Positions 1 to 64,000 of a DNA stretch of 64,000 nt are shown piece by piece. The stretch comes from Dendrophyllia cribrosa (taxonomy: Eukaryota > Cnidaria > Anthozoa > Scleractinia > Dendrophylliidae). The notes beneath the pieces are model-generated. The model did not search any database, was not told where the DNA came from, and saw only the letters and a list, made by a program, of their open reading frames with translations. Positions within the stretch are counted from its first letter, which is position 1; each line of letters begins with the position of its first letter. The position numbers and the translations under genes were made by a program. The stretch lies in assembly GCA_024195265.1 (NCBI GenBank), contig JAJLRJ010000004.1, forward strand, positions 39,439,030-39,503,029, read 5' to 3'.

Positions 1-103
1 TCACAAGTTAGCCAATCAGAGAGCGTGAATTCAATTGACGGGCACGCCTCCTCGAAAAGTTGAGCACGATGGAATGTAATCTTGTTGCTTCGTGTTTATC
101 ACA

Positions 104-250
104 GGACCTGGTTGTTCAAAAGGTGGATAGCGCTTTCCACCGGATAAATCACTATCCAGTGGATAACACAATGGATTTTGTTAATACTTATCCACTGGAT
201 AGTGATTTATCCGGTGGATAGCGCTATCCACCTTTTGAACAACCGGGGCC
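104..250. mobile_element. Palindromic MITE, family M1, copy 1
   Basis: Near-perfect inverted repeat: arms 110-166 and 188-244 pair almost throughout, with a ~21-base loop. The outer ends resemble GGCCCCGGTTGTTC. The same element recurs at 4523-4669 and 59862-60013. No coding capacity, so a non-autonomous fold-back element. No clear target duplication is visible for this copy. Confidence 0.85.
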
Positions 251-1277
251 AGGAGTGTAAAGTGAGTTACAAAAAAAACGAAAATTTTATTCACTTTATT
301 GCTTCCGCAGTTACGAAAATGATTATAAGAATTAGTTTGTTGGGTGCTCGCGGTGAGGCGCGTCACACCGTAAAATGAATTATCATTCAATATGAAAAAT
401 TATTTTTTTTAATCGGTATTACACAGAGCACTTCAATGCGATAAATTTTTCAGGTGACACAGTTATTTCCAAAGAATGACATACAATCATTAACGAAAAG
501 TTAACTGTGAATAACTTATGAAAATGAACTGTGATCCAATATAAAATAAATGGCTATAAAGTTATTTTTAATAATCACTTCACATAGCATTTGTAGTAGA
601 TGATTTAGTCTGTTCGTTAGGCATTTCTAAAGGGTGACTTAAATGTAAATGGTGGCTGTGAAGTTCTATTAAATATCAAGAAATCTATTTTCACTAGTTC
701 TCGGTCAGATGGTCCTGTGCGTACGCCCTGCGATTACAAACAACAGACCACTTCCTGACTTGTAATTCTAATTTTAAGTCTCTTCGCTTTGTTATTACCA
801 AAGAATGTATTGAACCAGTCATTGCAAAGGAAAAGGTAGCTGAAATTCTAGCTTAGTGTTGTAAGTTCAAATAGTTATTATTTTGCCTGATACATTAGAG
901 CTTTTTATTTTTCATTTTAGATGTATCCCATACGCGATTTATACTAATATATTTCTGCATACATCAAAACAAAAACTTTTTTTTAAACGTGAGAATGCTA
1001 ACATGCACATTTGCCATTAACTAGTATGGGTGAATTTAATGAACTTATTTTTAGAAAACAGCGTCATGCTGAATTATCAATCTTTTTCATTTATTATAAT
1101 TTATTTTTATTTGTTCACCGGTTAGTATGGCATGTGTTACAGTCAGAAATGAGAAAAAAAGCCTGTTCCATTTTGTTTAAACACCTACCTTTTGTAATTG
1201 CAAGGAGTGAAGTGAATAAAATTCATTAACATATTGTATATATTCAGGTTTCATTTACCATTTACTTTTGCTATGTC
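251..1277. other. AT-rich intergenic DNA, no gene seen
   Basis: Low-GC sequence with only short chance reading frames. No splice-bounded exon, RNA gene or repeat recognised on either strand. Confidence 0.5.
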
Positions 1278-1543
1278 TCGCAAAACCAAAACCAAAGTAA
1301 TCACTCTGACCAATCACAACAGACGCTGACAATCCAATGAACCAATCAGAACTCGAAGTAAATACATGTAGCCGGCGCCAAGCGCGGGAAAACGCGTGCG
1401 AGCAAGTCACGATTGGTTTTGGTTTTACTTCTGATTGGTTGATAAAGTGGCGCGAAATGTTTTAGCCAATCACAAAGCGTAGTAATGCAAAAACCAAAGC
1501 AATCGCTAAATTACTTTCGACACTCAATTGAAAACAGCTCTAT
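1278..1543. repeat. Interspersed repeat family R1, copy A
   Basis: A ~265-bp unit, nearly the same as 53094-53362, with shorter or more diverged copies at 3398-3690 and 53670-53793. It carries several CCAAT/ATTGG motifs and a GC-rich core (GCGCCAAGCGCGGG). No coding capacity. SINE or MITE origin cannot be decided from the window. Confidence 0.75.
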
Positions 1544-1885
1544 GCAAAACATAATATTCGTTATTAAAAAGTCAGTTAGCGTGGTAATCATTTATTCACG
1601 ACGACAAAGCAGAAACTCTTGCAATCCGCTGAAAAAAAGGTCAAATTAGTTTTTGTTCGTTTAAAAAAATAATAGAATTCATCGGTTGAAAATCGATGTT
1701 AGCGTACATATCAAATAAACATGTTCGCATATTGTACCATTTTCAACTTTTGTAACGGGAAATCTTACCAGTTCGTTTTAAGCCTTACTCTCGAAGCTAA
1801 AACAGTCATAAAAAGTTACCCTTTCAGCACAAAGTAAGAAAAAGGAGCCGTTCTCCTCTCAGAATCATACTTCCCTTCCCTTCCC
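1544..1885. other. Intergenic DNA, no gene seen
   Basis: Nothing recognised apart from a short CCCTT-rich run directly before the minisatellite. Confidence 0.5.
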
Positions 1886-2690
1886 TTTGTGGATGAAATC
1901 CTAAAGTGTGGTCATTCACTGATGAAAGCTATTGGACAGTACTTTCCTGTGGTACTGTTTATTACGCTGTACAAGGTGGTTCTAACTTTTAAGTTTGTGG
2001 ATGAGATCCTAAAGTGTGGTCATTCAAATGAAAGCTACTGAGCAGTACTTTCCTGGGGGCCGTTTATTACGCTGTTTGAGGTGGTTCTAACTTTTAAGTT
2101 TGTGGATGAACTCCTAAAGCGTGGTCATTCAAATGAAAGCCATTGAGCAGTACTTTTATGTGGAAATTAATAACGCCGTACAAGGTGGTTCTAACTTTAA
2201 AGTTTGTGGATGAAATCCTAAAGTGTGGTCATTCAAATGAAAGCTACTGAGCGGTACTTTCCTGTGGTGCTGTTTATTATGCTGTGACAAGGTCGTTCTA
2301 ACTTTAAGTCTGTAGATGAAATCCTAAAGTGTGACCATTCAAATGAAAGCTATTGAGCATCGTAATTTCCTGTGGTACTGTTTATTATGCTGTACAAGGT
2401 TGTTCTAACTTTAAGTCTGTAGATGAAATCCTAAAGTGTGACCCGATTCAAATAAAAGTTATTGAGCAGTACTTTGCTGTGGAGCTGTTTTCTACCTTGT
2501 AAAAGGTGCTTCAGTCTAACTTATCAGTCTGTATAAGAACTACCAGTAGTCGAATGACAGCTACTGGAGCTACTGAGCAGCACTTTGCTTTGGTACTGTT
2601 TACTATGCTGTACAAGGTGGTTTTAACTCCGGGTTTTAACTTTTAAGTCTGTGTATGACATAATAAACCTGACCTTTTCCGGCTGCCTTT
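1886..2690. repeat. Minisatellite, ~104-108 bp unit, about 8 copies
   Basis: Units starting TTTGTGGATGAAATCC or TCTGTAGATGAAATCC begin at 1886, 1994, 2099, 2203, 2309 and 2416, giving periods of 108, 105, 104, 106 and 107 bp. Two more degenerate units follow to about 2690. Each contains an AAATGAAAGCTATTGAGCAG block. Units differ by substitutions and small indels, so the array is old and not homogenised. Two units in the opposite orientation lie at 4427-4705. Confidence 0.85.
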
Positions 2691-3397
2691 CCTGCGTCCT
2701 TTTGAAGTGTGATTATTCAAATGAACCTATCGAGCCAATGGGTGCTTTCCTGAAATTGGAACTTGTCCGTTATCAGTCTCCTACGTCGCCTTTATTTGTG
2801 TATAACGGCTGTGTTTGAGACCAGGCCGTTACAGGAAGTGGAAGGAATGGCATTTTGTATTCTTTAAAAACTAATTCATTTTCGGGAAAAAGCTGCTATT
2901 TAAGTAGAGACAACAGATAACCTCATCTTCTTTCGATAATAGTTGTCGCCATTTCCCTGGCGGTGTTGTGTCTCACTAGGAAAAGCCGGAAAAGGCAAAA
3001 AAACCTTAAAACCTAAATTCGGAACTTGTGTTTCTTTCCGCGGTATTTAATCCAATTATATCCAGAATTATTTAGCCGCCAGCATGGAGACACGTAAGAT
3101 TAGGTCGAATAAGTATTTCTGTTATTCTATAGTAATGTTGATTGTGTTTTCACACCAACGTATTAAAGCACCTCTGTGCATGTAATGGACGACTGTCTTC
3201 CACGACTGTCGTGAAACCAAATCTTTAATCTGCGGTTTGGCTCTCGTATTCCTCGACTGGGAAAGTCGGCTTTTCTTTTCTCTTGTTTTCTTCCTTTATC
3301 TTCTTTTGGGAAAATGAGAACCTGGACACAAGTTGAACCAAAATTGAAAATAGGTTATAACAACTTGCCAGTCACATCACAGAACATAATGGAACGG
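2691..3397. other. Intergenic DNA, no gene seen
   Basis: No supported gene. An ATG in good context at about 3083 is followed almost at once by a GTAAGA donor-like site, but no partner exon was found. Confidence 0.45.
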
Positions 3398-3690
3398 ACT
3401 AATCAGAACGCAAAACAATAACACGAGTATCGAGCGCGGGAAAAACGTGCAAGCGCTAAGCTAAGTCCACCGGACTCACGAGTCACGATTGGTCATAGTT
3501 TTAGTTGTTCTTCTGATTGACTGATAAACATCATATTTGCTTTATTAAGAAAACATTGGCAATGTTTTTTTAATAAAGCAAATATGATGTTTTTACACGC
3601 ATTTTAGAACGAATCGCATAGCGCAGCCAACGCAAAACTATTAAAAGCAATCATATACAATTACTTTTGACAATCAATTTAAAATTGATT
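3398..3690. repeat. Interspersed repeat family R1, diverged copy D
   Basis: Shares the AGCGCGGGAAAA core, the AGTCACGATTGGT block and the ATTACTTTxGACA end with the copy at 1278-1543. It is interrupted by a 67-base hairpin at 3526-3592. Confidence 0.6.
3526..3592. repeat. Near-perfect 33-bp hairpin
   Basis: Positions 3526-3557 pair with 3561-3592 with essentially no mismatches apart from one G-T pair; the loop is only a few bases. It lies inside the R1 copy. It could be a minute fold-back element or a small-RNA precursor-like hairpin; the sequence alone cannot separate these. Confidence 0.7.
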
Positions 3691-4426
3691 ATCTTGAGCC
3701 GGATAAAAAAGCCATTTTTCCGTCGCCACAACATTCCCGTTTAAAACGATATCTGAGCTAGGAAGGGCCGCAAAAATTACAAACCGGTGCTTCTTAACCA
3801 CAGTAGAATCCCACGACGGAGTGGGAACGCTAACGAAAACCAGAAATGGTATTCGACAAAGCGATCTTGAGTTTGAGATAATAGTAAGTTTATGTAGAAC
3901 AGTATTCAAGGAAAACGGGATTTTGTATAAGAAGACAGTCTGTATTAAAATTATTGTACAGCAGTACGGCCAAGGATAGGAAAATTACATTTTGTTTGAG
4001 ATATCGAGTGGTTCGAGAAATTACTGAAGTTTATTGTTGTGTCTCTCGTTGTTCTTGAATATTGTTTCAAATCTATTTTAGCCAGTCGGAAACACTCAAC
4101 CTCGTTCCTTACTTCATATGTGTGGAATTTTTGCGCTCCCTCCCAAAGCATGCTTTCCGCTAAAATTACAAAGCTTTGGTTACGTCACTCCCACATTACC
4201 AGAAAAGCTTTGTATGATTTAATTCTATTCGATTACGTTATTTATTCAAGTCTCCAATGCGGAAGAAAGAAAAATTGTCTTCATTGAATATCGCTGATAA
4301 CTGGACACTTTGAGTCCAAGTATTAAATGGCAATCTACGAAAAGGAAAAATTACAAATGTCGTTTTGTTCTGAAAATATTAAAAATAATAAATAGCACCG
4401 TTAGAAAAATCTGATCAGTAACTTTC

Positions 4427-4705
4427 ATTTGAATCGTCACACTTTAGGATTTCATTCACAAACTCAAAAGTGAGAACCACCCCCCTTGTACAGCATAATA
4501 AACAGCTCAACGGGAAAGTACTGGCCTCAGTTGTTCAAATGTTGGATAGTGCTATCCACCGGATAAATCACTATCCAGTGGATAACACAATTGGTTTTGC
4601 TAATGCCTATCCACTGAATAGTGATTTATCCGATGGAGAGCGCTATCCACCTTTTGAACAACCGGGGCCTGCTCAATAGCTTTCATTTTCATCCGCAAAC
4701 TCCGG
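4427..4705 (-). repeat. Inverted minisatellite units split by a MITE
   Basis: Read on the minus strand, this matches the unit of the 1886-2690 array (TGAATGAAATCCTAAAGTG and ATGAAAGCTATTGAGCAG). The MITE at 4523-4669 has inserted within the GGAAAGTACTGCTCAATAG block. Confidence 0.7.
4523..4669. mobile_element. Palindromic MITE, family M1, copy 2
   Basis: Ends GGCCTCAGTTGTTC and GAACAACCGGGGCC; inverted arms as in copy 1. Because it sits in a minisatellite unit, the empty site can be read from sister units (AGTACTGCTCAAT). The filled site shows a 1-3 bp duplication whose exact length is ambiguous. Confidence 0.85.
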
Positions 4706-7700
4706 CTAAAGTTAGATTTACGTGACAAGACTCGAGCTTTGCGGCTCCAGGGGTAGAAAGGTTAAAAGGCGAGCGGAAAAATACAGATCGTGAGCAACCA
4801 TACATGAACAACCATATTAACAGAAAATCGTTTAATAAAGACCGTTATTAGAATAAACGAGGAGGCGAAAATAGACAAGACTTGGTGGTCCTAACATGGA
4901 TTTGTCATTAAATTCGCATCAGTGAATTAAGGTTGTTTATTTACCGGTAATAAACTTAACTTGCCTCGTTATTGTCTCGTTATCGTTTCATTCTTAAAAG
5001 TGATGAACGCTTAATTTCACCTAAACAAGATTGATACCTCGTGAAAGGAAGCTAACAAGGAGAATATAGAAATCGTTCACTCAATCCTGCCAAATTGTAT
5101 AGACTGACATTTTAGTGAAACTTAATATGAAGCCTGGCTTTGGACAAAATGAGAGCTGATGAAAAACGTGTATCATCGTTATTATTATTGAATGCGTTCA
5201 TTTTTAGTCGAGCTTTGGACTAAATGATGAAAAACGTTTATCATTGCTATTATTATGGAATCATTTTCGTTATTGTTCAGCCAATACGGAGATCCTAATT
5301 TTTTGTCCACTGTTTTAATAGTCCAACAATGCGTCACAGTTGTTGCGTCTTGAAAATAGAAAGCTTATGTTGTTCCTAATTTACAGCAATCGCACGGAAT
5401 GGTAACCCTCTTTGCCCCCTTACGGTGCATTATTTTCTTTGGCTTTTTTCATATTATTCAAATGTATTAAGGTTCCCTTCGATTTCATAAACATCAGCGG
5501 TGCTGCGAAAAGCATTATCATAGATAGCAGTGACTTGTCTGACTTAACCACAAGATGAACTTTTAACACCCCCTTGTCTTGTTCTAATTGCGCATAACCG
5601 ATCTCGCGTTTTCTTTTATGCATTTTACCCAAATTTGATGATAGTTTCATCGATAGTTCAGCGCCAATTCACTTCTTAATTGATACGATCTTAGCAAAAC
5701 AAAGAACCAACAAAAATAATGGCGCCGTGTTTCCAAAATAAAGTTTGCCTCGGGGGTGTACTTTTTTGTGTCGGATAGATCCAGTTTAGGTTGAAGGAAC
5801 ATCCTTTGCACGTTGAAGACTAACTTATTTAAAATGCGACGGATTTTGCAAGCCAGCAAGGATTATTTTAGTTCTTAGATGAAAGCGGTGGCGAGAATAT
5901 GATATATATCTGAATAATTATGAGAAGTATCTCAGAATCGAATGTTTCCGGGTGTTTTACAAACATCACGGATTGAAGAAAACTCATTTCGATCGATTGA
6001 AAGCGACTGTCATTCGCTTTATGTCAATTAGAGCAATATAAACTCTGGCATGGCGATGGCAGATGTTATAAAACTAATTTCTCTTCTTCGCTTAATTTTT
6101 TTGCAAAAGAACCAAGCCGCAGAAACGAAGCATGACGTATACCTTGTTTATTTTGCTCTCCTCCCGCGAAAGATATTGTGTGTGGTTTCCTGAAACTAAG
6201 TTCGTATGCGTGCAATTATTTACCTAGCTATCATGCAATAAATGTCGAAACTCGAGATATGAAAAGTGATAGCATAGGTCAGAAATGATGGCAAAGATAG
6301 GCGATAGTTCCTTTCCGAAATTACTCCTTTGTCAAAAATGTGTCTTATCATTTTCAAAAGAATCCAGAACAATAACTCCATAAATTCAAGTGTCTTTAAT
6401 AGTCAAACGTTTGTCTTTTCCGTCCAAAATGTTATGGCTGTTTTTTAGTTCTCTTCGTCCTGGTGGTAAACAGATCATTTCGAGATCCGATCGGATTTCT
6501 ATTGTTAGGCATTTCGGGCCTTTGTTAATTTATTGCCCTCTTTATTTCACCAAAAATAATATTGGGTTTTTATCGACGTACGACGCGACGCCATTGCCCG
6601 TTAAGGCAGGAAACCGCACACAACTTAAGACTTTATTTATCAGCTATTCAGTAAAAGTGTCCGGAAATAATCAGCTTTAGAAAAGTGCACTGTGGCAAAA
6701 CGTCTTCCAGTTTGCCCTTGAGCGCGCACTTTAATACGTGTCTTTTTGTTGGTTTTAAGGGATCGATGATAAATTGGACTTCACTCTCAAAGAAGCCGTC
6801 TTTTTGAGTCTTTTTTGCATAGCACGAAGATAAGGTTTTGTTGGAAAAAGCCATTGCAAGGAATTAGTATTTTACAGTGATAATTTTCAGAATTGTTTTG
6901 TATTCAATTCGATACCGCGGTATGATAAGTTCGAAAAAAAAAAATGTGTCTATTTAGATTTCTATTTTCAGTGACAACCAGGTGAAACCAATAACAAAAG
7001 GGCTTTTATCGGAGATTGACAATGACATTGAAATTCAAACAGGCAAGACAATATAACTCGAACACAGGAGCGAGACGACAGTGCTTTAGTACGATTAAGA
7101 CTTTATTTTCTACCATTTACAAGAATAAAATCCTTATCCAGACGAGTAATGAGAACCACAAGCTGTGAATGACAAATCTATGCGTATTAAATTGAAAGCA
7201 CGATGAATTTTACATGTCAGATATAAATAGTGTTGAATAATTGCAGATAAAGCATGGTAATTTACAATTCGTTAGTTTGCGCGATGCATGAGATTCGAAA
7301 ACTGCCTTTGCGCGGTTAAAGCAACTACTGTCAATGTATTAACGGATGGTTGGGCTTAACCCTTTAATCCACAGCAGCGATCATCGCAAATTTCTCCTTG
7401 TAATATCAATGCTTAATTAATCAGAGAGGTCATGAGAATCAAAGACATGATCGCCCAAGATGAAATCTCTTGATATTTGAACACCTTCTCCTCACTGATT
7501 CTATAAGAAATGTATAGGGACACAAGAGGAGAATTTGCATTTTGATCTTGCGGATTTAAGGGTTAAGATGGAAATCTGATGTGAATTGAGCATTCAAAAC
7601 TGCTGACAACATTGCGAAAATATGAATTGCAAATACGCTCTAATGATTTACAACACACGGCCCCTCCTGAGAAAAAAAATCGCCTTGAAGAAAAGTTTAA

Positions 7701-8177
7701 CAACTAACAACATGATTTCTCAGCATGGACCCCAAAACTTAAACCATTCACTGTTATCTTAAGCATTCAAAATTGTAATGTGCTAAAGTTTAAAGTTGTA
7801 AATGTTTTCGCTTATTACATTGTACTTATTGAAACTTAAAGCTTATCGCTTCACCGTGTTCAATTCATCGAACAATTCGCCAATAAAAGAAAGCTGTTTT
7901 ACGTCCTCAGGCGATTGGTGTTTTCATCGCGCGAAACAAAATGTTTTAGTTCGAGCAATGCTCGCTTTTTCCCACGCATAAGTTGGGACGTGCGTTTTTA
8001 TTTCTTGTGATCCTTCTTTCTATTTTGATATTCAACAAACCCTTTCATCAACACGATTCTTGTCTCAAGTGGAGGTAATTAAATCCACGGGAGATGACAC
8101 GATTTCGGGTTTTAGCGCGCTGTCTACCGGAGAAATTCGACGCGCCGACGGAGTTATTAGTAAAAAAAACAGAGCTC
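4706..8177. other. Intergenic DNA, no gene seen
   Basis: AT-rich sequence with frames of up to 96 codons (for example 6390-6680 plus; 5420-5650 and 5647-5859 minus). They lack flanking splice sites, recognisable domains or plausible starts. A small local duplication containing GAAAAACG and TATTATTAT lies at about 5160-5265. Confidence 0.45.
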
Positions 8178-8183
8178 TTTATT
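8178..8183 (-). terminator. Candidate poly(A) signal for the Frizzled gene
   Basis: AATAAA on the minus strand, about 235 bases past the Frizzled stop codon. It is the nearest canonical hexamer I noticed, placed on position only. Confidence 0.35.
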
Positions 8184-8417
8184 TCTCCATTGCGCTGTTT
8201 CATGTAACTTTTGTCTGAAAACAAGCGCGACCTTTTAATGTTCCTCAAAGAAGCATTGCGCTTGAATTCATAATCTTAATGAGGCCATTTGAAACGTGTG
8301 AAGGTGTCAAATGCGTAACATCTGTTTTCTTTAAGGAAAGAACTTTCCGAGAATCCATCCGCGGCGGTATTTTTGTTTTCCCGCAAAGTCAGACGAAATT
8401 TTAGCCTGTTTAGCTTC

Positions 8418-10382
8418 TCATACTGTTGCACCAACCGTCACACTGCTCGCTTTGCTTTGAGGCAAGCTAGGTGAGGGAACGGCAAGCGAAGTGACAGCTG
8501 TTGAAGCGCTTTGTGAATAAGGGACTGGTGCGTTAAATGCATAAGGGAAATGCGAGTTCGCCGCGGTCCGTCCCTGATTCGATTTTAAACTGTTTGCAGA
8601 GTTCTGTGGTGTCGGTGTAAGGGGTTTTGTCTCCGGAGATTTCTCATCCTCTCCTGCGCATCTTTTTCTGTAAAAGCTACGCCAAGACTGGCATGTTTTC
8701 GTGGACCAAATCCACATGTTCGATGTTATGCCCACCGCTAAAAGCATAAAGTATTTTACAGTAAAAAGTTCGACGCTCGGTCCTTGATCCTCCACGCAGC
8801 TTTCAACTCCCTGACAGCGCAAAACGTTTAACCGCCAACGTTCCATGTTGGCGTGTTCGTAAAAGTAGCAAGCAACAACGGACGTGACGGGAACCGTGTA
8901 CAAAATGGAAAACACCCCGATTCGAACCATGAGCTTCTCGAGTTTATTCGTGTCCGTCTCCTTGTTCTTTAAAACCGTGCGAATACGGAACAGCGCGATA
9001 AAGCCCGCCAAGAGAAAAAGCGTTCCCACTATGAGGTAAAAGGATAAGGGTGCAAGCACGTACCCCCCCAGGTTTTTCTTATCGCTGTTACCGACGTAAC
9101 ATAGCCCGCTCAGTTCATCTGCGTCGACTTTTCTCAGGATAAGAACGATGATAGTTTGAACTGCGGGTACAGTCCACGCAACGATGTGAAAGTAGGTCGC
9201 TTTGGCTTCGATCGCTTCTTGTCCCCATTTCAATCCCGCGGAAAGGAACCAGGCAATCGTGAGGACAACCCACCATAGCGCTGAGGCCATTCCGAAGTAA
9301 TAAAGCATGAGAAAAACAACAGAACAGCCAGCGTGATCCGCGATGTTCATGCCCGCCGTGACCACATATTGTTTCTCTTTGTCGCAAATAATTTTCCCCG
9401 TGCCTGCCATCGCGCGCACTATGTACGCAACCGAGTACAGGTTGTAGCACAGGGACAGGAATATAATGGGTCGCTCGGGGTATTTAAATCTTGTGGTATC
9501 AATTGCGAACGTAAAAACGGTGATTGCAGTCGAGATGAAACACAATACGGCCCAAACAGTGACCCACGACTCCACAAACTCTCGGTTGCTCGGAGTGAAG
9601 TAGACATCCTCTCCGCACCTGGGAACGCACATTTTTTCCTCATATTTTTCCACACTCATAAACTTCATAGCGAGCGCATTTCTCGTGTCGTTTCTACACA
9701 TAAATTGCGCAGTGATCGCTCCCACCTCCGTCAAGTTGGGGTTTATTTGCCCCGTGTCGTACCCTGTAGTTGGAACTGCCGTTGACTGATCAGGGCCCCA
9801 TGGACCGGGCAGTTGTCCCAATCGTTTCAACACTTCTTTATACTTGGGGTCCATAGTATCGAAGTTTTGCCACAATTCCGTCATGTTCATGGGCCGATGC
9901 TCCAGGTTGGGCGCAGCCATGCACAGTTTGCTTGTATCGCTCCTGGCTCGCGGGTCGCCTTGAAATGGCATTCGATTGCAGTCCAGAGTATCAGGCCAGT
10001 CAAAGCCGAACTTTTGCATCACGGGGGTACAACCATTGCGCGCGGCCTCGCACATTGATCTGCAGGAGTAAATCGGATGATCAAGATCATCGGCGCACAT
10101 AGGCGCGAAAACAGAGCACAGAAAAAACCGTAACTGAGGCGCGCAATTCACCGCCACCAGCGGAGTAAACTCTTGGATTTTAGCCGCTGCATCTTCTTCA
10201 TTCTCTTGCCCCAAAAAGTTGGGAAAGCGCGTCATATTGTAACCAATGTTCGCACAAAGCGGGATCGTGATTTTCTGACATTTTGCTTTTTTACCCTGTA
10301 AACTGGGCAAAAAGGCGAGAAAGATGAGCAAAAATCCCGTGAAACGACTCAAAACAGCCATGGATCTCCTTTGACGCTTCAT
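8418..10382 (-). CDS. fzd: Frizzled-family Wnt receptor (single exon)
   Basis: Seven-pass plasma-membrane receptor that binds Wnt ligands through an extracellular cysteine-rich domain and recruits Dishevelled. From the ATG at 10382 it is 654 residues: signal peptide in about residues 8-30, cysteine-rich domain about 35-154 with all ten cysteines, linker with NxT sites, and seven membrane spans at about 271-294, 305-325, 352-380, 397-417, 441-465, 486-509 and 540-559. The Dishevelled-binding KTxxxW motif is intact (KTCQSW, 562-567). Family hallmarks such as YPERPIIFL and YFGMAS are present. The tail ends VGATV, a possible but non-classical PDZ ligand. The open frame runs nine codons further 5' but begins with TTG. 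ATG at 10382 has A at -3; ATG at 10361 would place the signal peptide at the terminus. Intronless, as in many animal Frizzleds. Subtype is undecided: residues resemble FZD4, FZD5/8 and FZD9/10 in different parts. Confidence 0.95.
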   Translation of the reverse strand: MKRQRRSMAVLSRFTGFLLIFLAFLPSLQGKKAKCQKITIPLCANIGYNMTRFPNFLGQENEEDAAAKIQEFTPLVAVNCAPQLRFFLCSVFAPMCADDLDHPIYSCRSMCEAARNGCTPVMQKFGFDWPDTLDCNRMPFQGDPRARSDTSKLCMAAPNLEHRPMNMTELWQNFDTMDPKYKEVLKRLGQLPGPWGPDQSTAVPTTGYDTGQINPNLTEVGAITAQFMCRNDTRNALAMKFMSVEKYEEKMCVPRCGEDVYFTPSNREFVESWVTVWAVLCFISTAITVFTFAIDTTRFKYPERPIIFLSLCYNLYSVAYIVRAMAGTGKIICDKEKQYVVTAGMNIADHAGCSVVFLMLYYFGMASALWWVVLTIAWFLSAGLKWGQEAIEAKATYFHIVAWTVPAVQTIIVLILRKVDADELSGLCYVGNSDKKNLGGYVLAPLSFYLIVGTLFLLAGFIALFRIRTVLKNKETDTNKLEKLMVRIGVFSILYTVPVTSVVACYFYEHANMERWRLNVLRCQGVESCVEDQGPSVELFTVKYFMLLAVGITSNMWIWSTKTCQSWRSFYRKRCAGEDEKSPETKPLTPTPQNSANSLKSNQGRTAANSHFPYAFNAPVPYSQSASTAVTSLAVPSPSLPQSKASSVTVGATV

Positions 10383-10599
10383 TATTTCTTTGTTGGTTTG
10401 AGCTAACAAGAATCCCGTCCGTCACTTAACAGAGAAAAGCCGCAACTGCAAGTAATATCCATTGATTATTCTCATTCGTTATTTGCTTTGAAATTGGAAA
10501 TGTCAAGCCCATCCGCGCGCACCCGTCTATCAAGCTGTCAATCACTCCTTTGTTTTCGAGACAGCTGGCTTGTTGCTATAGTCCATCCTTGCGCGCGAA

Positions 10600-10631
10600 C
10601 CAATCAGACGTCGTAAAATCGTGATCAAAGG
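10600..10631. promoter_or_regulatory. CCAAT box and TCF/LEF-like site between divergent ORFs
   Basis: CCAATCAG begins at 10600, followed by a GACGTC palindrome, and TGATCAAAGG lies at 10622-10631. The last fits the TCF/LEF core WWCAAAG. They lie ~220-250 bp upstream of the Frizzled ATG and just before the divergent ORF at 10651. Wnt feedback on Frizzled genes is known in animals; use of this site is inference. Confidence 0.35.
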
Positions 10632-10650
10632 TTTCCGCTAGTAGGTAGAG

Positions 10651-10848
10651 ATGAAAGCCCGACGGCAATGTTTGCGGTCTTTGTCGGGGCGTTCTAGTAG
10701 TAATAACAACACGTCCAGCGGAAATTGGTCTGATTTTACTGTTCAGGAAGAGCTTTCAGTGGGAGATTTCATCAAGTTATTAAAATGCATTTATGCAATG
10801 TTTTCCAATTATCACCGAGAAATGCTTTCCCTCAGGAATTCTAATTGA
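10651..10848 (+). CDS. Small divergent ORF, 65 residues, function unknown
   Basis: Starts with ATG and ends TGA. The product begins with basic and Ser/Asn-rich residues (SGRSSSNNNTSSGNW), followed by a likely helix (SVGDFIKLLKCIYAMF). It sits head-to-head with Frizzled, 268 bp from its ATG, with CCAAT and TCF-like sites between. It could be a real small protein, a first exon of a longer transcript, or a chance frame in an upstream antisense RNA. No family recognised. Confidence 0.3.
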   Translation: MKARRQCLRSLSGRSSSNNNTSSGNWSDFTVQEELSVGDFIKLLKCIYAMFSNYHREMLSLRNSN

Positions 10849-12432
10849 GCTCTGTTTTGGATTCTGTAAGAACGCGATAAGGCGATTTCATGCCCAACAC
10901 GATCGGATACGATGTTCAATTTTTTTCAAGGAGCGAGAAGTTTAGAGGTTTATCGGATGAAACAACAGAATATTTAGCGAAAACCTCTCGTTAGTCTTGA
11001 GTTAAAGCAGGCTAATGAACTCTTCAGCTTGCGTTTAATGACGCGTGGAGCTTTCGAGATAAATTATTCTATTCTGCCATAGCACTTGTCATTATCTTTA
11101 GCCGGTTTCGTTCCTAGTTCTATTCTTGTCTGACAAGGCGTGACTTCAAAGACGGCTTTGAAAGAAAAAAAAGCCTTCCGCCTGAATAAACAACTAATAT
11201 TCTTGAAATGATTCAACACAAAGTGCGTAAATGGAATCTGCGTGGTAACATTGTGATTGTAATTGTCCACGGAAAACAGTGCGATTAAAGGTTTTACCGC
11301 ACGATTTCGCGATGAAACCTGCGTCGCTCCACAAGCGCAACAACCGTTCTGTGTAATGTTTTGGTATATCGGTTTAATTGAGACGTTACACTTGAATAAG
11401 AGCGCCTAGCCCGAACAAACAAGTATCCTTAATTGAATACCGACAAAGATCTCAAAGAATGATATTCGACTGATAAATCCATGTTGATTGAAATGCGCAT
11501 TGCCTCACTGATAAAATTGAAAAGCGCCGGTGTCACGACCCCATTGAACCCATCTTCTGTGAAGTCGCGTTGTTCTTAATTTGTTTTGATTCAAAACATA
11601 GCTTTATCACTAAAAGGCTCCAGCAGAAAGCCGATGTTTTGCTTTAGGCCCTTATGTTGTGTATTAAATCTTAATATGTTTTTAAAACCATCGCATTGTT
11701 TGATTTGTTGACGACGATTAGGGATTCAAAATGGGTGATACTGGACCAGTAGCAAGTTTTTGCAACGGTAGAATTTGAATATCTACCTAAAATTACACTT
11801 GATTACTATTTTTATTCGTCAAAATTGAAGTGAAAAAGGACAAAAACACCGTAAAATTAGCGTAAAGTTATAAGCTATTCGTCCCCAGTTGCCTTGGACA
11901 ATAAATGACCGCGAGGACTCTGGAACGAGCAGTTCTGGAAAAAACGTTCGGTTCATTGGAAGGTAATTCTACATTTTTTAAAACTAGAAATTCTCGGGAA
12001 TGCTGTACATTTTATGTTTTGATCCTAGGATATTATTTTTTTTTTTTCGCTGAATCAATGGCGGAATTCAATGCCAGCTTTTCGTTCCACTACTTTTCTT
12101 GGACGTTTTATAACCAATTTCATGATTCCTATAAATGTAAACATTGGCCAAAACTCTTAATAAATAAATAACAATAAAGAACAATTTCATTGACGTTATC
12201 TCCAAGAACGAAACTATGAATACACCTCAAAGTAACTCAATAGCAAAGCAGAAAACTATGAGCTGGCATTGGTGATGATTGCTGCAATGCCGATGGAAAC
12301 TGTCCCACAGAGCATTTGTAATCGTTTGAGGCTAAACAAATAAAATTATCTCTTTGGCCAATTATAAAAAAGACAATCTTACTATAGCAATAAATAAAAA
12401 TCAATTAACACTGAGTTTCCTCCCGAAAGCGA
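10849..12432. other. Intergenic DNA, no clear gene
   Basis: One weak first-exon candidate: ATG at 11905, about 18 codons (MTARTLERAVLEKT...), then a GAAG/GTAATT donor-like site near 11960. No partner exon seen. Otherwise unremarkable. Confidence 0.4.
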
Positions 12433-13309
12433 CTGGGGGGGGGGGGGGGGGGGAGAGGCTCCCCTATAAAAATGACGGGGGTGCTCATCGTACCTGTTAG
12501 GGGTTAAAATTTGTAGATTGGTACCACTTAGGGTGTTAAAATCTAAAATGATCGCCGTTAGAATTATCGGGGTACCTTTTCGTAGGGGTAAAAATCCCGG
12601 GGTGGGGGTACTCTGCAAATTTTTGGGTGGGGGTGTGCCGCTGGGACTCTGAGACCCTTAACCTATTCTAGACCATTTTAGCTGCATTTTGCAACCCTAT
12701 TCTAGACAAATACTATAAGAAGCAAGGGCTGACAACTGCATAGAAAAAGTAACGCAACATTAGACCAAACCGAAAGTTTAAATGCAACTGTGGATAGCTA
12801 TTTTGCCGTTATCCACAGTTGCATTTAAACTTTCGGTTTGGTCTCAATCATGCCATTGTTGCGTTCCTTTTTCTGCGCAGTTGTCAGCCCTTGCTTCTTA
12901 TAGTATTTTGTTTATTTTTGGCTGATCAGATCTCTTACAGATCCTGCGTTTACGAGCAGCATTTTCGTTCACGGTCCCTTGCATTCTCGTTTTCTAGACT
13001 AAACACCGAAAAACCATACCCTATCCTAGACCTATTCCAGACTCGCTATTTTCCAGAAACTGATGAAGATGCCACTCATGGGTCAGTAAAAATGCCGTAC
13101 TGCCCGCCGTACCGATTTTTAAATGCCATTTGCCAGTAAACCTCGTCTAGACTTAATTCTTCACGCAACTGATCAGTTTCGCGAAAAATGATACCCTTTT
13201 CTAGACCAAAAATCTCTTATTACTATACCCTATCCCAGACTTAACTGCCTGAAAATTCACAGCGGCACATACCTATATAGCTCATATATGGGAGTACCCC
13301 CCCCCCCAG
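12433..13309. mobile_element. Poly-G-ended repeat element, long copy
   Basis: Begins CTGGGGG... with CTCCCCTATAAAAATGACGGG inside it, and ends in inverted form (CATATATGGGAGTACCCC...CCAG). The interior contains repeated CTATTCTAGAC / CTATCCTAGAC motifs and a large palindrome at 12706-12911. A shorter relative in the opposite orientation lies at 60402-60733. No clean target duplication; non-coding. Confidence 0.6.
12706..12911. repeat. ~205-bp palindrome within the poly-G element
   Basis: Left arm from ACAAATACTATAAGAAGC and right arm ending GCTTCTTATAGTATTTTGT pair over ~95 bases. The arms differ by a ~9-base insertion and a few substitutions. The loop is about 12 bases (GCTATTTTGCCG). Confidence 0.8.
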
Positions 13310-13364
13310 GGGCCATCAAATGAGATTCTGTTCAGCACCTTTTTGGGTGTTTTCGAACATTTCC

Positions 13365-13404
13365 GACGAGCACCCGCGTCATTTTTACGTGGGAGTCCCC
13401 CCCC

Positions 13405-13438
<34 letters not shown>

Positions 13439-13445
13439 TTCCCTA
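13365..13445. repeat. Solo end of a poly-G element with ~50-base C-rich tract
   Basis: GAGCACCCGCGTCATTTTTA then GTGGGAGTCCCCC run into a long C tract. This is the reverse complement of the end seen at 12433 and 56992. No matching partner end is close by. Confidence 0.5.
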
Positions 13446-14273
13446 CCTCCCTCCGGAACCGAACGGCAAATTTCAAGAAACAAGCAACACCAAGTTCATT
13501 CACAGCCGGCGCAATAGTTTGAACCATACACGAGCAGAAGTTTGATTTTGGAAGTGAAAGAAGAATTTTATTTCTGTGAATGAAAGGCATCACAAGCCCA
13601 TAAAAATATTAAATGGCCACAGGAGCCCATGGCCATTTATGTTGTCGAAATGATTTTCAGTTCTCTAATGGAAGAAACTAAAATTTCTGCTGAGAAATGG
13701 TACTGTTGTTATGACCGAATTCTGTTACAAAGGAAAGGTGAAGAAAGAAGGTATTACATCAAGCTAAATTCGTGTGCAGGTTTCCCGAAACAGGAGATTG
13801 TGCCCTAGGCAAAACCGATGTCTGCCCTCTAATAAGCCTAGGTCTAATAAAGGAAGTATTCACCCACACGAGCGGTCAGATATGGGATGATACAAACCAC
13901 GGAGAACAGCCAGTACTGGTTTAACAATGTTCTGTAATCTAGTTCTAGAGTAACTGTGCCAGGACTACAAGTTTGAAGTGTGACTATTCATGTGAAGGCG
14001 TTTTAGCAGCTCTTTCTACTGTTGCTTTGTCGTGTTAGTTCAATTTTTCGAACATGGAAATATAAGAGAACATGTCATATCTATGAAGTTATTAACGGGT
14101 CAAAGAAGTTAATTTTGTGCTGTGGTTTATCTGCTATGATTTTTCAGCTTCGTTGAAAGATAACATACAGCAGAATGTGACTTTTTTCAGATAATGATCT
14201 CTGTATTGCATTATATTGCATCTGTTTTATTTTTAAAGTAATATGACGTTCATGATCGGCCTTCCCGGGGGGG
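13446..14273. other. Intergenic DNA, no gene seen
   Basis: Nothing recognised beyond a short palindrome around ATGGCCA at about 13611-13637. Confidence 0.45.
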
Positions 14274-14436
14274 GGGGGGGGGGGGGGGGGAGGGGGGACT
14301 CAATATAAAATTGACGGAGATGACCGTTGGAAATTTGGAAATAAACCCGGGAATTAACCCCTGAAAGGTATCACAAACCGGTCTTTAGTGGTACCCAGCC
14401 ACGAGTGGGAGCCCTTCCCCCACCCCCTCTCCCGGG
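14274..14436. mobile_element. Short poly-G-ended MITE
   Basis: Starts CCCGGGG with a long G run then ACTCAATATAAAATTGACGG; ends GAGTGGGAGCCC...CTCCCGGG. The ends are inverted, as in the element at 56992-57254. 163 bp, non-coding. Confidence 0.6.
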
Positions 14437-14828
14437 TGGCCTTGTTGCATTTTTTATTTCTTGCCGTTTCCCATTCAGGTCCAAGTATGTCGGAGAAATT
14501 CGTGCCACTTCAAAGTCTCAAAGTTGTATCCTTTTTTGCTGTTTGGGTCTCTTTCTTCCTGTTGATGAATATTAATTTTGATATTGATCTTAAAAAATCA
14601 AAATATAGGGAATTTTTCGAACATTTTCTGGACCACTGGCGCCATGTAGAAATAGATCCGATTGAATCTGTTTTTTAATCTCTGTGACTGAAACCGCCAA
14701 GTAACTAAGCCTTTCGGCTTTTTCCCCTTTGGATTTCGTTTGCCGTTTCCTTTGTGGGCAAGTCAGGCTTCCACCTCGAAGTCTCGTATAGCGCCCGGAT
14801 CGATTGAGGCTTATATATAAATGCAATA
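14437..14828. other. Intergenic DNA, no gene seen
   Basis: Only chance frames crossing the neighbouring MITE end. Confidence 0.4.
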
Positions 14829-15854
14829 CAGTATGTTGCCCAGTTTCCGGCCACTTTAGTTTGTAATCGCTATAACTCCTTTGTTTTGCACGGAAAATTT
14901 CTCAATTTCCTTTCAAAGACAGTTCATTTACTTACCTTTAAAACGTTAAATGGTTGGCGACCTTCCCCAAGTATTAAAGAAATTATACCATTTTTCGCAA
15001 AACTAGTAAGTTGCCCAGTTTCCGGCCAGCTAGCCCAGTTTCCGGCCACCGACTTAAAGTAAATTTTCCTTGAAACCGCTCGACGTAAACCGACTTGTAA
15101 GTCCCTTGATAATAGTGGTCGCCTAGTTATAAATATCAGGTAAGTTTCAATATTAAGCTTTGTCGCCTACTGTTTTACTATTCAAAATACGTATGACCTT
15201 AGTGACCCGGAAGCGTGTCTTCCGCAGTTTGTTGACAGACTACTACAAAAACAAATCATGACTTACGTACTTTTAGTCACGCTATACATGCATAAGCTGT
15301 TGTTAATTCGTAATCTTTGTTACACTAACACATGTATCTTTAATTTCTCGACCAGGAAATTTTAATATTCGGTTCTTTCACTTAATAAGAAATAGGTTTT
15401 GAGCAATGTGTCTTTTAGTGGCCGGAAACTGGCACACTAGGTCGAAATCTTCGCTGAGAGTTGACTGCTAAAATTTCAGGAACAGCCCTATTCCAGCTGA
15501 CGATGATAGATTCCCTAATCACTTTCATCTTTAATCTAATATTTGTCCAAAAATTATGAAGCTCCTTGAGATATTTCCTGTGAAACGAGCTATTTGTTTA
15601 TCTACGGTAGTTTTGATGTGCAGTGAAACGAGCCAAAATTAATCGCTAAACGTTCAATCACCTGGACAAAACATTTCCTTCCTCAGCCGTTCCTTGTTCA
15701 AAAAGAACGCCAAAACCACCAATGTGTAGCGGAAATGTTCGTCTTTCTTTCGGAACGCTTCGGTGGACGAAAATTTAAAACTCCGACGAACATAACCGAC
15801 GTAATTGTTTTTTGGCCGGAAACTGGTACTGGCCGGAAACTGGGCAACACACTG
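14829..15854. mobile_element. Non-autonomous Tc1/mariner-like element, 1,026 bp
   Basis: Flanked by TA on both sides (14827-14828 and 15855-15856). Terminal inverted repeats begin CAGTRTGTTGCCCAG. The motif CCCAGTTTCCGGCCA recurs in forward orientation at 14839, 15014 and 15034, and in reverse at 15419, 15813 and 15830. The three copies per half in mirrored orientation resemble subterminal transposase-binding sites. No transposase frame remains. TA target use suggests Tc1/mariner or a relative; the superfamily is inference. Confidence 0.8.
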
Positions 15855-16196
15855 TATCTGATACTATCTTATGTTTCAAAAGCGAATCCGTCAACTTGTG
15901 CCGACATGCAGGTCATCTATAAAAAGACCTGCATGTAATGTTTTTAAAACATATTCCTCGCTTCCTCGCATATTTATTTTGTCGAAAAAACATGAATTTT
16001 GTAGTTCAGTTCTCATACTTGAAGGTCAAGTCAAGCAACGCTGATTTATTCAGAACATATAAAGTACAAAATAACAATGATTTGTTTTTCACCTACGGAA
16101 ATAAGAGTTGGACAAGTAGCAAACAATTACGAGCAGTTTTTCTTAGGTCCCCAGCAATGAAACCAATGTTTAGTGCCTTAAAAGAATACTATTTGA
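15855..16196. other. Intergenic DNA with a small hairpin
   Basis: An 11-bp perfect stem (ACATGCAGGTC / GACCTGCATGT) lies at 15903-15935. The 109-codon frame starting at 15938 shows no domain or splice signals and overlaps the next palindrome. Confidence 0.4.
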
Positions 16197-16403
16197 AAGC
16201 TAAAATACAATTCTCTATTTTCGAATTGCCCATAATACACTTTATTTGCTCCCCAAATTTTGCATAAACTATATATTGTTTTGAAATGCTCTTGGGAATA
16301 CGCAGTCCTCTCAAGAGCATTTACAAACAATAGTTTATGAAACATTTGGGGGGCAAACAAAGTGTGCTATGGGCAAATCGAAAATAGAGAATTTAAGCTT
16401 TTA
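16197..16403. repeat. ~207-bp palindromic fold-back element
   Basis: Arms of ~95 bases pair (for example TTCTCTATTTTCGAATTGCC with its inverted partner at ~16370-16390; GAAATGCTCTTG with CAAGAGCATTT) around a short loop near 16295-16308. Arms differ by scattered substitutions, consistent with an old MITE. No target duplication identified. Confidence 0.75.
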
Positions 16404-17888
16404 GGGATTCTTTATTTATTTTAAGATGAAGTCGGTAGGGAAAGGAATCTTATCCCCATAATTTGCTAGCTGCAAGCTTTCCCCTTTCCGAAAATCCTAG
16501 CTGGCCTTATTTCGTACACAAAACGACATATTTTATCCCTCCAAAATTAAAAAAACAGAAGGCCTTAAATTCCGATGCTACGAAAGTTTTATTACGAATT
16601 TTTAAGCCTTCCGAACAGCTCTCCGCTGAAACGATTCGATTCTGTACATAGAGGGAATCGTACCATAAAAGAACATCCTTAAATTCTTCGTCTCATTGGC
16701 CCTACAAAAACGGAAAGTTGATCTTAAATTAAAAACGTGTGTTTCCTTATTGAGTTTCAGCCTTTGTCAACAAACTAATATAACTACCGTGTGAAAAAAT
16801 GAAAACATGCAAACAATTAATTTGCAAATGAACAAATAAACTAATTTGTTTAAATGTCAATGTTGGGGCATTCAAGCGTTTGTTTAGCTTGTTTGCTTCA
16901 TTCTTAATTATTAACCGGGCCAGGGTTTTTAGGCCCTCGTCAGGTTATTAATTCTTCTTCAATCCTTCAGATTGCACTTCTAATGTTTGCCTCACCTACG
17001 AAAAAGATAACAAAACTGGCTCTCGAAAAACAGATTTTCATTGTCGTTTTCGTGACACGACTTGGTTGTGTCTGTCATTAAGATTAATCTAGAATTTCCT
17101 ATTTACCTGCGGATGATTTTATTAAATCAAGATTTTAATAATGCCTGGGAGCATATTCAAGTTCCTAAATCCTAATCCGCGACGAAAATAATTGAAAGTA
17201 ATCACAGAAAACAACATTAAATTGATCATCTGTCAACTGGTTTTTGTGACCCTCATATGTAATTATATATAATTCCACATTGAAGTTATTTGCAGATAAA
17301 TCACTTCCAGACAATCTTTAATTAATTTCTTTTGTTTCTCTTTACTCGACTTGAATGAGTACGAGTGTCACGTTGCTTAGCAACGTTTTCACGTGGTCCG
17401 CTGGCCAATTTGGTGGCACAAGGCTGTCACAATACTCCAAACATCGTAGATTCGGAACGAAAACATGCCAATATGTGTCATGTGACTAAATACTCCAAGC
17501 CGCCATTTTAAACGATGAGAAGGCACTGGGGACGAGGTTGCCAAGGTGACCACGGTCGCTGAATGAAAGAGTGTATGAACTGATGTCCACTTCGTATGTT
17601 AGATTACCAGCAGTTTTATCTCCCTTCTCCCATTCTCGTCCCCTGAGCTGCCTGACCCTAGGCTCCGGTGGCTTAGAGGGCCAGGCGGCTATGGGGAAGA
17701 TAAAAGCGAAATCTGCAAAGCACCGCGAACGATAATGCTGCTAACGGAATACGTAGGATCTGCGAAAGACCTAACCAGCAAAAAATGAACAAACACACAA
17801 TAAACTGCAGGGCTGTTCTGACTGCGTAAAAAAAGAGACTTTGCGAGACACCATCACGACAGAAACCGATAAAGTAATAGACACCCTA
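16404..17888. other. Intergenic DNA with a promoter-like patch
   Basis: No exon recognised. The 17340-17560 stretch holds RFX-type X-boxes and a YY1-like CCGCCATTTT (see 17372-17550). Confidence 0.4.
17372..17550. promoter_or_regulatory. Two RFX X-box-like sites with a YY1-like motif
   Basis: GTTGCTTAGCAAC at 17372-17384 is a fully symmetric X-box. GTTGCCAAGGTGAC at 17537-17550 is a weaker one. CCGCCATTTT lies between, near 17501. RFX factors drive ciliary genes in animals, but no target exon was found next to these sites. Confidence 0.3.
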
Positions 17889-17990
17889 TTGGTACAGAGG
17901 GTACTAATATTGGTACAGAGGGTACCAATATTGGTACAGAGGGTTCCAATATTGGTACAGAGGGTACCAATATTGGTATACTATCGTTCT
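17889..17990. repeat. 21-bp tandem repeat, five copies
   Basis: TTGGTACAGAGGGTACCAATA units start at 17889, 17910, 17931, 17952 and 17973 with exact 21-bp spacing. Each unit is itself palindromic (GGTAC...GTACC), so the tract can fold into a chain of hairpins. Confidence 0.9.
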
Positions 17991-18405
17991 ACTATTGGTA
18001 TACAGTGAAACTCGTCAAGACCACCACCGGGCTAAGGTAAAATCAAAGCAAGGATAGGGGTAGCTCAAAGTAAAATTAGTCACTCAAGAGGAGGGGGGGG
18101 GGGGCTTAACATTTTATTCCAAATGTTTATAGTTCTCAATAAAAAGTTTGATGATCTGTTCTGTGGCTGAACTGCAATTTCAGTCTGTTGTAATACGATT
18201 ATCTAGAGACGAATATTGTGATAAAGCGTTTCTGGCTTTTAAAATGTGAATTGTCAACAACATTTGAACAGTAGAATATAGTTATACACCAGTGCAAATA
18301 TTTTTCCCTGGTGAAAATATTTTGCTCCAGTTCGAAATAAATTTGAACCAGTGTAAACAAAATTGCACCAAAATCATAATTTCATTACAACATAGATAAT
18401 CATAT
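17991..18405. other. Intergenic DNA with a poly-G tract
   Basis: G-rich run at about 18088-18104, preceded by a CACTCAAGAGGAG block similar to those before the G tracts at 18790-18891. No gene seen. Confidence 0.4.
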
Positions 18406-18678
18406 TGCAACAGATTGAAGATGTACCTCAACCAGCATGGTCTTAAGATCAGTGGAGGTAAAGTGGCACTGCATGCACAAGTTCTCCAGTACGCTCGGGG
18501 TGATCATTCTTGCATTCCACGAGAAACCCAAGAGAACGTCAACGAGGAAATGAGTTCCAGTGCAAGCAACTCGGATTCGCAATCAAGTGGTTCAGAAAAG
18601 GAATCGGATGGCTTTGTTGAACACTGCTTCGAGGTCATGTTTGTTCCAGATACGGATGACCAACAAGTAAACATGTAG
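18406..18678 (+). pseudogene. SAP-like ORF fragment, probably mobile-element derived
   Basis: Open frame with ATG at 18421. The segment around YLNQHGLKISGGKVALHAQV resembles the helix-extended-helix pattern of SAP DNA-binding motifs (HGL..SG.K..L). It is followed by an acidic Ser-rich stretch (SSSASNSDSQSSGSEKESD). There is no upstream start context or splice-supported partner, and inverted sequence (18629-18653 against 18702-18724) abuts the end. Probably a remnant of a repeated coral ORF; a short functional gene cannot be excluded. Confidence 0.35.
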
Positions 18679-19388
18679 TATTGCTGTATATCGATCCACG
18701 TCTGGAACAAACATTACCTCGTAGCAATAACAGGAGCATGGGTGTATATTAAGAAAATGCTGGGTATTTGTATATAAAAGGTGTGTGAAGGGGGGGGGGG
18801 GGGGGGTCATACAAAATTACTGACTGATCAGAGGAAGTGGGGGGGGGGGGGGGCAATAACTAAATTCACTCCTTTAGAAGGGGGGGGGGGGTATTACCTA
18901 ATCGTTTCCTACTTGAAACCCATTTTCCAACCCCCCTCCTGATAATTATTGCACAGTCCCTAACGAGTTAGTAATGGAAATAACCGCTGATTCATAGCAC
19001 CGAAGGAAAGGTTTTTTTGTGACGTCACTATTAGGCCGTTGTTTATTCAGTTAGGGAGCACCCGAGCTCGATTCAGGCAAGTATTGGCTTTATAAGTGCT
19101 TTTTTCGAGCCATTTGCCACTGCAGAAGCCCCCAGACTGGCATCATGAAGCTAGAATGGTGGGTAGAGGCGAGCTTCTGAACGAAAGCAGAGGTGAGAGA
19201 CGATTTCACGATATTTTGAGCGCCGAAAGTGATCGAAACGACCCATGGCGGACGATGAGTGAAGTTGTCTCTCTGGCCGTTCTGTAGTTGGATTCCATGA
19301 CCTACCAAGGCATGTAGAGCGAGTTTTCACTTGTAAAAAATGCAATCGGTGAAAATTTTTGCCAGTAGGAGTGGGTGGCTCAACACTT
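18679..19388. other. Left flank of the U5 array; three spaced poly-G tracts
   Basis: G tracts at about 18790-18807, 18840-18854 and 18880-18891, each preceded by a related ACTxACTxxTTTAGAAG-like block: a decayed G-rich tandem repeat. The rest, 18960-19388, is unique DNA leading into the array with short frames only. Confidence 0.45.
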
Positions 19389-19579
19389 ATAAAAAATATG
19401 TGAAATTGCAACCGGGGGAGTTCTACGCGGCCGGTATGGATGAATTACCCAGAATACCTTTCGGTCGTGAATCGGTCGCGAACAAGGGTTTACAGATTTG
19501 GCTAATCGAATGGCTGTTGCGTAGCACGCTGATGGATTCAGAAGGAAATGTTCACGAAAATACCAAGGAAAGAGATTGA
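19340..19579 (+). CDS. ORF crossing the left edge of the U5 array, unknown
   Basis: 79 codons from a true ATG. The first 17 or so (MQSVKIFASRSGWLNTY) lie in unique flank; from KKYVKLQPGEFYAAGMDELP onward the frame is part of the array monomer. The same frame recurs every 1,063 bp, but interior copies have a different 5' context: there it is open from a TAA stop through a possible TTTCAG splice acceptor, or starts at an internal ATG (19436 in copy 1) giving 47 residues. Composition looks protein-like (IWLIEWLLR), but no family is recognised. It runs opposite to the U5 genes, about 370 bp downstream of their 3' ends. It may be an old exon trapped in the unit. Confidence 0.25.
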   Translation: MQSVKIFASRSGWLNTYKKYVKLQPGEFYAAGMDELPRIPFGRESVANKGLQIWLIEWLLRSTLMDSEGNVHENTKERD

Positions 19580-19890
19580 TTTTTTTCTGTGAATGTAGAC
19601 TTTTGATCTTGAAACTAATTTTTATGCAAACAATTTGAAGAGAAAGGTGCGTGTTTTTTATTGTTGTTCTGGGACGTGGAAATAGGCATTGTTGTATTTG
19701 CTACAGAACAAACGGTCACATGCAGCCGAAGTTGGGTATTGCATTCAGCTTATCGGCTGCCAAAGTTTGAAAAAATAACCGGTTGGCACTATCAATGAGT
19801 CATTCTGATCGTGTGTTTGGATTTGACACAGCTACGTCTTTTTAAAGCAGCAACGGTATTTTCTAGGCCTATATGGCTAGTTGGGCTCAC

Positions 19891-19912
19891 CGCAATATTG
19901 CGTAACGCGTTA
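19891..19912. other. Two abutting perfect palindromes in each monomer
   Basis: CGCAATATTGCG (19891-19902) is directly followed by TAACGCGTTA (19903-19912). They lie ~37-58 bp downstream of the U5 3' end and recur in every monomer. They may bind symmetric dimers or mark the transcription-end region; no known vertebrate-type 3' box was obvious. Confidence 0.5.
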
Positions 19913-19948
19913 GCATTTCTTATTCACGGGTGCCTTTGATTTAGTTTA

Positions 19949-20073
19949 GGAGCCCCGCCGAAAGGCAGGGCGACGAAAAATTAGTCTATAGACTCATTCT
20001 GTTGTTCTCCTCCACGGAAATCTTTAGTAAAAGGCGAAAGATTTGTTCGTGTTGAAGGAAAACCAGAGCTAAT
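19949..20073 (-). ncRNA. RNU5: U5 spliceosomal snRNA, array copy 1
   Basis: U5 aligns exon ends during both splicing steps as part of the U5 and U4/U6.U5 snRNPs. Read on the minus strand, the RNA starts about ATTAGCTCTGG (20073) and contains AAATCTTTCGCCTTTTAC, the universally conserved stem Ic and loop I (GCCTTTTAC at 20027-20035), followed by TAAAGATTTCCGTGGAG. An Sm-like site AATTTTTCG lies at 19974-19982. The 3' hairpin is 8 bp with a UUUC loop (19952-19971). The length of ~125 nt fits metazoan U5. The ends are placed by comparison with remembered human U5 and may be off by a few bases. Confidence 0.95.
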
Positions 20074-20117
20074 GTCTTTTGCGCGGATCGGGACTATGTT
20101 GAGCGCGACGCAGAGAG

Positions 20118-20131
20118 CCATGTGGGACAAA
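20118..20131 (-). promoter_or_regulatory. Candidate U5 proximal sequence element (PSE)
   Basis: On the minus strand, TTGTCCCACATGG lies about 46-57 bp before the U5 start, the usual PSE distance for Pol II snRNA genes. The decayed U5 relic keeps TTGCCCCACATG at the same distance (48996-49007) although surrounding sequence has diverged. It recurs in copies 1-27 and is absent from copy 28. The assignment is inference from position and conservation. Confidence 0.55.
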
Positions 20132-21011
20132 CAAAACTGATTTTTGTACCATAGAACGCATGTTCCTCGAATACACTTAAAGAATTGGAGATAAAATTGT
20201 CAGGTTAGTTCTAATTTGTTTTACTTTCATTTTTTTTTTATTGAATTTTGAATTTCCTAAAGGTCTTCTAGTGATCATGCGCATTAGATGCACGCAATTT
20301 CAATATCTTTCTTTACGTAGTGTATAATTCTGTATATATTTTGGTAACATACTCAGTTGCGTTTTAAATGAAAGCCACAATAACATCAGCAGTTATGGGC
20401 TCCTGCTTGGACATAGTATCTAAGTTTCAGCCGGGGCAAATCCGTACGAGATAAAAAAATATGTGAAATTGCAACCGGGGGAGTTCTACGCGGCCGGTAT
20501 GGATGAATTACCCAGAATACCTTTCGGTCGTGAATCGGTCGCGAACAAGGGTTTACAGATTTGGCTAATCGAATGGCTGTTGCGTAGCACGCTGATGGAT
20601 TCAGAAGGAAATGTTCACGAAAATACCAAGGAAAGAGATTGATTTTTTTCTGTGAATGTAGACTTTTGATCTTGAAACTAATTTTTATGCAAACAATTTG
20701 AAGAGAAAGGTGCGTGTTTTTTATTGTTGTTCTGGGACGTGGAAATAGGCATTGTTGTATTTGCTACAGAACAAACGGTCACATGCAGCCGAAGTTGGGT
20801 ATTGCATTCAGCTTATCGGCTGCCAAAGTTTGAAAAAATAACCGGTTGGCACTATCAATGAGTCATTCTGATCGTGTGTTTGGATTTGACACAGCTACGT
20901 CTTTTTAAAGCAGCAACGGTATTTTCTAGGCCTATATGGCTAGTTGGGCTCACCGCAATATTGCGTAACGCGTTAGCATTTCTTATTCACGGGTGCCTTT
21001 GATTTAGTTTA

Positions 21012-21136
21012 GGAGCCCCGCCGAAAGGCAGGGCGACGAAAAATTAGTCTATAGACTCATTCTGTTGTTCTCCTCCACGGAAATCTTTAGTAAAAGGCGA
21101 AAGATTTGTTCGTGTTGAAGGAAAACCAGAGCTAAT
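21012..21136 (-). ncRNA. RNU5: U5 snRNA, array copy 2
   Basis: Same sequence as copy 1. Confidence 0.94.
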
Positions 21137-22074
21137 GTCTTTTGCGCGGATCGGGACTATGTTGAGCGCGACGCAGAGAGCCATGTGGGACAAACAAAAC
21201 TGATTTTTGTACCATAGAACGCATGTTCCTCGAATACACTTAAAGAATTGGAGATAAAATTGTCAGGTTAGTTCTAATTTGTTTTACTTTCATTTTTTTT
21301 TTATTGAATTTTGAATTTCCTAAAGGTCTTCTAGTGATCATGCGCATTAGATGCACGCAATTTCAATATCTTTCTTTACGTAGTGTATAATTCTGTATAT
21401 ATTTTGGTAACATACTCAGTTGCGTTTTAAATGAAAGCCACAATAACATCAGCAGTTATGGGCTCCTGCTTGGACATAGTATCTAAGTTTCAGCCGGGGC
21501 AAATCCGTACGAGATAAAAAAATATGTGAAATTGCAACCGGGGGAGTTCTACGCGGCCGGTATGGATGAATTACCCAGAATACCTTTCGGTCGTGAATCG
21601 GTCGCGAACAAGGGTTTACAGATTTGGCTAATCGAATGGCTGTTGCGTAGCACGCTGATGGATTCAGAAGGAAATGTTCACGAAAATACCAAGGAAAGAG
21701 ATTGATTTTTTTCTGTGAATGTAGACTTTTGATCTTGAAACTAATTTTTATGCAAACAATTTGAAGAGAAAGGTGCGTGTTTTTTATTGTTGTTCTGGGA
21801 CGTGGAAATAGGCATTGTTGTATTTGCTACAGAACAAACGGTCACATGCAGCCGAAGTTGGGTATTGCATTCAGCTTATCGGCTGCCAAAGTTTGAAAAA
21901 ATAACCGGTTGGCACTATCAATGAGTCATTCTGATCGTGTGTTTGGATTTGACACAGCTACGTCTTTTTAAAGCAGCAACGGTATTTTCTAGGCCTATAT
22001 GGCTAGTTGGGCTCACCGCAATATTGCGTAACGCGTTAGCATTTCTTATTCACGGGTGCCTTTGATTTAGTTTA

Positions 22075-22199
22075 GGAGCCCCGCCGAAAGGCAGGGCGAC
22101 GAAAAATTAGTCTATAGACTCATTCTGTTGTTCTCCTCCACGGAAATCTTTAGTAAAAGGCGAAAGATTTGTTCGTGTTGAAGGAAAACCAGAGCTAAT
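22075..22199 (-). ncRNA. RNU5: U5 snRNA, array copy 3
   Basis: Same sequence as copy 1. Confidence 0.94.
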
Positions 22200-23137
22200 G
22201 TCTTTTGCGCGGATCGGGACTATGTTGAGCGCGACGCAGAGAGCCATGTGGGACAAACAAAACTGATTTTTGTACCATAGAACGCATGTTCCTCGAATAC
22301 ACTTAAAGAATTGGAGATAAAATTGTCAGGTTAGTTCTAATTTGTTTTACTTTCATTTTTTTTTTATTGAATTTTGAATTTCCTAAAGGTCTTCTAGTGA
22401 TCATGCGCATTAGATGCACGCAATTTCAATATCTTTCTTTACGTAGTGTATAATTCTGTATATATTTTGGTAACATACTCAGTTGCGTTTTAAATGAAAG
22501 CCACAATAACATCAGCAGTTATGGGCTCCTGCTTGGACATAGTATCTAAGTTTCAGCCGGGGCAAATCCGTACGAGATAAAAAAATATGTGAAATTGCAA
22601 CCGGGGGAGTTCTACGCGGCCGGTATGGATGAATTACCCAGAATACCTTTCGGTCGTGAATCGGTCGCGAACAAGGGTTTACAGATTTGGCTAATCGAAT
22701 GGCTGTTGCGTAGCACGCTGATGGATTCAGAAGGAAATGTTCACGAAAATACCAAGGAAAGAGATTGATTTTTTTCTGTGAATGTAGACTTTTGATCTTG
22801 AAACTAATTTTTATGCAAACAATTTGAAGAGAAAGGTGCGTGTTTTTTATTGTTGTTCTGGGACGTGGAAATAGGCATTGTTGTATTTGCTACAGAACAA
22901 ACGGTCACATGCAGCCGAAGTTGGGTATTGCATTCAGCTTATCGGCTGCCAAAGTTTGAAAAAATAACCGGTTGGCACTATCAATGAGTCATTCTGATCG
23001 TGTGTTTGGATTTGACACAGCTACGTCTTTTTAAAGCAGCAACGGTATTTTCTAGGCCTATATGGCTAGTTGGGCTCACCGCAATATTGCGTAACGCGTT
23101 AGCATTTCTTATTCACGGGTGCCTTTGATTTAGTTTA

Positions 23138-23262
23138 GGAGCCCCGCCGAAAGGCAGGGCGACGAAAAATTAGTCTATAGACTCATTCTGTTGTTCTCCT
23201 CCACGGAAATCTTTAGTAAAAGGCGAAAGATTTGTTCGTGTTGAAGGAAAACCAGAGCTAAT
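23138..23262 (-). ncRNA. RNU5: U5 snRNA, array copy 4
   Basis: Same sequence as copy 1. Confidence 0.94.
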
Positions 23263-24200
23263 GTCTTTTGCGCGGATCGGGACTATGTTGAGCGCGACGC
23301 AGAGAGCCATGTGGGACAAACAAAACTGATTTTTGTACCATAGAACGCATGTTCCTCGAATACACTTAAAGAATTGGAGATAAAATTGTCAGGTTAGTTC
23401 TAATTTGTTTTACTTTCATTTTTTTTTTATTGAATTTTGAATTTCCTAAAGGTCTTCTAGTGATCATGCGCATTAGATGCACGCAATTTCAATATCTTTC
23501 TTTACGTAGTGTATAATTCTGTATATATTTTGGTAACATACTCAGTTGCGTTTTAAATGAAAGCCACAATAACATCAGCAGTTATGGGCTCCTGCTTGGA
23601 CATAGTATCTAAGTTTCAGCCGGGGCAAATCCGTACGAGATAAAAAAATATGTGAAATTGCAACCGGGGGAGTTCTACGCGGCCGGTATGGATGAATTAC
23701 CCAGAATACCTTTCGGTCGTGAATCGGTCGCGAACAAGGGTTTACAGATTTGGCTAATCGAATGGCTGTTGCGTAGCACGCTGATGGATTCAGAAGGAAA
23801 TGTTCACGAAAATACCAAGGAAAGAGATTGATTTTTTTCTGTGAATGTAGACTTTTGATCTTGAAACTAATTTTTATGCAAACAATTTGAAGAGAAAGGT
23901 GCGTGTTTTTTATTGTTGTTCTGGGACGTGGAAATAGGCATTGTTGTATTTGCTACAGAACAAACGGTCACATGCAGCCGAAGTTGGGTATTGCATTCAG
24001 CTTATCGGCTGCCAAAGTTTGAAAAAATAACCGGTTGGCACTATCAATGAGTCATTCTGATCGTGTGTTTGGATTTGACACAGCTACGTCTTTTTAAAGC
24101 AGCAACGGTATTTTCTAGGCCTATATGGCTAGTTGGGCTCACCGCAATATTGCGTAACGCGTTAGCATTTCTTATTCACGGGTGCCTTTGATTTAGTTTA

Positions 24201-24325
24201 GGAGCCCCGCCGAAAGGCAGGGCGACGAAAAATTAGTCTATAGACTCATTCTGTTGTTCTCCTCCACGGAAATCTTTAGTAAAAGGCGAAAGATTTGTTC
24301 GTGTTGAAGGAAAACCAGAGCTAAT
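24201..24325 (-). ncRNA. RNU5: U5 snRNA, array copy 5
   Basis: Same sequence as copy 1. Confidence 0.94.
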
Positions 24326-25263
24326 GTCTTTTGCGCGGATCGGGACTATGTTGAGCGCGACGCAGAGAGCCATGTGGGACAAACAAAACTGATTTTTGTA
24401 CCATAGAACGCATGTTCCTCGAATACACTTAAAGAATTGGAGATAAAATTGTCAGGTTAGTTCTAATTTGTTTTACTTTCATTTTTTTTTTATTGAATTT
24501 TGAATTTCCTAAAGGTCTTCTAGTGATCATGCGCATTAGATGCACGCAATTTCAATATCTTTCTTTACGTAGTGTATAATTCTGTATATATTTTGGTAAC
24601 ATACTCAGTTGCGTTTTAAATGAAAGCCACAATAACATCAGCAGTTATGGGCTCCTGCTTGGACATAGTATCTAAGTTTCAGCCGGGGCAAATCCGTACG
24701 AGATAAAAAAATATGTGAAATTGCAACCGGGGGAGTTCTACGCGGCCGGTATGGATGAATTACCCAGAATACCTTTCGGTCGTGAATCGGTCGCGAACAA
24801 GGGTTTACAGATTTGGCTAATCGAATGGCTGTTGCGTAGCACGCTGATGGATTCAGAAGGAAATGTTCACGAAAATACCAAGGAAAGAGATTGATTTTTT
24901 TCTGTGAATGTAGACTTTTGATCTTGAAACTAATTTTTATGCAAACAATTTGAAGAGAAAGGTGCGTGTTTTTTATTGTTGTTCTGGGACGTGGAAATAG
25001 GCATTGTTGTATTTGCTACAGAACAAACGGTCACATGCAGCCGAAGTTGGGTATTGCATTCAGCTTATCGGCTGCCAAAGTTTGAAAAAATAACCGGTTG
25101 GCACTATCAATGAGTCATTCTGATCGTGTGTTTGGATTTGACACAGCTACGTCTTTTTAAAGCAGCAACGGTATTTTCTAGGCCTATATGGCTAGTTGGG
25201 CTCACCGCAATATTGCGTAACGCGTTAGCATTTCTTATTCACGGGTGCCTTTGATTTAGTTTA

Positions 25264-25388
25264 GGAGCCCCGCCGAAAGGCAGGGCGACGAAAAATTAGT
25301 CTATAGACTCATTCTGTTGTTCTCCTCCACGGAAATCTTTAGTAAAAGGCGAAAGATTTGTTCGTGTTGAAGGAAAACCAGAGCTAAT
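25264..25388 (-). ncRNA. RNU5: U5 snRNA, array copy 6
   Basis: Same sequence as copy 1. Confidence 0.94.
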
Positions 25389-26326
25389 GTCTTTTGCGCG
25401 GATCGGGACTATGTTGAGCGCGACGCAGAGAGCCATGTGGGACAAACAAAACTGATTTTTGTACCATAGAACGCATGTTCCTCGAATACACTTAAAGAAT
25501 TGGAGATAAAATTGTCAGGTTAGTTCTAATTTGTTTTACTTTCATTTTTTTTTTATTGAATTTTGAATTTCCTAAAGGTCTTCTAGTGATCATGCGCATT
25601 AGATGCACGCAATTTCAATATCTTTCTTTACGTAGTGTATAATTCTGTATATATTTTGGTAACATACTCAGTTGCGTTTTAAATGAAAGCCACAATAACA
25701 TCAGCAGTTATGGGCTCCTGCTTGGACATAGTATCTAAGTTTCAGCCGGGGCAAATCCGTACGAGATAAAAAAATATGTGAAATTGCAACCGGGGGAGTT
25801 CTACGCGGCCGGTATGGATGAATTACCCAGAATACCTTTCGGTCGTGAATCGGTCGCGAACAAGGGTTTACAGATTTGGCTAATCGAATGGCTGTTGCGT
25901 AGCACGCTGATGGATTCAGAAGGAAATGTTCACGAAAATACCAAGGAAAGAGATTGATTTTTTTCTGTGAATGTAGACTTTTGATCTTGAAACTAATTTT
26001 TATGCAAACAATTTGAAGAGAAAGGTGCGTGTTTTTTATTGTTGTTCTGGGACGTGGAAATAGGCATTGTTGTATTTGCTACAGAACAAACGGTCACATG
26101 CAGCCGAAGTTGGGTATTGCATTCAGCTTATCGGCTGCCAAAGTTTGAAAAAATAACCGGTTGGCACTATCAATGAGTCATTCTGATCGTGTGTTTGGAT
26201 TTGACACAGCTACGTCTTTTTAAAGCAGCAACGGTATTTTCTAGGCCTATATGGCTAGTTGGGCTCACCGCAATATTGCGTAACGCGTTAGCATTTCTTA
26301 TTCACGGGTGCCTTTGATTTAGTTTA

Positions 26327-26451
26327 GGAGCCCCGCCGAAAGGCAGGGCGACGAAAAATTAGTCTATAGACTCATTCTGTTGTTCTCCTCCACGGAAATC
26401 TTTAGTAAAAGGCGAAAGATTTGTTCGTGTTGAAGGAAAACCAGAGCTAAT
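26327..26451 (-). ncRNA. RNU5: U5 snRNA, array copy 7
   Basis: Same sequence as copy 1. Confidence 0.94.
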
Positions 26452-27389
26452 GTCTTTTGCGCGGATCGGGACTATGTTGAGCGCGACGCAGAGAGCCATG
26501 TGGGACAAACAAAACTGATTTTTGTACCATAGAACGCATGTTCCTCGAATACACTTAAAGAATTGGAGATAAAATTGTCAGGTTAGTTCTAATTTGTTTT
26601 ACTTTCATTTTTTTTTTATTGAATTTTGAATTTCCTAAAGGTCTTCTAGTGATCATGCGCATTAGATGCACGCAATTTCAATATCTTTCTTTACGTAGTG
26701 TATAATTCTGTATATATTTTGGTAACATACTCAGTTGCGTTTTAAATGAAAGCCACAATAACATCAGCAGTTATGGGCTCCTGCTTGGACATAGTATCTA
26801 AGTTTCAGCCGGGGCAAATCCGTACGAGATAAAAAAATATGTGAAATTGCAACCGGGGGAGTTCTACGCGGCCGGTATGGATGAATTACCCAGAATACCT
26901 TTCGGTCGTGAATCGGTCGCGAACAAGGGTTTACAGATTTGGCTAATCGAATGGCTGTTGCGTAGCACGCTGATGGATTCAGAAGGAAATGTTCACGAAA
27001 ATACCAAGGAAAGAGATTGATTTTTTTCTGTGAATGTAGACTTTTGATCTTGAAACTAATTTTTATGCAAACAATTTGAAGAGAAAGGTGCGTGTTTTTT
27101 ATTGTTGTTCTGGGACGTGGAAATAGGCATTGTTGTATTTGCTACAGAACAAACGGTCACATGCAGCCGAAGTTGGGTATTGCATTCAGCTTATCGGCTG
27201 CCAAAGTTTGAAAAAATAACCGGTTGGCACTATCAATGAGTCATTCTGATCGTGTGTTTGGATTTGACACAGCTACGTCTTTTTAAAGCAGCAACGGTAT
27301 TTTCTAGGCCTATATGGCTAGTTGGGCTCACCGCAATATTGCGTAACGCGTTAGCATTTCTTATTCACGGGTGCCTTTGATTTAGTTTA

Positions 27390-27514
27390 GGAGCCCCGCC
27401 GAAAGGCAGGGCGACGAAAAATTAGTCTATAGACTCATTCTGTTGTTCTCCTCCACGGAAATCTTTAGTAAAAGGCGAAAGATTTGTTCGTGTTGAAGGA
27501 AAACCAGAGCTAAT
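27390..27514 (-). ncRNA. RNU5: U5 snRNA, array copy 8
   Basis: Same sequence as copy 1. Confidence 0.94.
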
Positions 27515-28452
27515 GTCTTTTGCGCGGATCGGGACTATGTTGAGCGCGACGCAGAGAGCCATGTGGGACAAACAAAACTGATTTTTGTACCATAGAACGC
27601 ATGTTCCTCGAATACACTTAAAGAATTGGAGATAAAATTGTCAGGTTAGTTCTAATTTGTTTTACTTTCATTTTTTTTTTATTGAATTTTGAATTTCCTA
27701 AAGGTCTTCTAGTGATCATGCGCATTAGATGCACGCAATTTCAATATCTTTCTTTACGTAGTGTATAATTCTGTATATATTTTGGTAACATACTCAGTTG
27801 CGTTTTAAATGAAAGCCACAATAACATCAGCAGTTATGGGCTCCTGCTTGGACATAGTATCTAAGTTTCAGCCGGGGCAAATCCGTACGAGATAAAAAAA
27901 TATGTGAAATTGCAACCGGGGGAGTTCTACGCGGCCGGTATGGATGAATTACCCAGAATACCTTTCGGTCGTGAATCGGTCGCGAACAAGGGTTTACAGA
28001 TTTGGCTAATCGAATGGCTGTTGCGTAGCACGCTGATGGATTCAGAAGGAAATGTTCACGAAAATACCAAGGAAAGAGATTGATTTTTTTCTGTGAATGT
28101 AGACTTTTGATCTTGAAACTAATTTTTATGCAAACAATTTGAAGAGAAAGGTGCGTGTTTTTTATTGTTGTTCTGGGACGTGGAAATAGGCATTGTTGTA
28201 TTTGCTACAGAACAAACGGTCACATGCAGCCGAAGTTGGGTATTGCATTCAGCTTATCGGCTGCCAAAGTTTGAAAAAATAACCGGTTGGCACTATCAAT
28301 GAGTCATTCTGATCGTGTGTTTGGATTTGACACAGCTACGTCTTTTTAAAGCAGCAACGGTATTTTCTAGGCCTATATGGCTAGTTGGGCTCACCGCAAT
28401 ATTGCGTAACGCGTTAGCATTTCTTATTCACGGGTGCCTTTGATTTAGTTTA

Positions 28453-28577
28453 GGAGCCCCGCCGAAAGGCAGGGCGACGAAAAATTAGTCTATAGACTCA
28501 TTCTGTTGTTCTCCTCCACGGAAATCTTTAGTAAAAGGCGAAAGATTTGTTCGTGTTGAAGGAAAACCAGAGCTAAT
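28453..28577 (-). ncRNA. RNU5: U5 snRNA, array copy 9
   Basis: Same sequence as copy 1. Confidence 0.94.
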
Positions 28578-29515
28578 GTCTTTTGCGCGGATCGGGACTA
28601 TGTTGAGCGCGACGCAGAGAGCCATGTGGGACAAACAAAACTGATTTTTGTACCATAGAACGCATGTTCCTCGAATACACTTAAAGAATTGGAGATAAAA
28701 TTGTCAGGTTAGTTCTAATTTGTTTTACTTTCATTTTTTTTTTATTGAATTTTGAATTTCCTAAAGGTCTTCTAGTGATCATGCGCATTAGATGCACGCA
28801 ATTTCAATATCTTTCTTTACGTAGTGTATAATTCTGTATATATTTTGGTAACATACTCAGTTGCGTTTTAAATGAAAGCCACAATAACATCAGCAGTTAT
28901 GGGCTCCTGCTTGGACATAGTATCTAAGTTTCAGCCGGGGCAAATCCGTACGAGATAAAAAAATATGTGAAATTGCAACCGGGGGAGTTCTACGCGGCCG
29001 GTATGGATGAATTACCCAGAATACCTTTCGGTCGTGAATCGGTCGCGAACAAGGGTTTACAGATTTGGCTAATCGAATGGCTGTTGCGTAGCACGCTGAT
29101 GGATTCAGAAGGAAATGTTCACGAAAATACCAAGGAAAGAGATTGATTTTTTTCTGTGAATGTAGACTTTTGATCTTGAAACTAATTTTTATGCAAACAA
29201 TTTGAAGAGAAAGGTGCGTGTTTTTTATTGTTGTTCTGGGACGTGGAAATAGGCATTGTTGTATTTGCTACAGAACAAACGGTCACATGCAGCCGAAGTT
29301 GGGTATTGCATTCAGCTTATCGGCTGCCAAAGTTTGAAAAAATAACCGGTTGGCACTATCAATGAGTCATTCTGATCGTGTGTTTGGATTTGACACAGCT
29401 ACGTCTTTTTAAAGCAGCAACGGTATTTTCTAGGCCTATATGGCTAGTTGGGCTCACCGCAATATTGCGTAACGCGTTAGCATTTCTTATTCACGGGTGC
29501 CTTTGATTTAGTTTA

Positions 29516-29640
29516 GGAGCCCCGCCGAAAGGCAGGGCGACGAAAAATTAGTCTATAGACTCATTCTGTTGTTCTCCTCCACGGAAATCTTTAGTAAAAG
29601 GCGAAAGATTTGTTCGTGTTGAAGGAAAACCAGAGCTAAT
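29516..29640 (-). ncRNA. RNU5: U5 snRNA, array copy 10
   Basis: Same sequence as copy 1. Confidence 0.94.
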
Positions 29641-30578
29641 GTCTTTTGCGCGGATCGGGACTATGTTGAGCGCGACGCAGAGAGCCATGTGGGACAAACA
29701 AAACTGATTTTTGTACCATAGAACGCATGTTCCTCGAATACACTTAAAGAATTGGAGATAAAATTGTCAGGTTAGTTCTAATTTGTTTTACTTTCATTTT
29801 TTTTTTATTGAATTTTGAATTTCCTAAAGGTCTTCTAGTGATCATGCGCATTAGATGCACGCAATTTCAATATCTTTCTTTACGTAGTGTATAATTCTGT
29901 ATATATTTTGGTAACATACTCAGTTGCGTTTTAAATGAAAGCCACAATAACATCAGCAGTTATGGGCTCCTGCTTGGACATAGTATCTAAGTTTCAGCCG
30001 GGGCAAATCCGTACGAGATAAAAAAATATGTGAAATTGCAACCGGGGGAGTTCTACGCGGCCGGTATGGATGAATTACCCAGAATACCTTTCGGTCGTGA
30101 ATCGGTCGCGAACAAGGGTTTACAGATTTGGCTAATCGAATGGCTGTTGCGTAGCACGCTGATGGATTCAGAAGGAAATGTTCACGAAAATACCAAGGAA
30201 AGAGATTGATTTTTTTCTGTGAATGTAGACTTTTGATCTTGAAACTAATTTTTATGCAAACAATTTGAAGAGAAAGGTGCGTGTTTTTTATTGTTGTTCT
30301 GGGACGTGGAAATAGGCATTGTTGTATTTGCTACAGAACAAACGGTCACATGCAGCCGAAGTTGGGTATTGCATTCAGCTTATCGGCTGCCAAAGTTTGA
30401 AAAAATAACCGGTTGGCACTATCAATGAGTCATTCTGATCGTGTGTTTGGATTTGACACAGCTACGTCTTTTTAAAGCAGCAACGGTATTTTCTAGGCCT
30501 ATATGGCTAGTTGGGCTCACCGCAATATTGCGTAACGCGTTAGCATTTCTTATTCACGGGTGCCTTTGATTTAGTTTA

Positions 30579-30703
30579 GGAGCCCCGCCGAAAGGCAGGG
30601 CGACGAAAAATTAGTCTATAGACTCATTCTGTTGTTCTCCTCCACGGAAATCTTTAGTAAAAGGCGAAAGATTTGTTCGTGTTGAAGGAAAACCAGAGCT
30701 AAT
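30579..30703 (-). ncRNA. RNU5: U5 snRNA, array copy 11
   Basis: Same sequence as copy 1. Confidence 0.94.
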
Positions 30704-31641
30704 GTCTTTTGCGCGGATCGGGACTATGTTGAGCGCGACGCAGAGAGCCATGTGGGACAAACAAAACTGATTTTTGTACCATAGAACGCATGTTCCTCGA
30801 ATACACTTAAAGAATTGGAGATAAAATTGTCAGGTTAGTTCTAATTTGTTTTACTTTCATTTTTTTTTTATTGAATTTTGAATTTCCTAAAGGTCTTCTA
30901 GTGATCATGCGCATTAGATGCACGCAATTTCAATATCTTTCTTTACGTAGTGTATAATTCTGTATATATTTTGGTAACATACTCAGTTGCGTTTTAAATG
31001 AAAGCCACAATAACATCAGCAGTTATGGGCTCCTGCTTGGACATAGTATCTAAGTTTCAGCCGGGGCAAATCCGTACGAGATAAAAAAATATGTGAAATT
31101 GCAACCGGGGGAGTTCTACGCGGCCGGTATGGATGAATTACCCAGAATACCTTTCGGTCGTGAATCGGTCGCGAACAAGGGTTTACAGATTTGGCTAATC
31201 GAATGGCTGTTGCGTAGCACGCTGATGGATTCAGAAGGAAATGTTCACGAAAATACCAAGGAAAGAGATTGATTTTTTTCTGTGAATGTAGACTTTTGAT
31301 CTTGAAACTAATTTTTATGCAAACAATTTGAAGAGAAAGGTGCGTGTTTTTTATTGTTGTTCTGGGACGTGGAAATAGGCATTGTTGTATTTGCTACAGA
31401 ACAAACGGTCACATGCAGCCGAAGTTGGGTATTGCATTCAGCTTATCGGCTGCCAAAGTTTGAAAAAATAACCGGTTGGCACTATCAATGAGTCATTCTG
31501 ATCGTGTGTTTGGATTTGACACAGCTACGTCTTTTTAAAGCAGCAACGGTATTTTCTAGGCCTATATGGCTAGTTGGGCTCACCGCAATATTGCGTAACG
31601 CGTTAGCATTTCTTATTCACGGGTGCCTTTGATTTAGTTTA

Positions 31642-31766
31642 GGAGCCCCGCCGAAAGGCAGGGCGACGAAAAATTAGTCTATAGACTCATTCTGTTGTTC
31701 TCCTCCACGGAAATCTTTAGTAAAAGGCGAAAGATTTGTTCGTGTTGAAGGAAAACCAGAGCTAAT
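31642..31766 (-). ncRNA. RNU5: U5 snRNA, array copy 12
   Basis: Same sequence as copy 1. Confidence 0.94.
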
Positions 31767-32704
31767 GTCTTTTGCGCGGATCGGGACTATGTTGAGCGCG
31801 ACGCAGAGAGCCATGTGGGACAAACAAAACTGATTTTTGTACCATAGAACGCATGTTCCTCGAATACACTTAAAGAATTGGAGATAAAATTGTCAGGTTA
31901 GTTCTAATTTGTTTTACTTTCATTTTTTTTTTATTGAATTTTGAATTTCCTAAAGGTCTTCTAGTGATCATGCGCATTAGATGCACGCAATTTCAATATC
32001 TTTCTTTACGTAGTGTATAATTCTGTATATATTTTGGTAACATACTCAGTTGCGTTTTAAATGAAAGCCACAATAACATCAGCAGTTATGGGCTCCTGCT
32101 TGGACATAGTATCTAAGTTTCAGCCGGGGCAAATCCGTACGAGATAAAAAAATATGTGAAATTGCAACCGGGGGAGTTCTACGCGGCCGGTATGGATGAA
32201 TTACCCAGAATACCTTTCGGTCGTGAATCGGTCGCGAACAAGGGTTTACAGATTTGGCTAATCGAATGGCTGTTGCGTAGCACGCTGATGGATTCAGAAG
32301 GAAATGTTCACGAAAATACCAAGGAAAGAGATTGATTTTTTTCTGTGAATGTAGACTTTTGATCTTGAAACTAATTTTTATGCAAACAATTTGAAGAGAA
32401 AGGTGCGTGTTTTTTATTGTTGTTCTGGGACGTGGAAATAGGCATTGTTGTATTTGCTACAGAACAAACGGTCACATGCAGCCGAAGTTGGGTATTGCAT
32501 TCAGCTTATCGGCTGCCAAAGTTTGAAAAAATAACCGGTTGGCACTATCAATGAGTCATTCTGATCGTGTGTTTGGATTTGACACAGCTACGTCTTTTTA
32601 AAGCAGCAACGGTATTTTCTAGGCCTATATGGCTAGTTGGGCTCACCGCAATATTGCGTAACGCGTTAGCATTTCTTATTCACGGGTGCCTTTGATTTAG
32701 TTTA

Positions 32705-32829
32705 GGAGCCCCGCCGAAAGGCAGGGCGACGAAAAATTAGTCTATAGACTCATTCTGTTGTTCTCCTCCACGGAAATCTTTAGTAAAAGGCGAAAGATTT
32801 GTTCGTGTTGAAGGAAAACCAGAGCTAAT
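32705..32829 (-). ncRNA. RNU5: U5 snRNA, array copy 13
   Basis: Same sequence as copy 1. Confidence 0.94.
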
Positions 32830-33767
32830 GTCTTTTGCGCGGATCGGGACTATGTTGAGCGCGACGCAGAGAGCCATGTGGGACAAACAAAACTGATTTT
32901 TGTACCATAGAACGCATGTTCCTCGAATACACTTAAAGAATTGGAGATAAAATTGTCAGGTTAGTTCTAATTTGTTTTACTTTCATTTTTTTTTTATTGA
33001 ATTTTGAATTTCCTAAAGGTCTTCTAGTGATCATGCGCATTAGATGCACGCAATTTCAATATCTTTCTTTACGTAGTGTATAATTCTGTATATATTTTGG
33101 TAACATACTCAGTTGCGTTTTAAATGAAAGCCACAATAACATCAGCAGTTATGGGCTCCTGCTTGGACATAGTATCTAAGTTTCAGCCGGGGCAAATCCG
33201 TACGAGATAAAAAAATATGTGAAATTGCAACCGGGGGAGTTCTACGCGGCCGGTATGGATGAATTACCCAGAATACCTTTCGGTCGTGAATCGGTCGCGA
33301 ACAAGGGTTTACAGATTTGGCTAATCGAATGGCTGTTGCGTAGCACGCTGATGGATTCAGAAGGAAATGTTCACGAAAATACCAAGGAAAGAGATTGATT
33401 TTTTTCTGTGAATGTAGACTTTTGATCTTGAAACTAATTTTTATGCAAACAATTTGAAGAGAAAGGTGCGTGTTTTTTATTGTTGTTCTGGGACGTGGAA
33501 ATAGGCATTGTTGTATTTGCTACAGAACAAACGGTCACATGCAGCCGAAGTTGGGTATTGCATTCAGCTTATCGGCTGCCAAAGTTTGAAAAAATAACCG
33601 GTTGGCACTATCAATGAGTCATTCTGATCGTGTGTTTGGATTTGACACAGCTACGTCTTTTTAAAGCAGCAACGGTATTTTCTAGGCCTATATGGCTAGT
33701 TGGGCTCACCGCAATATTGCGTAACGCGTTAGCATTTCTTATTCACGGGTGCCTTTGATTTAGTTTA

Positions 33768-33892
33768 GGAGCCCCGCCGAAAGGCAGGGCGACGAAAAAT
33801 TAGTCTATAGACTCATTCTGTTGTTCTCCTCCACGGAAATCTTTAGTAAAAGGCGAAAGATTTGTTCGTGTTGAAGGAAAACCAGAGCTAAT
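33768..33892 (-). ncRNA. RNU5: U5 snRNA, array copy 14
   Basis: Same sequence as copy 1. Confidence 0.94.
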
Positions 33893-34830
33893 GTCTTTTG
33901 CGCGGATCGGGACTATGTTGAGCGCGACGCAGAGAGCCATGTGGGACAAACAAAACTGATTTTTGTACCATAGAACGCATGTTCCTCGAATACACTTAAA
34001 GAATTGGAGATAAAATTGTCAGGTTAGTTCTAATTTGTTTTACTTTCATTTTTTTTTTATTGAATTTTGAATTTCCTAAAGGTCTTCTAGTGATCATGCG
34101 CATTAGATGCACGCAATTTCAATATCTTTCTTTACGTAGTGTATAATTCTGTATATATTTTGGTAACATACTCAGTTGCGTTTTAAATGAAAGCCACAAT
34201 AACATCAGCAGTTATGGGCTCCTGCTTGGACATAGTATCTAAGTTTCAGCCGGGGCAAATCCGTACGAGATAAAAAAATATGTGAAATTGCAACCGGGGG
34301 AGTTCTACGCGGCCGGTATGGATGAATTACCCAGAATACCTTTCGGTCGTGAATCGGTCGCGAACAAGGGTTTACAGATTTGGCTAATCGAATGGCTGTT
34401 GCGTAGCACGCTGATGGATTCAGAAGGAAATGTTCACGAAAATACCAAGGAAAGAGATTGATTTTTTTCTGTGAATGTAGACTTTTGATCTTGAAACTAA
34501 TTTTTATGCAAACAATTTGAAGAGAAAGGTGCGTGTTTTTTATTGTTGTTCTGGGACGTGGAAATAGGCATTGTTGTATTTGCTACAGAACAAACGGTCA
34601 CATGCAGCCGAAGTTGGGTATTGCATTCAGCTTATCGGCTGCCAAAGTTTGAAAAAATAACCGGTTGGCACTATCAATGAGTCATTCTGATCGTGTGTTT
34701 GGATTTGACACAGCTACGTCTTTTTAAAGCAGCAACGGTATTTTCTAGGCCTATATGGCTAGTTGGGCTCACCGCAATATTGCGTAACGCGTTAGCATTT
34801 CTTATTCACGGGTGCCTTTGATTTAGTTTA

Positions 34831-34955
34831 GGAGCCCCGCCGAAAGGCAGGGCGACGAAAAATTAGTCTATAGACTCATTCTGTTGTTCTCCTCCACGGA
34901 AATCTTTAGTAAAAGGCGAAAGATTTGTTCGTGTTGAAGGAAAACCAGAGCTAAT
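34831..34955 (-). ncRNA. RNU5: U5 snRNA, array copy 15
   Basis: Same sequence as copy 1. Confidence 0.94.
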
Positions 34956-35893
34956 GTCTTTTGCGCGGATCGGGACTATGTTGAGCGCGACGCAGAGAGC
35001 CATGTGGGACAAACAAAACTGATTTTTGTACCATAGAACGCATGTTCCTCGAATACACTTAAAGAATTGGAGATAAAATTGTCAGGTTAGTTCTAATTTG
35101 TTTTACTTTCATTTTTTTTTTATTGAATTTTGAATTTCCTAAAGGTCTTCTAGTGATCATGCGCATTAGATGCACGCAATTTCAATATCTTTCTTTACGT
35201 AGTGTATAATTCTGTATATATTTTGGTAACATACTCAGTTGCGTTTTAAATGAAAGCCACAATAACATCAGCAGTTATGGGCTCCTGCTTGGACATAGTA
35301 TCTAAGTTTCAGCCGGGGCAAATCCGTACGAGATAAAAAAATATGTGAAATTGCAACCGGGGGAGTTCTACGCGGCCGGTATGGATGAATTACCCAGAAT
35401 ACCTTTCGGTCGTGAATCGGTCGCGAACAAGGGTTTACAGATTTGGCTAATCGAATGGCTGTTGCGTAGCACGCTGATGGATTCAGAAGGAAATGTTCAC
35501 GAAAATACCAAGGAAAGAGATTGATTTTTTTCTGTGAATGTAGACTTTTGATCTTGAAACTAATTTTTATGCAAACAATTTGAAGAGAAAGGTGCGTGTT
35601 TTTTATTGTTGTTCTGGGACGTGGAAATAGGCATTGTTGTATTTGCTACAGAACAAACGGTCACATGCAGCCGAAGTTGGGTATTGCATTCAGCTTATCG
35701 GCTGCCAAAGTTTGAAAAAATAACCGGTTGGCACTATCAATGAGTCATTCTGATCGTGTGTTTGGATTTGACACAGCTACGTCTTTTTAAAGCAGCAACG
35801 GTATTTTCTAGGCCTATATGGCTAGTTGGGCTCACCGCAATATTGCGTAACGCGTTAGCATTTCTTATTCACGGGTGCCTTTGATTTAGTTTA

Positions 35894-36018
35894 GGAGCCC
35901 CGCCGAAAGGCAGGGCGACGAAAAATTAGTCTATAGACTCATTCTGTTGTTCTCCTCCACGGAAATCTTTAGTAAAAGGCGAAAGATTTGTTCGTGTTGA
36001 AGGAAAACCAGAGCTAAT
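35894..36018 (-). ncRNA. RNU5: U5 snRNA, array copy 16
   Basis: RNA as in copy 1. The far-upstream poly-T run of this monomer (about 36175-36183) is one base shorter, so all later copies are shifted by one. Confidence 0.94.
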
Positions 36019-36955
36019 GTCTTTTGCGCGGATCGGGACTATGTTGAGCGCGACGCAGAGAGCCATGTGGGACAAACAAAACTGATTTTTGTACCATAGA
36101 ACGCATGTTCCTCGAATACACTTAAAGAATTGGAGATAAAATTGTCAGGTTAGTTCTAATTTGTTTTACTTTCATTTTTTTTTATTGAATTTTGAATTTC
36201 CTAAAGGTCTTCTAGTGATCATGCGCATTAGATGCACGCAATTTCAATATCTTTCTTTACGTAGTGTATAATTCTGTATATATTTTGGTAACATACTCAG
36301 TTGCGTTTTAAATGAAAGCCACAATAACATCAGCAGTTATGGGCTCCTGCTTGGACATAGTATCTAAGTTTCAGCCGGGGCAAATCCGTACGAGATAAAA
36401 AAATATGTGAAATTGCAACCGGGGGAGTTCTACGCGGCCGGTATGGATGAATTACCCAGAATACCTTTCGGTCGTGAATCGGTCGCGAACAAGGGTTTAC
36501 AGATTTGGCTAATCGAATGGCTGTTGCGTAGCACGCTGATGGATTCAGAAGGAAATGTTCACGAAAATACCAAGGAAAGAGATTGATTTTTTTCTGTGAA
36601 TGTAGACTTTTGATCTTGAAACTAATTTTTATGCAAACAATTTGAAGAGAAAGGTGCGTGTTTTTTATTGTTGTTCTGGGACGTGGAAATAGGCATTGTT
36701 GTATTTGCTACAGAACAAACGGTCACATGCAGCCGAAGTTGGGTATTGCATTCAGCTTATCGGCTGCCAAAGTTTGAAAAAATAACCGGTTGGCACTATC
36801 AATGAGTCATTCTGATCGTGTGTTTGGATTTGACACAGCTACGTCTTTTTAAAGCAGCAACGGTATTTTCTAGGCCTATATGGCTAGTTGGGCTCACCGC
36901 AATATTGCGTAACGCGTTAGCATTTCTTATTCACGGGTGCCTTTGATTTAGTTTA

Positions 36956-37080
36956 GGAGCCCCGCCGAAAGGCAGGGCGACGAAAAATTAGTCTATAGAC
37001 TCATTCTGTTGTTCTCCTCCACGGAAATCTTTAGTAAAAGGCGAAAGATTTGTTCGTGTTGAAGGAAAACCAGAGCTAAT
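36956..37080 (-). ncRNA. RNU5: U5 snRNA, array copy 17
   Basis: Same sequence as copy 1. Confidence 0.94.
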
Positions 37081-38018
37081 GTCTTTTGCGCGGATCGGGA
37101 CTATGTTGAGCGCGACGCAGAGAGCCATGTGGGACAAACAAAACTGATTTTTGTACCATAGAACGCATGTTCCTCGAATACACTTAAAGAATTGGAGATA
37201 AAATTGTCAGGTTAGTTCTAATTTGTTTTACTTTCATTTTTTTTTTATTGAATTTTGAATTTCCTAAAGGTCTTCTAGTGATCATGCGCATTAGATGCAC
37301 GCAATTTCAATATCTTTCTTTACGTAGTGTATAATTCTGTATATATTTTGGTAACATACTCAGTTGCGTTTTAAATGAAAGCCACAATAACATCAGCAGT
37401 TATGGGCTCCTGCTTGGACATAGTATCTAAGTTTCAGCCGGGGCAAATCCGTACGAGATAAAAAAATATGTGAAATTGCAACCGGGGGAGTTCTACGCGG
37501 CCGGTATGGATGAATTACCCAGAATACCTTTCGGTCGTGAATCGGTCGCGAACAAGGGTTTACAGATTTGGCTAATCGAATGGCTGTTGCGTAGCACGCT
37601 GATGGATTCAGAAGGAAATGTTCACGAAAATACCAAGGAAAGAGATTGATTTTTTTCTGTGAATGTAGACTTTTGATCTTGAAACTAATTTTTATGCAAA
37701 CAATTTGAAGAGAAAGGTGCGTGTTTTTTATTGTTGTTCTGGGACGTGGAAATAGGCATTGTTGTATTTGCTACAGAACAAACGGTCACATGCAGCCGAA
37801 GTTGGGTATTGCATTCAGCTTATCGGCTGCCAAAGTTTGAAAAAATAACCGGTTGGCACTATCAATGAGTCATTCTGATCGTGTGTTTGGATTTGACACA
37901 GCTACGTCTTTTTAAAGCAGCAACGGTATTTTCTAGGCCTATATGGCTAGTTGGGCTCACCGCAATATTGCGTAACGCGTTAGCATTTCTTATTCACGGG
38001 TGCCTTTGATTTAGTTTA

Positions 38019-38143
38019 GGAGCCCCGCCGAAAGGCAGGGCGACGAAAAATTAGTCTATAGACTCATTCTGTTGTTCTCCTCCACGGAAATCTTTAGTAA
38101 AAGGCGAAAGATTTGTTCGTGTTGAAGGAAAACCAGAGCTAAT
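38019..38143 (-). ncRNA. RNU5: U5 snRNA, array copy 18
   Basis: Same sequence as copy 1. Confidence 0.94.
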
Positions 38144-39081
38144 GTCTTTTGCGCGGATCGGGACTATGTTGAGCGCGACGCAGAGAGCCATGTGGGACAA
38201 ACAAAACTGATTTTTGTACCATAGAACGCATGTTCCTCGAATACACTTAAAGAATTGGAGATAAAATTGTCAGGTTAGTTCTAATTTGTTTTACTTTCAT
38301 TTTTTTTTTATTGAATTTTGAATTTCCTAAAGGTCTTCTAGTGATCATGCGCATTAGATGCACGCAATTTCAATATCTTTCTTTACGTAGTGTATAATTC
38401 TGTATATATTTTGGTAACATACTCAGTTGCGTTTTAAATGAAAGCCACAATAACATCAGCAGTTATGGGCTCCTGCTTGGACATAGTATCTAAGTTTCAG
38501 CCGGGGCAAATCCGTACGAGATAAAAAAATATGTGAAATTGCAACCGGGGGAGTTCTACGCGGCCGGTATGGATGAATTACCCAGAATACCTTTCGGTCG
38601 TGAATCGGTCGCGAACAAGGGTTTACAGATTTGGCTAATCGAATGGCTGTTGCGTAGCACGCTGATGGATTCAGAAGGAAATGTTCACGAAAATACCAAG
38701 GAAAGAGATTGATTTTTTTCTGTGAATGTAGACTTTTGATCTTGAAACTAATTTTTATGCAAACAATTTGAAGAGAAAGGTGCGTGTTTTTTATTGTTGT
38801 TCTGGGACGTGGAAATAGGCATTGTTGTATTTGCTACAGAACAAACGGTCACATGCAGCCGAAGTTGGGTATTGCATTCAGCTTATCGGCTGCCAAAGTT
38901 TGAAAAAATAACCGGTTGGCACTATCAATGAGTCATTCTGATCGTGTGTTTGGATTTGACACAGCTACGTCTTTTTAAAGCAGCAACGGTATTTTCTAGG
39001 CCTATATGGCTAGTTGGGCTCACCGCAATATTGCGTAACGCGTTAGCATTTCTTATTCACGGGTGCCTTTGATTTAGTTTA

Positions 39082-39206
39082 GGAGCCCCGCCGAAAGGCA
39101 GGGCGACGAAAAATTAGTCTATAGACTCATTCTGTTGTTCTCCTCCACGGAAATCTTTAGTAAAAGGCGAAAGATTTGTTCGTGTTGAAGGAAAACCAGA
39201 GCTAAT
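39082..39206 (-). ncRNA. RNU5: U5 snRNA, array copy 19
   Basis: Same sequence as copy 1. Confidence 0.94.
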
Positions 39207-40144
39207 GTCTTTTGCGCGGATCGGGACTATGTTGAGCGCGACGCAGAGAGCCATGTGGGACAAACAAAACTGATTTTTGTACCATAGAACGCATGTTCCT
39301 CGAATACACTTAAAGAATTGGAGATAAAATTGTCAGGTTAGTTCTAATTTGTTTTACTTTCATTTTTTTTTTATTGAATTTTGAATTTCCTAAAGGTCTT
39401 CTAGTGATCATGCGCATTAGATGCACGCAATTTCAATATCTTTCTTTACGTAGTGTATAATTCTGTATATATTTTGGTAACATACTCAGTTGCGTTTTAA
39501 ATGAAAGCCACAATAACATCAGCAGTTATGGGCTCCTGCTTGGACATAGTATCTAAGTTTCAGCCGGGGCAAATCCGTACGAGATAAAAAAATATGTGAA
39601 ATTGCAACCGGGGGAGTTCTACGCGGCCGGTATGGATGAATTACCCAGAATACCTTTCGGTCGTGAATCGGTCGCGAACAAGGGTTTACAGATTTGGCTA
39701 ATCGAATGGCTGTTGCGTAGCACGCTGATGGATTCAGAAGGAAATGTTCACGAAAATACCAAGGAAAGAGATTGATTTTTTTCTGTGAATGTAGACTTTT
39801 GATCTTGAAACTAATTTTTATGCAAACAATTTGAAGAGAAAGGTGCGTGTTTTTTATTGTTGTTCTGGGACGTGGAAATAGGCATTGTTGTATTTGCTAC
39901 AGAACAAACGGTCACATGCAGCCGAAGTTGGGTATTGCATTCAGCTTATCGGCTGCCAAAGTTTGAAAAAATAACCGGTTGGCACTATCAATGAGTCATT
40001 CTGATCGTGTGTTTGGATTTGACACAGCTACGTCTTTTTAAAGCAGCAACGGTATTTTCTAGGCCTATATGGCTAGTTGGGCTCACCGCAATATTGCGTA
40101 ACGCGTTAGCATTTCTTATTCACGGGTGCCTTTGATTTAGTTTA

Positions 40145-40269
40145 GGAGCCCCGCCGAAAGGCAGGGCGACGAAAAATTAGTCTATAGACTCATTCTGTTG
40201 TTCTCCTCCACGGAAATCTTTAGTAAAAGGCGAAAGATTTGTTCGTGTTGAAGGAAAACCAGAGCTAAT
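40145..40269 (-). ncRNA. RNU5: U5 snRNA, array copy 20
   Basis: Same sequence as copy 1. Confidence 0.94.
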
Positions 40270-41207
40270 GTCTTTTGCGCGGATCGGGACTATGTTGAGC
40301 GCGACGCAGAGAGCCATGTGGGACAAACAAAACTGATTTTTGTACCATAGAACGCATGTTCCTCGAATACACTTAAAGAATTGGAGATAAAATTGTCAGG
40401 TTAGTTCTAATTTGTTTTACTTTCATTTTTTTTTTATTGAATTTTGAATTTCCTAAAGGTCTTCTAGTGATCATGCGCATTAGATGCACGCAATTTCAAT
40501 ATCTTTCTTTACGTAGTGTATAATTCTGTATATATTTTGGTAACATACTCAGTTGCGTTTTAAATGAAAGCCACAATAACATCAGCAGTTATGGGCTCCT
40601 GCTTGGACATAGTATCTAAGTTTCAGCCGGGGCAAATCCGTACGAGATAAAAAAATATGTGAAATTGCAACCGGGGGAGTTCTACGCGGCCGGTATGGAT
40701 GAATTACCCAGAATACCTTTCGGTCGTGAATCGGTCGCGAACAAGGGTTTACAGATTTGGCTAATCGAATGGCTGTTGCGTAGCACGCTGATGGATTCAG
40801 AAGGAAATGTTCACGAAAATACCAAGGAAAGAGATTGATTTTTTTCTGTGAATGTAGACTTTTGATCTTGAAACTAATTTTTATGCAAACAATTTGAAGA
40901 GAAAGGTGCGTGTTTTTTATTGTTGTTCTGGGACGTGGAAATAGGCATTGTTGTATTTGCTACAGAACAAACGGTCACATGCAGCCGAAGTTGGGTATTG
41001 CATTCAGCTTATCGGCTGCCAAAGTTTGAAAAAATAACCGGTTGGCACTATCAATGAGTCATTCTGATCGTGTGTTTGGATTTGACACAGCTACGTCTTT
41101 TTAAAGCAGCAACGGTATTTTCTAGGCCTATATGGCTAGTTGGGCTCACCGCAATATTGCGTAACGCGTTAGCATTTCTTATTCACGGGTGCCTTTGATT
41201 TAGTTTA

Positions 41208-41332
41208 GGAGCCCCGCCGAAAGGCAGGGCGACGAAAAATTAGTCTATAGACTCATTCTGTTGTTCTCCTCCACGGAAATCTTTAGTAAAAGGCGAAAGA
41301 TTTGTTCGTGTTGAAGGAAAACCAGAGCTAAT
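41208..41332 (-). ncRNA. RNU5: U5 snRNA, array copy 21
   Basis: Same sequence as copy 1. Confidence 0.94.
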
Positions 41333-42270
41333 GTCTTTTGCGCGGATCGGGACTATGTTGAGCGCGACGCAGAGAGCCATGTGGGACAAACAAAACTGAT
41401 TTTTGTACCATAGAACGCATGTTCCTCGAATACACTTAAAGAATTGGAGATAAAATTGTCAGGTTAGTTCTAATTTGTTTTACTTTCATTTTTTTTTTAT
41501 TGAATTTTGAATTTCCTAAAGGTCTTCTAGTGATCATGCGCATTAGATGCACGCAATTTCAATATCTTTCTTTACGTAGTGTATAATTCTGTATATATTT
41601 TGGTAACATACTCAGTTGCGTTTTAAATGAAAGCCACAATAACATCAGCAGTTATGGGCTCCTGCTTGGACATAGTATCTAAGTTTCAGCCGGGGCAAAT
41701 CCGTACGAGATAAAAAAATATGTGAAATTGCAACCGGGGGAGTTCTACGCGGCCGGTATGGATGAATTACCCAGAATACCTTTCGGTCGTGAATCGGTCG
41801 CGAACAAGGGTTTACAGATTTGGCTAATCGAATGGCTGTTGCGTAGCACGCTGATGGATTCAGAAGGAAATGTTCACGAAAATACCAAGGAAAGAGATTG
41901 ATTTTTTTCTGTGAATGTAGACTTTTGATCTTGAAACTAATTTTTATGCAAACAATTTGAAGAGAAAGGTGCGTGTTTTTTATTGTTGTTCTGGGACGTG
42001 GAAATAGGCATTGTTGTATTTGCTACAGAACAAACGGTCACATGCAGCCGAAGTTGGGTATTGCATTCAGCTTATCGGCTGCCAAAGTTTGAAAAAATAA
42101 CCGGTTGGCACTATCAATGAGTCATTCTGATCGTGTGTTTGGATTTGACACAGCTACGTCTTTTTAAAGCAGCAACGGTATTTTCTAGGCCTATATGGCT
42201 AGTTGGGCTCACCGCAATATTGCGTAACGCGTTAGCATTTCTTATTCACGGGTGCCTTTGATTTAGTTTA

Positions 42271-42395
42271 GGAGCCCCGCCGAAAGGCAGGGCGACGAAA
42301 AATTAGTCTATAGACTCATTCTGTTGTTCTCCTCCACGGAAATCTTTAGTAAAAGGCGAAAGATTTGTTCGTGTTGAAGGAAAACCAGAGCTAAT
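42271..42395 (-). ncRNA. RNU5: U5 snRNA, array copy 22
   Basis: Same sequence as copy 1. Confidence 0.94.
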
Positions 42396-43333
42396 GTCTT
42401 TTGCGCGGATCGGGACTATGTTGAGCGCGACGCAGAGAGCCATGTGGGACAAACAAAACTGATTTTTGTACCATAGAACGCATGTTCCTCGAATACACTT
42501 AAAGAATTGGAGATAAAATTGTCAGGTTAGTTCTAATTTGTTTTACTTTCATTTTTTTTTTATTGAATTTTGAATTTCCTAAAGGTCTTCTAGTGATCAT
42601 GCGCATTAGATGCACGCAATTTCAATATCTTTCTTTACGTAGTGTATAATTCTGTATATATTTTGGTAACATACTCAGTTGCGTTTTAAATGAAAGCCAC
42701 AATAACATCAGCAGTTATGGGCTCCTGCTTGGACATAGTATCTAAGTTTCAGCCGGGGCAAATCCGTACGAGATAAAAAAATATGTGAAATTGCAACCGG
42801 GGGAGTTCTACGCGGCCGGTATGGATGAATTACCCAGAATACCTTTCGGTCGTGAATCGGTCGCGAACAAGGGTTTACAGATTTGGCTAATCGAATGGCT
42901 GTTGCGTAGCACGCTGATGGATTCAGAAGGAAATGTTCACGAAAATACCAAGGAAAGAGATTGATTTTTTTCTGTGAATGTAGACTTTTGATCTTGAAAC
43001 TAATTTTTATGCAAACAATTTGAAGAGAAAGGTGCGTGTTTTTTATTGTTGTTCTGGGACGTGGAAATAGGCATTGTTGTATTTGCTACAGAACAAACGG
43101 TCACATGCAGCCGAAGTTGGGTATTGCATTCAGCTTATCGGCTGCCAAAGTTTGAAAAAATAACCGGTTGGCACTATCAATGAGTCATTCTGATCGTGTG
43201 TTTGGATTTGACACAGCTACGTCTTTTTAAAGCAGCAACGGTATTTTCTAGGCCTATATGGCTAGTTGGGCTCACCGCAATATTGCGTAACGCGTTAGCA
43301 TTTCTTATTCACGGGTGCCTTTGATTTAGTTTA

Positions 43334-43458
43334 GGAGCCCCGCCGAAAGGCAGGGCGACGAAAAATTAGTCTATAGACTCATTCTGTTGTTCTCCTCCAC
43401 GGAAATCTTTAGTAAAAGGCGAAAGATTTGTTCGTGTTGAAGGAAAACCAGAGCTAAT
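43334..43458 (-). ncRNA. RNU5: U5 snRNA, array copy 23
   Basis: Same sequence as copy 1. Confidence 0.94.
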
Positions 43459-44396
43459 GTCTTTTGCGCGGATCGGGACTATGTTGAGCGCGACGCAGAG
43501 AGCCATGTGGGACAAACAAAACTGATTTTTGTACCATAGAACGCATGTTCCTCGAATACACTTAAAGAATTGGAGATAAAATTGTCAGGTTAGTTCTAAT
43601 TTGTTTTACTTTCATTTTTTTTTTATTGAATTTTGAATTTCCTAAAGGTCTTCTAGTGATCATGCGCATTAGATGCACGCAATTTCAATATCTTTCTTTA
43701 CGTAGTGTATAATTCTGTATATATTTTGGTAACATACTCAGTTGCGTTTTAAATGAAAGCCACAATAACATCAGCAGTTATGGGCTCCTGCTTGGACATA
43801 GTATCTAAGTTTCAGCCGGGGCAAATCCGTACGAGATAAAAAAATATGTGAAATTGCAACCGGGGGAGTTCTACGCGGCCGGTATGGATGAATTACCCAG
43901 AATACCTTTCGGTCGTGAATCGGTCGCGAACAAGGGTTTACAGATTTGGCTAATCGAATGGCTGTTGCGTAGCACGCTGATGGATTCAGAAGGAAATGTT
44001 CACGAAAATACCAAGGAAAGAGATTGATTTTTTTCTGTGAATGTAGACTTTTGATCTTGAAACTAATTTTTATGCAAACAATTTGAAGAGAAAGGTGCGT
44101 GTTTTTTATTGTTGTTCTGGGACGTGGAAATAGGCATTGTTGTATTTGCTACAGAACAAACGGTCACATGCAGCCGAAGTTGGGTATTGCATTCAGCTTA
44201 TCGGCTGCCAAAGTTTGAAAAAATAACCGGTTGGCACTATCAATGAGTCATTCTGATCGTGTGTTTGGATTTGACACAGCTACGTCTTTTTAAAGCAGCA
44301 ACGGTATTTTCTAGGCCTATATGGCTAGTTGGGCTCACCGCAATATTGCGTAACGCGTTAGCATTTCTTATTCACGGGTGCCTTTGATTTAGTTTA

Positions 44397-44521
44397 GGAG
44401 CCCCGCCGAAAGGCAGGGCGACGAAAAATTAGTCTATAGACTCATTCTGTTGTTCTCCTCCACGGAAATCTTTAGTAAAAGGCGAAAGATTTGTTCGTGT
44501 TGAAGGAAAACCAGAGCTAAT
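44397..44521 (-). ncRNA. RNU5: U5 snRNA, array copy 24
   Basis: Same sequence as copy 1. Confidence 0.94.
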
Positions 44522-45459
44522 GTCTTTTGCGCGGATCGGGACTATGTTGAGCGCGACGCAGAGAGCCATGTGGGACAAACAAAACTGATTTTTGTACCAT
44601 AGAACGCATGTTCCTCGAATACACTTAAAGAATTGGAGATAAAATTGTCAGGTTAGTTCTAATTTGTTTTACTTTCATTTTTTTTTTATTGAATTTTGAA
44701 TTTCCTAAAGGTCTTCTAGTGATCATGCGCATTAGATGCACGCAATTTCAATATCTTTCTTTACGTAGTGTATAATTCTGTATATATTTTGGTAACATAC
44801 TCAGTTGCGTTTTAAATGAAAGCCACAATAACATCAGCAGTTATGGGCTCCTGCTTGGACATAGTATCTAAGTTTCAGCCGGGGCAAATCCGTACGAGAT
44901 AAAAAAATATGTGAAATTGCAACCGGGGGAGTTCTACGCGGCCGGTATGGATGAATTACCCAGAATACCTTTCGGTCGTGAATCGGTCGCGAACAAGGGT
45001 TTACAGATTTGGCTAATCGAATGGCTGTTGCGTAGCACGCTGATGGATTCAGAAGGAAATGTTCACGAAAATACCAAGGAAAGAGATTGATTTTTTTCTG
45101 TGAATGTAGACTTTTGATCTTGAAACTAATTTTTATGCAAACAATTTGAAGAGAAAGGTGCGTGTTTTTTATTGTTGTTCTGGGACGTGGAAATAGGCAT
45201 TGTTGTATTTGCTACAGAACAAACGGTCACATGCAGCCGAAGTTGTGTATTGCATTCAGCTTATCGGCTGCCAAAGTTTGAAAAAATAACCGGTTGGCAC
45301 TATCAATGAGTCATTCTGATCGTGTGTTTGGATTTGACACAGCTACGTCTTTTTAAAGCAGCAACGGTATTTTCTAGGCCTATATGGCTAGTTGGGCTCA
45401 CCGCAATATTGCGTAACGCGTTAGCATTTCTTATTCACGGGTGCCTTTGATTTAGTTTA

Positions 45460-45584
45460 GGAGCCCCGCCGAAAGGCAGGGCGACGAAAAATTAGTCTAT
45501 AGACTCATTCTGTTGTTCTCCTCCACGGAAATCTTTAGTAAAAGGCGAAAGATTTGTTCGTGTTGAAGGAAAACCAGAGCTAAT
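45460..45584 (-). ncRNA. RNU5: U5 snRNA, array copy 25
   Basis: RNA as in copy 1. This monomer carries the G-to-T change at 45246, about 215 bp downstream of the U5 3' end. Confidence 0.94.
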
Positions 45585-46522
45585 GTCTTTTGCGCGGATC
45601 GGGACTATGTTGAGCGCGACGCAGAGAGCCATGTGGGACAAACAAAACTGATTTTTGTACCATAGAACGCATGTTCCTCGAATACACTTAAAGAATTGGA
45701 GATAAAATTGTCAGGTTAGTTCTAATTTGTTTTACTTTCATTTTTTTTTTATTGAATTTTGAATTTCCTAAAGGTCTTCTAGTGATCATGCGCATTAGAT
45801 GCACGCAATTTCAATATCTTTCTTTACGTAGTGTATAATTCTGTATATATTTTGGTAACATACTCAGTTGCGTTTTAAATGAAAGCCACAATAACATCAG
45901 CAGTTATGGGCTCCTGCTTGGACATAGTATCTAAGTTTCAGCCGGGGCAAATCCGTACGAGATAAAAAAATATGTGAAATTGCAACCGGGGGAGTTCTAC
46001 GCGGCCGGTATGGATGAATTACCCAGAATACCTTTCGGTCGTGAATCGGTCGCGAACAAGGGTTTACAGATTTGGCTAATCGAATGGCTGTTGCGTAGCA
46101 CGCTGATGGATTCAGAAGGAAATGTTCACGAAAATACCAAGGAAAGAGATTGATTTTTTTCTGTGAATGTAGACTTTTGATCTTGAAACTAATTTTTATG
46201 CAAACAATTTGAAGAGAAAGGTGCGTGTTTTTTATTGTTGTTCTGGGACGTGGAAATAGGCATTGTTGTATTTGCTACAGAACAAACGGTCACATGCAGC
46301 CGAAGTTGGGTATTGCATTCAGCTTATCGGCTGCCAAAGTTTGAAAAAATAACCGGTTGGCACTATCAATGAGTCATTCTGATCGTGTGTTTGGATTTGA
46401 CACAGCTACGTCTTTTTAAAGCAGCAACGGTATTTTCTAGGCCTATATGGCTAGTTGGGCTCACCGCAATATTGCGTAACGCGTTAGCATTTCTTATTCA
46501 CGGGTGCCTTTGATTTAGTTTA

Positions 46523-46647
46523 GGAGCCCCGCCGAAAGGCAGGGCGACGAAAAATTAGTCTATAGACTCATTCTGTTGTTCTCCTCCACGGAAATCTTTA
46601 GTAAAAGGCGAAAGATTTGTTCGTGTTGAAGGAAAACCAGAGCTAAT
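46523..46647 (-). ncRNA. RNU5: U5 snRNA, array copy 26
   Basis: Same sequence as copy 1. Confidence 0.94.
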
Positions 46648-47585
46648 GTCTTTTGCGCGGATCGGGACTATGTTGAGCGCGACGCAGAGAGCCATGTGGG
46701 ACAAACAAAACTGATTTTTGTACCATAGAACGCATGTTCCTCGAATACACTTAAAGAATTGGAGATAAAATTGTCAGGTTAGTTCTAATTTGTTTTACTT
46801 TCATTTTTTTTTTATTGAATTTTGAATTTCCTAAAGGTCTTCTAGTGATCATGCGCATTAGATGCACGCAATTTCAATATCTTTCTTTACGTAGTGTATA
46901 ATTCTGTATATATTTTGGTAACATACTCAGTTGCGTTTTAAATGAAAGCCACAATAACATCAGCAGTTATGGGCTCCTGCTTGGACATAGTATCTAAGTT
47001 TCAGCCGGGGCAAATCCGTACGAGATAAAAAAATATGTGAAATTGCAACCGGGGGAGTTCTACGCGGCCGGTATGGATGAATTACCCAGAATACCTTTCG
47101 GTCGTGAATCGGTCGCGAACAAGGGTTTACAGATTTGGCTAATCGAATGGCTGTTGCGTAGCACGCTGATGGATTCAGAAGGAAATGTTCACGAAAATAC
47201 CAAGGAAAGAGATTGATTTTTTTCTGTGAATGTAGACTTTTGATCTTGAAACTAATTTTTATGCAAACAATTTGAAGAGAAAGGTGCGTGTTTTTTATTG
47301 TTGTTCTGGGACGTGGAAATAGGCATTGTTGTATTTGCTACAGAACAAACGGTCACATGCAGCCGAAGTTGGGTATTGCATTCAGCTTATCGGCTGCCAA
47401 AGTTTGAAAAAATAACCGGTTGGCACTATCAATGAGTCATTCTGATCGTGTGTTTGGATTTGACACAGCTACGTCTTTTTAAAGCAGCAACGGTATTTTC
47501 TAGGCCTATATGGCTAGTTGGGCTCACCGCAATATTGCGTAACGCGTTAGCATTTCTTATTCACGGGTGCCTTTGATTTAGTTTA

Positions 47586-47710
47586 GGAGCCCCGCCGAAA
47601 GGCAGGGCGACGAAAAATTAGTCTATAGACTCATTCTGTTGTTCTCCTCCACGGAAATCTTTAGTAAAAGGCGAAAGATTTGTTCGTGTTGAAGGAAAAC
47701 CAGAGCTAAT
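47586..47710 (-). ncRNA. RNU5: U5 snRNA, array copy 27
   Basis: Same sequence as copy 1. Last copy with an intact upstream region. Confidence 0.94.
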
Positions 47711-48648
47711 GTCTTTTGCGCGGATCGGGACTATGTTGAGCGCGACGCAGAGAGCCATGTGGGACAAACAAAACTGATTTTTGTACCATAGAACGCATGT
47801 TCCTCGAATACACTTAAAGAATTGGAGATAAAATTGTCAGGTTAGTTCTAATTTGTTTTACTTTCATTTTTTTTTTATTGAATTTTGAATTTCCTAAAGG
47901 TCTTCTAGTGATCATGCGCATTAGATGCACGCAATTTCAATATCTTTCTTTACGTAGTGTATAATTCTGTATATATTTTGGTAACATACTCAGTTGCGTT
48001 TTAAATGAAAGCCACAATAACATCAGCAGTTATGGGCTCCTGCTTGGACATAGTATCTAAGTTTCAGCCGGGGCAAATCCGTACGAGATAAAAAAATATG
48101 TGAAATTGCAACCGGGGGAGTTCTACGCGGCCGGTATGGATGAATTACCCAGAATACCTTTCGGTCGTGAATCGGTCGCGAACAAGGGTTTACAGATTTG
48201 GCTAATCGAATGGCTGTTGCGTAGCACGCTGATGGATTCAGAAGGAAATGTTCACGAAAATACCAAGGAAAGAGATTGATTTTTTTCTGTGAATGTAGAC
48301 TTTTGATCTTGAAACTAATTTTTATGCAAACAATTTGAAGAGAAAGGTGCGTGTTTTTTATTGTTGTTCTGGGACGTGGAAATAGGCATTGTTGTATTTG
48401 CTACAGAACAAACGGTCACATGCAGCCGAAGTTGGGTATTGCATTCAGCTTATCGGCTGCCAAAGTTTGAAAAAATAACCGGTTGGCACTATCAATGAGT
48501 CATTCTGATCGTGTGTTTGGATTTGACACAGCTACGTCTTTTTAAAGCAGCAACGGTATTTTCTAGGCCTATATGGCTAGTTGGGCTCACCGCAATATTG
48601 CGTAACGCGTTAGCATTTCTTATTCACGGGTGCCTTTGATTTAGTTTA

Positions 48649-48773
48649 GGAGCCCCGCCGAAAGGCAGGGCGACGAAAAATTAGTCTATAGACTCATTCT
48701 GTTGTTCTCCTCCACGGAAATCTTTAGTAAAAGGCGAAAGATTTGTTCGTGTTGAAGGAAAACCAGAGTTAAT
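48649..48773 (-). ncRNA. RNU5: U5 snRNA, edge copy 28, promoter lost
   Basis: The RNA body matches copy 1 except C to T on the plus strand at 48769, near the RNA 5' end. About 10 bp upstream of its start the sequence jumps (48783) to the end of the monomer (ATAGTATCTAAGCTTCAGCC), so the PSE-like block is missing. The 5' variant and the GCGGAGA that follows match the decayed relic, suggesting a hybrid at the array edge. Probably silent. Confidence 0.8.
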
Positions 48774-48786
48774 GTCTTTTGCGGAG

Positions 48787-49070
48787 ATAGTATCTAAGCT
48801 TCAGCCGGGGTAAATGCGTACTTCCATTTTTTATTTTAGTTTACGAAAAAAAAAAGGAATCTATAGGCTCATTCAGTTGTTCTTCTCCAAGGAAAGCTTC
48901 AGTAAAAGGCGAAAGATTTATACTACGTGTTGAAGAAAAACTAGAGTTAACGAGTTTAGCGGAGACCGACCTATGTTTAACGTAATGCGCTGAATCATGT
49001 GGGGCAAGTGAATCTTATGTACTACATATCATCAAAACACATGTTCCATGCACCTGACTGCGTTTCATTT
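48787..49070 (-). repeat. Diverged fragment of the U5 monomer
   Basis: Starts with the end piece of the monomer (48787-48821), then a diverged segment around a U5 relic and its upstream region, ending near ATCATCAAAACACATGTTCC. Similarity to the live units is clear but interrupted: older than the homogenised array. Confidence 0.8.
48844..48951 (-). pseudogene. Decayed U5 snRNA (copy 29)
   Basis: Loop I GCCTTTTAC survives at 48902-48910 with AAATCTTTC before it. The other side of the stem has changed (TGAAGCTTTCCTTGGAG), the Sm site is replaced by a long T run, and the whole 3' hairpin is missing between TTTAGTTTA and the CGAAAAA block. It could not form a normal U5 core particle. The upstream PSE-like block remains. 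Confidence 0.85.
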
Positions 49071-50079
49071 TCAGAAGTTTGATTGCGCGTTTGGTGGGTA
49101 TTTTCCTTCACCTATTAAAAAACGAAACATAAATACCTCGTCAAATGCGTACACGAACACTTGAGTGGGGGAGGTGGGGATTGATTTTTCATGTACGTAA
49201 ATGCCAGGGATAGAACTCTCCTAGAGTTTTCAGTCTATCGATAGCCGACGTCATTGGCTTATGTCTGCATTGAAAACGCTAACGAAGTATAACCAATCCG
49301 CCGCCGTTTTTTACGGCTGAAATTGCACCAAGAGTCTTAATACGGTCTTAATAGTCTAAATACAGTTTTCTTGTCAAAGGTAACAAGGCTTTCCGTTTTC
49401 TGTCTTCAACTGGTGATACAATTGCGGTGCGGCTTTATTTGAAATAACATGCACCGAGTGGATGTTGATAGCTGCCGAGGCCTCTGTCAGAAGTCATGTA
49501 CATGATAATGATGATGATGATAAAGAGAATGACGATGGTGACACCAAGATATCGCCAATATTCGACTGACAAAAAATGCCAGTTAAACATCTCCCAACGT
49601 GGGGTGCTAAACCGACCGTCCAACAATGTTGGACCAACATTGTTTGACCAACATTGTTGAAGACAACTGTAAAGGAGATGATGACGATAGCAATAAATGG
49701 CGTGCTAAAGATTCATATATGATAACAATAACGACGATGATGATGATGATAATGAAGACGATATGCATTTAATTCTATGTATCGGTATTACACTCGAATT
49801 ACTTTCGAACAGTTGTCACTAAATCCACGCACAATCTAATTGCTCATGCCGTTCTATTTATACAATTAGAAAAATACTAACATCAAACAGTGTGTTTACA
49901 ACTAAATATATTTATTTTATTTTTGCCGAATACAGATGTAGATGTAGATACAGTAAGATTTCGTTGTATGCGAATTCCTTTGAATAGAAAGATGGGATAA
50001 TTGTTTTGCTTTCTTAAGCAGTAACTGTTTATCAAGTAATTGGAATGGTGATATTTTTTATTGTATCAGTTGTAAGTAT
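49071..50079. other. Intergenic DNA with GAT/ATG simple repeats
   Basis: Simple GATGAT-type runs at about 49505-49545 and 49730-49760, and a short CCAACATTGTT tandem/inverted cluster at 49618-49660. The 63-codon minus frame at 49435-49626 reads through these repeats and looks like repeat-derived sequence. AATAAA on the minus strand at 49911-49916 may serve the gene at 50080-54732. Confidence 0.45.
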
Positions 50080-50269
50080 TTAAAGGGGCAATTCCGTGAA
50101 GTGAAGATTAGGCAGTGAGCGAACAGTCCATGTGTCCAGTGGATGTTTCTTCTTGAACATGCTCAACTGATTGGCCTCGAGTCTTTGTTTCAACCATTTT
50201 AACACTGCGAGCTTTTCGCGTTCCTTTAAATTCTGTCTGTGGACTTCATTCCTTCTGTTTTTAAAATTA
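50080..50269 (-). CDS. Exon 4 of the coiled-coil gene (last)
   Basis: Acceptor tract TTTTTTCCTTCACAG directly precedes. Encodes residues 94-155 plus a TAA stop. Contains the helix NLKEREKLAVLKWLKQRL and a tail with KKKHPLDTWTVRSLP. Confidence 0.75.
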
Positions 50270-53200
50270 CTGTGAAGGAAAAAAGTCAACAATTTAAGGC
50301 TAAGTATATCTTTTCCTTTCGCTTGGATTTGTTGATGCAGTGGACTCAAATACGACTAGTGGTTTAATCAATGCGCGACCGACTGCTAACAAGCTCTCGA
50401 AATGCCCCCCCCCCCCCCCCTCCCCCCCCGTCTTCAAATCCCTCCAACGACACCCCACGCCTCCGAGCCCCAGACCCCGAGAGCTTGTTCGCAGGCTACC
50501 CTACCTAGATAAGTAATCACATGCACGACTCTTAAATCGTTTTCAAATGCACTGAATTGATCAGTCTTAGAACACTATCCAATTTGGGTATTTTTTGCCA
50601 CAATACTGACTCGTAGAGAGATATATAGATAGATATCAAAACAATTCCTTACCATAAATTTTTGTTCAGTAACTCATCACATTTCTGATTATTATGGTCT
50701 AGCACCATTTCCTTATACGACATTTTTCGGTCCGAAGCTTTTCTTTCTTCGTCCATCTCAGTTGAACTGATCTCTAAATGAACTTCAGAAACCCTACAGG
50801 AAAACGCAGTCATTTAAAAAAAACAAAATCAGTTATAACGTCTATGTTATATGTTACCCAGTTTTATAAATATATACCATTTAAACGGCTCATGAAATGC
50901 ACCCTATCCCACCAGTGAAAATTAATTAAACTTGCTATTTTGGAAAATCAGGATCGATATAGATCAGATCAGCAATTTGTAAGTTCAGTTGAGAAGTAGA
51001 GAAAGAGTCAGGCAATTAAATCATTAGTTAAAAAATAAAAACAAAACAACAACCCTGAATAATAACTAAAATCGCCTCCCCAAAACAAACAAACAAACAA
51101 AACAACAACAACAAACAAAAAATCAAAAGCATAAAACTTAAAACGAAACTAATAACAGCAAAAAACGTGTGGTAATATGTCTATTGATCGTTTTTATCTA
51201 TGTAAGTAGTTTATTTTCTGGATTTGAGAGCAACATCAGAGCCGATAAGATGTTGAACAGAATGCAAAATGAGAGGACTTCGTCTTGGCAAAACTTAAAA
51301 GCCCGACGATCTTAATTAATTACAGAGTTACAGGGAAGATTATTTAAAAAATAGGTTCCTTCTGCATGTACCGGAGCACATGTTACGTAAAACAAAAGGA
51401 ACAAAGAACGACAATAATACAAATGCAAAACCGCAAGACCAAAAATACAATACCTCACAAACAATAGAAGACAATGAGTGGTTCATGGGTACCGGTACAT
51501 GCAGAAAGACCCAGAAAATACATAACTTTATATCGTCCGCCATTTTAGGTACTACAACATGGCGGCCGAATTTGCATTTTTAATAAATTCTTAAATTCAG
51601 CTAAATTTTCTTTAAATTTGTTTCATTTCAGTTCAAAGATTCAAAAGACCTCTGATTTGTATCCTCGCTTTGAAAAAAGTTGTTTACAAACTGAATGAAA
51701 AAAGACTTGTTTTTGTTTCGCACATTTATGCGCCGATCAATTCGAAACATCAACATCACCCCCCCGGGCAATGCCCCGGGCATTTGAACTTTTGAAGATC
51801 GACTTGTTCAAATTCCCGCCCCCTTGGGCGAAAATTGCATTCAAATACCCCACCATAGCACAGGATTTGATGGTCAAATGCCCCTCCTAAAGATCAAAAG
51901 TTTTTAGTGAGAATAAAAATTCAGTTTTTCTGATTTATTCTACCGAGTGTTTTCCTCGAGAATATACTCAACTGAACCGCGTATACTTTGCAACTGATAT
52001 TTCACTGCACGGCACTTCCGCTGTGGCCACCACATCGAAATGAATTTGTTATTGTTTGGGGATTTACTTTTCGGTAATTTTTTTTCTGAATTGAGTAATT
52101 CCTCGTGTGATCAACAAATGTTGCAAAAAATATTTAGCAAAGCGGTTGTAAAGTTGGGTTTTGAACAAATCGTTTGCAAGCGTTATTCCACCAAGTGAAA
52201 ATTTATTAATCTAAATGCATTTTATAGCAACTGACAAATGTTTCCTGAGAGAAAGGTTGTTGTTCATTCTGATTTGACAGTGTTTTTTCTTTTCAATTAA
52301 TGGCCGTTTAAGATCTGCGGATCTGCGGACTGGCAATACAGTCAGCCACCTTGACAAGTTTCGAAATCTCTTGTACGCGTTGAATAGCAGTTGAAGCTAT
52401 ATTTTAAAAATCTACAATTTACAAATCTTCAAAAACATTGCAAAACTTTGTTAGCCCCTTTTTCACTTGCCACTAACAAAAACGATATTTTTTCCTTTAA
52501 TAGGCCTCTACTAAAAAAAAAACGTATTTGGAACACTTTCGGTTCAAATTCCCCACCCCACCTGGGCAAAGTCAAATTCCCCACCCCCGGGATGGCCTTT
52601 CGCATCAAATGCCCGACTCCCCGGGCATAGAAAATGTTCAAATGCCCGGGGCATGCCCGGGGGGGGGGGGGGGGGGGATGTTGATGTTTCGAATTGATCG
52701 GCGCATTAGACGCTTAGCTGCACCGCCAAATATTTTAATATGCCATATCTCCAAAGAAATGAAATGTATTGACATGAAACATGGCACAACGATTACTATT
52801 GCTGATAGAGCAGTTCTCAATTGAGTGTCGTCAGAAACCCATAAGTGGGTTGAAACGTGTAACGCGCATTCACAGCTTCCGAATATTCATTTTTTGCTTA
52901 GTACCATATTTGGAAACCCCTCGGTCCCTCGTGATTGAAAGCAAGCTGTTCTAGCGAATTGATTGGTTAATATTTTTATCTTGATTTTCCAAATATGGCT
53001 GTAACAACGTCTTGACAAATCGAAAAATCGGAAGCCTGTTTTGAAGCGTACAGAGACAGTTGCACGTTTCAACCCACTTATGGGTTTCTGGTGTCGTAAA
53101 ACCAAAACCAAAGTAATTACTCTGACTAATCATCGCAGTCGTAAACAATCCAATGAACCAATCAGAGCTCGAAGCAATAACATGTCGGCGGCGCCAAGCG

Positions 53201-54732
53201 CGGGAAAACGCGTGCGAGCAAGTCACGATTGGTTTTGGTTTTACTTCTGATTGGTCGAGAAAATGGGGCGAGATTTTTTAGCCAATCACAAAGCGTAGCA
53301 ATGCAAAACCAAAGCAATTGTGCAATTACTTTCGACATTCAATTGAATCAAAACTGCTCTATAAAGAACCTGTTACTGAAAAGAGGGACCGTGTAGAATA
53401 GACTGTCAGAATGATGTCAGGTGAAAACGAAGACTATTATATTGCGTTATTTTTTTTGATTTTATCCCTCTTAAAACCCCGAAACTTCGTATTCGGAGTG
53501 TAAACTTACTCATTTTTCATGCGTTCGTATCGTTCCTGAAGAAGTTCAAGGACTTCCCCTGCTTCCTCTAAACGTTTTATCAGCTTTCTGTTAATTAAAA
53601 AAATAACAGATCCTTTTAATAAAGTTTGGGCCATTTGGAAGTATAATGAAGACTTCAACTTCAACGTGTACTTGCAGCCGACGCCAAGCGCGGGAAAATG
53701 CGCGTGAGCAAGTTATGATTGGTTTCTGTTTTACTTCTGATTGGTCAAAGAAAGAAGAACGAGCGTTTGTAACCAATCACAAAGCGGCGTAGTACAGTAA
53801 AAAACCCGCATTAAAGAAACTGCGGATTAAGAACCTCCAGGCTGAAATTTGACCAATTAAGCACCTAATATATAAGAACCGCTTCAGCCTGACAAATGAA
53901 GCACTTCGTTATTCGAAAAATTTCTAAAACACTGGTGCAAACCCAAGTGTGCTTTAAGGGTCACTGGAAACGCACAGTACAGTACAAAAACTAAATCCAT
54001 GCAACATAAATACAGTAAAAACCCGTATAAGAAAACTGCGGATATCTTATTAATTATAATTATTATACAGTTAATGTTTAGTGTGATTATGACTATGAAT
54101 ATATGAAAATCATATATGTGAACTGCGTATAAACATGAATGAAATTTGTGATCCTCGCAATGTGCTTTCAACTTATTTAAGTTGAAAGCACATTGCGAGG
54201 ATCACAAATTTCGTTCACGTTTAATGTGATTACTAGACCTGTCTCTAATTATATTATAGCAAATTTTAAGTAGATACACCATCAGAAATAATTTTTTTCA
54301 CCCTATAAGTAAGAATCTGTTTAAGAACCGCCGTCCTATTCAGCCTGATTTCTCACTACCTATCTAATATATAAGAACCATTTTAGCTTGTCGCAGAAAA
54401 TCACGGGTTCTTTTATATAGGTTTTTTACTGTAATGCAAAACCATAGCAGCCGCGAATTATTTTCCGGACACTCCATTAAAAACTACTGATAATAGAGAA
54501 AGAGAAGGATCAGCCCTATTTTGTCTCCTTCAGAAGCCAAACTTTTCATATACTTCTAGGGAACAAACGAAAAAAACTGACACAATTTAAACTGACAGTA
54601 CCTAACTCTTGAGAAAAATGCATTGTAAAGACGGTTTCTGAAAAAGGCAAAACGGCGTTAACTGACGACTTACCTTTTAGAACGGGCTTTTTCTTTTCTC
54701 TCCAACATATACGTGCTATACGTTTGTCCCAT
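50080..54732 (-). CDS. Four-exon gene: myristoylation-motif coiled-coil protein
   Basis: Assembled from splice sites: exons 54674-54732, 53510-53587, 50653-50793 and 50080-50269. They total 468 nt, 155 codons plus stop. All three introns are GT-AG with strong donors (GTAAGT, GTAAGT, GTAAGG) and acceptors, and every junction keeps frame with a codon split after its second base. The ATG has A at -3 and G at +4, and a TAA lies in frame upstream. The protein starts MGQTYS, fitting the N-myristoylation pattern MGxxxS/T. A basic cluster (ERKEKARSKRK, residues 11-21) follows, then likely helical coiled coils at about 21-46 and 107-130. Myristoyl plus basic residues suggests inner-membrane attachment (inference). 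No family recognised. Introns are loaded with mobile elements. Confidence 0.75.
50270..50652 (-). other. Intron 3 with a poly-C tract
   Basis: Contains C tracts at about 50405-50428 with AGCTTGTTCGCAGGC-type flanking repeat sequence. Confidence 0.6.
50653..50793 (-). CDS. Exon 3 of the coiled-coil gene
   Basis: Acceptor TTTTCCTGTAG, donor ATG/GTAAGG. Residues 47-92 and parts of 46 and 93. Charged helical sequence (MDEERKASDRKMSYKEMV). Confidence 0.75.
51729..52705. mobile_element. Harbinger-like non-autonomous element, 977 bp
   Basis: Long terminal inverted repeats starting TGCGCCGATCAATTCGAAAC (51729) and ending in its complement (52705), flanked by TTA on both sides (51726-51728 and 52706-52708). 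A 3-bp TWA duplication is typical of PIF/Harbinger. The ends continue into a CCCGGGCAATGCCCGGG-type inner repeat with C/G runs. No transposase frame. Lies in intron 2 of the coiled-coil gene. Confidence 0.75.
52832..53090. mobile_element. 259-bp MITE with a 7-bp target duplication
   Basis: Perfect 28-bp terminal inverted repeats beginning CAGAAACCCATAAGTGGG (52832) and ending CCCACTTATGGGTTTCTG (53090). Flanked by GTGTCGT at 52825-52831 and 53091-53097. It inserted at the edge of the R1 repeat that follows. Related to the 32-bp element at 54933-54964. Confidence 0.85.
53094..53362. repeat. Interspersed repeat family R1, copy B
   Basis: Nearly the same as 1278-1543 from GTAAAACCAAAACC to ACTGCTCTAT. 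Its left edge is shared with the target duplication of the adjoining MITE. Confidence 0.75.
53510..53587 (-). CDS. Exon 2 of the coiled-coil gene
   Basis: Acceptor TTAATTAACAG, donor ATGA/GTAAGT. Residues 21-45 and parts of 20 and 46; heptad-like leucines in KLIKRLEEAGEVLELLQ. Confidence 0.75.
53670..53793. repeat. Interspersed repeat family R1, partial copy C
   Basis: Matches the centre and right part of the R1 unit (GCCAAGCGCGGGAAAA, TTTTACTTCTGATTGGTC, ACCAATCACAAAGC). Sits in intron 1 of the coiled-coil gene. Confidence 0.65.
54137..54218. repeat. Hairpin with ~37-bp near-perfect arms
   Basis: GATCCTCGCAATGTGCTTTC and its complement face each other across a ~6-base loop (54174-54179). 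The arms (54137-54173 and 54180-54218) match with at most one or two differences. Intronic, fold-back element or element end. Confidence 0.8.
54674..54732 (-). CDS. Exon 1 of the coiled-coil gene (start)
   Basis: ATG at 54732-54730 in AAAAATGG context; donor AAAAG/GTAAGT. Encodes residues 1-19 and two bases of codon 20: the myristoylation motif and basic cluster. Confidence 0.75.
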
Positions 54733-55126
54733 TTTTAAAACGTATTCGCGTGGTTCAATTTAACGAAATACTGGGTTTCCGAAGAGGCGTTTTTTTTTTC
54801 GAGTTTTTGCATTAATTATGACGTAAATAAGAGTGCCAACAGCGCGCGCATGATATAGTCAAATCTGATTCAGTTTGGACGGCTTTTATCCTTTCGTCTG
54901 ACACTCACTCGAGCAAAATAGTTTAATTTAATCAGAAACCCATAAGGGTCCTTATGAGTTTCTGATTTAATTTCATTACAGCACTTCTGTAATGAACCGC
55001 TAATATAACCGGGAATCTCTGGTTTGCCGCTCGTGTTATGATCTTTATACCAGTTGATGGTTGACCTGATTATGAGCTATACCTGATGCGAGGAGTCATT
55101 TGCGCTAAGGGTTATAGCTAAGTCGT

Positions 55127-55163
<37 letters not shown>

Positions 55164-55399
55164 GCGGGAGCCCGGGAGAATAGGGGGCGGGATGAGTACG
55201 GAAGACGGGAGAGGAAGGATTGTTATGATTTTACATGATTTATTGTGTGTCCCCAATTAGTGCCATTTAGGCGCTAGAACGACCAGACACTATAATAAAG
55301 TTTATGTATGTATGTATGTATGTAAGGGGCGGGATGCGGGAGTTCTAACAGGGCAGTGGAAAGAATTAATTTACAGGGCGGCGGGAGCAACACGTAAGG
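54733..55399. other. Upstream of the coiled-coil gene; poly-G tract and TATG microsatellite
   Basis: TTACGTCATAA (CRE/ATF-like on the minus strand, about 54818-54828) lies ~90 bp upstream of the ATG. G run at about 55128-55160 and TATG repeats at about 55308-55324. No further gene seen. Confidence 0.45.
54933..54964. mobile_element. 32-bp micro-element with a 7-bp target duplication
   Basis: CAGAAACCCATAAGGG is followed at once by TCCTTATGAGTTTCTG, an imperfect palindrome made of two end sequences like those of the MITE at 52832-53090. It is flanked by ATTTAAT on both sides (54926-54932 and 54965-54971). An element reduced to little more than its inverted ends. Confidence 0.75.
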
Positions 55400-55740
55400 G
55401 CTGGTTCCAACTAGCGACGTAATCGGAAGCGGAGTCGGAGTCGGAAGCGTAAGGATCCTTACGTTCTAGTGTAAATTAAAAAACGGAGTAAATATTATAT
55501 TGTAATTAAATGAGGAAATTAAAAAAAAAAAAAAACGGAGTCGCAATCGGAATCGGAAGCTCGACGGAATCGGAATCGGAAGGATCAGAAGGTTTCCTTT
55601 TTCTTCCGATTACGCTTCTGCTTCCGTCGCTTATTATCCGCTTACGTCGTTTTGATTTCCACTAGATCGTAAGGTTCTTACGATTCCGATTCCGCTTACG
55701 ATTCCGCTTACGTCGCTTACGTCGCTAGTGGGAACCAAGC
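55400..55740. mobile_element. MITE with a TCGGAAGCGG-type repetitive interior
   Basis: Ends GCTGGTTCCAACTAGCGACG and CGTCGCTAGTGGGAACCAAGC are inverted. The interior is built of CGGAATCGGAAGC repeats on the left and the complementary TTCCGCTTACG repeats on the right, with an AT-rich centre. Non-coding; target duplication unclear. Confidence 0.75.
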
Positions 55741-56460
55741 TTTAAAGGGGTGGGAGAAAAAGATACGGGAAGCGGGAGGTTCTGACTCCCCTCCCCCCCC
55801 CCCCTGTCCCCCTTCCCCTAAGTCGACGTGAAAGACTTTTCTTAGAAGGTGTGGTTGCCGGAAGGAATTCCTTACCCATCCAAGTTCCTTACCTGGGTCT
55901 GCTCTGTGATAGCACAGATGAATGCCCTAGAATAAATAAACAGCTAAACCTTATCTTCTGTTTACTACTCATTGAATCAGTGAACAAGACAAAGCAAATC
56001 GCGGTGATGGTCTCGATATTTTGGTTAAACAAGGGAAGTCAAAATGTTAATTCCTATTTAGCAATGTTCTTAAATGCGCCCAACCTCGGCACATTTAGTT
56101 CACTTTATAAATTGAGTAACCTTGACCGTGCTGATCAAGAGATCAACACAGGTGGGCACATTTCAACTTTTCCCTGGGAAACCGGATATTGATCTCGTGA
56201 TCAGCTCAGTTTTATTTATAAACAAAATGTGCCGATTTAGTACCAAAATAACAAGGATTTCACTTGATAACACTTCATTCAAAGTGCTCTTTATGTTAGC
56301 ACTCCATGTTTATATATTTATTACTTCCTTTAATAGTCATACATGCAATGCCTATACATGTAGGCCCGGTACTAATCAAAATCTATTTTTCCAGAAAAAA
56401 ACTAATGTTGGACGTCAAATAAGAGCACGAATTTTAACTCTGCTTTATCATCATGAATAT
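55741..56460. other. Poly-C/G debris and unassigned open frames
   Basis: C run near 55792-55804. A 113-codon frame at 55851-56192 begins GTG, has no recognisable domain and no splice context. It may belong to the mobile-element relic that follows. Confidence 0.35.
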
Positions 56461-56770
56461 TTTAAACAACAGATACTGGAATATAACCTGACCTGTGAAA
56501 CCAAAAATTTTATCTTTATGATTCATGTAACCACTGCAATTTACAATACATCGGAGAGAGTAAACAATGCTTAAAAGACGGATTTAAAGGCCTTACCATC
56601 GATAATTCTAACACCAAATCTAAACCTATAACCCTATAATCCCCATTGAAAAAGTGTTTTCCAAATGAGACTCGTAAGGCCAGGTAACATGAGGTAAGCC
56701 TTTTTAATCTCAAAGCGGCCGGAACACTTGAACCTTATGGCCTCAACATCCGAGAAGCAACATACTAGAT
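56461..56770 (+). pseudogene. GIY-YIG endonuclease relic, Penelope-like element
   Basis: One frame reads NLTCETKNFIFMIH; after a one-base shift the next reads CNHCNLQYIGESKQCLKD, which contains the YIG of the GIY-YIG pattern. Near 56710 the segment NLKAAGTLEPYGLN matches the C-terminal end common in these domains. Stops and frameshifts break it, so it is dead. Assignment to Penelope-like retroelements is from remembered domain pattern; other GIY-YIG sources are possible. Confidence 0.6.
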
Positions 56771-56991
56771 ATTTAGTTTCCTTTTTTATTATTTAATTTA
56801 ATTTTATGTTATTTTCCTAGTGTCAATCTATGTCACCAGTCTTACGTATTTCCGAATACACAAAAGCTATTACTCTATAACACGTATACCAATGTAAATT
56901 TTCCTCATTCAGTACCTGTAGAAAGCTGGTTTGGCCAGCCGGAATATACTCTTAAAAAAAAAAAACTAAAAAAAATCTATCTGCATTCGTA

Positions 56992-57254
56992 CCCGGGGGG
57001 AGAATGGGAGGGGGGTGACTCCCATTTAAAATTGACGGGGGTGAACGTAAAAAATTTTGAAAGGAAGCCCTAAAGTTACCAGAAGTCATTTTGTGTGTTT
57101 GACTCACATGAATTTTTTAATACCCCTAAGAGGTCCCAAGTCTGTCTGAAAAATTGTTCGTTACTGACCCCGATATCAAAAGAACTCTGATGGTGGTCGT
57201 TTTCGATTAGGTATGACCATCATTCCGCTCACTTTTGTATGGGAGCCCCCCGGG
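56992..57254. mobile_element. 263-bp poly-G-ended MITE with TA duplication
   Basis: Starts CCCGGGGGGAG and ends GCCCCCCGGG, flanked by TA on both sides (56990-56991 and 57255-57256). Inner ends are inverted: GACTCCCATTTAAAATTGAC against CACTTTTGTATGGGAG. The clearest full copy of the poly-G-ended family also seen at 14274-14436 and 13365-13445. Confidence 0.8.
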
Positions 57255-57499
57255 TAAGTCTCAACTGTACATGTGGTCGACGAGATTTGGTCACGCTAGG
57301 TTGCTTTGATTTCGTGACATAGGCGAATTTGGCTGTCTTGCGGTTTCCTGTGTGTTTGTTCTGTCGTTGTAGGGTGGGCTTTTGTGGTCAGTGTAATTGT
57401 CTGTGACAACCATCCTCTTACGTCTGCCAAGCGCGTGTTTTGAAAGGAACGTAGAACGTTTATGCCTTTTAATTCATGTGTGGACGATGATAGGGAAGC

Positions 57500-57622
57500 A
57501 CTGTTTTAACCGTGCAGTTTTGTCAGTGTAGAGGGATCATTTTTTCGCGCGCCTGCCGGGATCAAAGACGCTCGATGAAAAAGCCAAAATCTGTCTTTGC
57601 TTTATGCGTCACCGGTAATTTG
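57500..57622 (+). other. Candidate 5' non-coding exon of the ankyrin gene
   Basis: Ends in an ideal donor (GTAAGTAAG). Joining it to the acceptor near 59628 gives a leader with a short upstream ORF (ATG at 57575, MKKPKSVFALC...), which stops soon after the junction, ahead of the ankyrin ATG. The start is arbitrary; RNA evidence is absent. Confidence 0.3.
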
Positions 57623-59023
57623 GTAAGTAAGCTCCAACTTGTTAAATGTTTTTCTCGCAGTCATGTTTCATTTACAGGAAGTCGATTTGTTTAAAAGGAC
57701 TTCCAGCTTGGAAAGGCCCATATTTATCTCAGTAAGAGAGAGTTTTGTTAAGTCATGCCGAACCACATGTCGTGTTCGATAAAGCCATTTTGCTGTGTTT
57801 ACATTACGCTGAAAACATGGCAAATAAAACCCTGAACTCGTTTCTTTCATAATACAAACGCGATATAAGTTTATATGATCATGCTAAGTGGGAATCAAAA
57901 TTTGCTGTTGACTTCATGAACACAAGCAATATGAAATATAAGCTTAAAACCTTTATAGGCTTAAATCAGATCGAAAACCTATTATTGTTTTCCTTTCACG
58001 TATCTTTTTGAAAGCGTCCTGCAGGTTCAAAGCTTGAATTGAAGCATATATTCTTTGGGAAACTTATCACTTTCGACCGCTTTAAAACTCCTTTGGAACC
58101 CTGAGCTAATCCTAACGAAAACATGTAAACGTCTTGTTGTGCTGCTAATTGTCTGCGATGAAAATTGTACAACTAATATCATGGGATAATATGGTTGTCG
58201 TAAGTTCAACTTGTCAGTGAAGCGATCAGTTTCAATTTCAATAATGCTTAAGAAATACTTTGCACTTTTACACGCTCTCAGAGCTGTAGAAAGCCTACGA
58301 GTCGCTTATTTTCCAGCTAAACACGCAGTATTCGTTTATTCACAGCTTCGAGTGTAATGCGGCATTCTTTAATAATTAGCTTAATGAAAAATGCACGCAG
58401 CGTCAACTGCAGAAGGAGATTAGATCGAGGAAAAATATGGGCATATTTGAAATTTGAGCTGATTACCGAGAATTCTTTTCAAGTATCCCATGGAATCGGA
58501 GAACAGAACTGTAGTGGAATCCCAATGTTTCGAACCTTCCGATTTATATTCGAACTAAAACTCGTTTCCCTTGTATTTGATTTCAGTCGATCGATGTCAC
58601 CTTCGATTTTTCGAACTCTCAATTTAACTCCCGATTTTTCCGACCAATTTCCGTTTCCTTAGGAGGTTCAAAAAATCGGAATTTCCACCGAAAGAGTTTT
58701 TCGTGTTAACGTAATACATTAAATTATCCTTTGATAATTAGTTTATTAATATAATGGCGACAGTAATTAAATTGATAATAATTTTAAAATTCAATAACAC
58801 ATCCATGGAGGTGTGAATTTTGGGTCACAGTCGGACAATAAACTAATAAAACTTTGACATTTGTGCTTGAATCTGATAAGCTTTAAACACTGACTAGTGC
58901 TGCAATATACTTTGAAGTCATAGGGACCCCCTTGATCAGGAAGTAACAATAATATTTGGTTGGCATTGATGATTGAAGGATCATCTTAGCTGAAGGGGGA
59001 TTATCCAAGTGTGTCGCGTTTTA

Positions 59024-59107
59024 TGCTTTCAGTTAACATGCAAAGCAAAGGGGTGTAGAGATTAGTACTTAAGTCAAACAAATTCCCTTGCATGTTAACT
59101 GAAAGCA
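59024..59107. repeat. 84-bp element with 20-bp inverted ends
   Basis: TGCTTTCAGTTAACATGCAA (59024-59043) and its exact complement (59088-59107). Nearby 59160-59380 contains several CTAGGATGATCCTA-like palindromic blocks, probably related. Confidence 0.75.
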
Positions 59108-59716
59108 GAAAACAGTACCTAAGAACTAGGGGGAGGAGGGGGGGGGGGGGGGGGGAGGGGGGAGGAAGGAGGATTCTAGCACTAGGATCATCCTAGACAG
59201 TGGATGGTCCCAGTGCAAGTAATGTTTTCTTCTTTCTGTTAACATGGAAAGGGTTGTAGTTGGCTGTAGCGCTAGGTTTGTCCTAGCCTTAGTGTCATCC
59301 TAGATGAGAGGTAGGAAGATCCTACCTGCATGGAAACAACCTATGCTAGGATGATCCTAAAACAAGGGACATACTCTTGTTGGTATAAGTCGGCAAAATG
59401 CCAGCAATTTTGATGTTCTTGCCATACAAAACTGCAGATGACATTTCTGAGGGGCTACAATGTTCGGATTAAAACCAAAAATAAGGTAAAAGGTAGGAGT
59501 TCTGGAGAGCGTACAGTTATACCTCATTTTAAATACCAGGGTTATAAGTCCTAACTATAAATAGTGTATGTATAAAGCTGAATTGTTAATTATTACTATA
59601 ATAATTTATTATTTGCCTTTCTTGTAGAGAACAAATTGAAGCCAATTGTGTAATCCATTTATTGCTTGTAATGCAGTGAGTGAGTGATTGTGTAACACTG
59701 AAGAACATTGGAGCGA

Positions 59717-59833
59717 ATGTTCAAGAAGAGTAATGCAGGGGATCAGCTTCTCCTTGCTGTCAAGCTCAATAAAGTCACAGAAATCTCTCGCCTGGTTGCT
59801 TTGGGTGTCAATGTTAACTCAAGAATAGATAAA
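59717..59833 (+). CDS. ANKRD6: Ankyrin gene exon 1
   Basis: Start exon, 39 codons (MFKKSNAGDQLLLAVKLN...), a degenerate capping repeat. Donor GATAAA/GTAAAG. Confidence 0.75.
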
Positions 59834-62800
59834 GTAAAGTTGATGTTCTTACTGTCCATGCTCTGGTTGTTCAAAAGGTGGATAATGCTATCCATCTGAT
59901 AATTTACTATCCAGTGGATTAAAGCATTAACAAATCAAATTAATTGTGTTATACACTGGATGGAGATTTATCCAGTGGATTGCACTATCCACCTTTTTAA
60001 CAACTGTGGCCAGTTCCCTGTTAACATCCCTAAACTAATTGATATAATTTGTAGGGTGGATAGGGTTGGGAGGTCATGGTTAGGGGCCGACGCCTTTGCG
60101 TTGTTGGGATTTTTTAGGTATAGGAGTAGTATGGCGGGGGTGGGGGGTGGGTGGTATGGAACTGGGTGAGCAGAAGCTGTCCTTTTCTTTTAATATTAAG
60201 TTATCAGTTGGCTAGTAGTTGATCATAATTTCTTTTCTTTTGACAGAATGGCAAGACAGCACTCCATTACGCAGCATACAAAGGTCTGTTGTCATCTGTG
60301 AAGGCATTGACAGAAGCAGGAGCTGACTTAGATATAGCAGATGAGGTATACAAAGTTACCTGACTTCTTTATGCCCAGTGATACATCAAGCTTAACTTCC
60401 CGAGGGCGGAGGGTACTCTCATATATAAGCTATATGGATATGTGCCGCTGTGAAGGGTATGATTTTCAAGCAGTTTAGTCTGGGATAGGGTATAGAAATC
60501 AGAGGGTTTTGATCTAGAATAGGGTATCATTTACAGAGAAACTGACCAGTAGTATAAAGATAGAGTTTCTTAAAGATATTGAGTCTGGGATATGGTAGGG
60601 ATCTTTGGTGCCTATAGCTACATGTAATCTAGAATAGGATTAAAAAATGCATGGTCTGTTATAGGGTAAGGGTTTCAGAGTTCCAGTGGCACACCACCCA
60701 AAAATATAAAGGGTAACCCCCCCCCCCTCCCAGGCTTAGTCTGTCTATTGTGTTGCTTTGTTTGATGACTCCAGTCTAGAAACATTTGAAATATATTAAT
60801 TGTCATTGATTTTTGCATACAGAATGGAGTGACAGCTCTCCATCGAGCAGCCATTGATGGCCATACAAATGTTGTCCGTGCTTTATTAGGGGCTGGTTGC
60901 TCTATAGACAAGAAAGATGAGGTAACCAATAGTAACAGAAGACTTGGGTGGCTGTGGAAGAGAGGGTGGGTACAGTAAGCTGCGATCGATCGGGCCTCTT
61001 TTTTCTTAGCGAAAGTTGGCGGAAGTGCGGGGTAGAAAACGTTTGCTCAAAAAAAGAATAACCTGATCGTAGGTTAGGGGAGTGGTTGTTATTGAGGCAT
61101 TCAGCATTGTAATGTAACAACAACAACAACAACATACAACAACAATTTATTCAGGTATTCTCATTTCTATACATGGTATTACCAGATAATAAAAATTACA
61201 AAAAAGAAGTTCATATGTACATTACTGTATCAGGGTTAATTATAAATGAAATAAATAGAGGAAATAACAGTATTGTGTATAAAATATGGAATTAATTCTT
61301 ATGTGTAATTTTAAAAGGTATCTTCATTTCTCTTATTCATTGCATTAAATATAATTTAAGCAGCCATAGATCTACAAATAAAAGGATCGACACAGTGAGT
61401 GAGACTGGGGAGAGACACTAAAAAACATGGACTGTCTTGGTTCCTGCATACAGTGAATTTGTTCTGCATTACCTGTTTCACCAGAAATGGCAATTACCGT
61501 TGGCAGTCGGTTTTCCCCTTGTCTCACCTTACGCATGAAAATCAAAGTAGCTTGCGTAGCAGTCATTTCCTTTTCCTAAAGCCACAGAGATGCACATGTA
61601 AAGGAACAGGGCATGTGAAAAGGAGCAATAAAAGTTTTTTGCTCCTTTTCGCTGTTCCTTTATGCGCGCGCCTCTGTGGCTCTAGGAAAAGAAAACGACT
61701 GCTATGCAGGCTAGAATCATAGCTTTGTGCCTCTCCTTGTGAGTGTCGGCACGTTGCCCCTACCCCTGGAACTTAAGAAGGGAAAACTGACTGTTTTGCA
61801 GTCTACATGCTCGATGTTTTGATATCCTAATGAAACACTCTTCAACCATGGCTGTGTAGTTATATTAAATACTAATTAACTGCTCCAACTGAGTACATCT
61901 CCAACTGAGATGTACCAACAATAATTGAAGGGCTCCTGGCAATAACATCCTAAGTACGTTTTTGGAAAATTTTCACTGAAATCTTGGACTTTTAGCCTCA
62001 AAAGGGACTCGCTTGCCAAAATTATGACTGGATCATGTAAATATGACTGAAAGGATTTAAACCAGGTCAACAATTTCTTCTATCTTCGAACAGAATAATT
62101 TTTTTAAAAAGATACAAAGGGTGTTCTGGGGGCCATAGGGTGTCATAGGGACCCAAAACATTTTCTCAAAGATGTGGATTTTCTTCCCCATTTTGGATCT
62201 GTTTTAAGTACCTTAACAATAATAAATCATTAGTTTGACAAAACTGTGCTTTTTAAAAGGCCTAAAACATACAATTTTAGTGAAAGTTACCAAAAACTTA
62301 CTTAGGACGTTCTTGCCCGGAGCTCTTCAATTATTATTAGGTATGAACAAAATCATTCAAAATTATAAAATAATATATTTCTTTTAAGAATGGGAACGCA
62401 GCTCTACATGAGGCATCCTGGAATGGTTACAGTAAATGTGTCGAGCTTCTGGTGAATGCAAAATGTAATGCAAACCTTCACAATCGGGTAAGTTTAGGCC
62501 ACCTCTCTATCTACATGGCTAGTTTTTCTTGTCTTACCTTCTCATTCACTCACTCAAATGCTCTACTCGATAACCTCCCCATAATGGCCACCTCTCTACA
62601 ATGGGCAAAAAGGTCTGTCTGAAGGTAGCTGTTGTGTAGAGGTTCAATTGTATTTGTATTCATTTGTCTTGAATTTTTCCCACTTTCAGACAGGTTACAC
62701 GAGCCTTCATCTGGCTGCACAAAATGGTCACTGTAAATCTCTGGAAGTGTTGTTAAAAGGAGGAGCTAATCCGCTGGCAAAGAATAATGTATGTTTGTTT

Positions 62801-63036
62801 GACAACCCTTTTTCCTATGTTTGATTGAAGAATTTCATTGTTTAAGTTTATGAGAGGCAGCCATTTTTGAAGGCATTGTTTTACAACTGATAAAGTTGTG
62901 AGAGTTATTGCTGAATATTTATTTCTTTTAATAGTATGGCGACTGTCCTCTGCATATTGCAGTACGGTATGGTCATAAGGATGTGTGCAAAATTCTGTTG
63001 GCAACGTCCCAGATCAACATCTCTGAGCAAAATAAT
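59717..63036 (+). CDS. ANKRD6: Ankyrin-repeat protein, ANKRD6/Diversin-like (3' end outside)
   Basis: Diversin/ANKRD6 works with Dishevelled and casein kinase I at the branch between canonical Wnt and planar-polarity signalling. Six exons: 59717-59833, 60247-60345, 60823-60921, 62389-62487, 62690-62788 and 62935-63036, all GT-AG and all phase 0; 205 residues visible. The ATG follows an in-frame TGA at 59699. Exons 2-6 each encode exactly one ankyrin repeat (33, 33, 33, 33, 34 residues) with the xG.T.LHxAA pattern. Features such as ALHEASWNGY, GCSIDKKDENGN and the order of repeats match what I remember of ANKRD6. The C-terminal part that separates it from other ankyrin proteins is beyond the window, so orthology is inference. 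Confidence 0.75.
59862..60013. mobile_element. Palindromic MITE, family M1, copy 3
   Basis: TCTGGTTGTTCAAAAGGTGG at the left and CCACCTTTTTAACAACTGTG at the right, inverted. More diverged than copies 1 and 2. It lies in intron 1 of the ankyrin gene. Confidence 0.8.
60247..60345 (+). CDS. ANKRD6: Ankyrin gene exon 2
   Basis: One 33-residue ankyrin repeat (NGKTALHYAAYKG...). Acceptor TTTTGACAG, donor GAG/GTATAC. Confidence 0.85.
60402..60733. mobile_element. Poly-C-ended repeat element, short copy
   Basis: The reverse-orientation relative of 12433-13309. Shares the GGTACTCTCATAT end, GTGCCGCTGTGAA, GGGATAGGGTATAG blocks and the poly-C end. Intronic. Confidence 0.6.
60823..60921 (+). CDS. ANKRD6: Ankyrin gene exon 3
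   Basis: One 33-residue repeat (NGVTALHRAAIDGH...). Acceptor TTTTGCATACAG, donor GAG/GTAACC. Confidence 0.85.
61117..61147. repeat. CAA microsatellite
   Basis: CAA repeats followed by CAATTTATT, a pattern common at retroelement 3' ends; no element body identified. Confidence 0.7.
61549..61712. repeat. 164-bp palindromic element in an ankyrin-gene intron
   Basis: Arms such as TTTTCCTAAAGCCACAGAG against CTCTGTGGCTCTAGGAAAA, and an inner stem AAAAGGAGCAA against TTGCTCCTTTT. Probably a fold-back MITE. Confidence 0.75.
62389..62487 (+). CDS. ANKRD6: Ankyrin gene exon 4
   Basis: One 33-residue repeat (NGNAALHEASWNGY...). Acceptor TTTCTTTTAAG, donor CGG/GTAAGT. Confidence 0.85.
62690..62788 (+). 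CDS. ANKRD6: Ankyrin gene exon 5
   Basis: One 33-residue repeat (TGYTSLHLAAQNGH...). Acceptor CCCACTTTCAG, donor AAT/GTATGT. Confidence 0.85.
62935..63036 (+). CDS. ANKRD6: Ankyrin gene exon 6 (last in window)
   Basis: One 34-residue repeat (YGDCPLHIAVRYGH...). Acceptor TTCTTTTAATAG, donor AAT/GTAAGT; the next exon is beyond 64000. Confidence 0.85.
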
Positions 63037-64000
63037 GTAAGTTGCTACTGACCGCTAGAAGCATCTTTAATTTAGCGATATTAAGTTGAGGCAGTTGGGA
63101 AAGTGTGACATGAGCTCAATTCCAGCCTGGCGTCATGGTGTGATAATTAGTTGAGACTTTGGAAAAGAAGACCTTTCCAAACAAAAACAAGATGCCACCT
63201 ATCTGATGAACTTCGTGTACAAAACCCATTTGCTTGATGGAGATGAGATTTGAATATTCTGTAAAAGTATGAAGCTTAAAGTATGTTGCATGGCTAGTAA
63301 AGCAGAACTAAGAGGTGAGAATTTTTTTTTCAGATTTGATAGAGTGGGGCTATAAAATAAAGACACCATCTTTAAGGTGGTGGATGGTATTTCAGTACAA
63401 ACGGAAACCCCCACGCCTCAAAACGAGATTATTGTACCTTTAAGAAGCTTCACAGGGCTTGGGATATCATTCCTTTAAAGGCTGTTTTAAAGGGAACCTC
63501 CATTGTCAGATCAAATTGACGTTAAATTGTTGGAAATAAAGTCGAAATTTAAAATTAAAAAAAAACAGGTGCAAATATAATTTTAGTGTACAAATAAAAT
63601 GGATATAAATATCGCCTATTTTAGCTTTTAAATTTCCCGCGCGCCGCCATTTTGAATATTTATGACGTGTTACGGTTGTCGCTTTTGTTAAACAAGGACA
63701 CTGACTATAAAAGGAACCTTGGCCAGGCCAAGCCGCCAGTCATTTCACACTTGACACCGAACTGTCAACATCACGTGCATCCGCTCGCCAATGGAGAACC
63801 GTTTATACCGCGCAAAATTCAAATTTGGAAAGCTAAAATATTATATTCATGCTAAAAGGCGCATAAATTCAAATAATGTTTTTAGTTTTATTTTCGTGAA
63901 AGATAAATCCTATACAAGATTGAACTAGTAAAGGTAGAATTAGACCTATTTCTTGGGGCAACGGTCTTCCTCCGTGTTGCTCGCAGTCAGCCATCTTTGA
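63037..64000. other. Intron of the ankyrin gene, repeat-like
   Basis: No exon seen. The 63480-63790 stretch (GGGAACCTCCATTG, GCGCGCCGCCATTTTGAA) looks like another interspersed repeat but has no second copy here to confirm it. Confidence 0.4.

Follow-up and report, generated by a model that had tools for sequence, protein, structure and literature searches.

The window (the whole 64,000-nt stretch of DNA that was analysed) contains a nearly uniform tandem array of U5 snRNA genes, which is read here, with a probability of about 0.85, as a recent, homogenised array of functional-looking genes that would supply the spliceosome and would have arisen by duplication, followed by multiplication and by decay at the edges.

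Organisation of the array

19391–48783, minus strand: tandem array of 27 full 1,063-bp units and one partial unit, with 28 U5 snRNA genes head to tail (Rfam and self-comparison)
19951–20071, minus strand: leftmost of 27 identical U5 snRNA genes, 121 nt (RF00020, 95.0 bits; fold −41.6 kcal/mol, z −4.45)
48651–48771, minus strand: edge U5 copy with one substitution, RNA intact, no PSE (97.2 bits)
48772–48821, minus strand: upstream region of the edge copy, shorter by about 325 bp (unit positions ~13–337, PSE included)
48827–48949, minus strand: U5 pseudogene adjoining the array, decayed in the 3′ stem-loop and the Sm site but with a PSE-like element still present at −58 (RF00020, 54.4 bits)
20454–20948, unstranded: 495-bp piece of a dispersed repeat within the spacer (given for one unit, common to all)
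18961–19885, unstranded: dispersed repeat, longer form, spanning the left edge of the array at 19391 (near-full contiguous matches)
8418–10421, minus strand: Frizzled receptor gene flanking the array (scanned over 666 aa; Pfam Frizzled at 1.1e-128 and Fz at 7.3e-33)

The array was delimited by self-comparison, BLAST of one unit and Rfam, which together upheld the coordinates and the 28 copies of the original prediction; the predicted 1,063-bp head-to-tail monomer with U5 on the minus strand was recovered by self-comparison and RF00020. U5 copies recur every 1,063 bp, with one interval of 1,062 bp, up to 47588–47708. At a shift of 1,063 the sequence matched itself perfectly across 19391–35120, 36175–44182, 44184–45245 and 45247–47705 (ending at 47705), and at a shift of 1,062 across 35113–36183. 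One unit used as BLAST query returned 27 full units (99.9–100% identity each) and a 681-bp partial unit at 19391. TRF was blind to the array because its period limit was 500.

The U5 sequence was identical in 27 of the 28 array copies, and 24 of 27 U5-to-U5 units were letter-identical, spacers included. Three differences were found within the array: a T10 run one base shorter in the unit at 36017–37078, a G>T at 45246, and a C>T at 48769 within the edge U5; the first two correspond to the 1-bp poly-T change and the interior substitution noticed previously. The longest stretch free of such marks (19391–36183) measures about 16.8 kb, and the copy number is that of one assembly. The units run head to tail, the spacers are as alike as the genes and the edges have diverged, as in a homogenised tandem snRNA array, which bears out the concerted evolution that had been proposed. 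The decayed U5 at 48827–48949, whose fold is no better than shuffles (z +1.24), is a 29th, divergent RF00020 match beyond the 28 predicted. The U5-only character of the array also held: at a permissive threshold (E up to 1), Rfam found no RNA besides U5 in 19000–22300, which ruled out an additional RNA gene per unit, and the frame scanned with Pfam, the unit's longest at 125 aa, matched no protein domain.

New relative to the original prediction are the presence of part of a dispersed repeat in each spacer, the position of the array's left edge within that repeat and the loss of the promoter region from the edge copy. The 495-bp piece makes up nearly half of the 1,063-bp unit and was the target of 25 of 50 match rows in the repeat search, the 12 longest at 85–94%. 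Near-full contiguous matches across the left edge (84–91%) were present at 8 of 20 loci compared, and the repeat goes on outside the array. The repeat is cut at the unit junction, which does not coincide with a repeat terminus, and the unit holds one truncated side only. Genomic copies are about 1 kb, with TTAA-type ends like TTAACCCTTT...AAAGGGTTAA; in the five copies whose ends were compared, L026 has these at both ends, and L025, L027, L029 and L031 have them with changes. The repeat may be a piggyBac-like, TTAA-type non-autonomous DNA element.

The best named relatives of the Frizzled protein were from Actinia tenebrosa (62% over 82%) and Nematostella (55%), and 14 closer matches lay at 75–90%; the search points to a hexacorallian-like animal, in agreement with the cnidarian host originally assumed.

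The U5 RNA, its flanks and the dispersed copies

20119–20130, minus strand: promoter-like element (called PSE by analogy) with the core TTGTCCCACATG, at −59 to −48 relative to the leftmost U5 and at the corresponding site in 27 of 28 copies
19931–19950, minus strand: U5 3′ flank CCTAAACTAAATCAAAGGCA, candidate 3′-end box ('3′ box' by analogy)

On the evidence of the covariance model, loop I, the Sm site and the 3′ stem-loop, the array members are classed as U5 spliceosomal snRNA genes. RF00020 (Rfam U5), the check suggested with the original prediction, gave 28 minus-strand array matches, 27 at 95.0 bits and one at 97.2, well above the gathering score of 40 and spanning the full model (positions 1–117 of 117). 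The RNA has the CGCCUUUUACU loop (loop I, on the long stem), an AAUUUUU Sm site and a terminal 3′ hairpin, and each of the two array forms folds much better than its shuffled versions (z −4.45 and −5.12). Seventeen U5 sequences from the genome were aligned, leaving aside the edge copy, the pseudogene, a duplicate and the four poorest of the dispersed copies; in this alignment the array U5 broke none of 38 predicted pairs (some of them involving the Sm region and absent from the Rfam structure) and retained both loop I and the Sm site. Not one of the 38 pairs was changed on both sides, so that covariation is silent and gives no proof of selection on U5, and with so few mutations in the array, conservation inside it says little about selection. 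The combination of the letters C27 and A72 is specific to the array (0 of 16 other rows); the array U5 is separated from each dispersed copy in this genome by 5 or more differences in 121 nt, and in a tree of 24 rows the array and edge copies form one group (98/96).

A conserved element about 50–60 bp upstream at fixed spacing, as in snRNA-type PSE promoters, constitutes a putative promoter in the array, the exact core being found at −59 in 27 of 28 copies; the edge copy at 48651–48771 lacks it. Of 21 dispersed U5 copies, 16 had a PSE-like element within 2 mismatches, which in every case began between −59 and −61; among random 150-bp flank windows the figure was 9 of 1,058. This comparison is partly by construction because the 12-mer was chosen from the same U5 sequences. 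Likewise, the peak at this element in a conservation profile of 18 rows is partly by construction, the rows having been picked for it. The start of the 3′ flank, CCTAAACTA, also follows 11 of 21 dispersed copies. The octamer-like motif ATGTAAAT lies upstream of several dispersed U5 genes and is degenerate in the array, so that a putative array enhancer may be weaker. U5 is transcribed by RNA polymerase II in other animals, and each of the 27 units would be transcribed separately from its own PSE by this polymerase.

Significant U5 matches (E ≤ 1e-3) in 22 contigs numbered at least 46, the array accounting for 28 of those listed; this is a lower bound, with 47 of 72,110 candidates scored. The earlier suggestion that the array is the main U5 locus of the genome is only likely: its share of the matches speaks for it, and the promoter element kept by 16 of the 21 dispersed copies speaks against it. 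Many dispersed U5 genes look usable. No genuine U2 gene was recognised in the 22 contigs, where the matches amounted to two that were pseudogene-like (46 of 36,447 candidates scored) and, for a near-invariant U2 motif, a single one with 2 mismatches; U2 was therefore dropped as a yardstick of array organisation, and snRNA gene counts may be incomplete, with other U5 copies perhaps missing.

A low-copy A-tailed insert, of which the genome yielded four long copies and a single short tail, interrupts three dispersed U5 genes. These three share the position of the 5′ junction, in loop I, and U5 is repeated over as much as 39 bp; in one U5 split in this way the 3′ junction lies at about nt 28. The fourth long insert occupies a site without a downstream U5 and bears U5 nt 4–40 at its leading end, a pattern suggestive of transcription from a U5 promoter and subsequent movement.

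Origin of the array and alternative explanations

Because the spacer holds the repeat piece and the left edge lies inside the same repeat, the origin of the array was probably a non-homologous tandem duplication, the product of which was later multiplied and kept uniform. The starting point would have been two neighbouring U5 genes, one with the ~1-kb dispersed element directly downstream. Joining of a point inside the element to a point just 3′ of the neighbouring U5 would have produced the first 1,063-bp repeat, and unequal crossing-over and/or gene conversion would have raised the number to 28 copies and held gene and spacer uniform. The edges would then have escaped homogenisation, the promoter-side U5 losing its PSE and the neighbour U5 decaying. 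We infer both the order of steps and the mode of homogenisation. As the right-edge region is itself diverged, the ancestral breakpoint is uncertain, including a possible 3-nt filler. Microhomology (ATAAAAAA) behind the first duplication was rejected, since the right-edge sequence is without that run at the matching place; the junction is read as non-homologous.

The same uniformity could arise if the assembler had over-expanded a few real units or had itself set the copy number. Such an artefact would explain 16.8 kb without a single mark and the mere three of 27 units that differ, and the missing U2 genes indicate that the assembly may lack some snRNA arrays; nevertheless, it is quite unlikely, because two marks lie in the interior and the two edges differ in structure, and because misassembled arrays tend to collapse or break instead of expanding. 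Amplification driven by the element in place of unequal exchange, such as through an excised circle that carried U5 and the element and was replicated, is highly improbable: although the unit junction falls inside the element, the unit has one truncated element side, the junction is away from the element terminus, and unequal exchange suffices for head-to-tail order and diverged edges.

Whether the array makes U5 RNA bears on a further alternative, a U5-derived satellite in which a once functional unit spreads as a repeat yielding little or no U5 RNA and the dispersed genes do the work. The PSE-like element kept in the dispersed copies, the degenerate octamer-like motif and the repeat content of the unit (495 of 1,063 bp) would suit this explanation, which is unlikely in view of the fold, loop I and Sm site kept by both RNA forms making up the 28 copies; the PSE core, exact in 27 of 28, points the same way, yet with few mutations anywhere such conservation is a weak sign of selection. 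An array of functional-looking genes is preferred. That a retroelement targets the U5 genes of this genome, with the array as a protected stock, is a tentative and rather doubtful idea. If true, a U5-specific retroelement would be new against the targeted snRNA genes given in the available text of a 2015 paper, U1, U2 and U6 only (PMC4640811).

Comparison with known arrays and significance

Tandem snRNA arrays are already known as a kind, and this one is a U5-only example. Human RNU2 is a classic homogenised array of the U1/U2 type with a single snRNA gene per unit and near-identical units; the present array shares both features, and RNU2 differs in its RNA and its larger unit. As far as the accessible text goes, the U2–U5 arrays of fish (Plectorhinchus and others; PMC3464664) likewise have U5 in a ~1-kb tandem unit with PSE, 3′ box and a repeated spacer, but hold U2 and U5 together, whereas the present unit has U5 alone and a spacer with a dispersed-repeat piece. 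Tandem repeats of U1-U2-5S in the coral Acropora pruinosa (PMC8167085) and of U2-5S in Favites pentagona (PMC9005458) are also anthozoan tandem snRNA genes; they comprise other snRNAs linked to 5S, and no coral U5 array is reported in the available parts of these sources. An earlier description of a U5-only array was not found in the open literature covered, and key papers may lie outside that search.

The locus provides a clear, nearly uniform U5-only snRNA array outside bilaterians, in which the birth event is still readable as a probable tandem duplication with one end in a dispersed element. The edge copies also allow the decay of array edges to be measured, and the array-specific letters and the promoterless edge copy are natural tags by which the array and dispersed shares of the snRNA pool may be told apart in one animal.

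The U5 array and its edges

The array was analysed within the genome assembly of D. cribrosa (627 Mb in 22 contigs), in which the window is C17:39439030-39503029. The unit repeat and 28 Rfam U5 matches confirmed the original prediction of a 28-copy tandem array on the minus strand with a 1,063-bp period, and the minus-strand segments were scored as full U5 genes by the Rfam covariance model (28 at 95.0-97.2 bits). Its near-perfect homogeneity, also predicted, was borne out: the U5 sequence was identical in 27/28 copies, and 24 of the 27 U5-to-U5 units were letter-identical, the other three carrying one change each. Selection on U5 alone does not explain a near-invariant spacer, which would therefore require recent expansion or active homogenisation of the array.

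Array and promoter-side edge (window coordinates)
19391-48783, U5 genes on the minus strand: tandem U5 array, 1,063-bp unit, head to tail
48651-48771, minus strand: edge U5 copy (the 28th), 97.2 bits, best Rfam score of the window
48827-48949, just beyond the edge copy: decayed 29th U5, 54.4 bits (Rfam)

About 325 bp are missing from the upstream region of the edge copy, including the promoter-like element (PSE), so that transcription of this copy from a promoter of its own is unlikely. The decayed U5 folded no better than shuffles and still had a PSE-like element at -58.

For the flanking Frizzled gene, the 14 closest matches were at 75-90%, and the nearest named sequences came next, from Actinia tenebrosa (62%) and Nematostella (55%). 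This places the gene in a cnidarian that is probably hexacorallian. A separate tandem repeat was observed at 1886-2628, with a ~105-bp period and about six copies matching at 80-83%.

U5 RNA and its upstream region

Both forms of array U5 gave much stronger folds than shuffled sequences, with z -4.45 in the common form and z -5.12 in the edge form; loop I, the Sm site and the 3' hairpin were all kept. When 17 U5 sequences from the same genome were aligned, a set without the pseudogene, the edge copy, one duplicate or the four dispersed copies of poorest quality, the array form broke 0/38 predicted pairs; none of the 38 pairs was changed on both sides, so this alignment gives no proof of covariation.

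The 12-mer TTGTCCCACATG started 59 bp upstream of U5 in 27/28 array copies. Allowing ≤2 mismatches, it was found in 16/21 dispersed copies and in 9/1,058 random 150-bp flank windows, a comparison that is partly by construction since the 12-mer was chosen from these same sequences. Its fixed spacing, with starts at -59 to -61 in all 16 dispersed copies, is the stronger argument. Upstream conservation peaked at -60 to -51 (94%, against 56-58% beside the gene; 10-bp steps, 18 rows selected for having a TTGTCCCACATG-like element). By analogy, TTGTCCCACATG was read as the PSE of snRNA genes, placed 40-60 nt upstream in PMC3464664. A second conserved block, GCGCATGCG plus ATGTAAAT, lay at roughly -95 to -70 and was partly degenerate in the array.

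Dispersed U5 copies and their inserts

A genome search with RF00020, in which 47 of 72,110 candidates were scored so that counts are lower bounds, gave at least 46 matches at E≤1e-3: at least 28 in the array, 14 in the rest of contig C17, three on C18 and one on C2. C17, about 9% of the assembly, held 14 of the 18 non-array matches listed. Three further weak copies above the Rfam cut-off at these 18 places brought the dispersed copies examined to 21. The array U5 differed from the nearest dispersed form at 5/121 nt and clustered with the edge copy (support 98/96, 24-row tree). The proposal that the array is the main U5 locus is supported in part, by its share of the matches, but is weakened by the PSE-like element in most dispersed copies. 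Searches of the 22 contigs for U2 returned two pseudogene-like matches and one motif match with two mismatches, but no genuine U2 gene; either these contigs contain none or the search missed them.

Three dispersed U5 genes were split at loop I by the same A-tailed ~0.9-kb insert.

Loci with the A-tailed insert (locus coordinates, contig coordinates in brackets)
L015:1177-4687 (C17:43181176-43184686): split U5 genes
L009:8551-9650 (C17:38656550-38657649): split U5 genes
L044:1462-2473 (C16:55825770-55826781): C16 copy, U5 nt 4-40 in front

In the split genes, the promoter and roughly the first 40 nt of U5 preceded the insert, which ended in ...GCCATAGATAC(A)n. Beyond it, U5 resumed at nt 2 in two loci (39 nt repeated) and at about nt 28 in the other, where a second, palindromic insert was also present. 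A genome search for the insert (25/25 candidates scored, 27 rows) gave four long copies at ≥83%, namely these three and the C16 copy, one short 93-bp tail at C17:49878838, and otherwise diverged relatives at 67-79% or pieces of 44-66 bp. Among the 20 insert loci returned, only the four with long copies had U5 sequence; an Rfam scan of ten insert loci gave no U5. The C16 copy, with U5 nt 4-40 in front, lacks both a downstream U5 and a recognisable PSE. Such an arrangement would be expected after reverse transcription and relocation of an RNA that began at a U5 promoter.

A 2022 paper reportedly deals with transposons that target snRNA genes. According to PMC4640811, U1, U2 and U6 were the only snRNA genes known as targets in 2015. 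Rather than repeated targeting of U5, the three split genes may descend from one insertion: the 5' junction is identical in all three, and homology downstream (84-86% over 196-295 bp) links two of the three possible pairs, although not the third. Such shared descent would count against target specificity.

Other inserts were also observed. The U5 gene at L018:4141-4464 (C18:32396140-32396463) was interrupted by about 0.2 kb of inserted sequence, which has inverted ends and is accompanied by a target duplication of ~10 bp (AAAGATTTCC). At L010:5178-7204 (C17:38663178-38665204), ~1.8 kb separated a U5 promoter from its gene, the insert ends (GAGCTATTTTGAAAA) being inverted repeats of each other.

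Relation to known arrays and a probable origin involving a spacer element

The array is a new member of an already known kind of gene array. Linked U2-U5 arrays are described in fish (PMC3464664), and corals have U1-U2-5S (PMC8167085) and U2-5S repeats (PMC9005458). In Euglena, U3 and U5 are linked. A U5-only array was not found in full-text searches of open papers, including the parts consulted of PMC4083563, PMC12355185, PMC3706591 and PMC2784804; a 1987 Xenopus U5 paper and a 2008 metazoan snRNA survey may describe some.

Unit positions 383-877 matched other places in the genome in at least 25 of 50 listed rows, the 12 longest among the matches listed being at 85-94% identity; this search scored 39/1,010 candidates, its list lacked the array itself, and its matches are a lower bound. 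Copies elsewhere are about 1 kb long, with ends like TTAACCCTTT...AAAGGGTTAA that are clearest in locus L026 and altered in the other four copies inspected. These ends resemble those of piggyBac-type elements. Eight of 20 loci matched the left flank from 18961/18978 to about 19885 at 84-91%, unbroken across 19391, so the left edge of the array lies inside the element, and only the right part of the element is present in the units. Where one unit meets the next, the element abuts sequence that, at the right edge, is located immediately beyond the 3' end of the adjacent U5. In the simplest history, one non-homologous tandem duplication would have started the array, and unequal exchange or conversion would have multiplied and homogenised it. 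The origin of the array is unusually readable.
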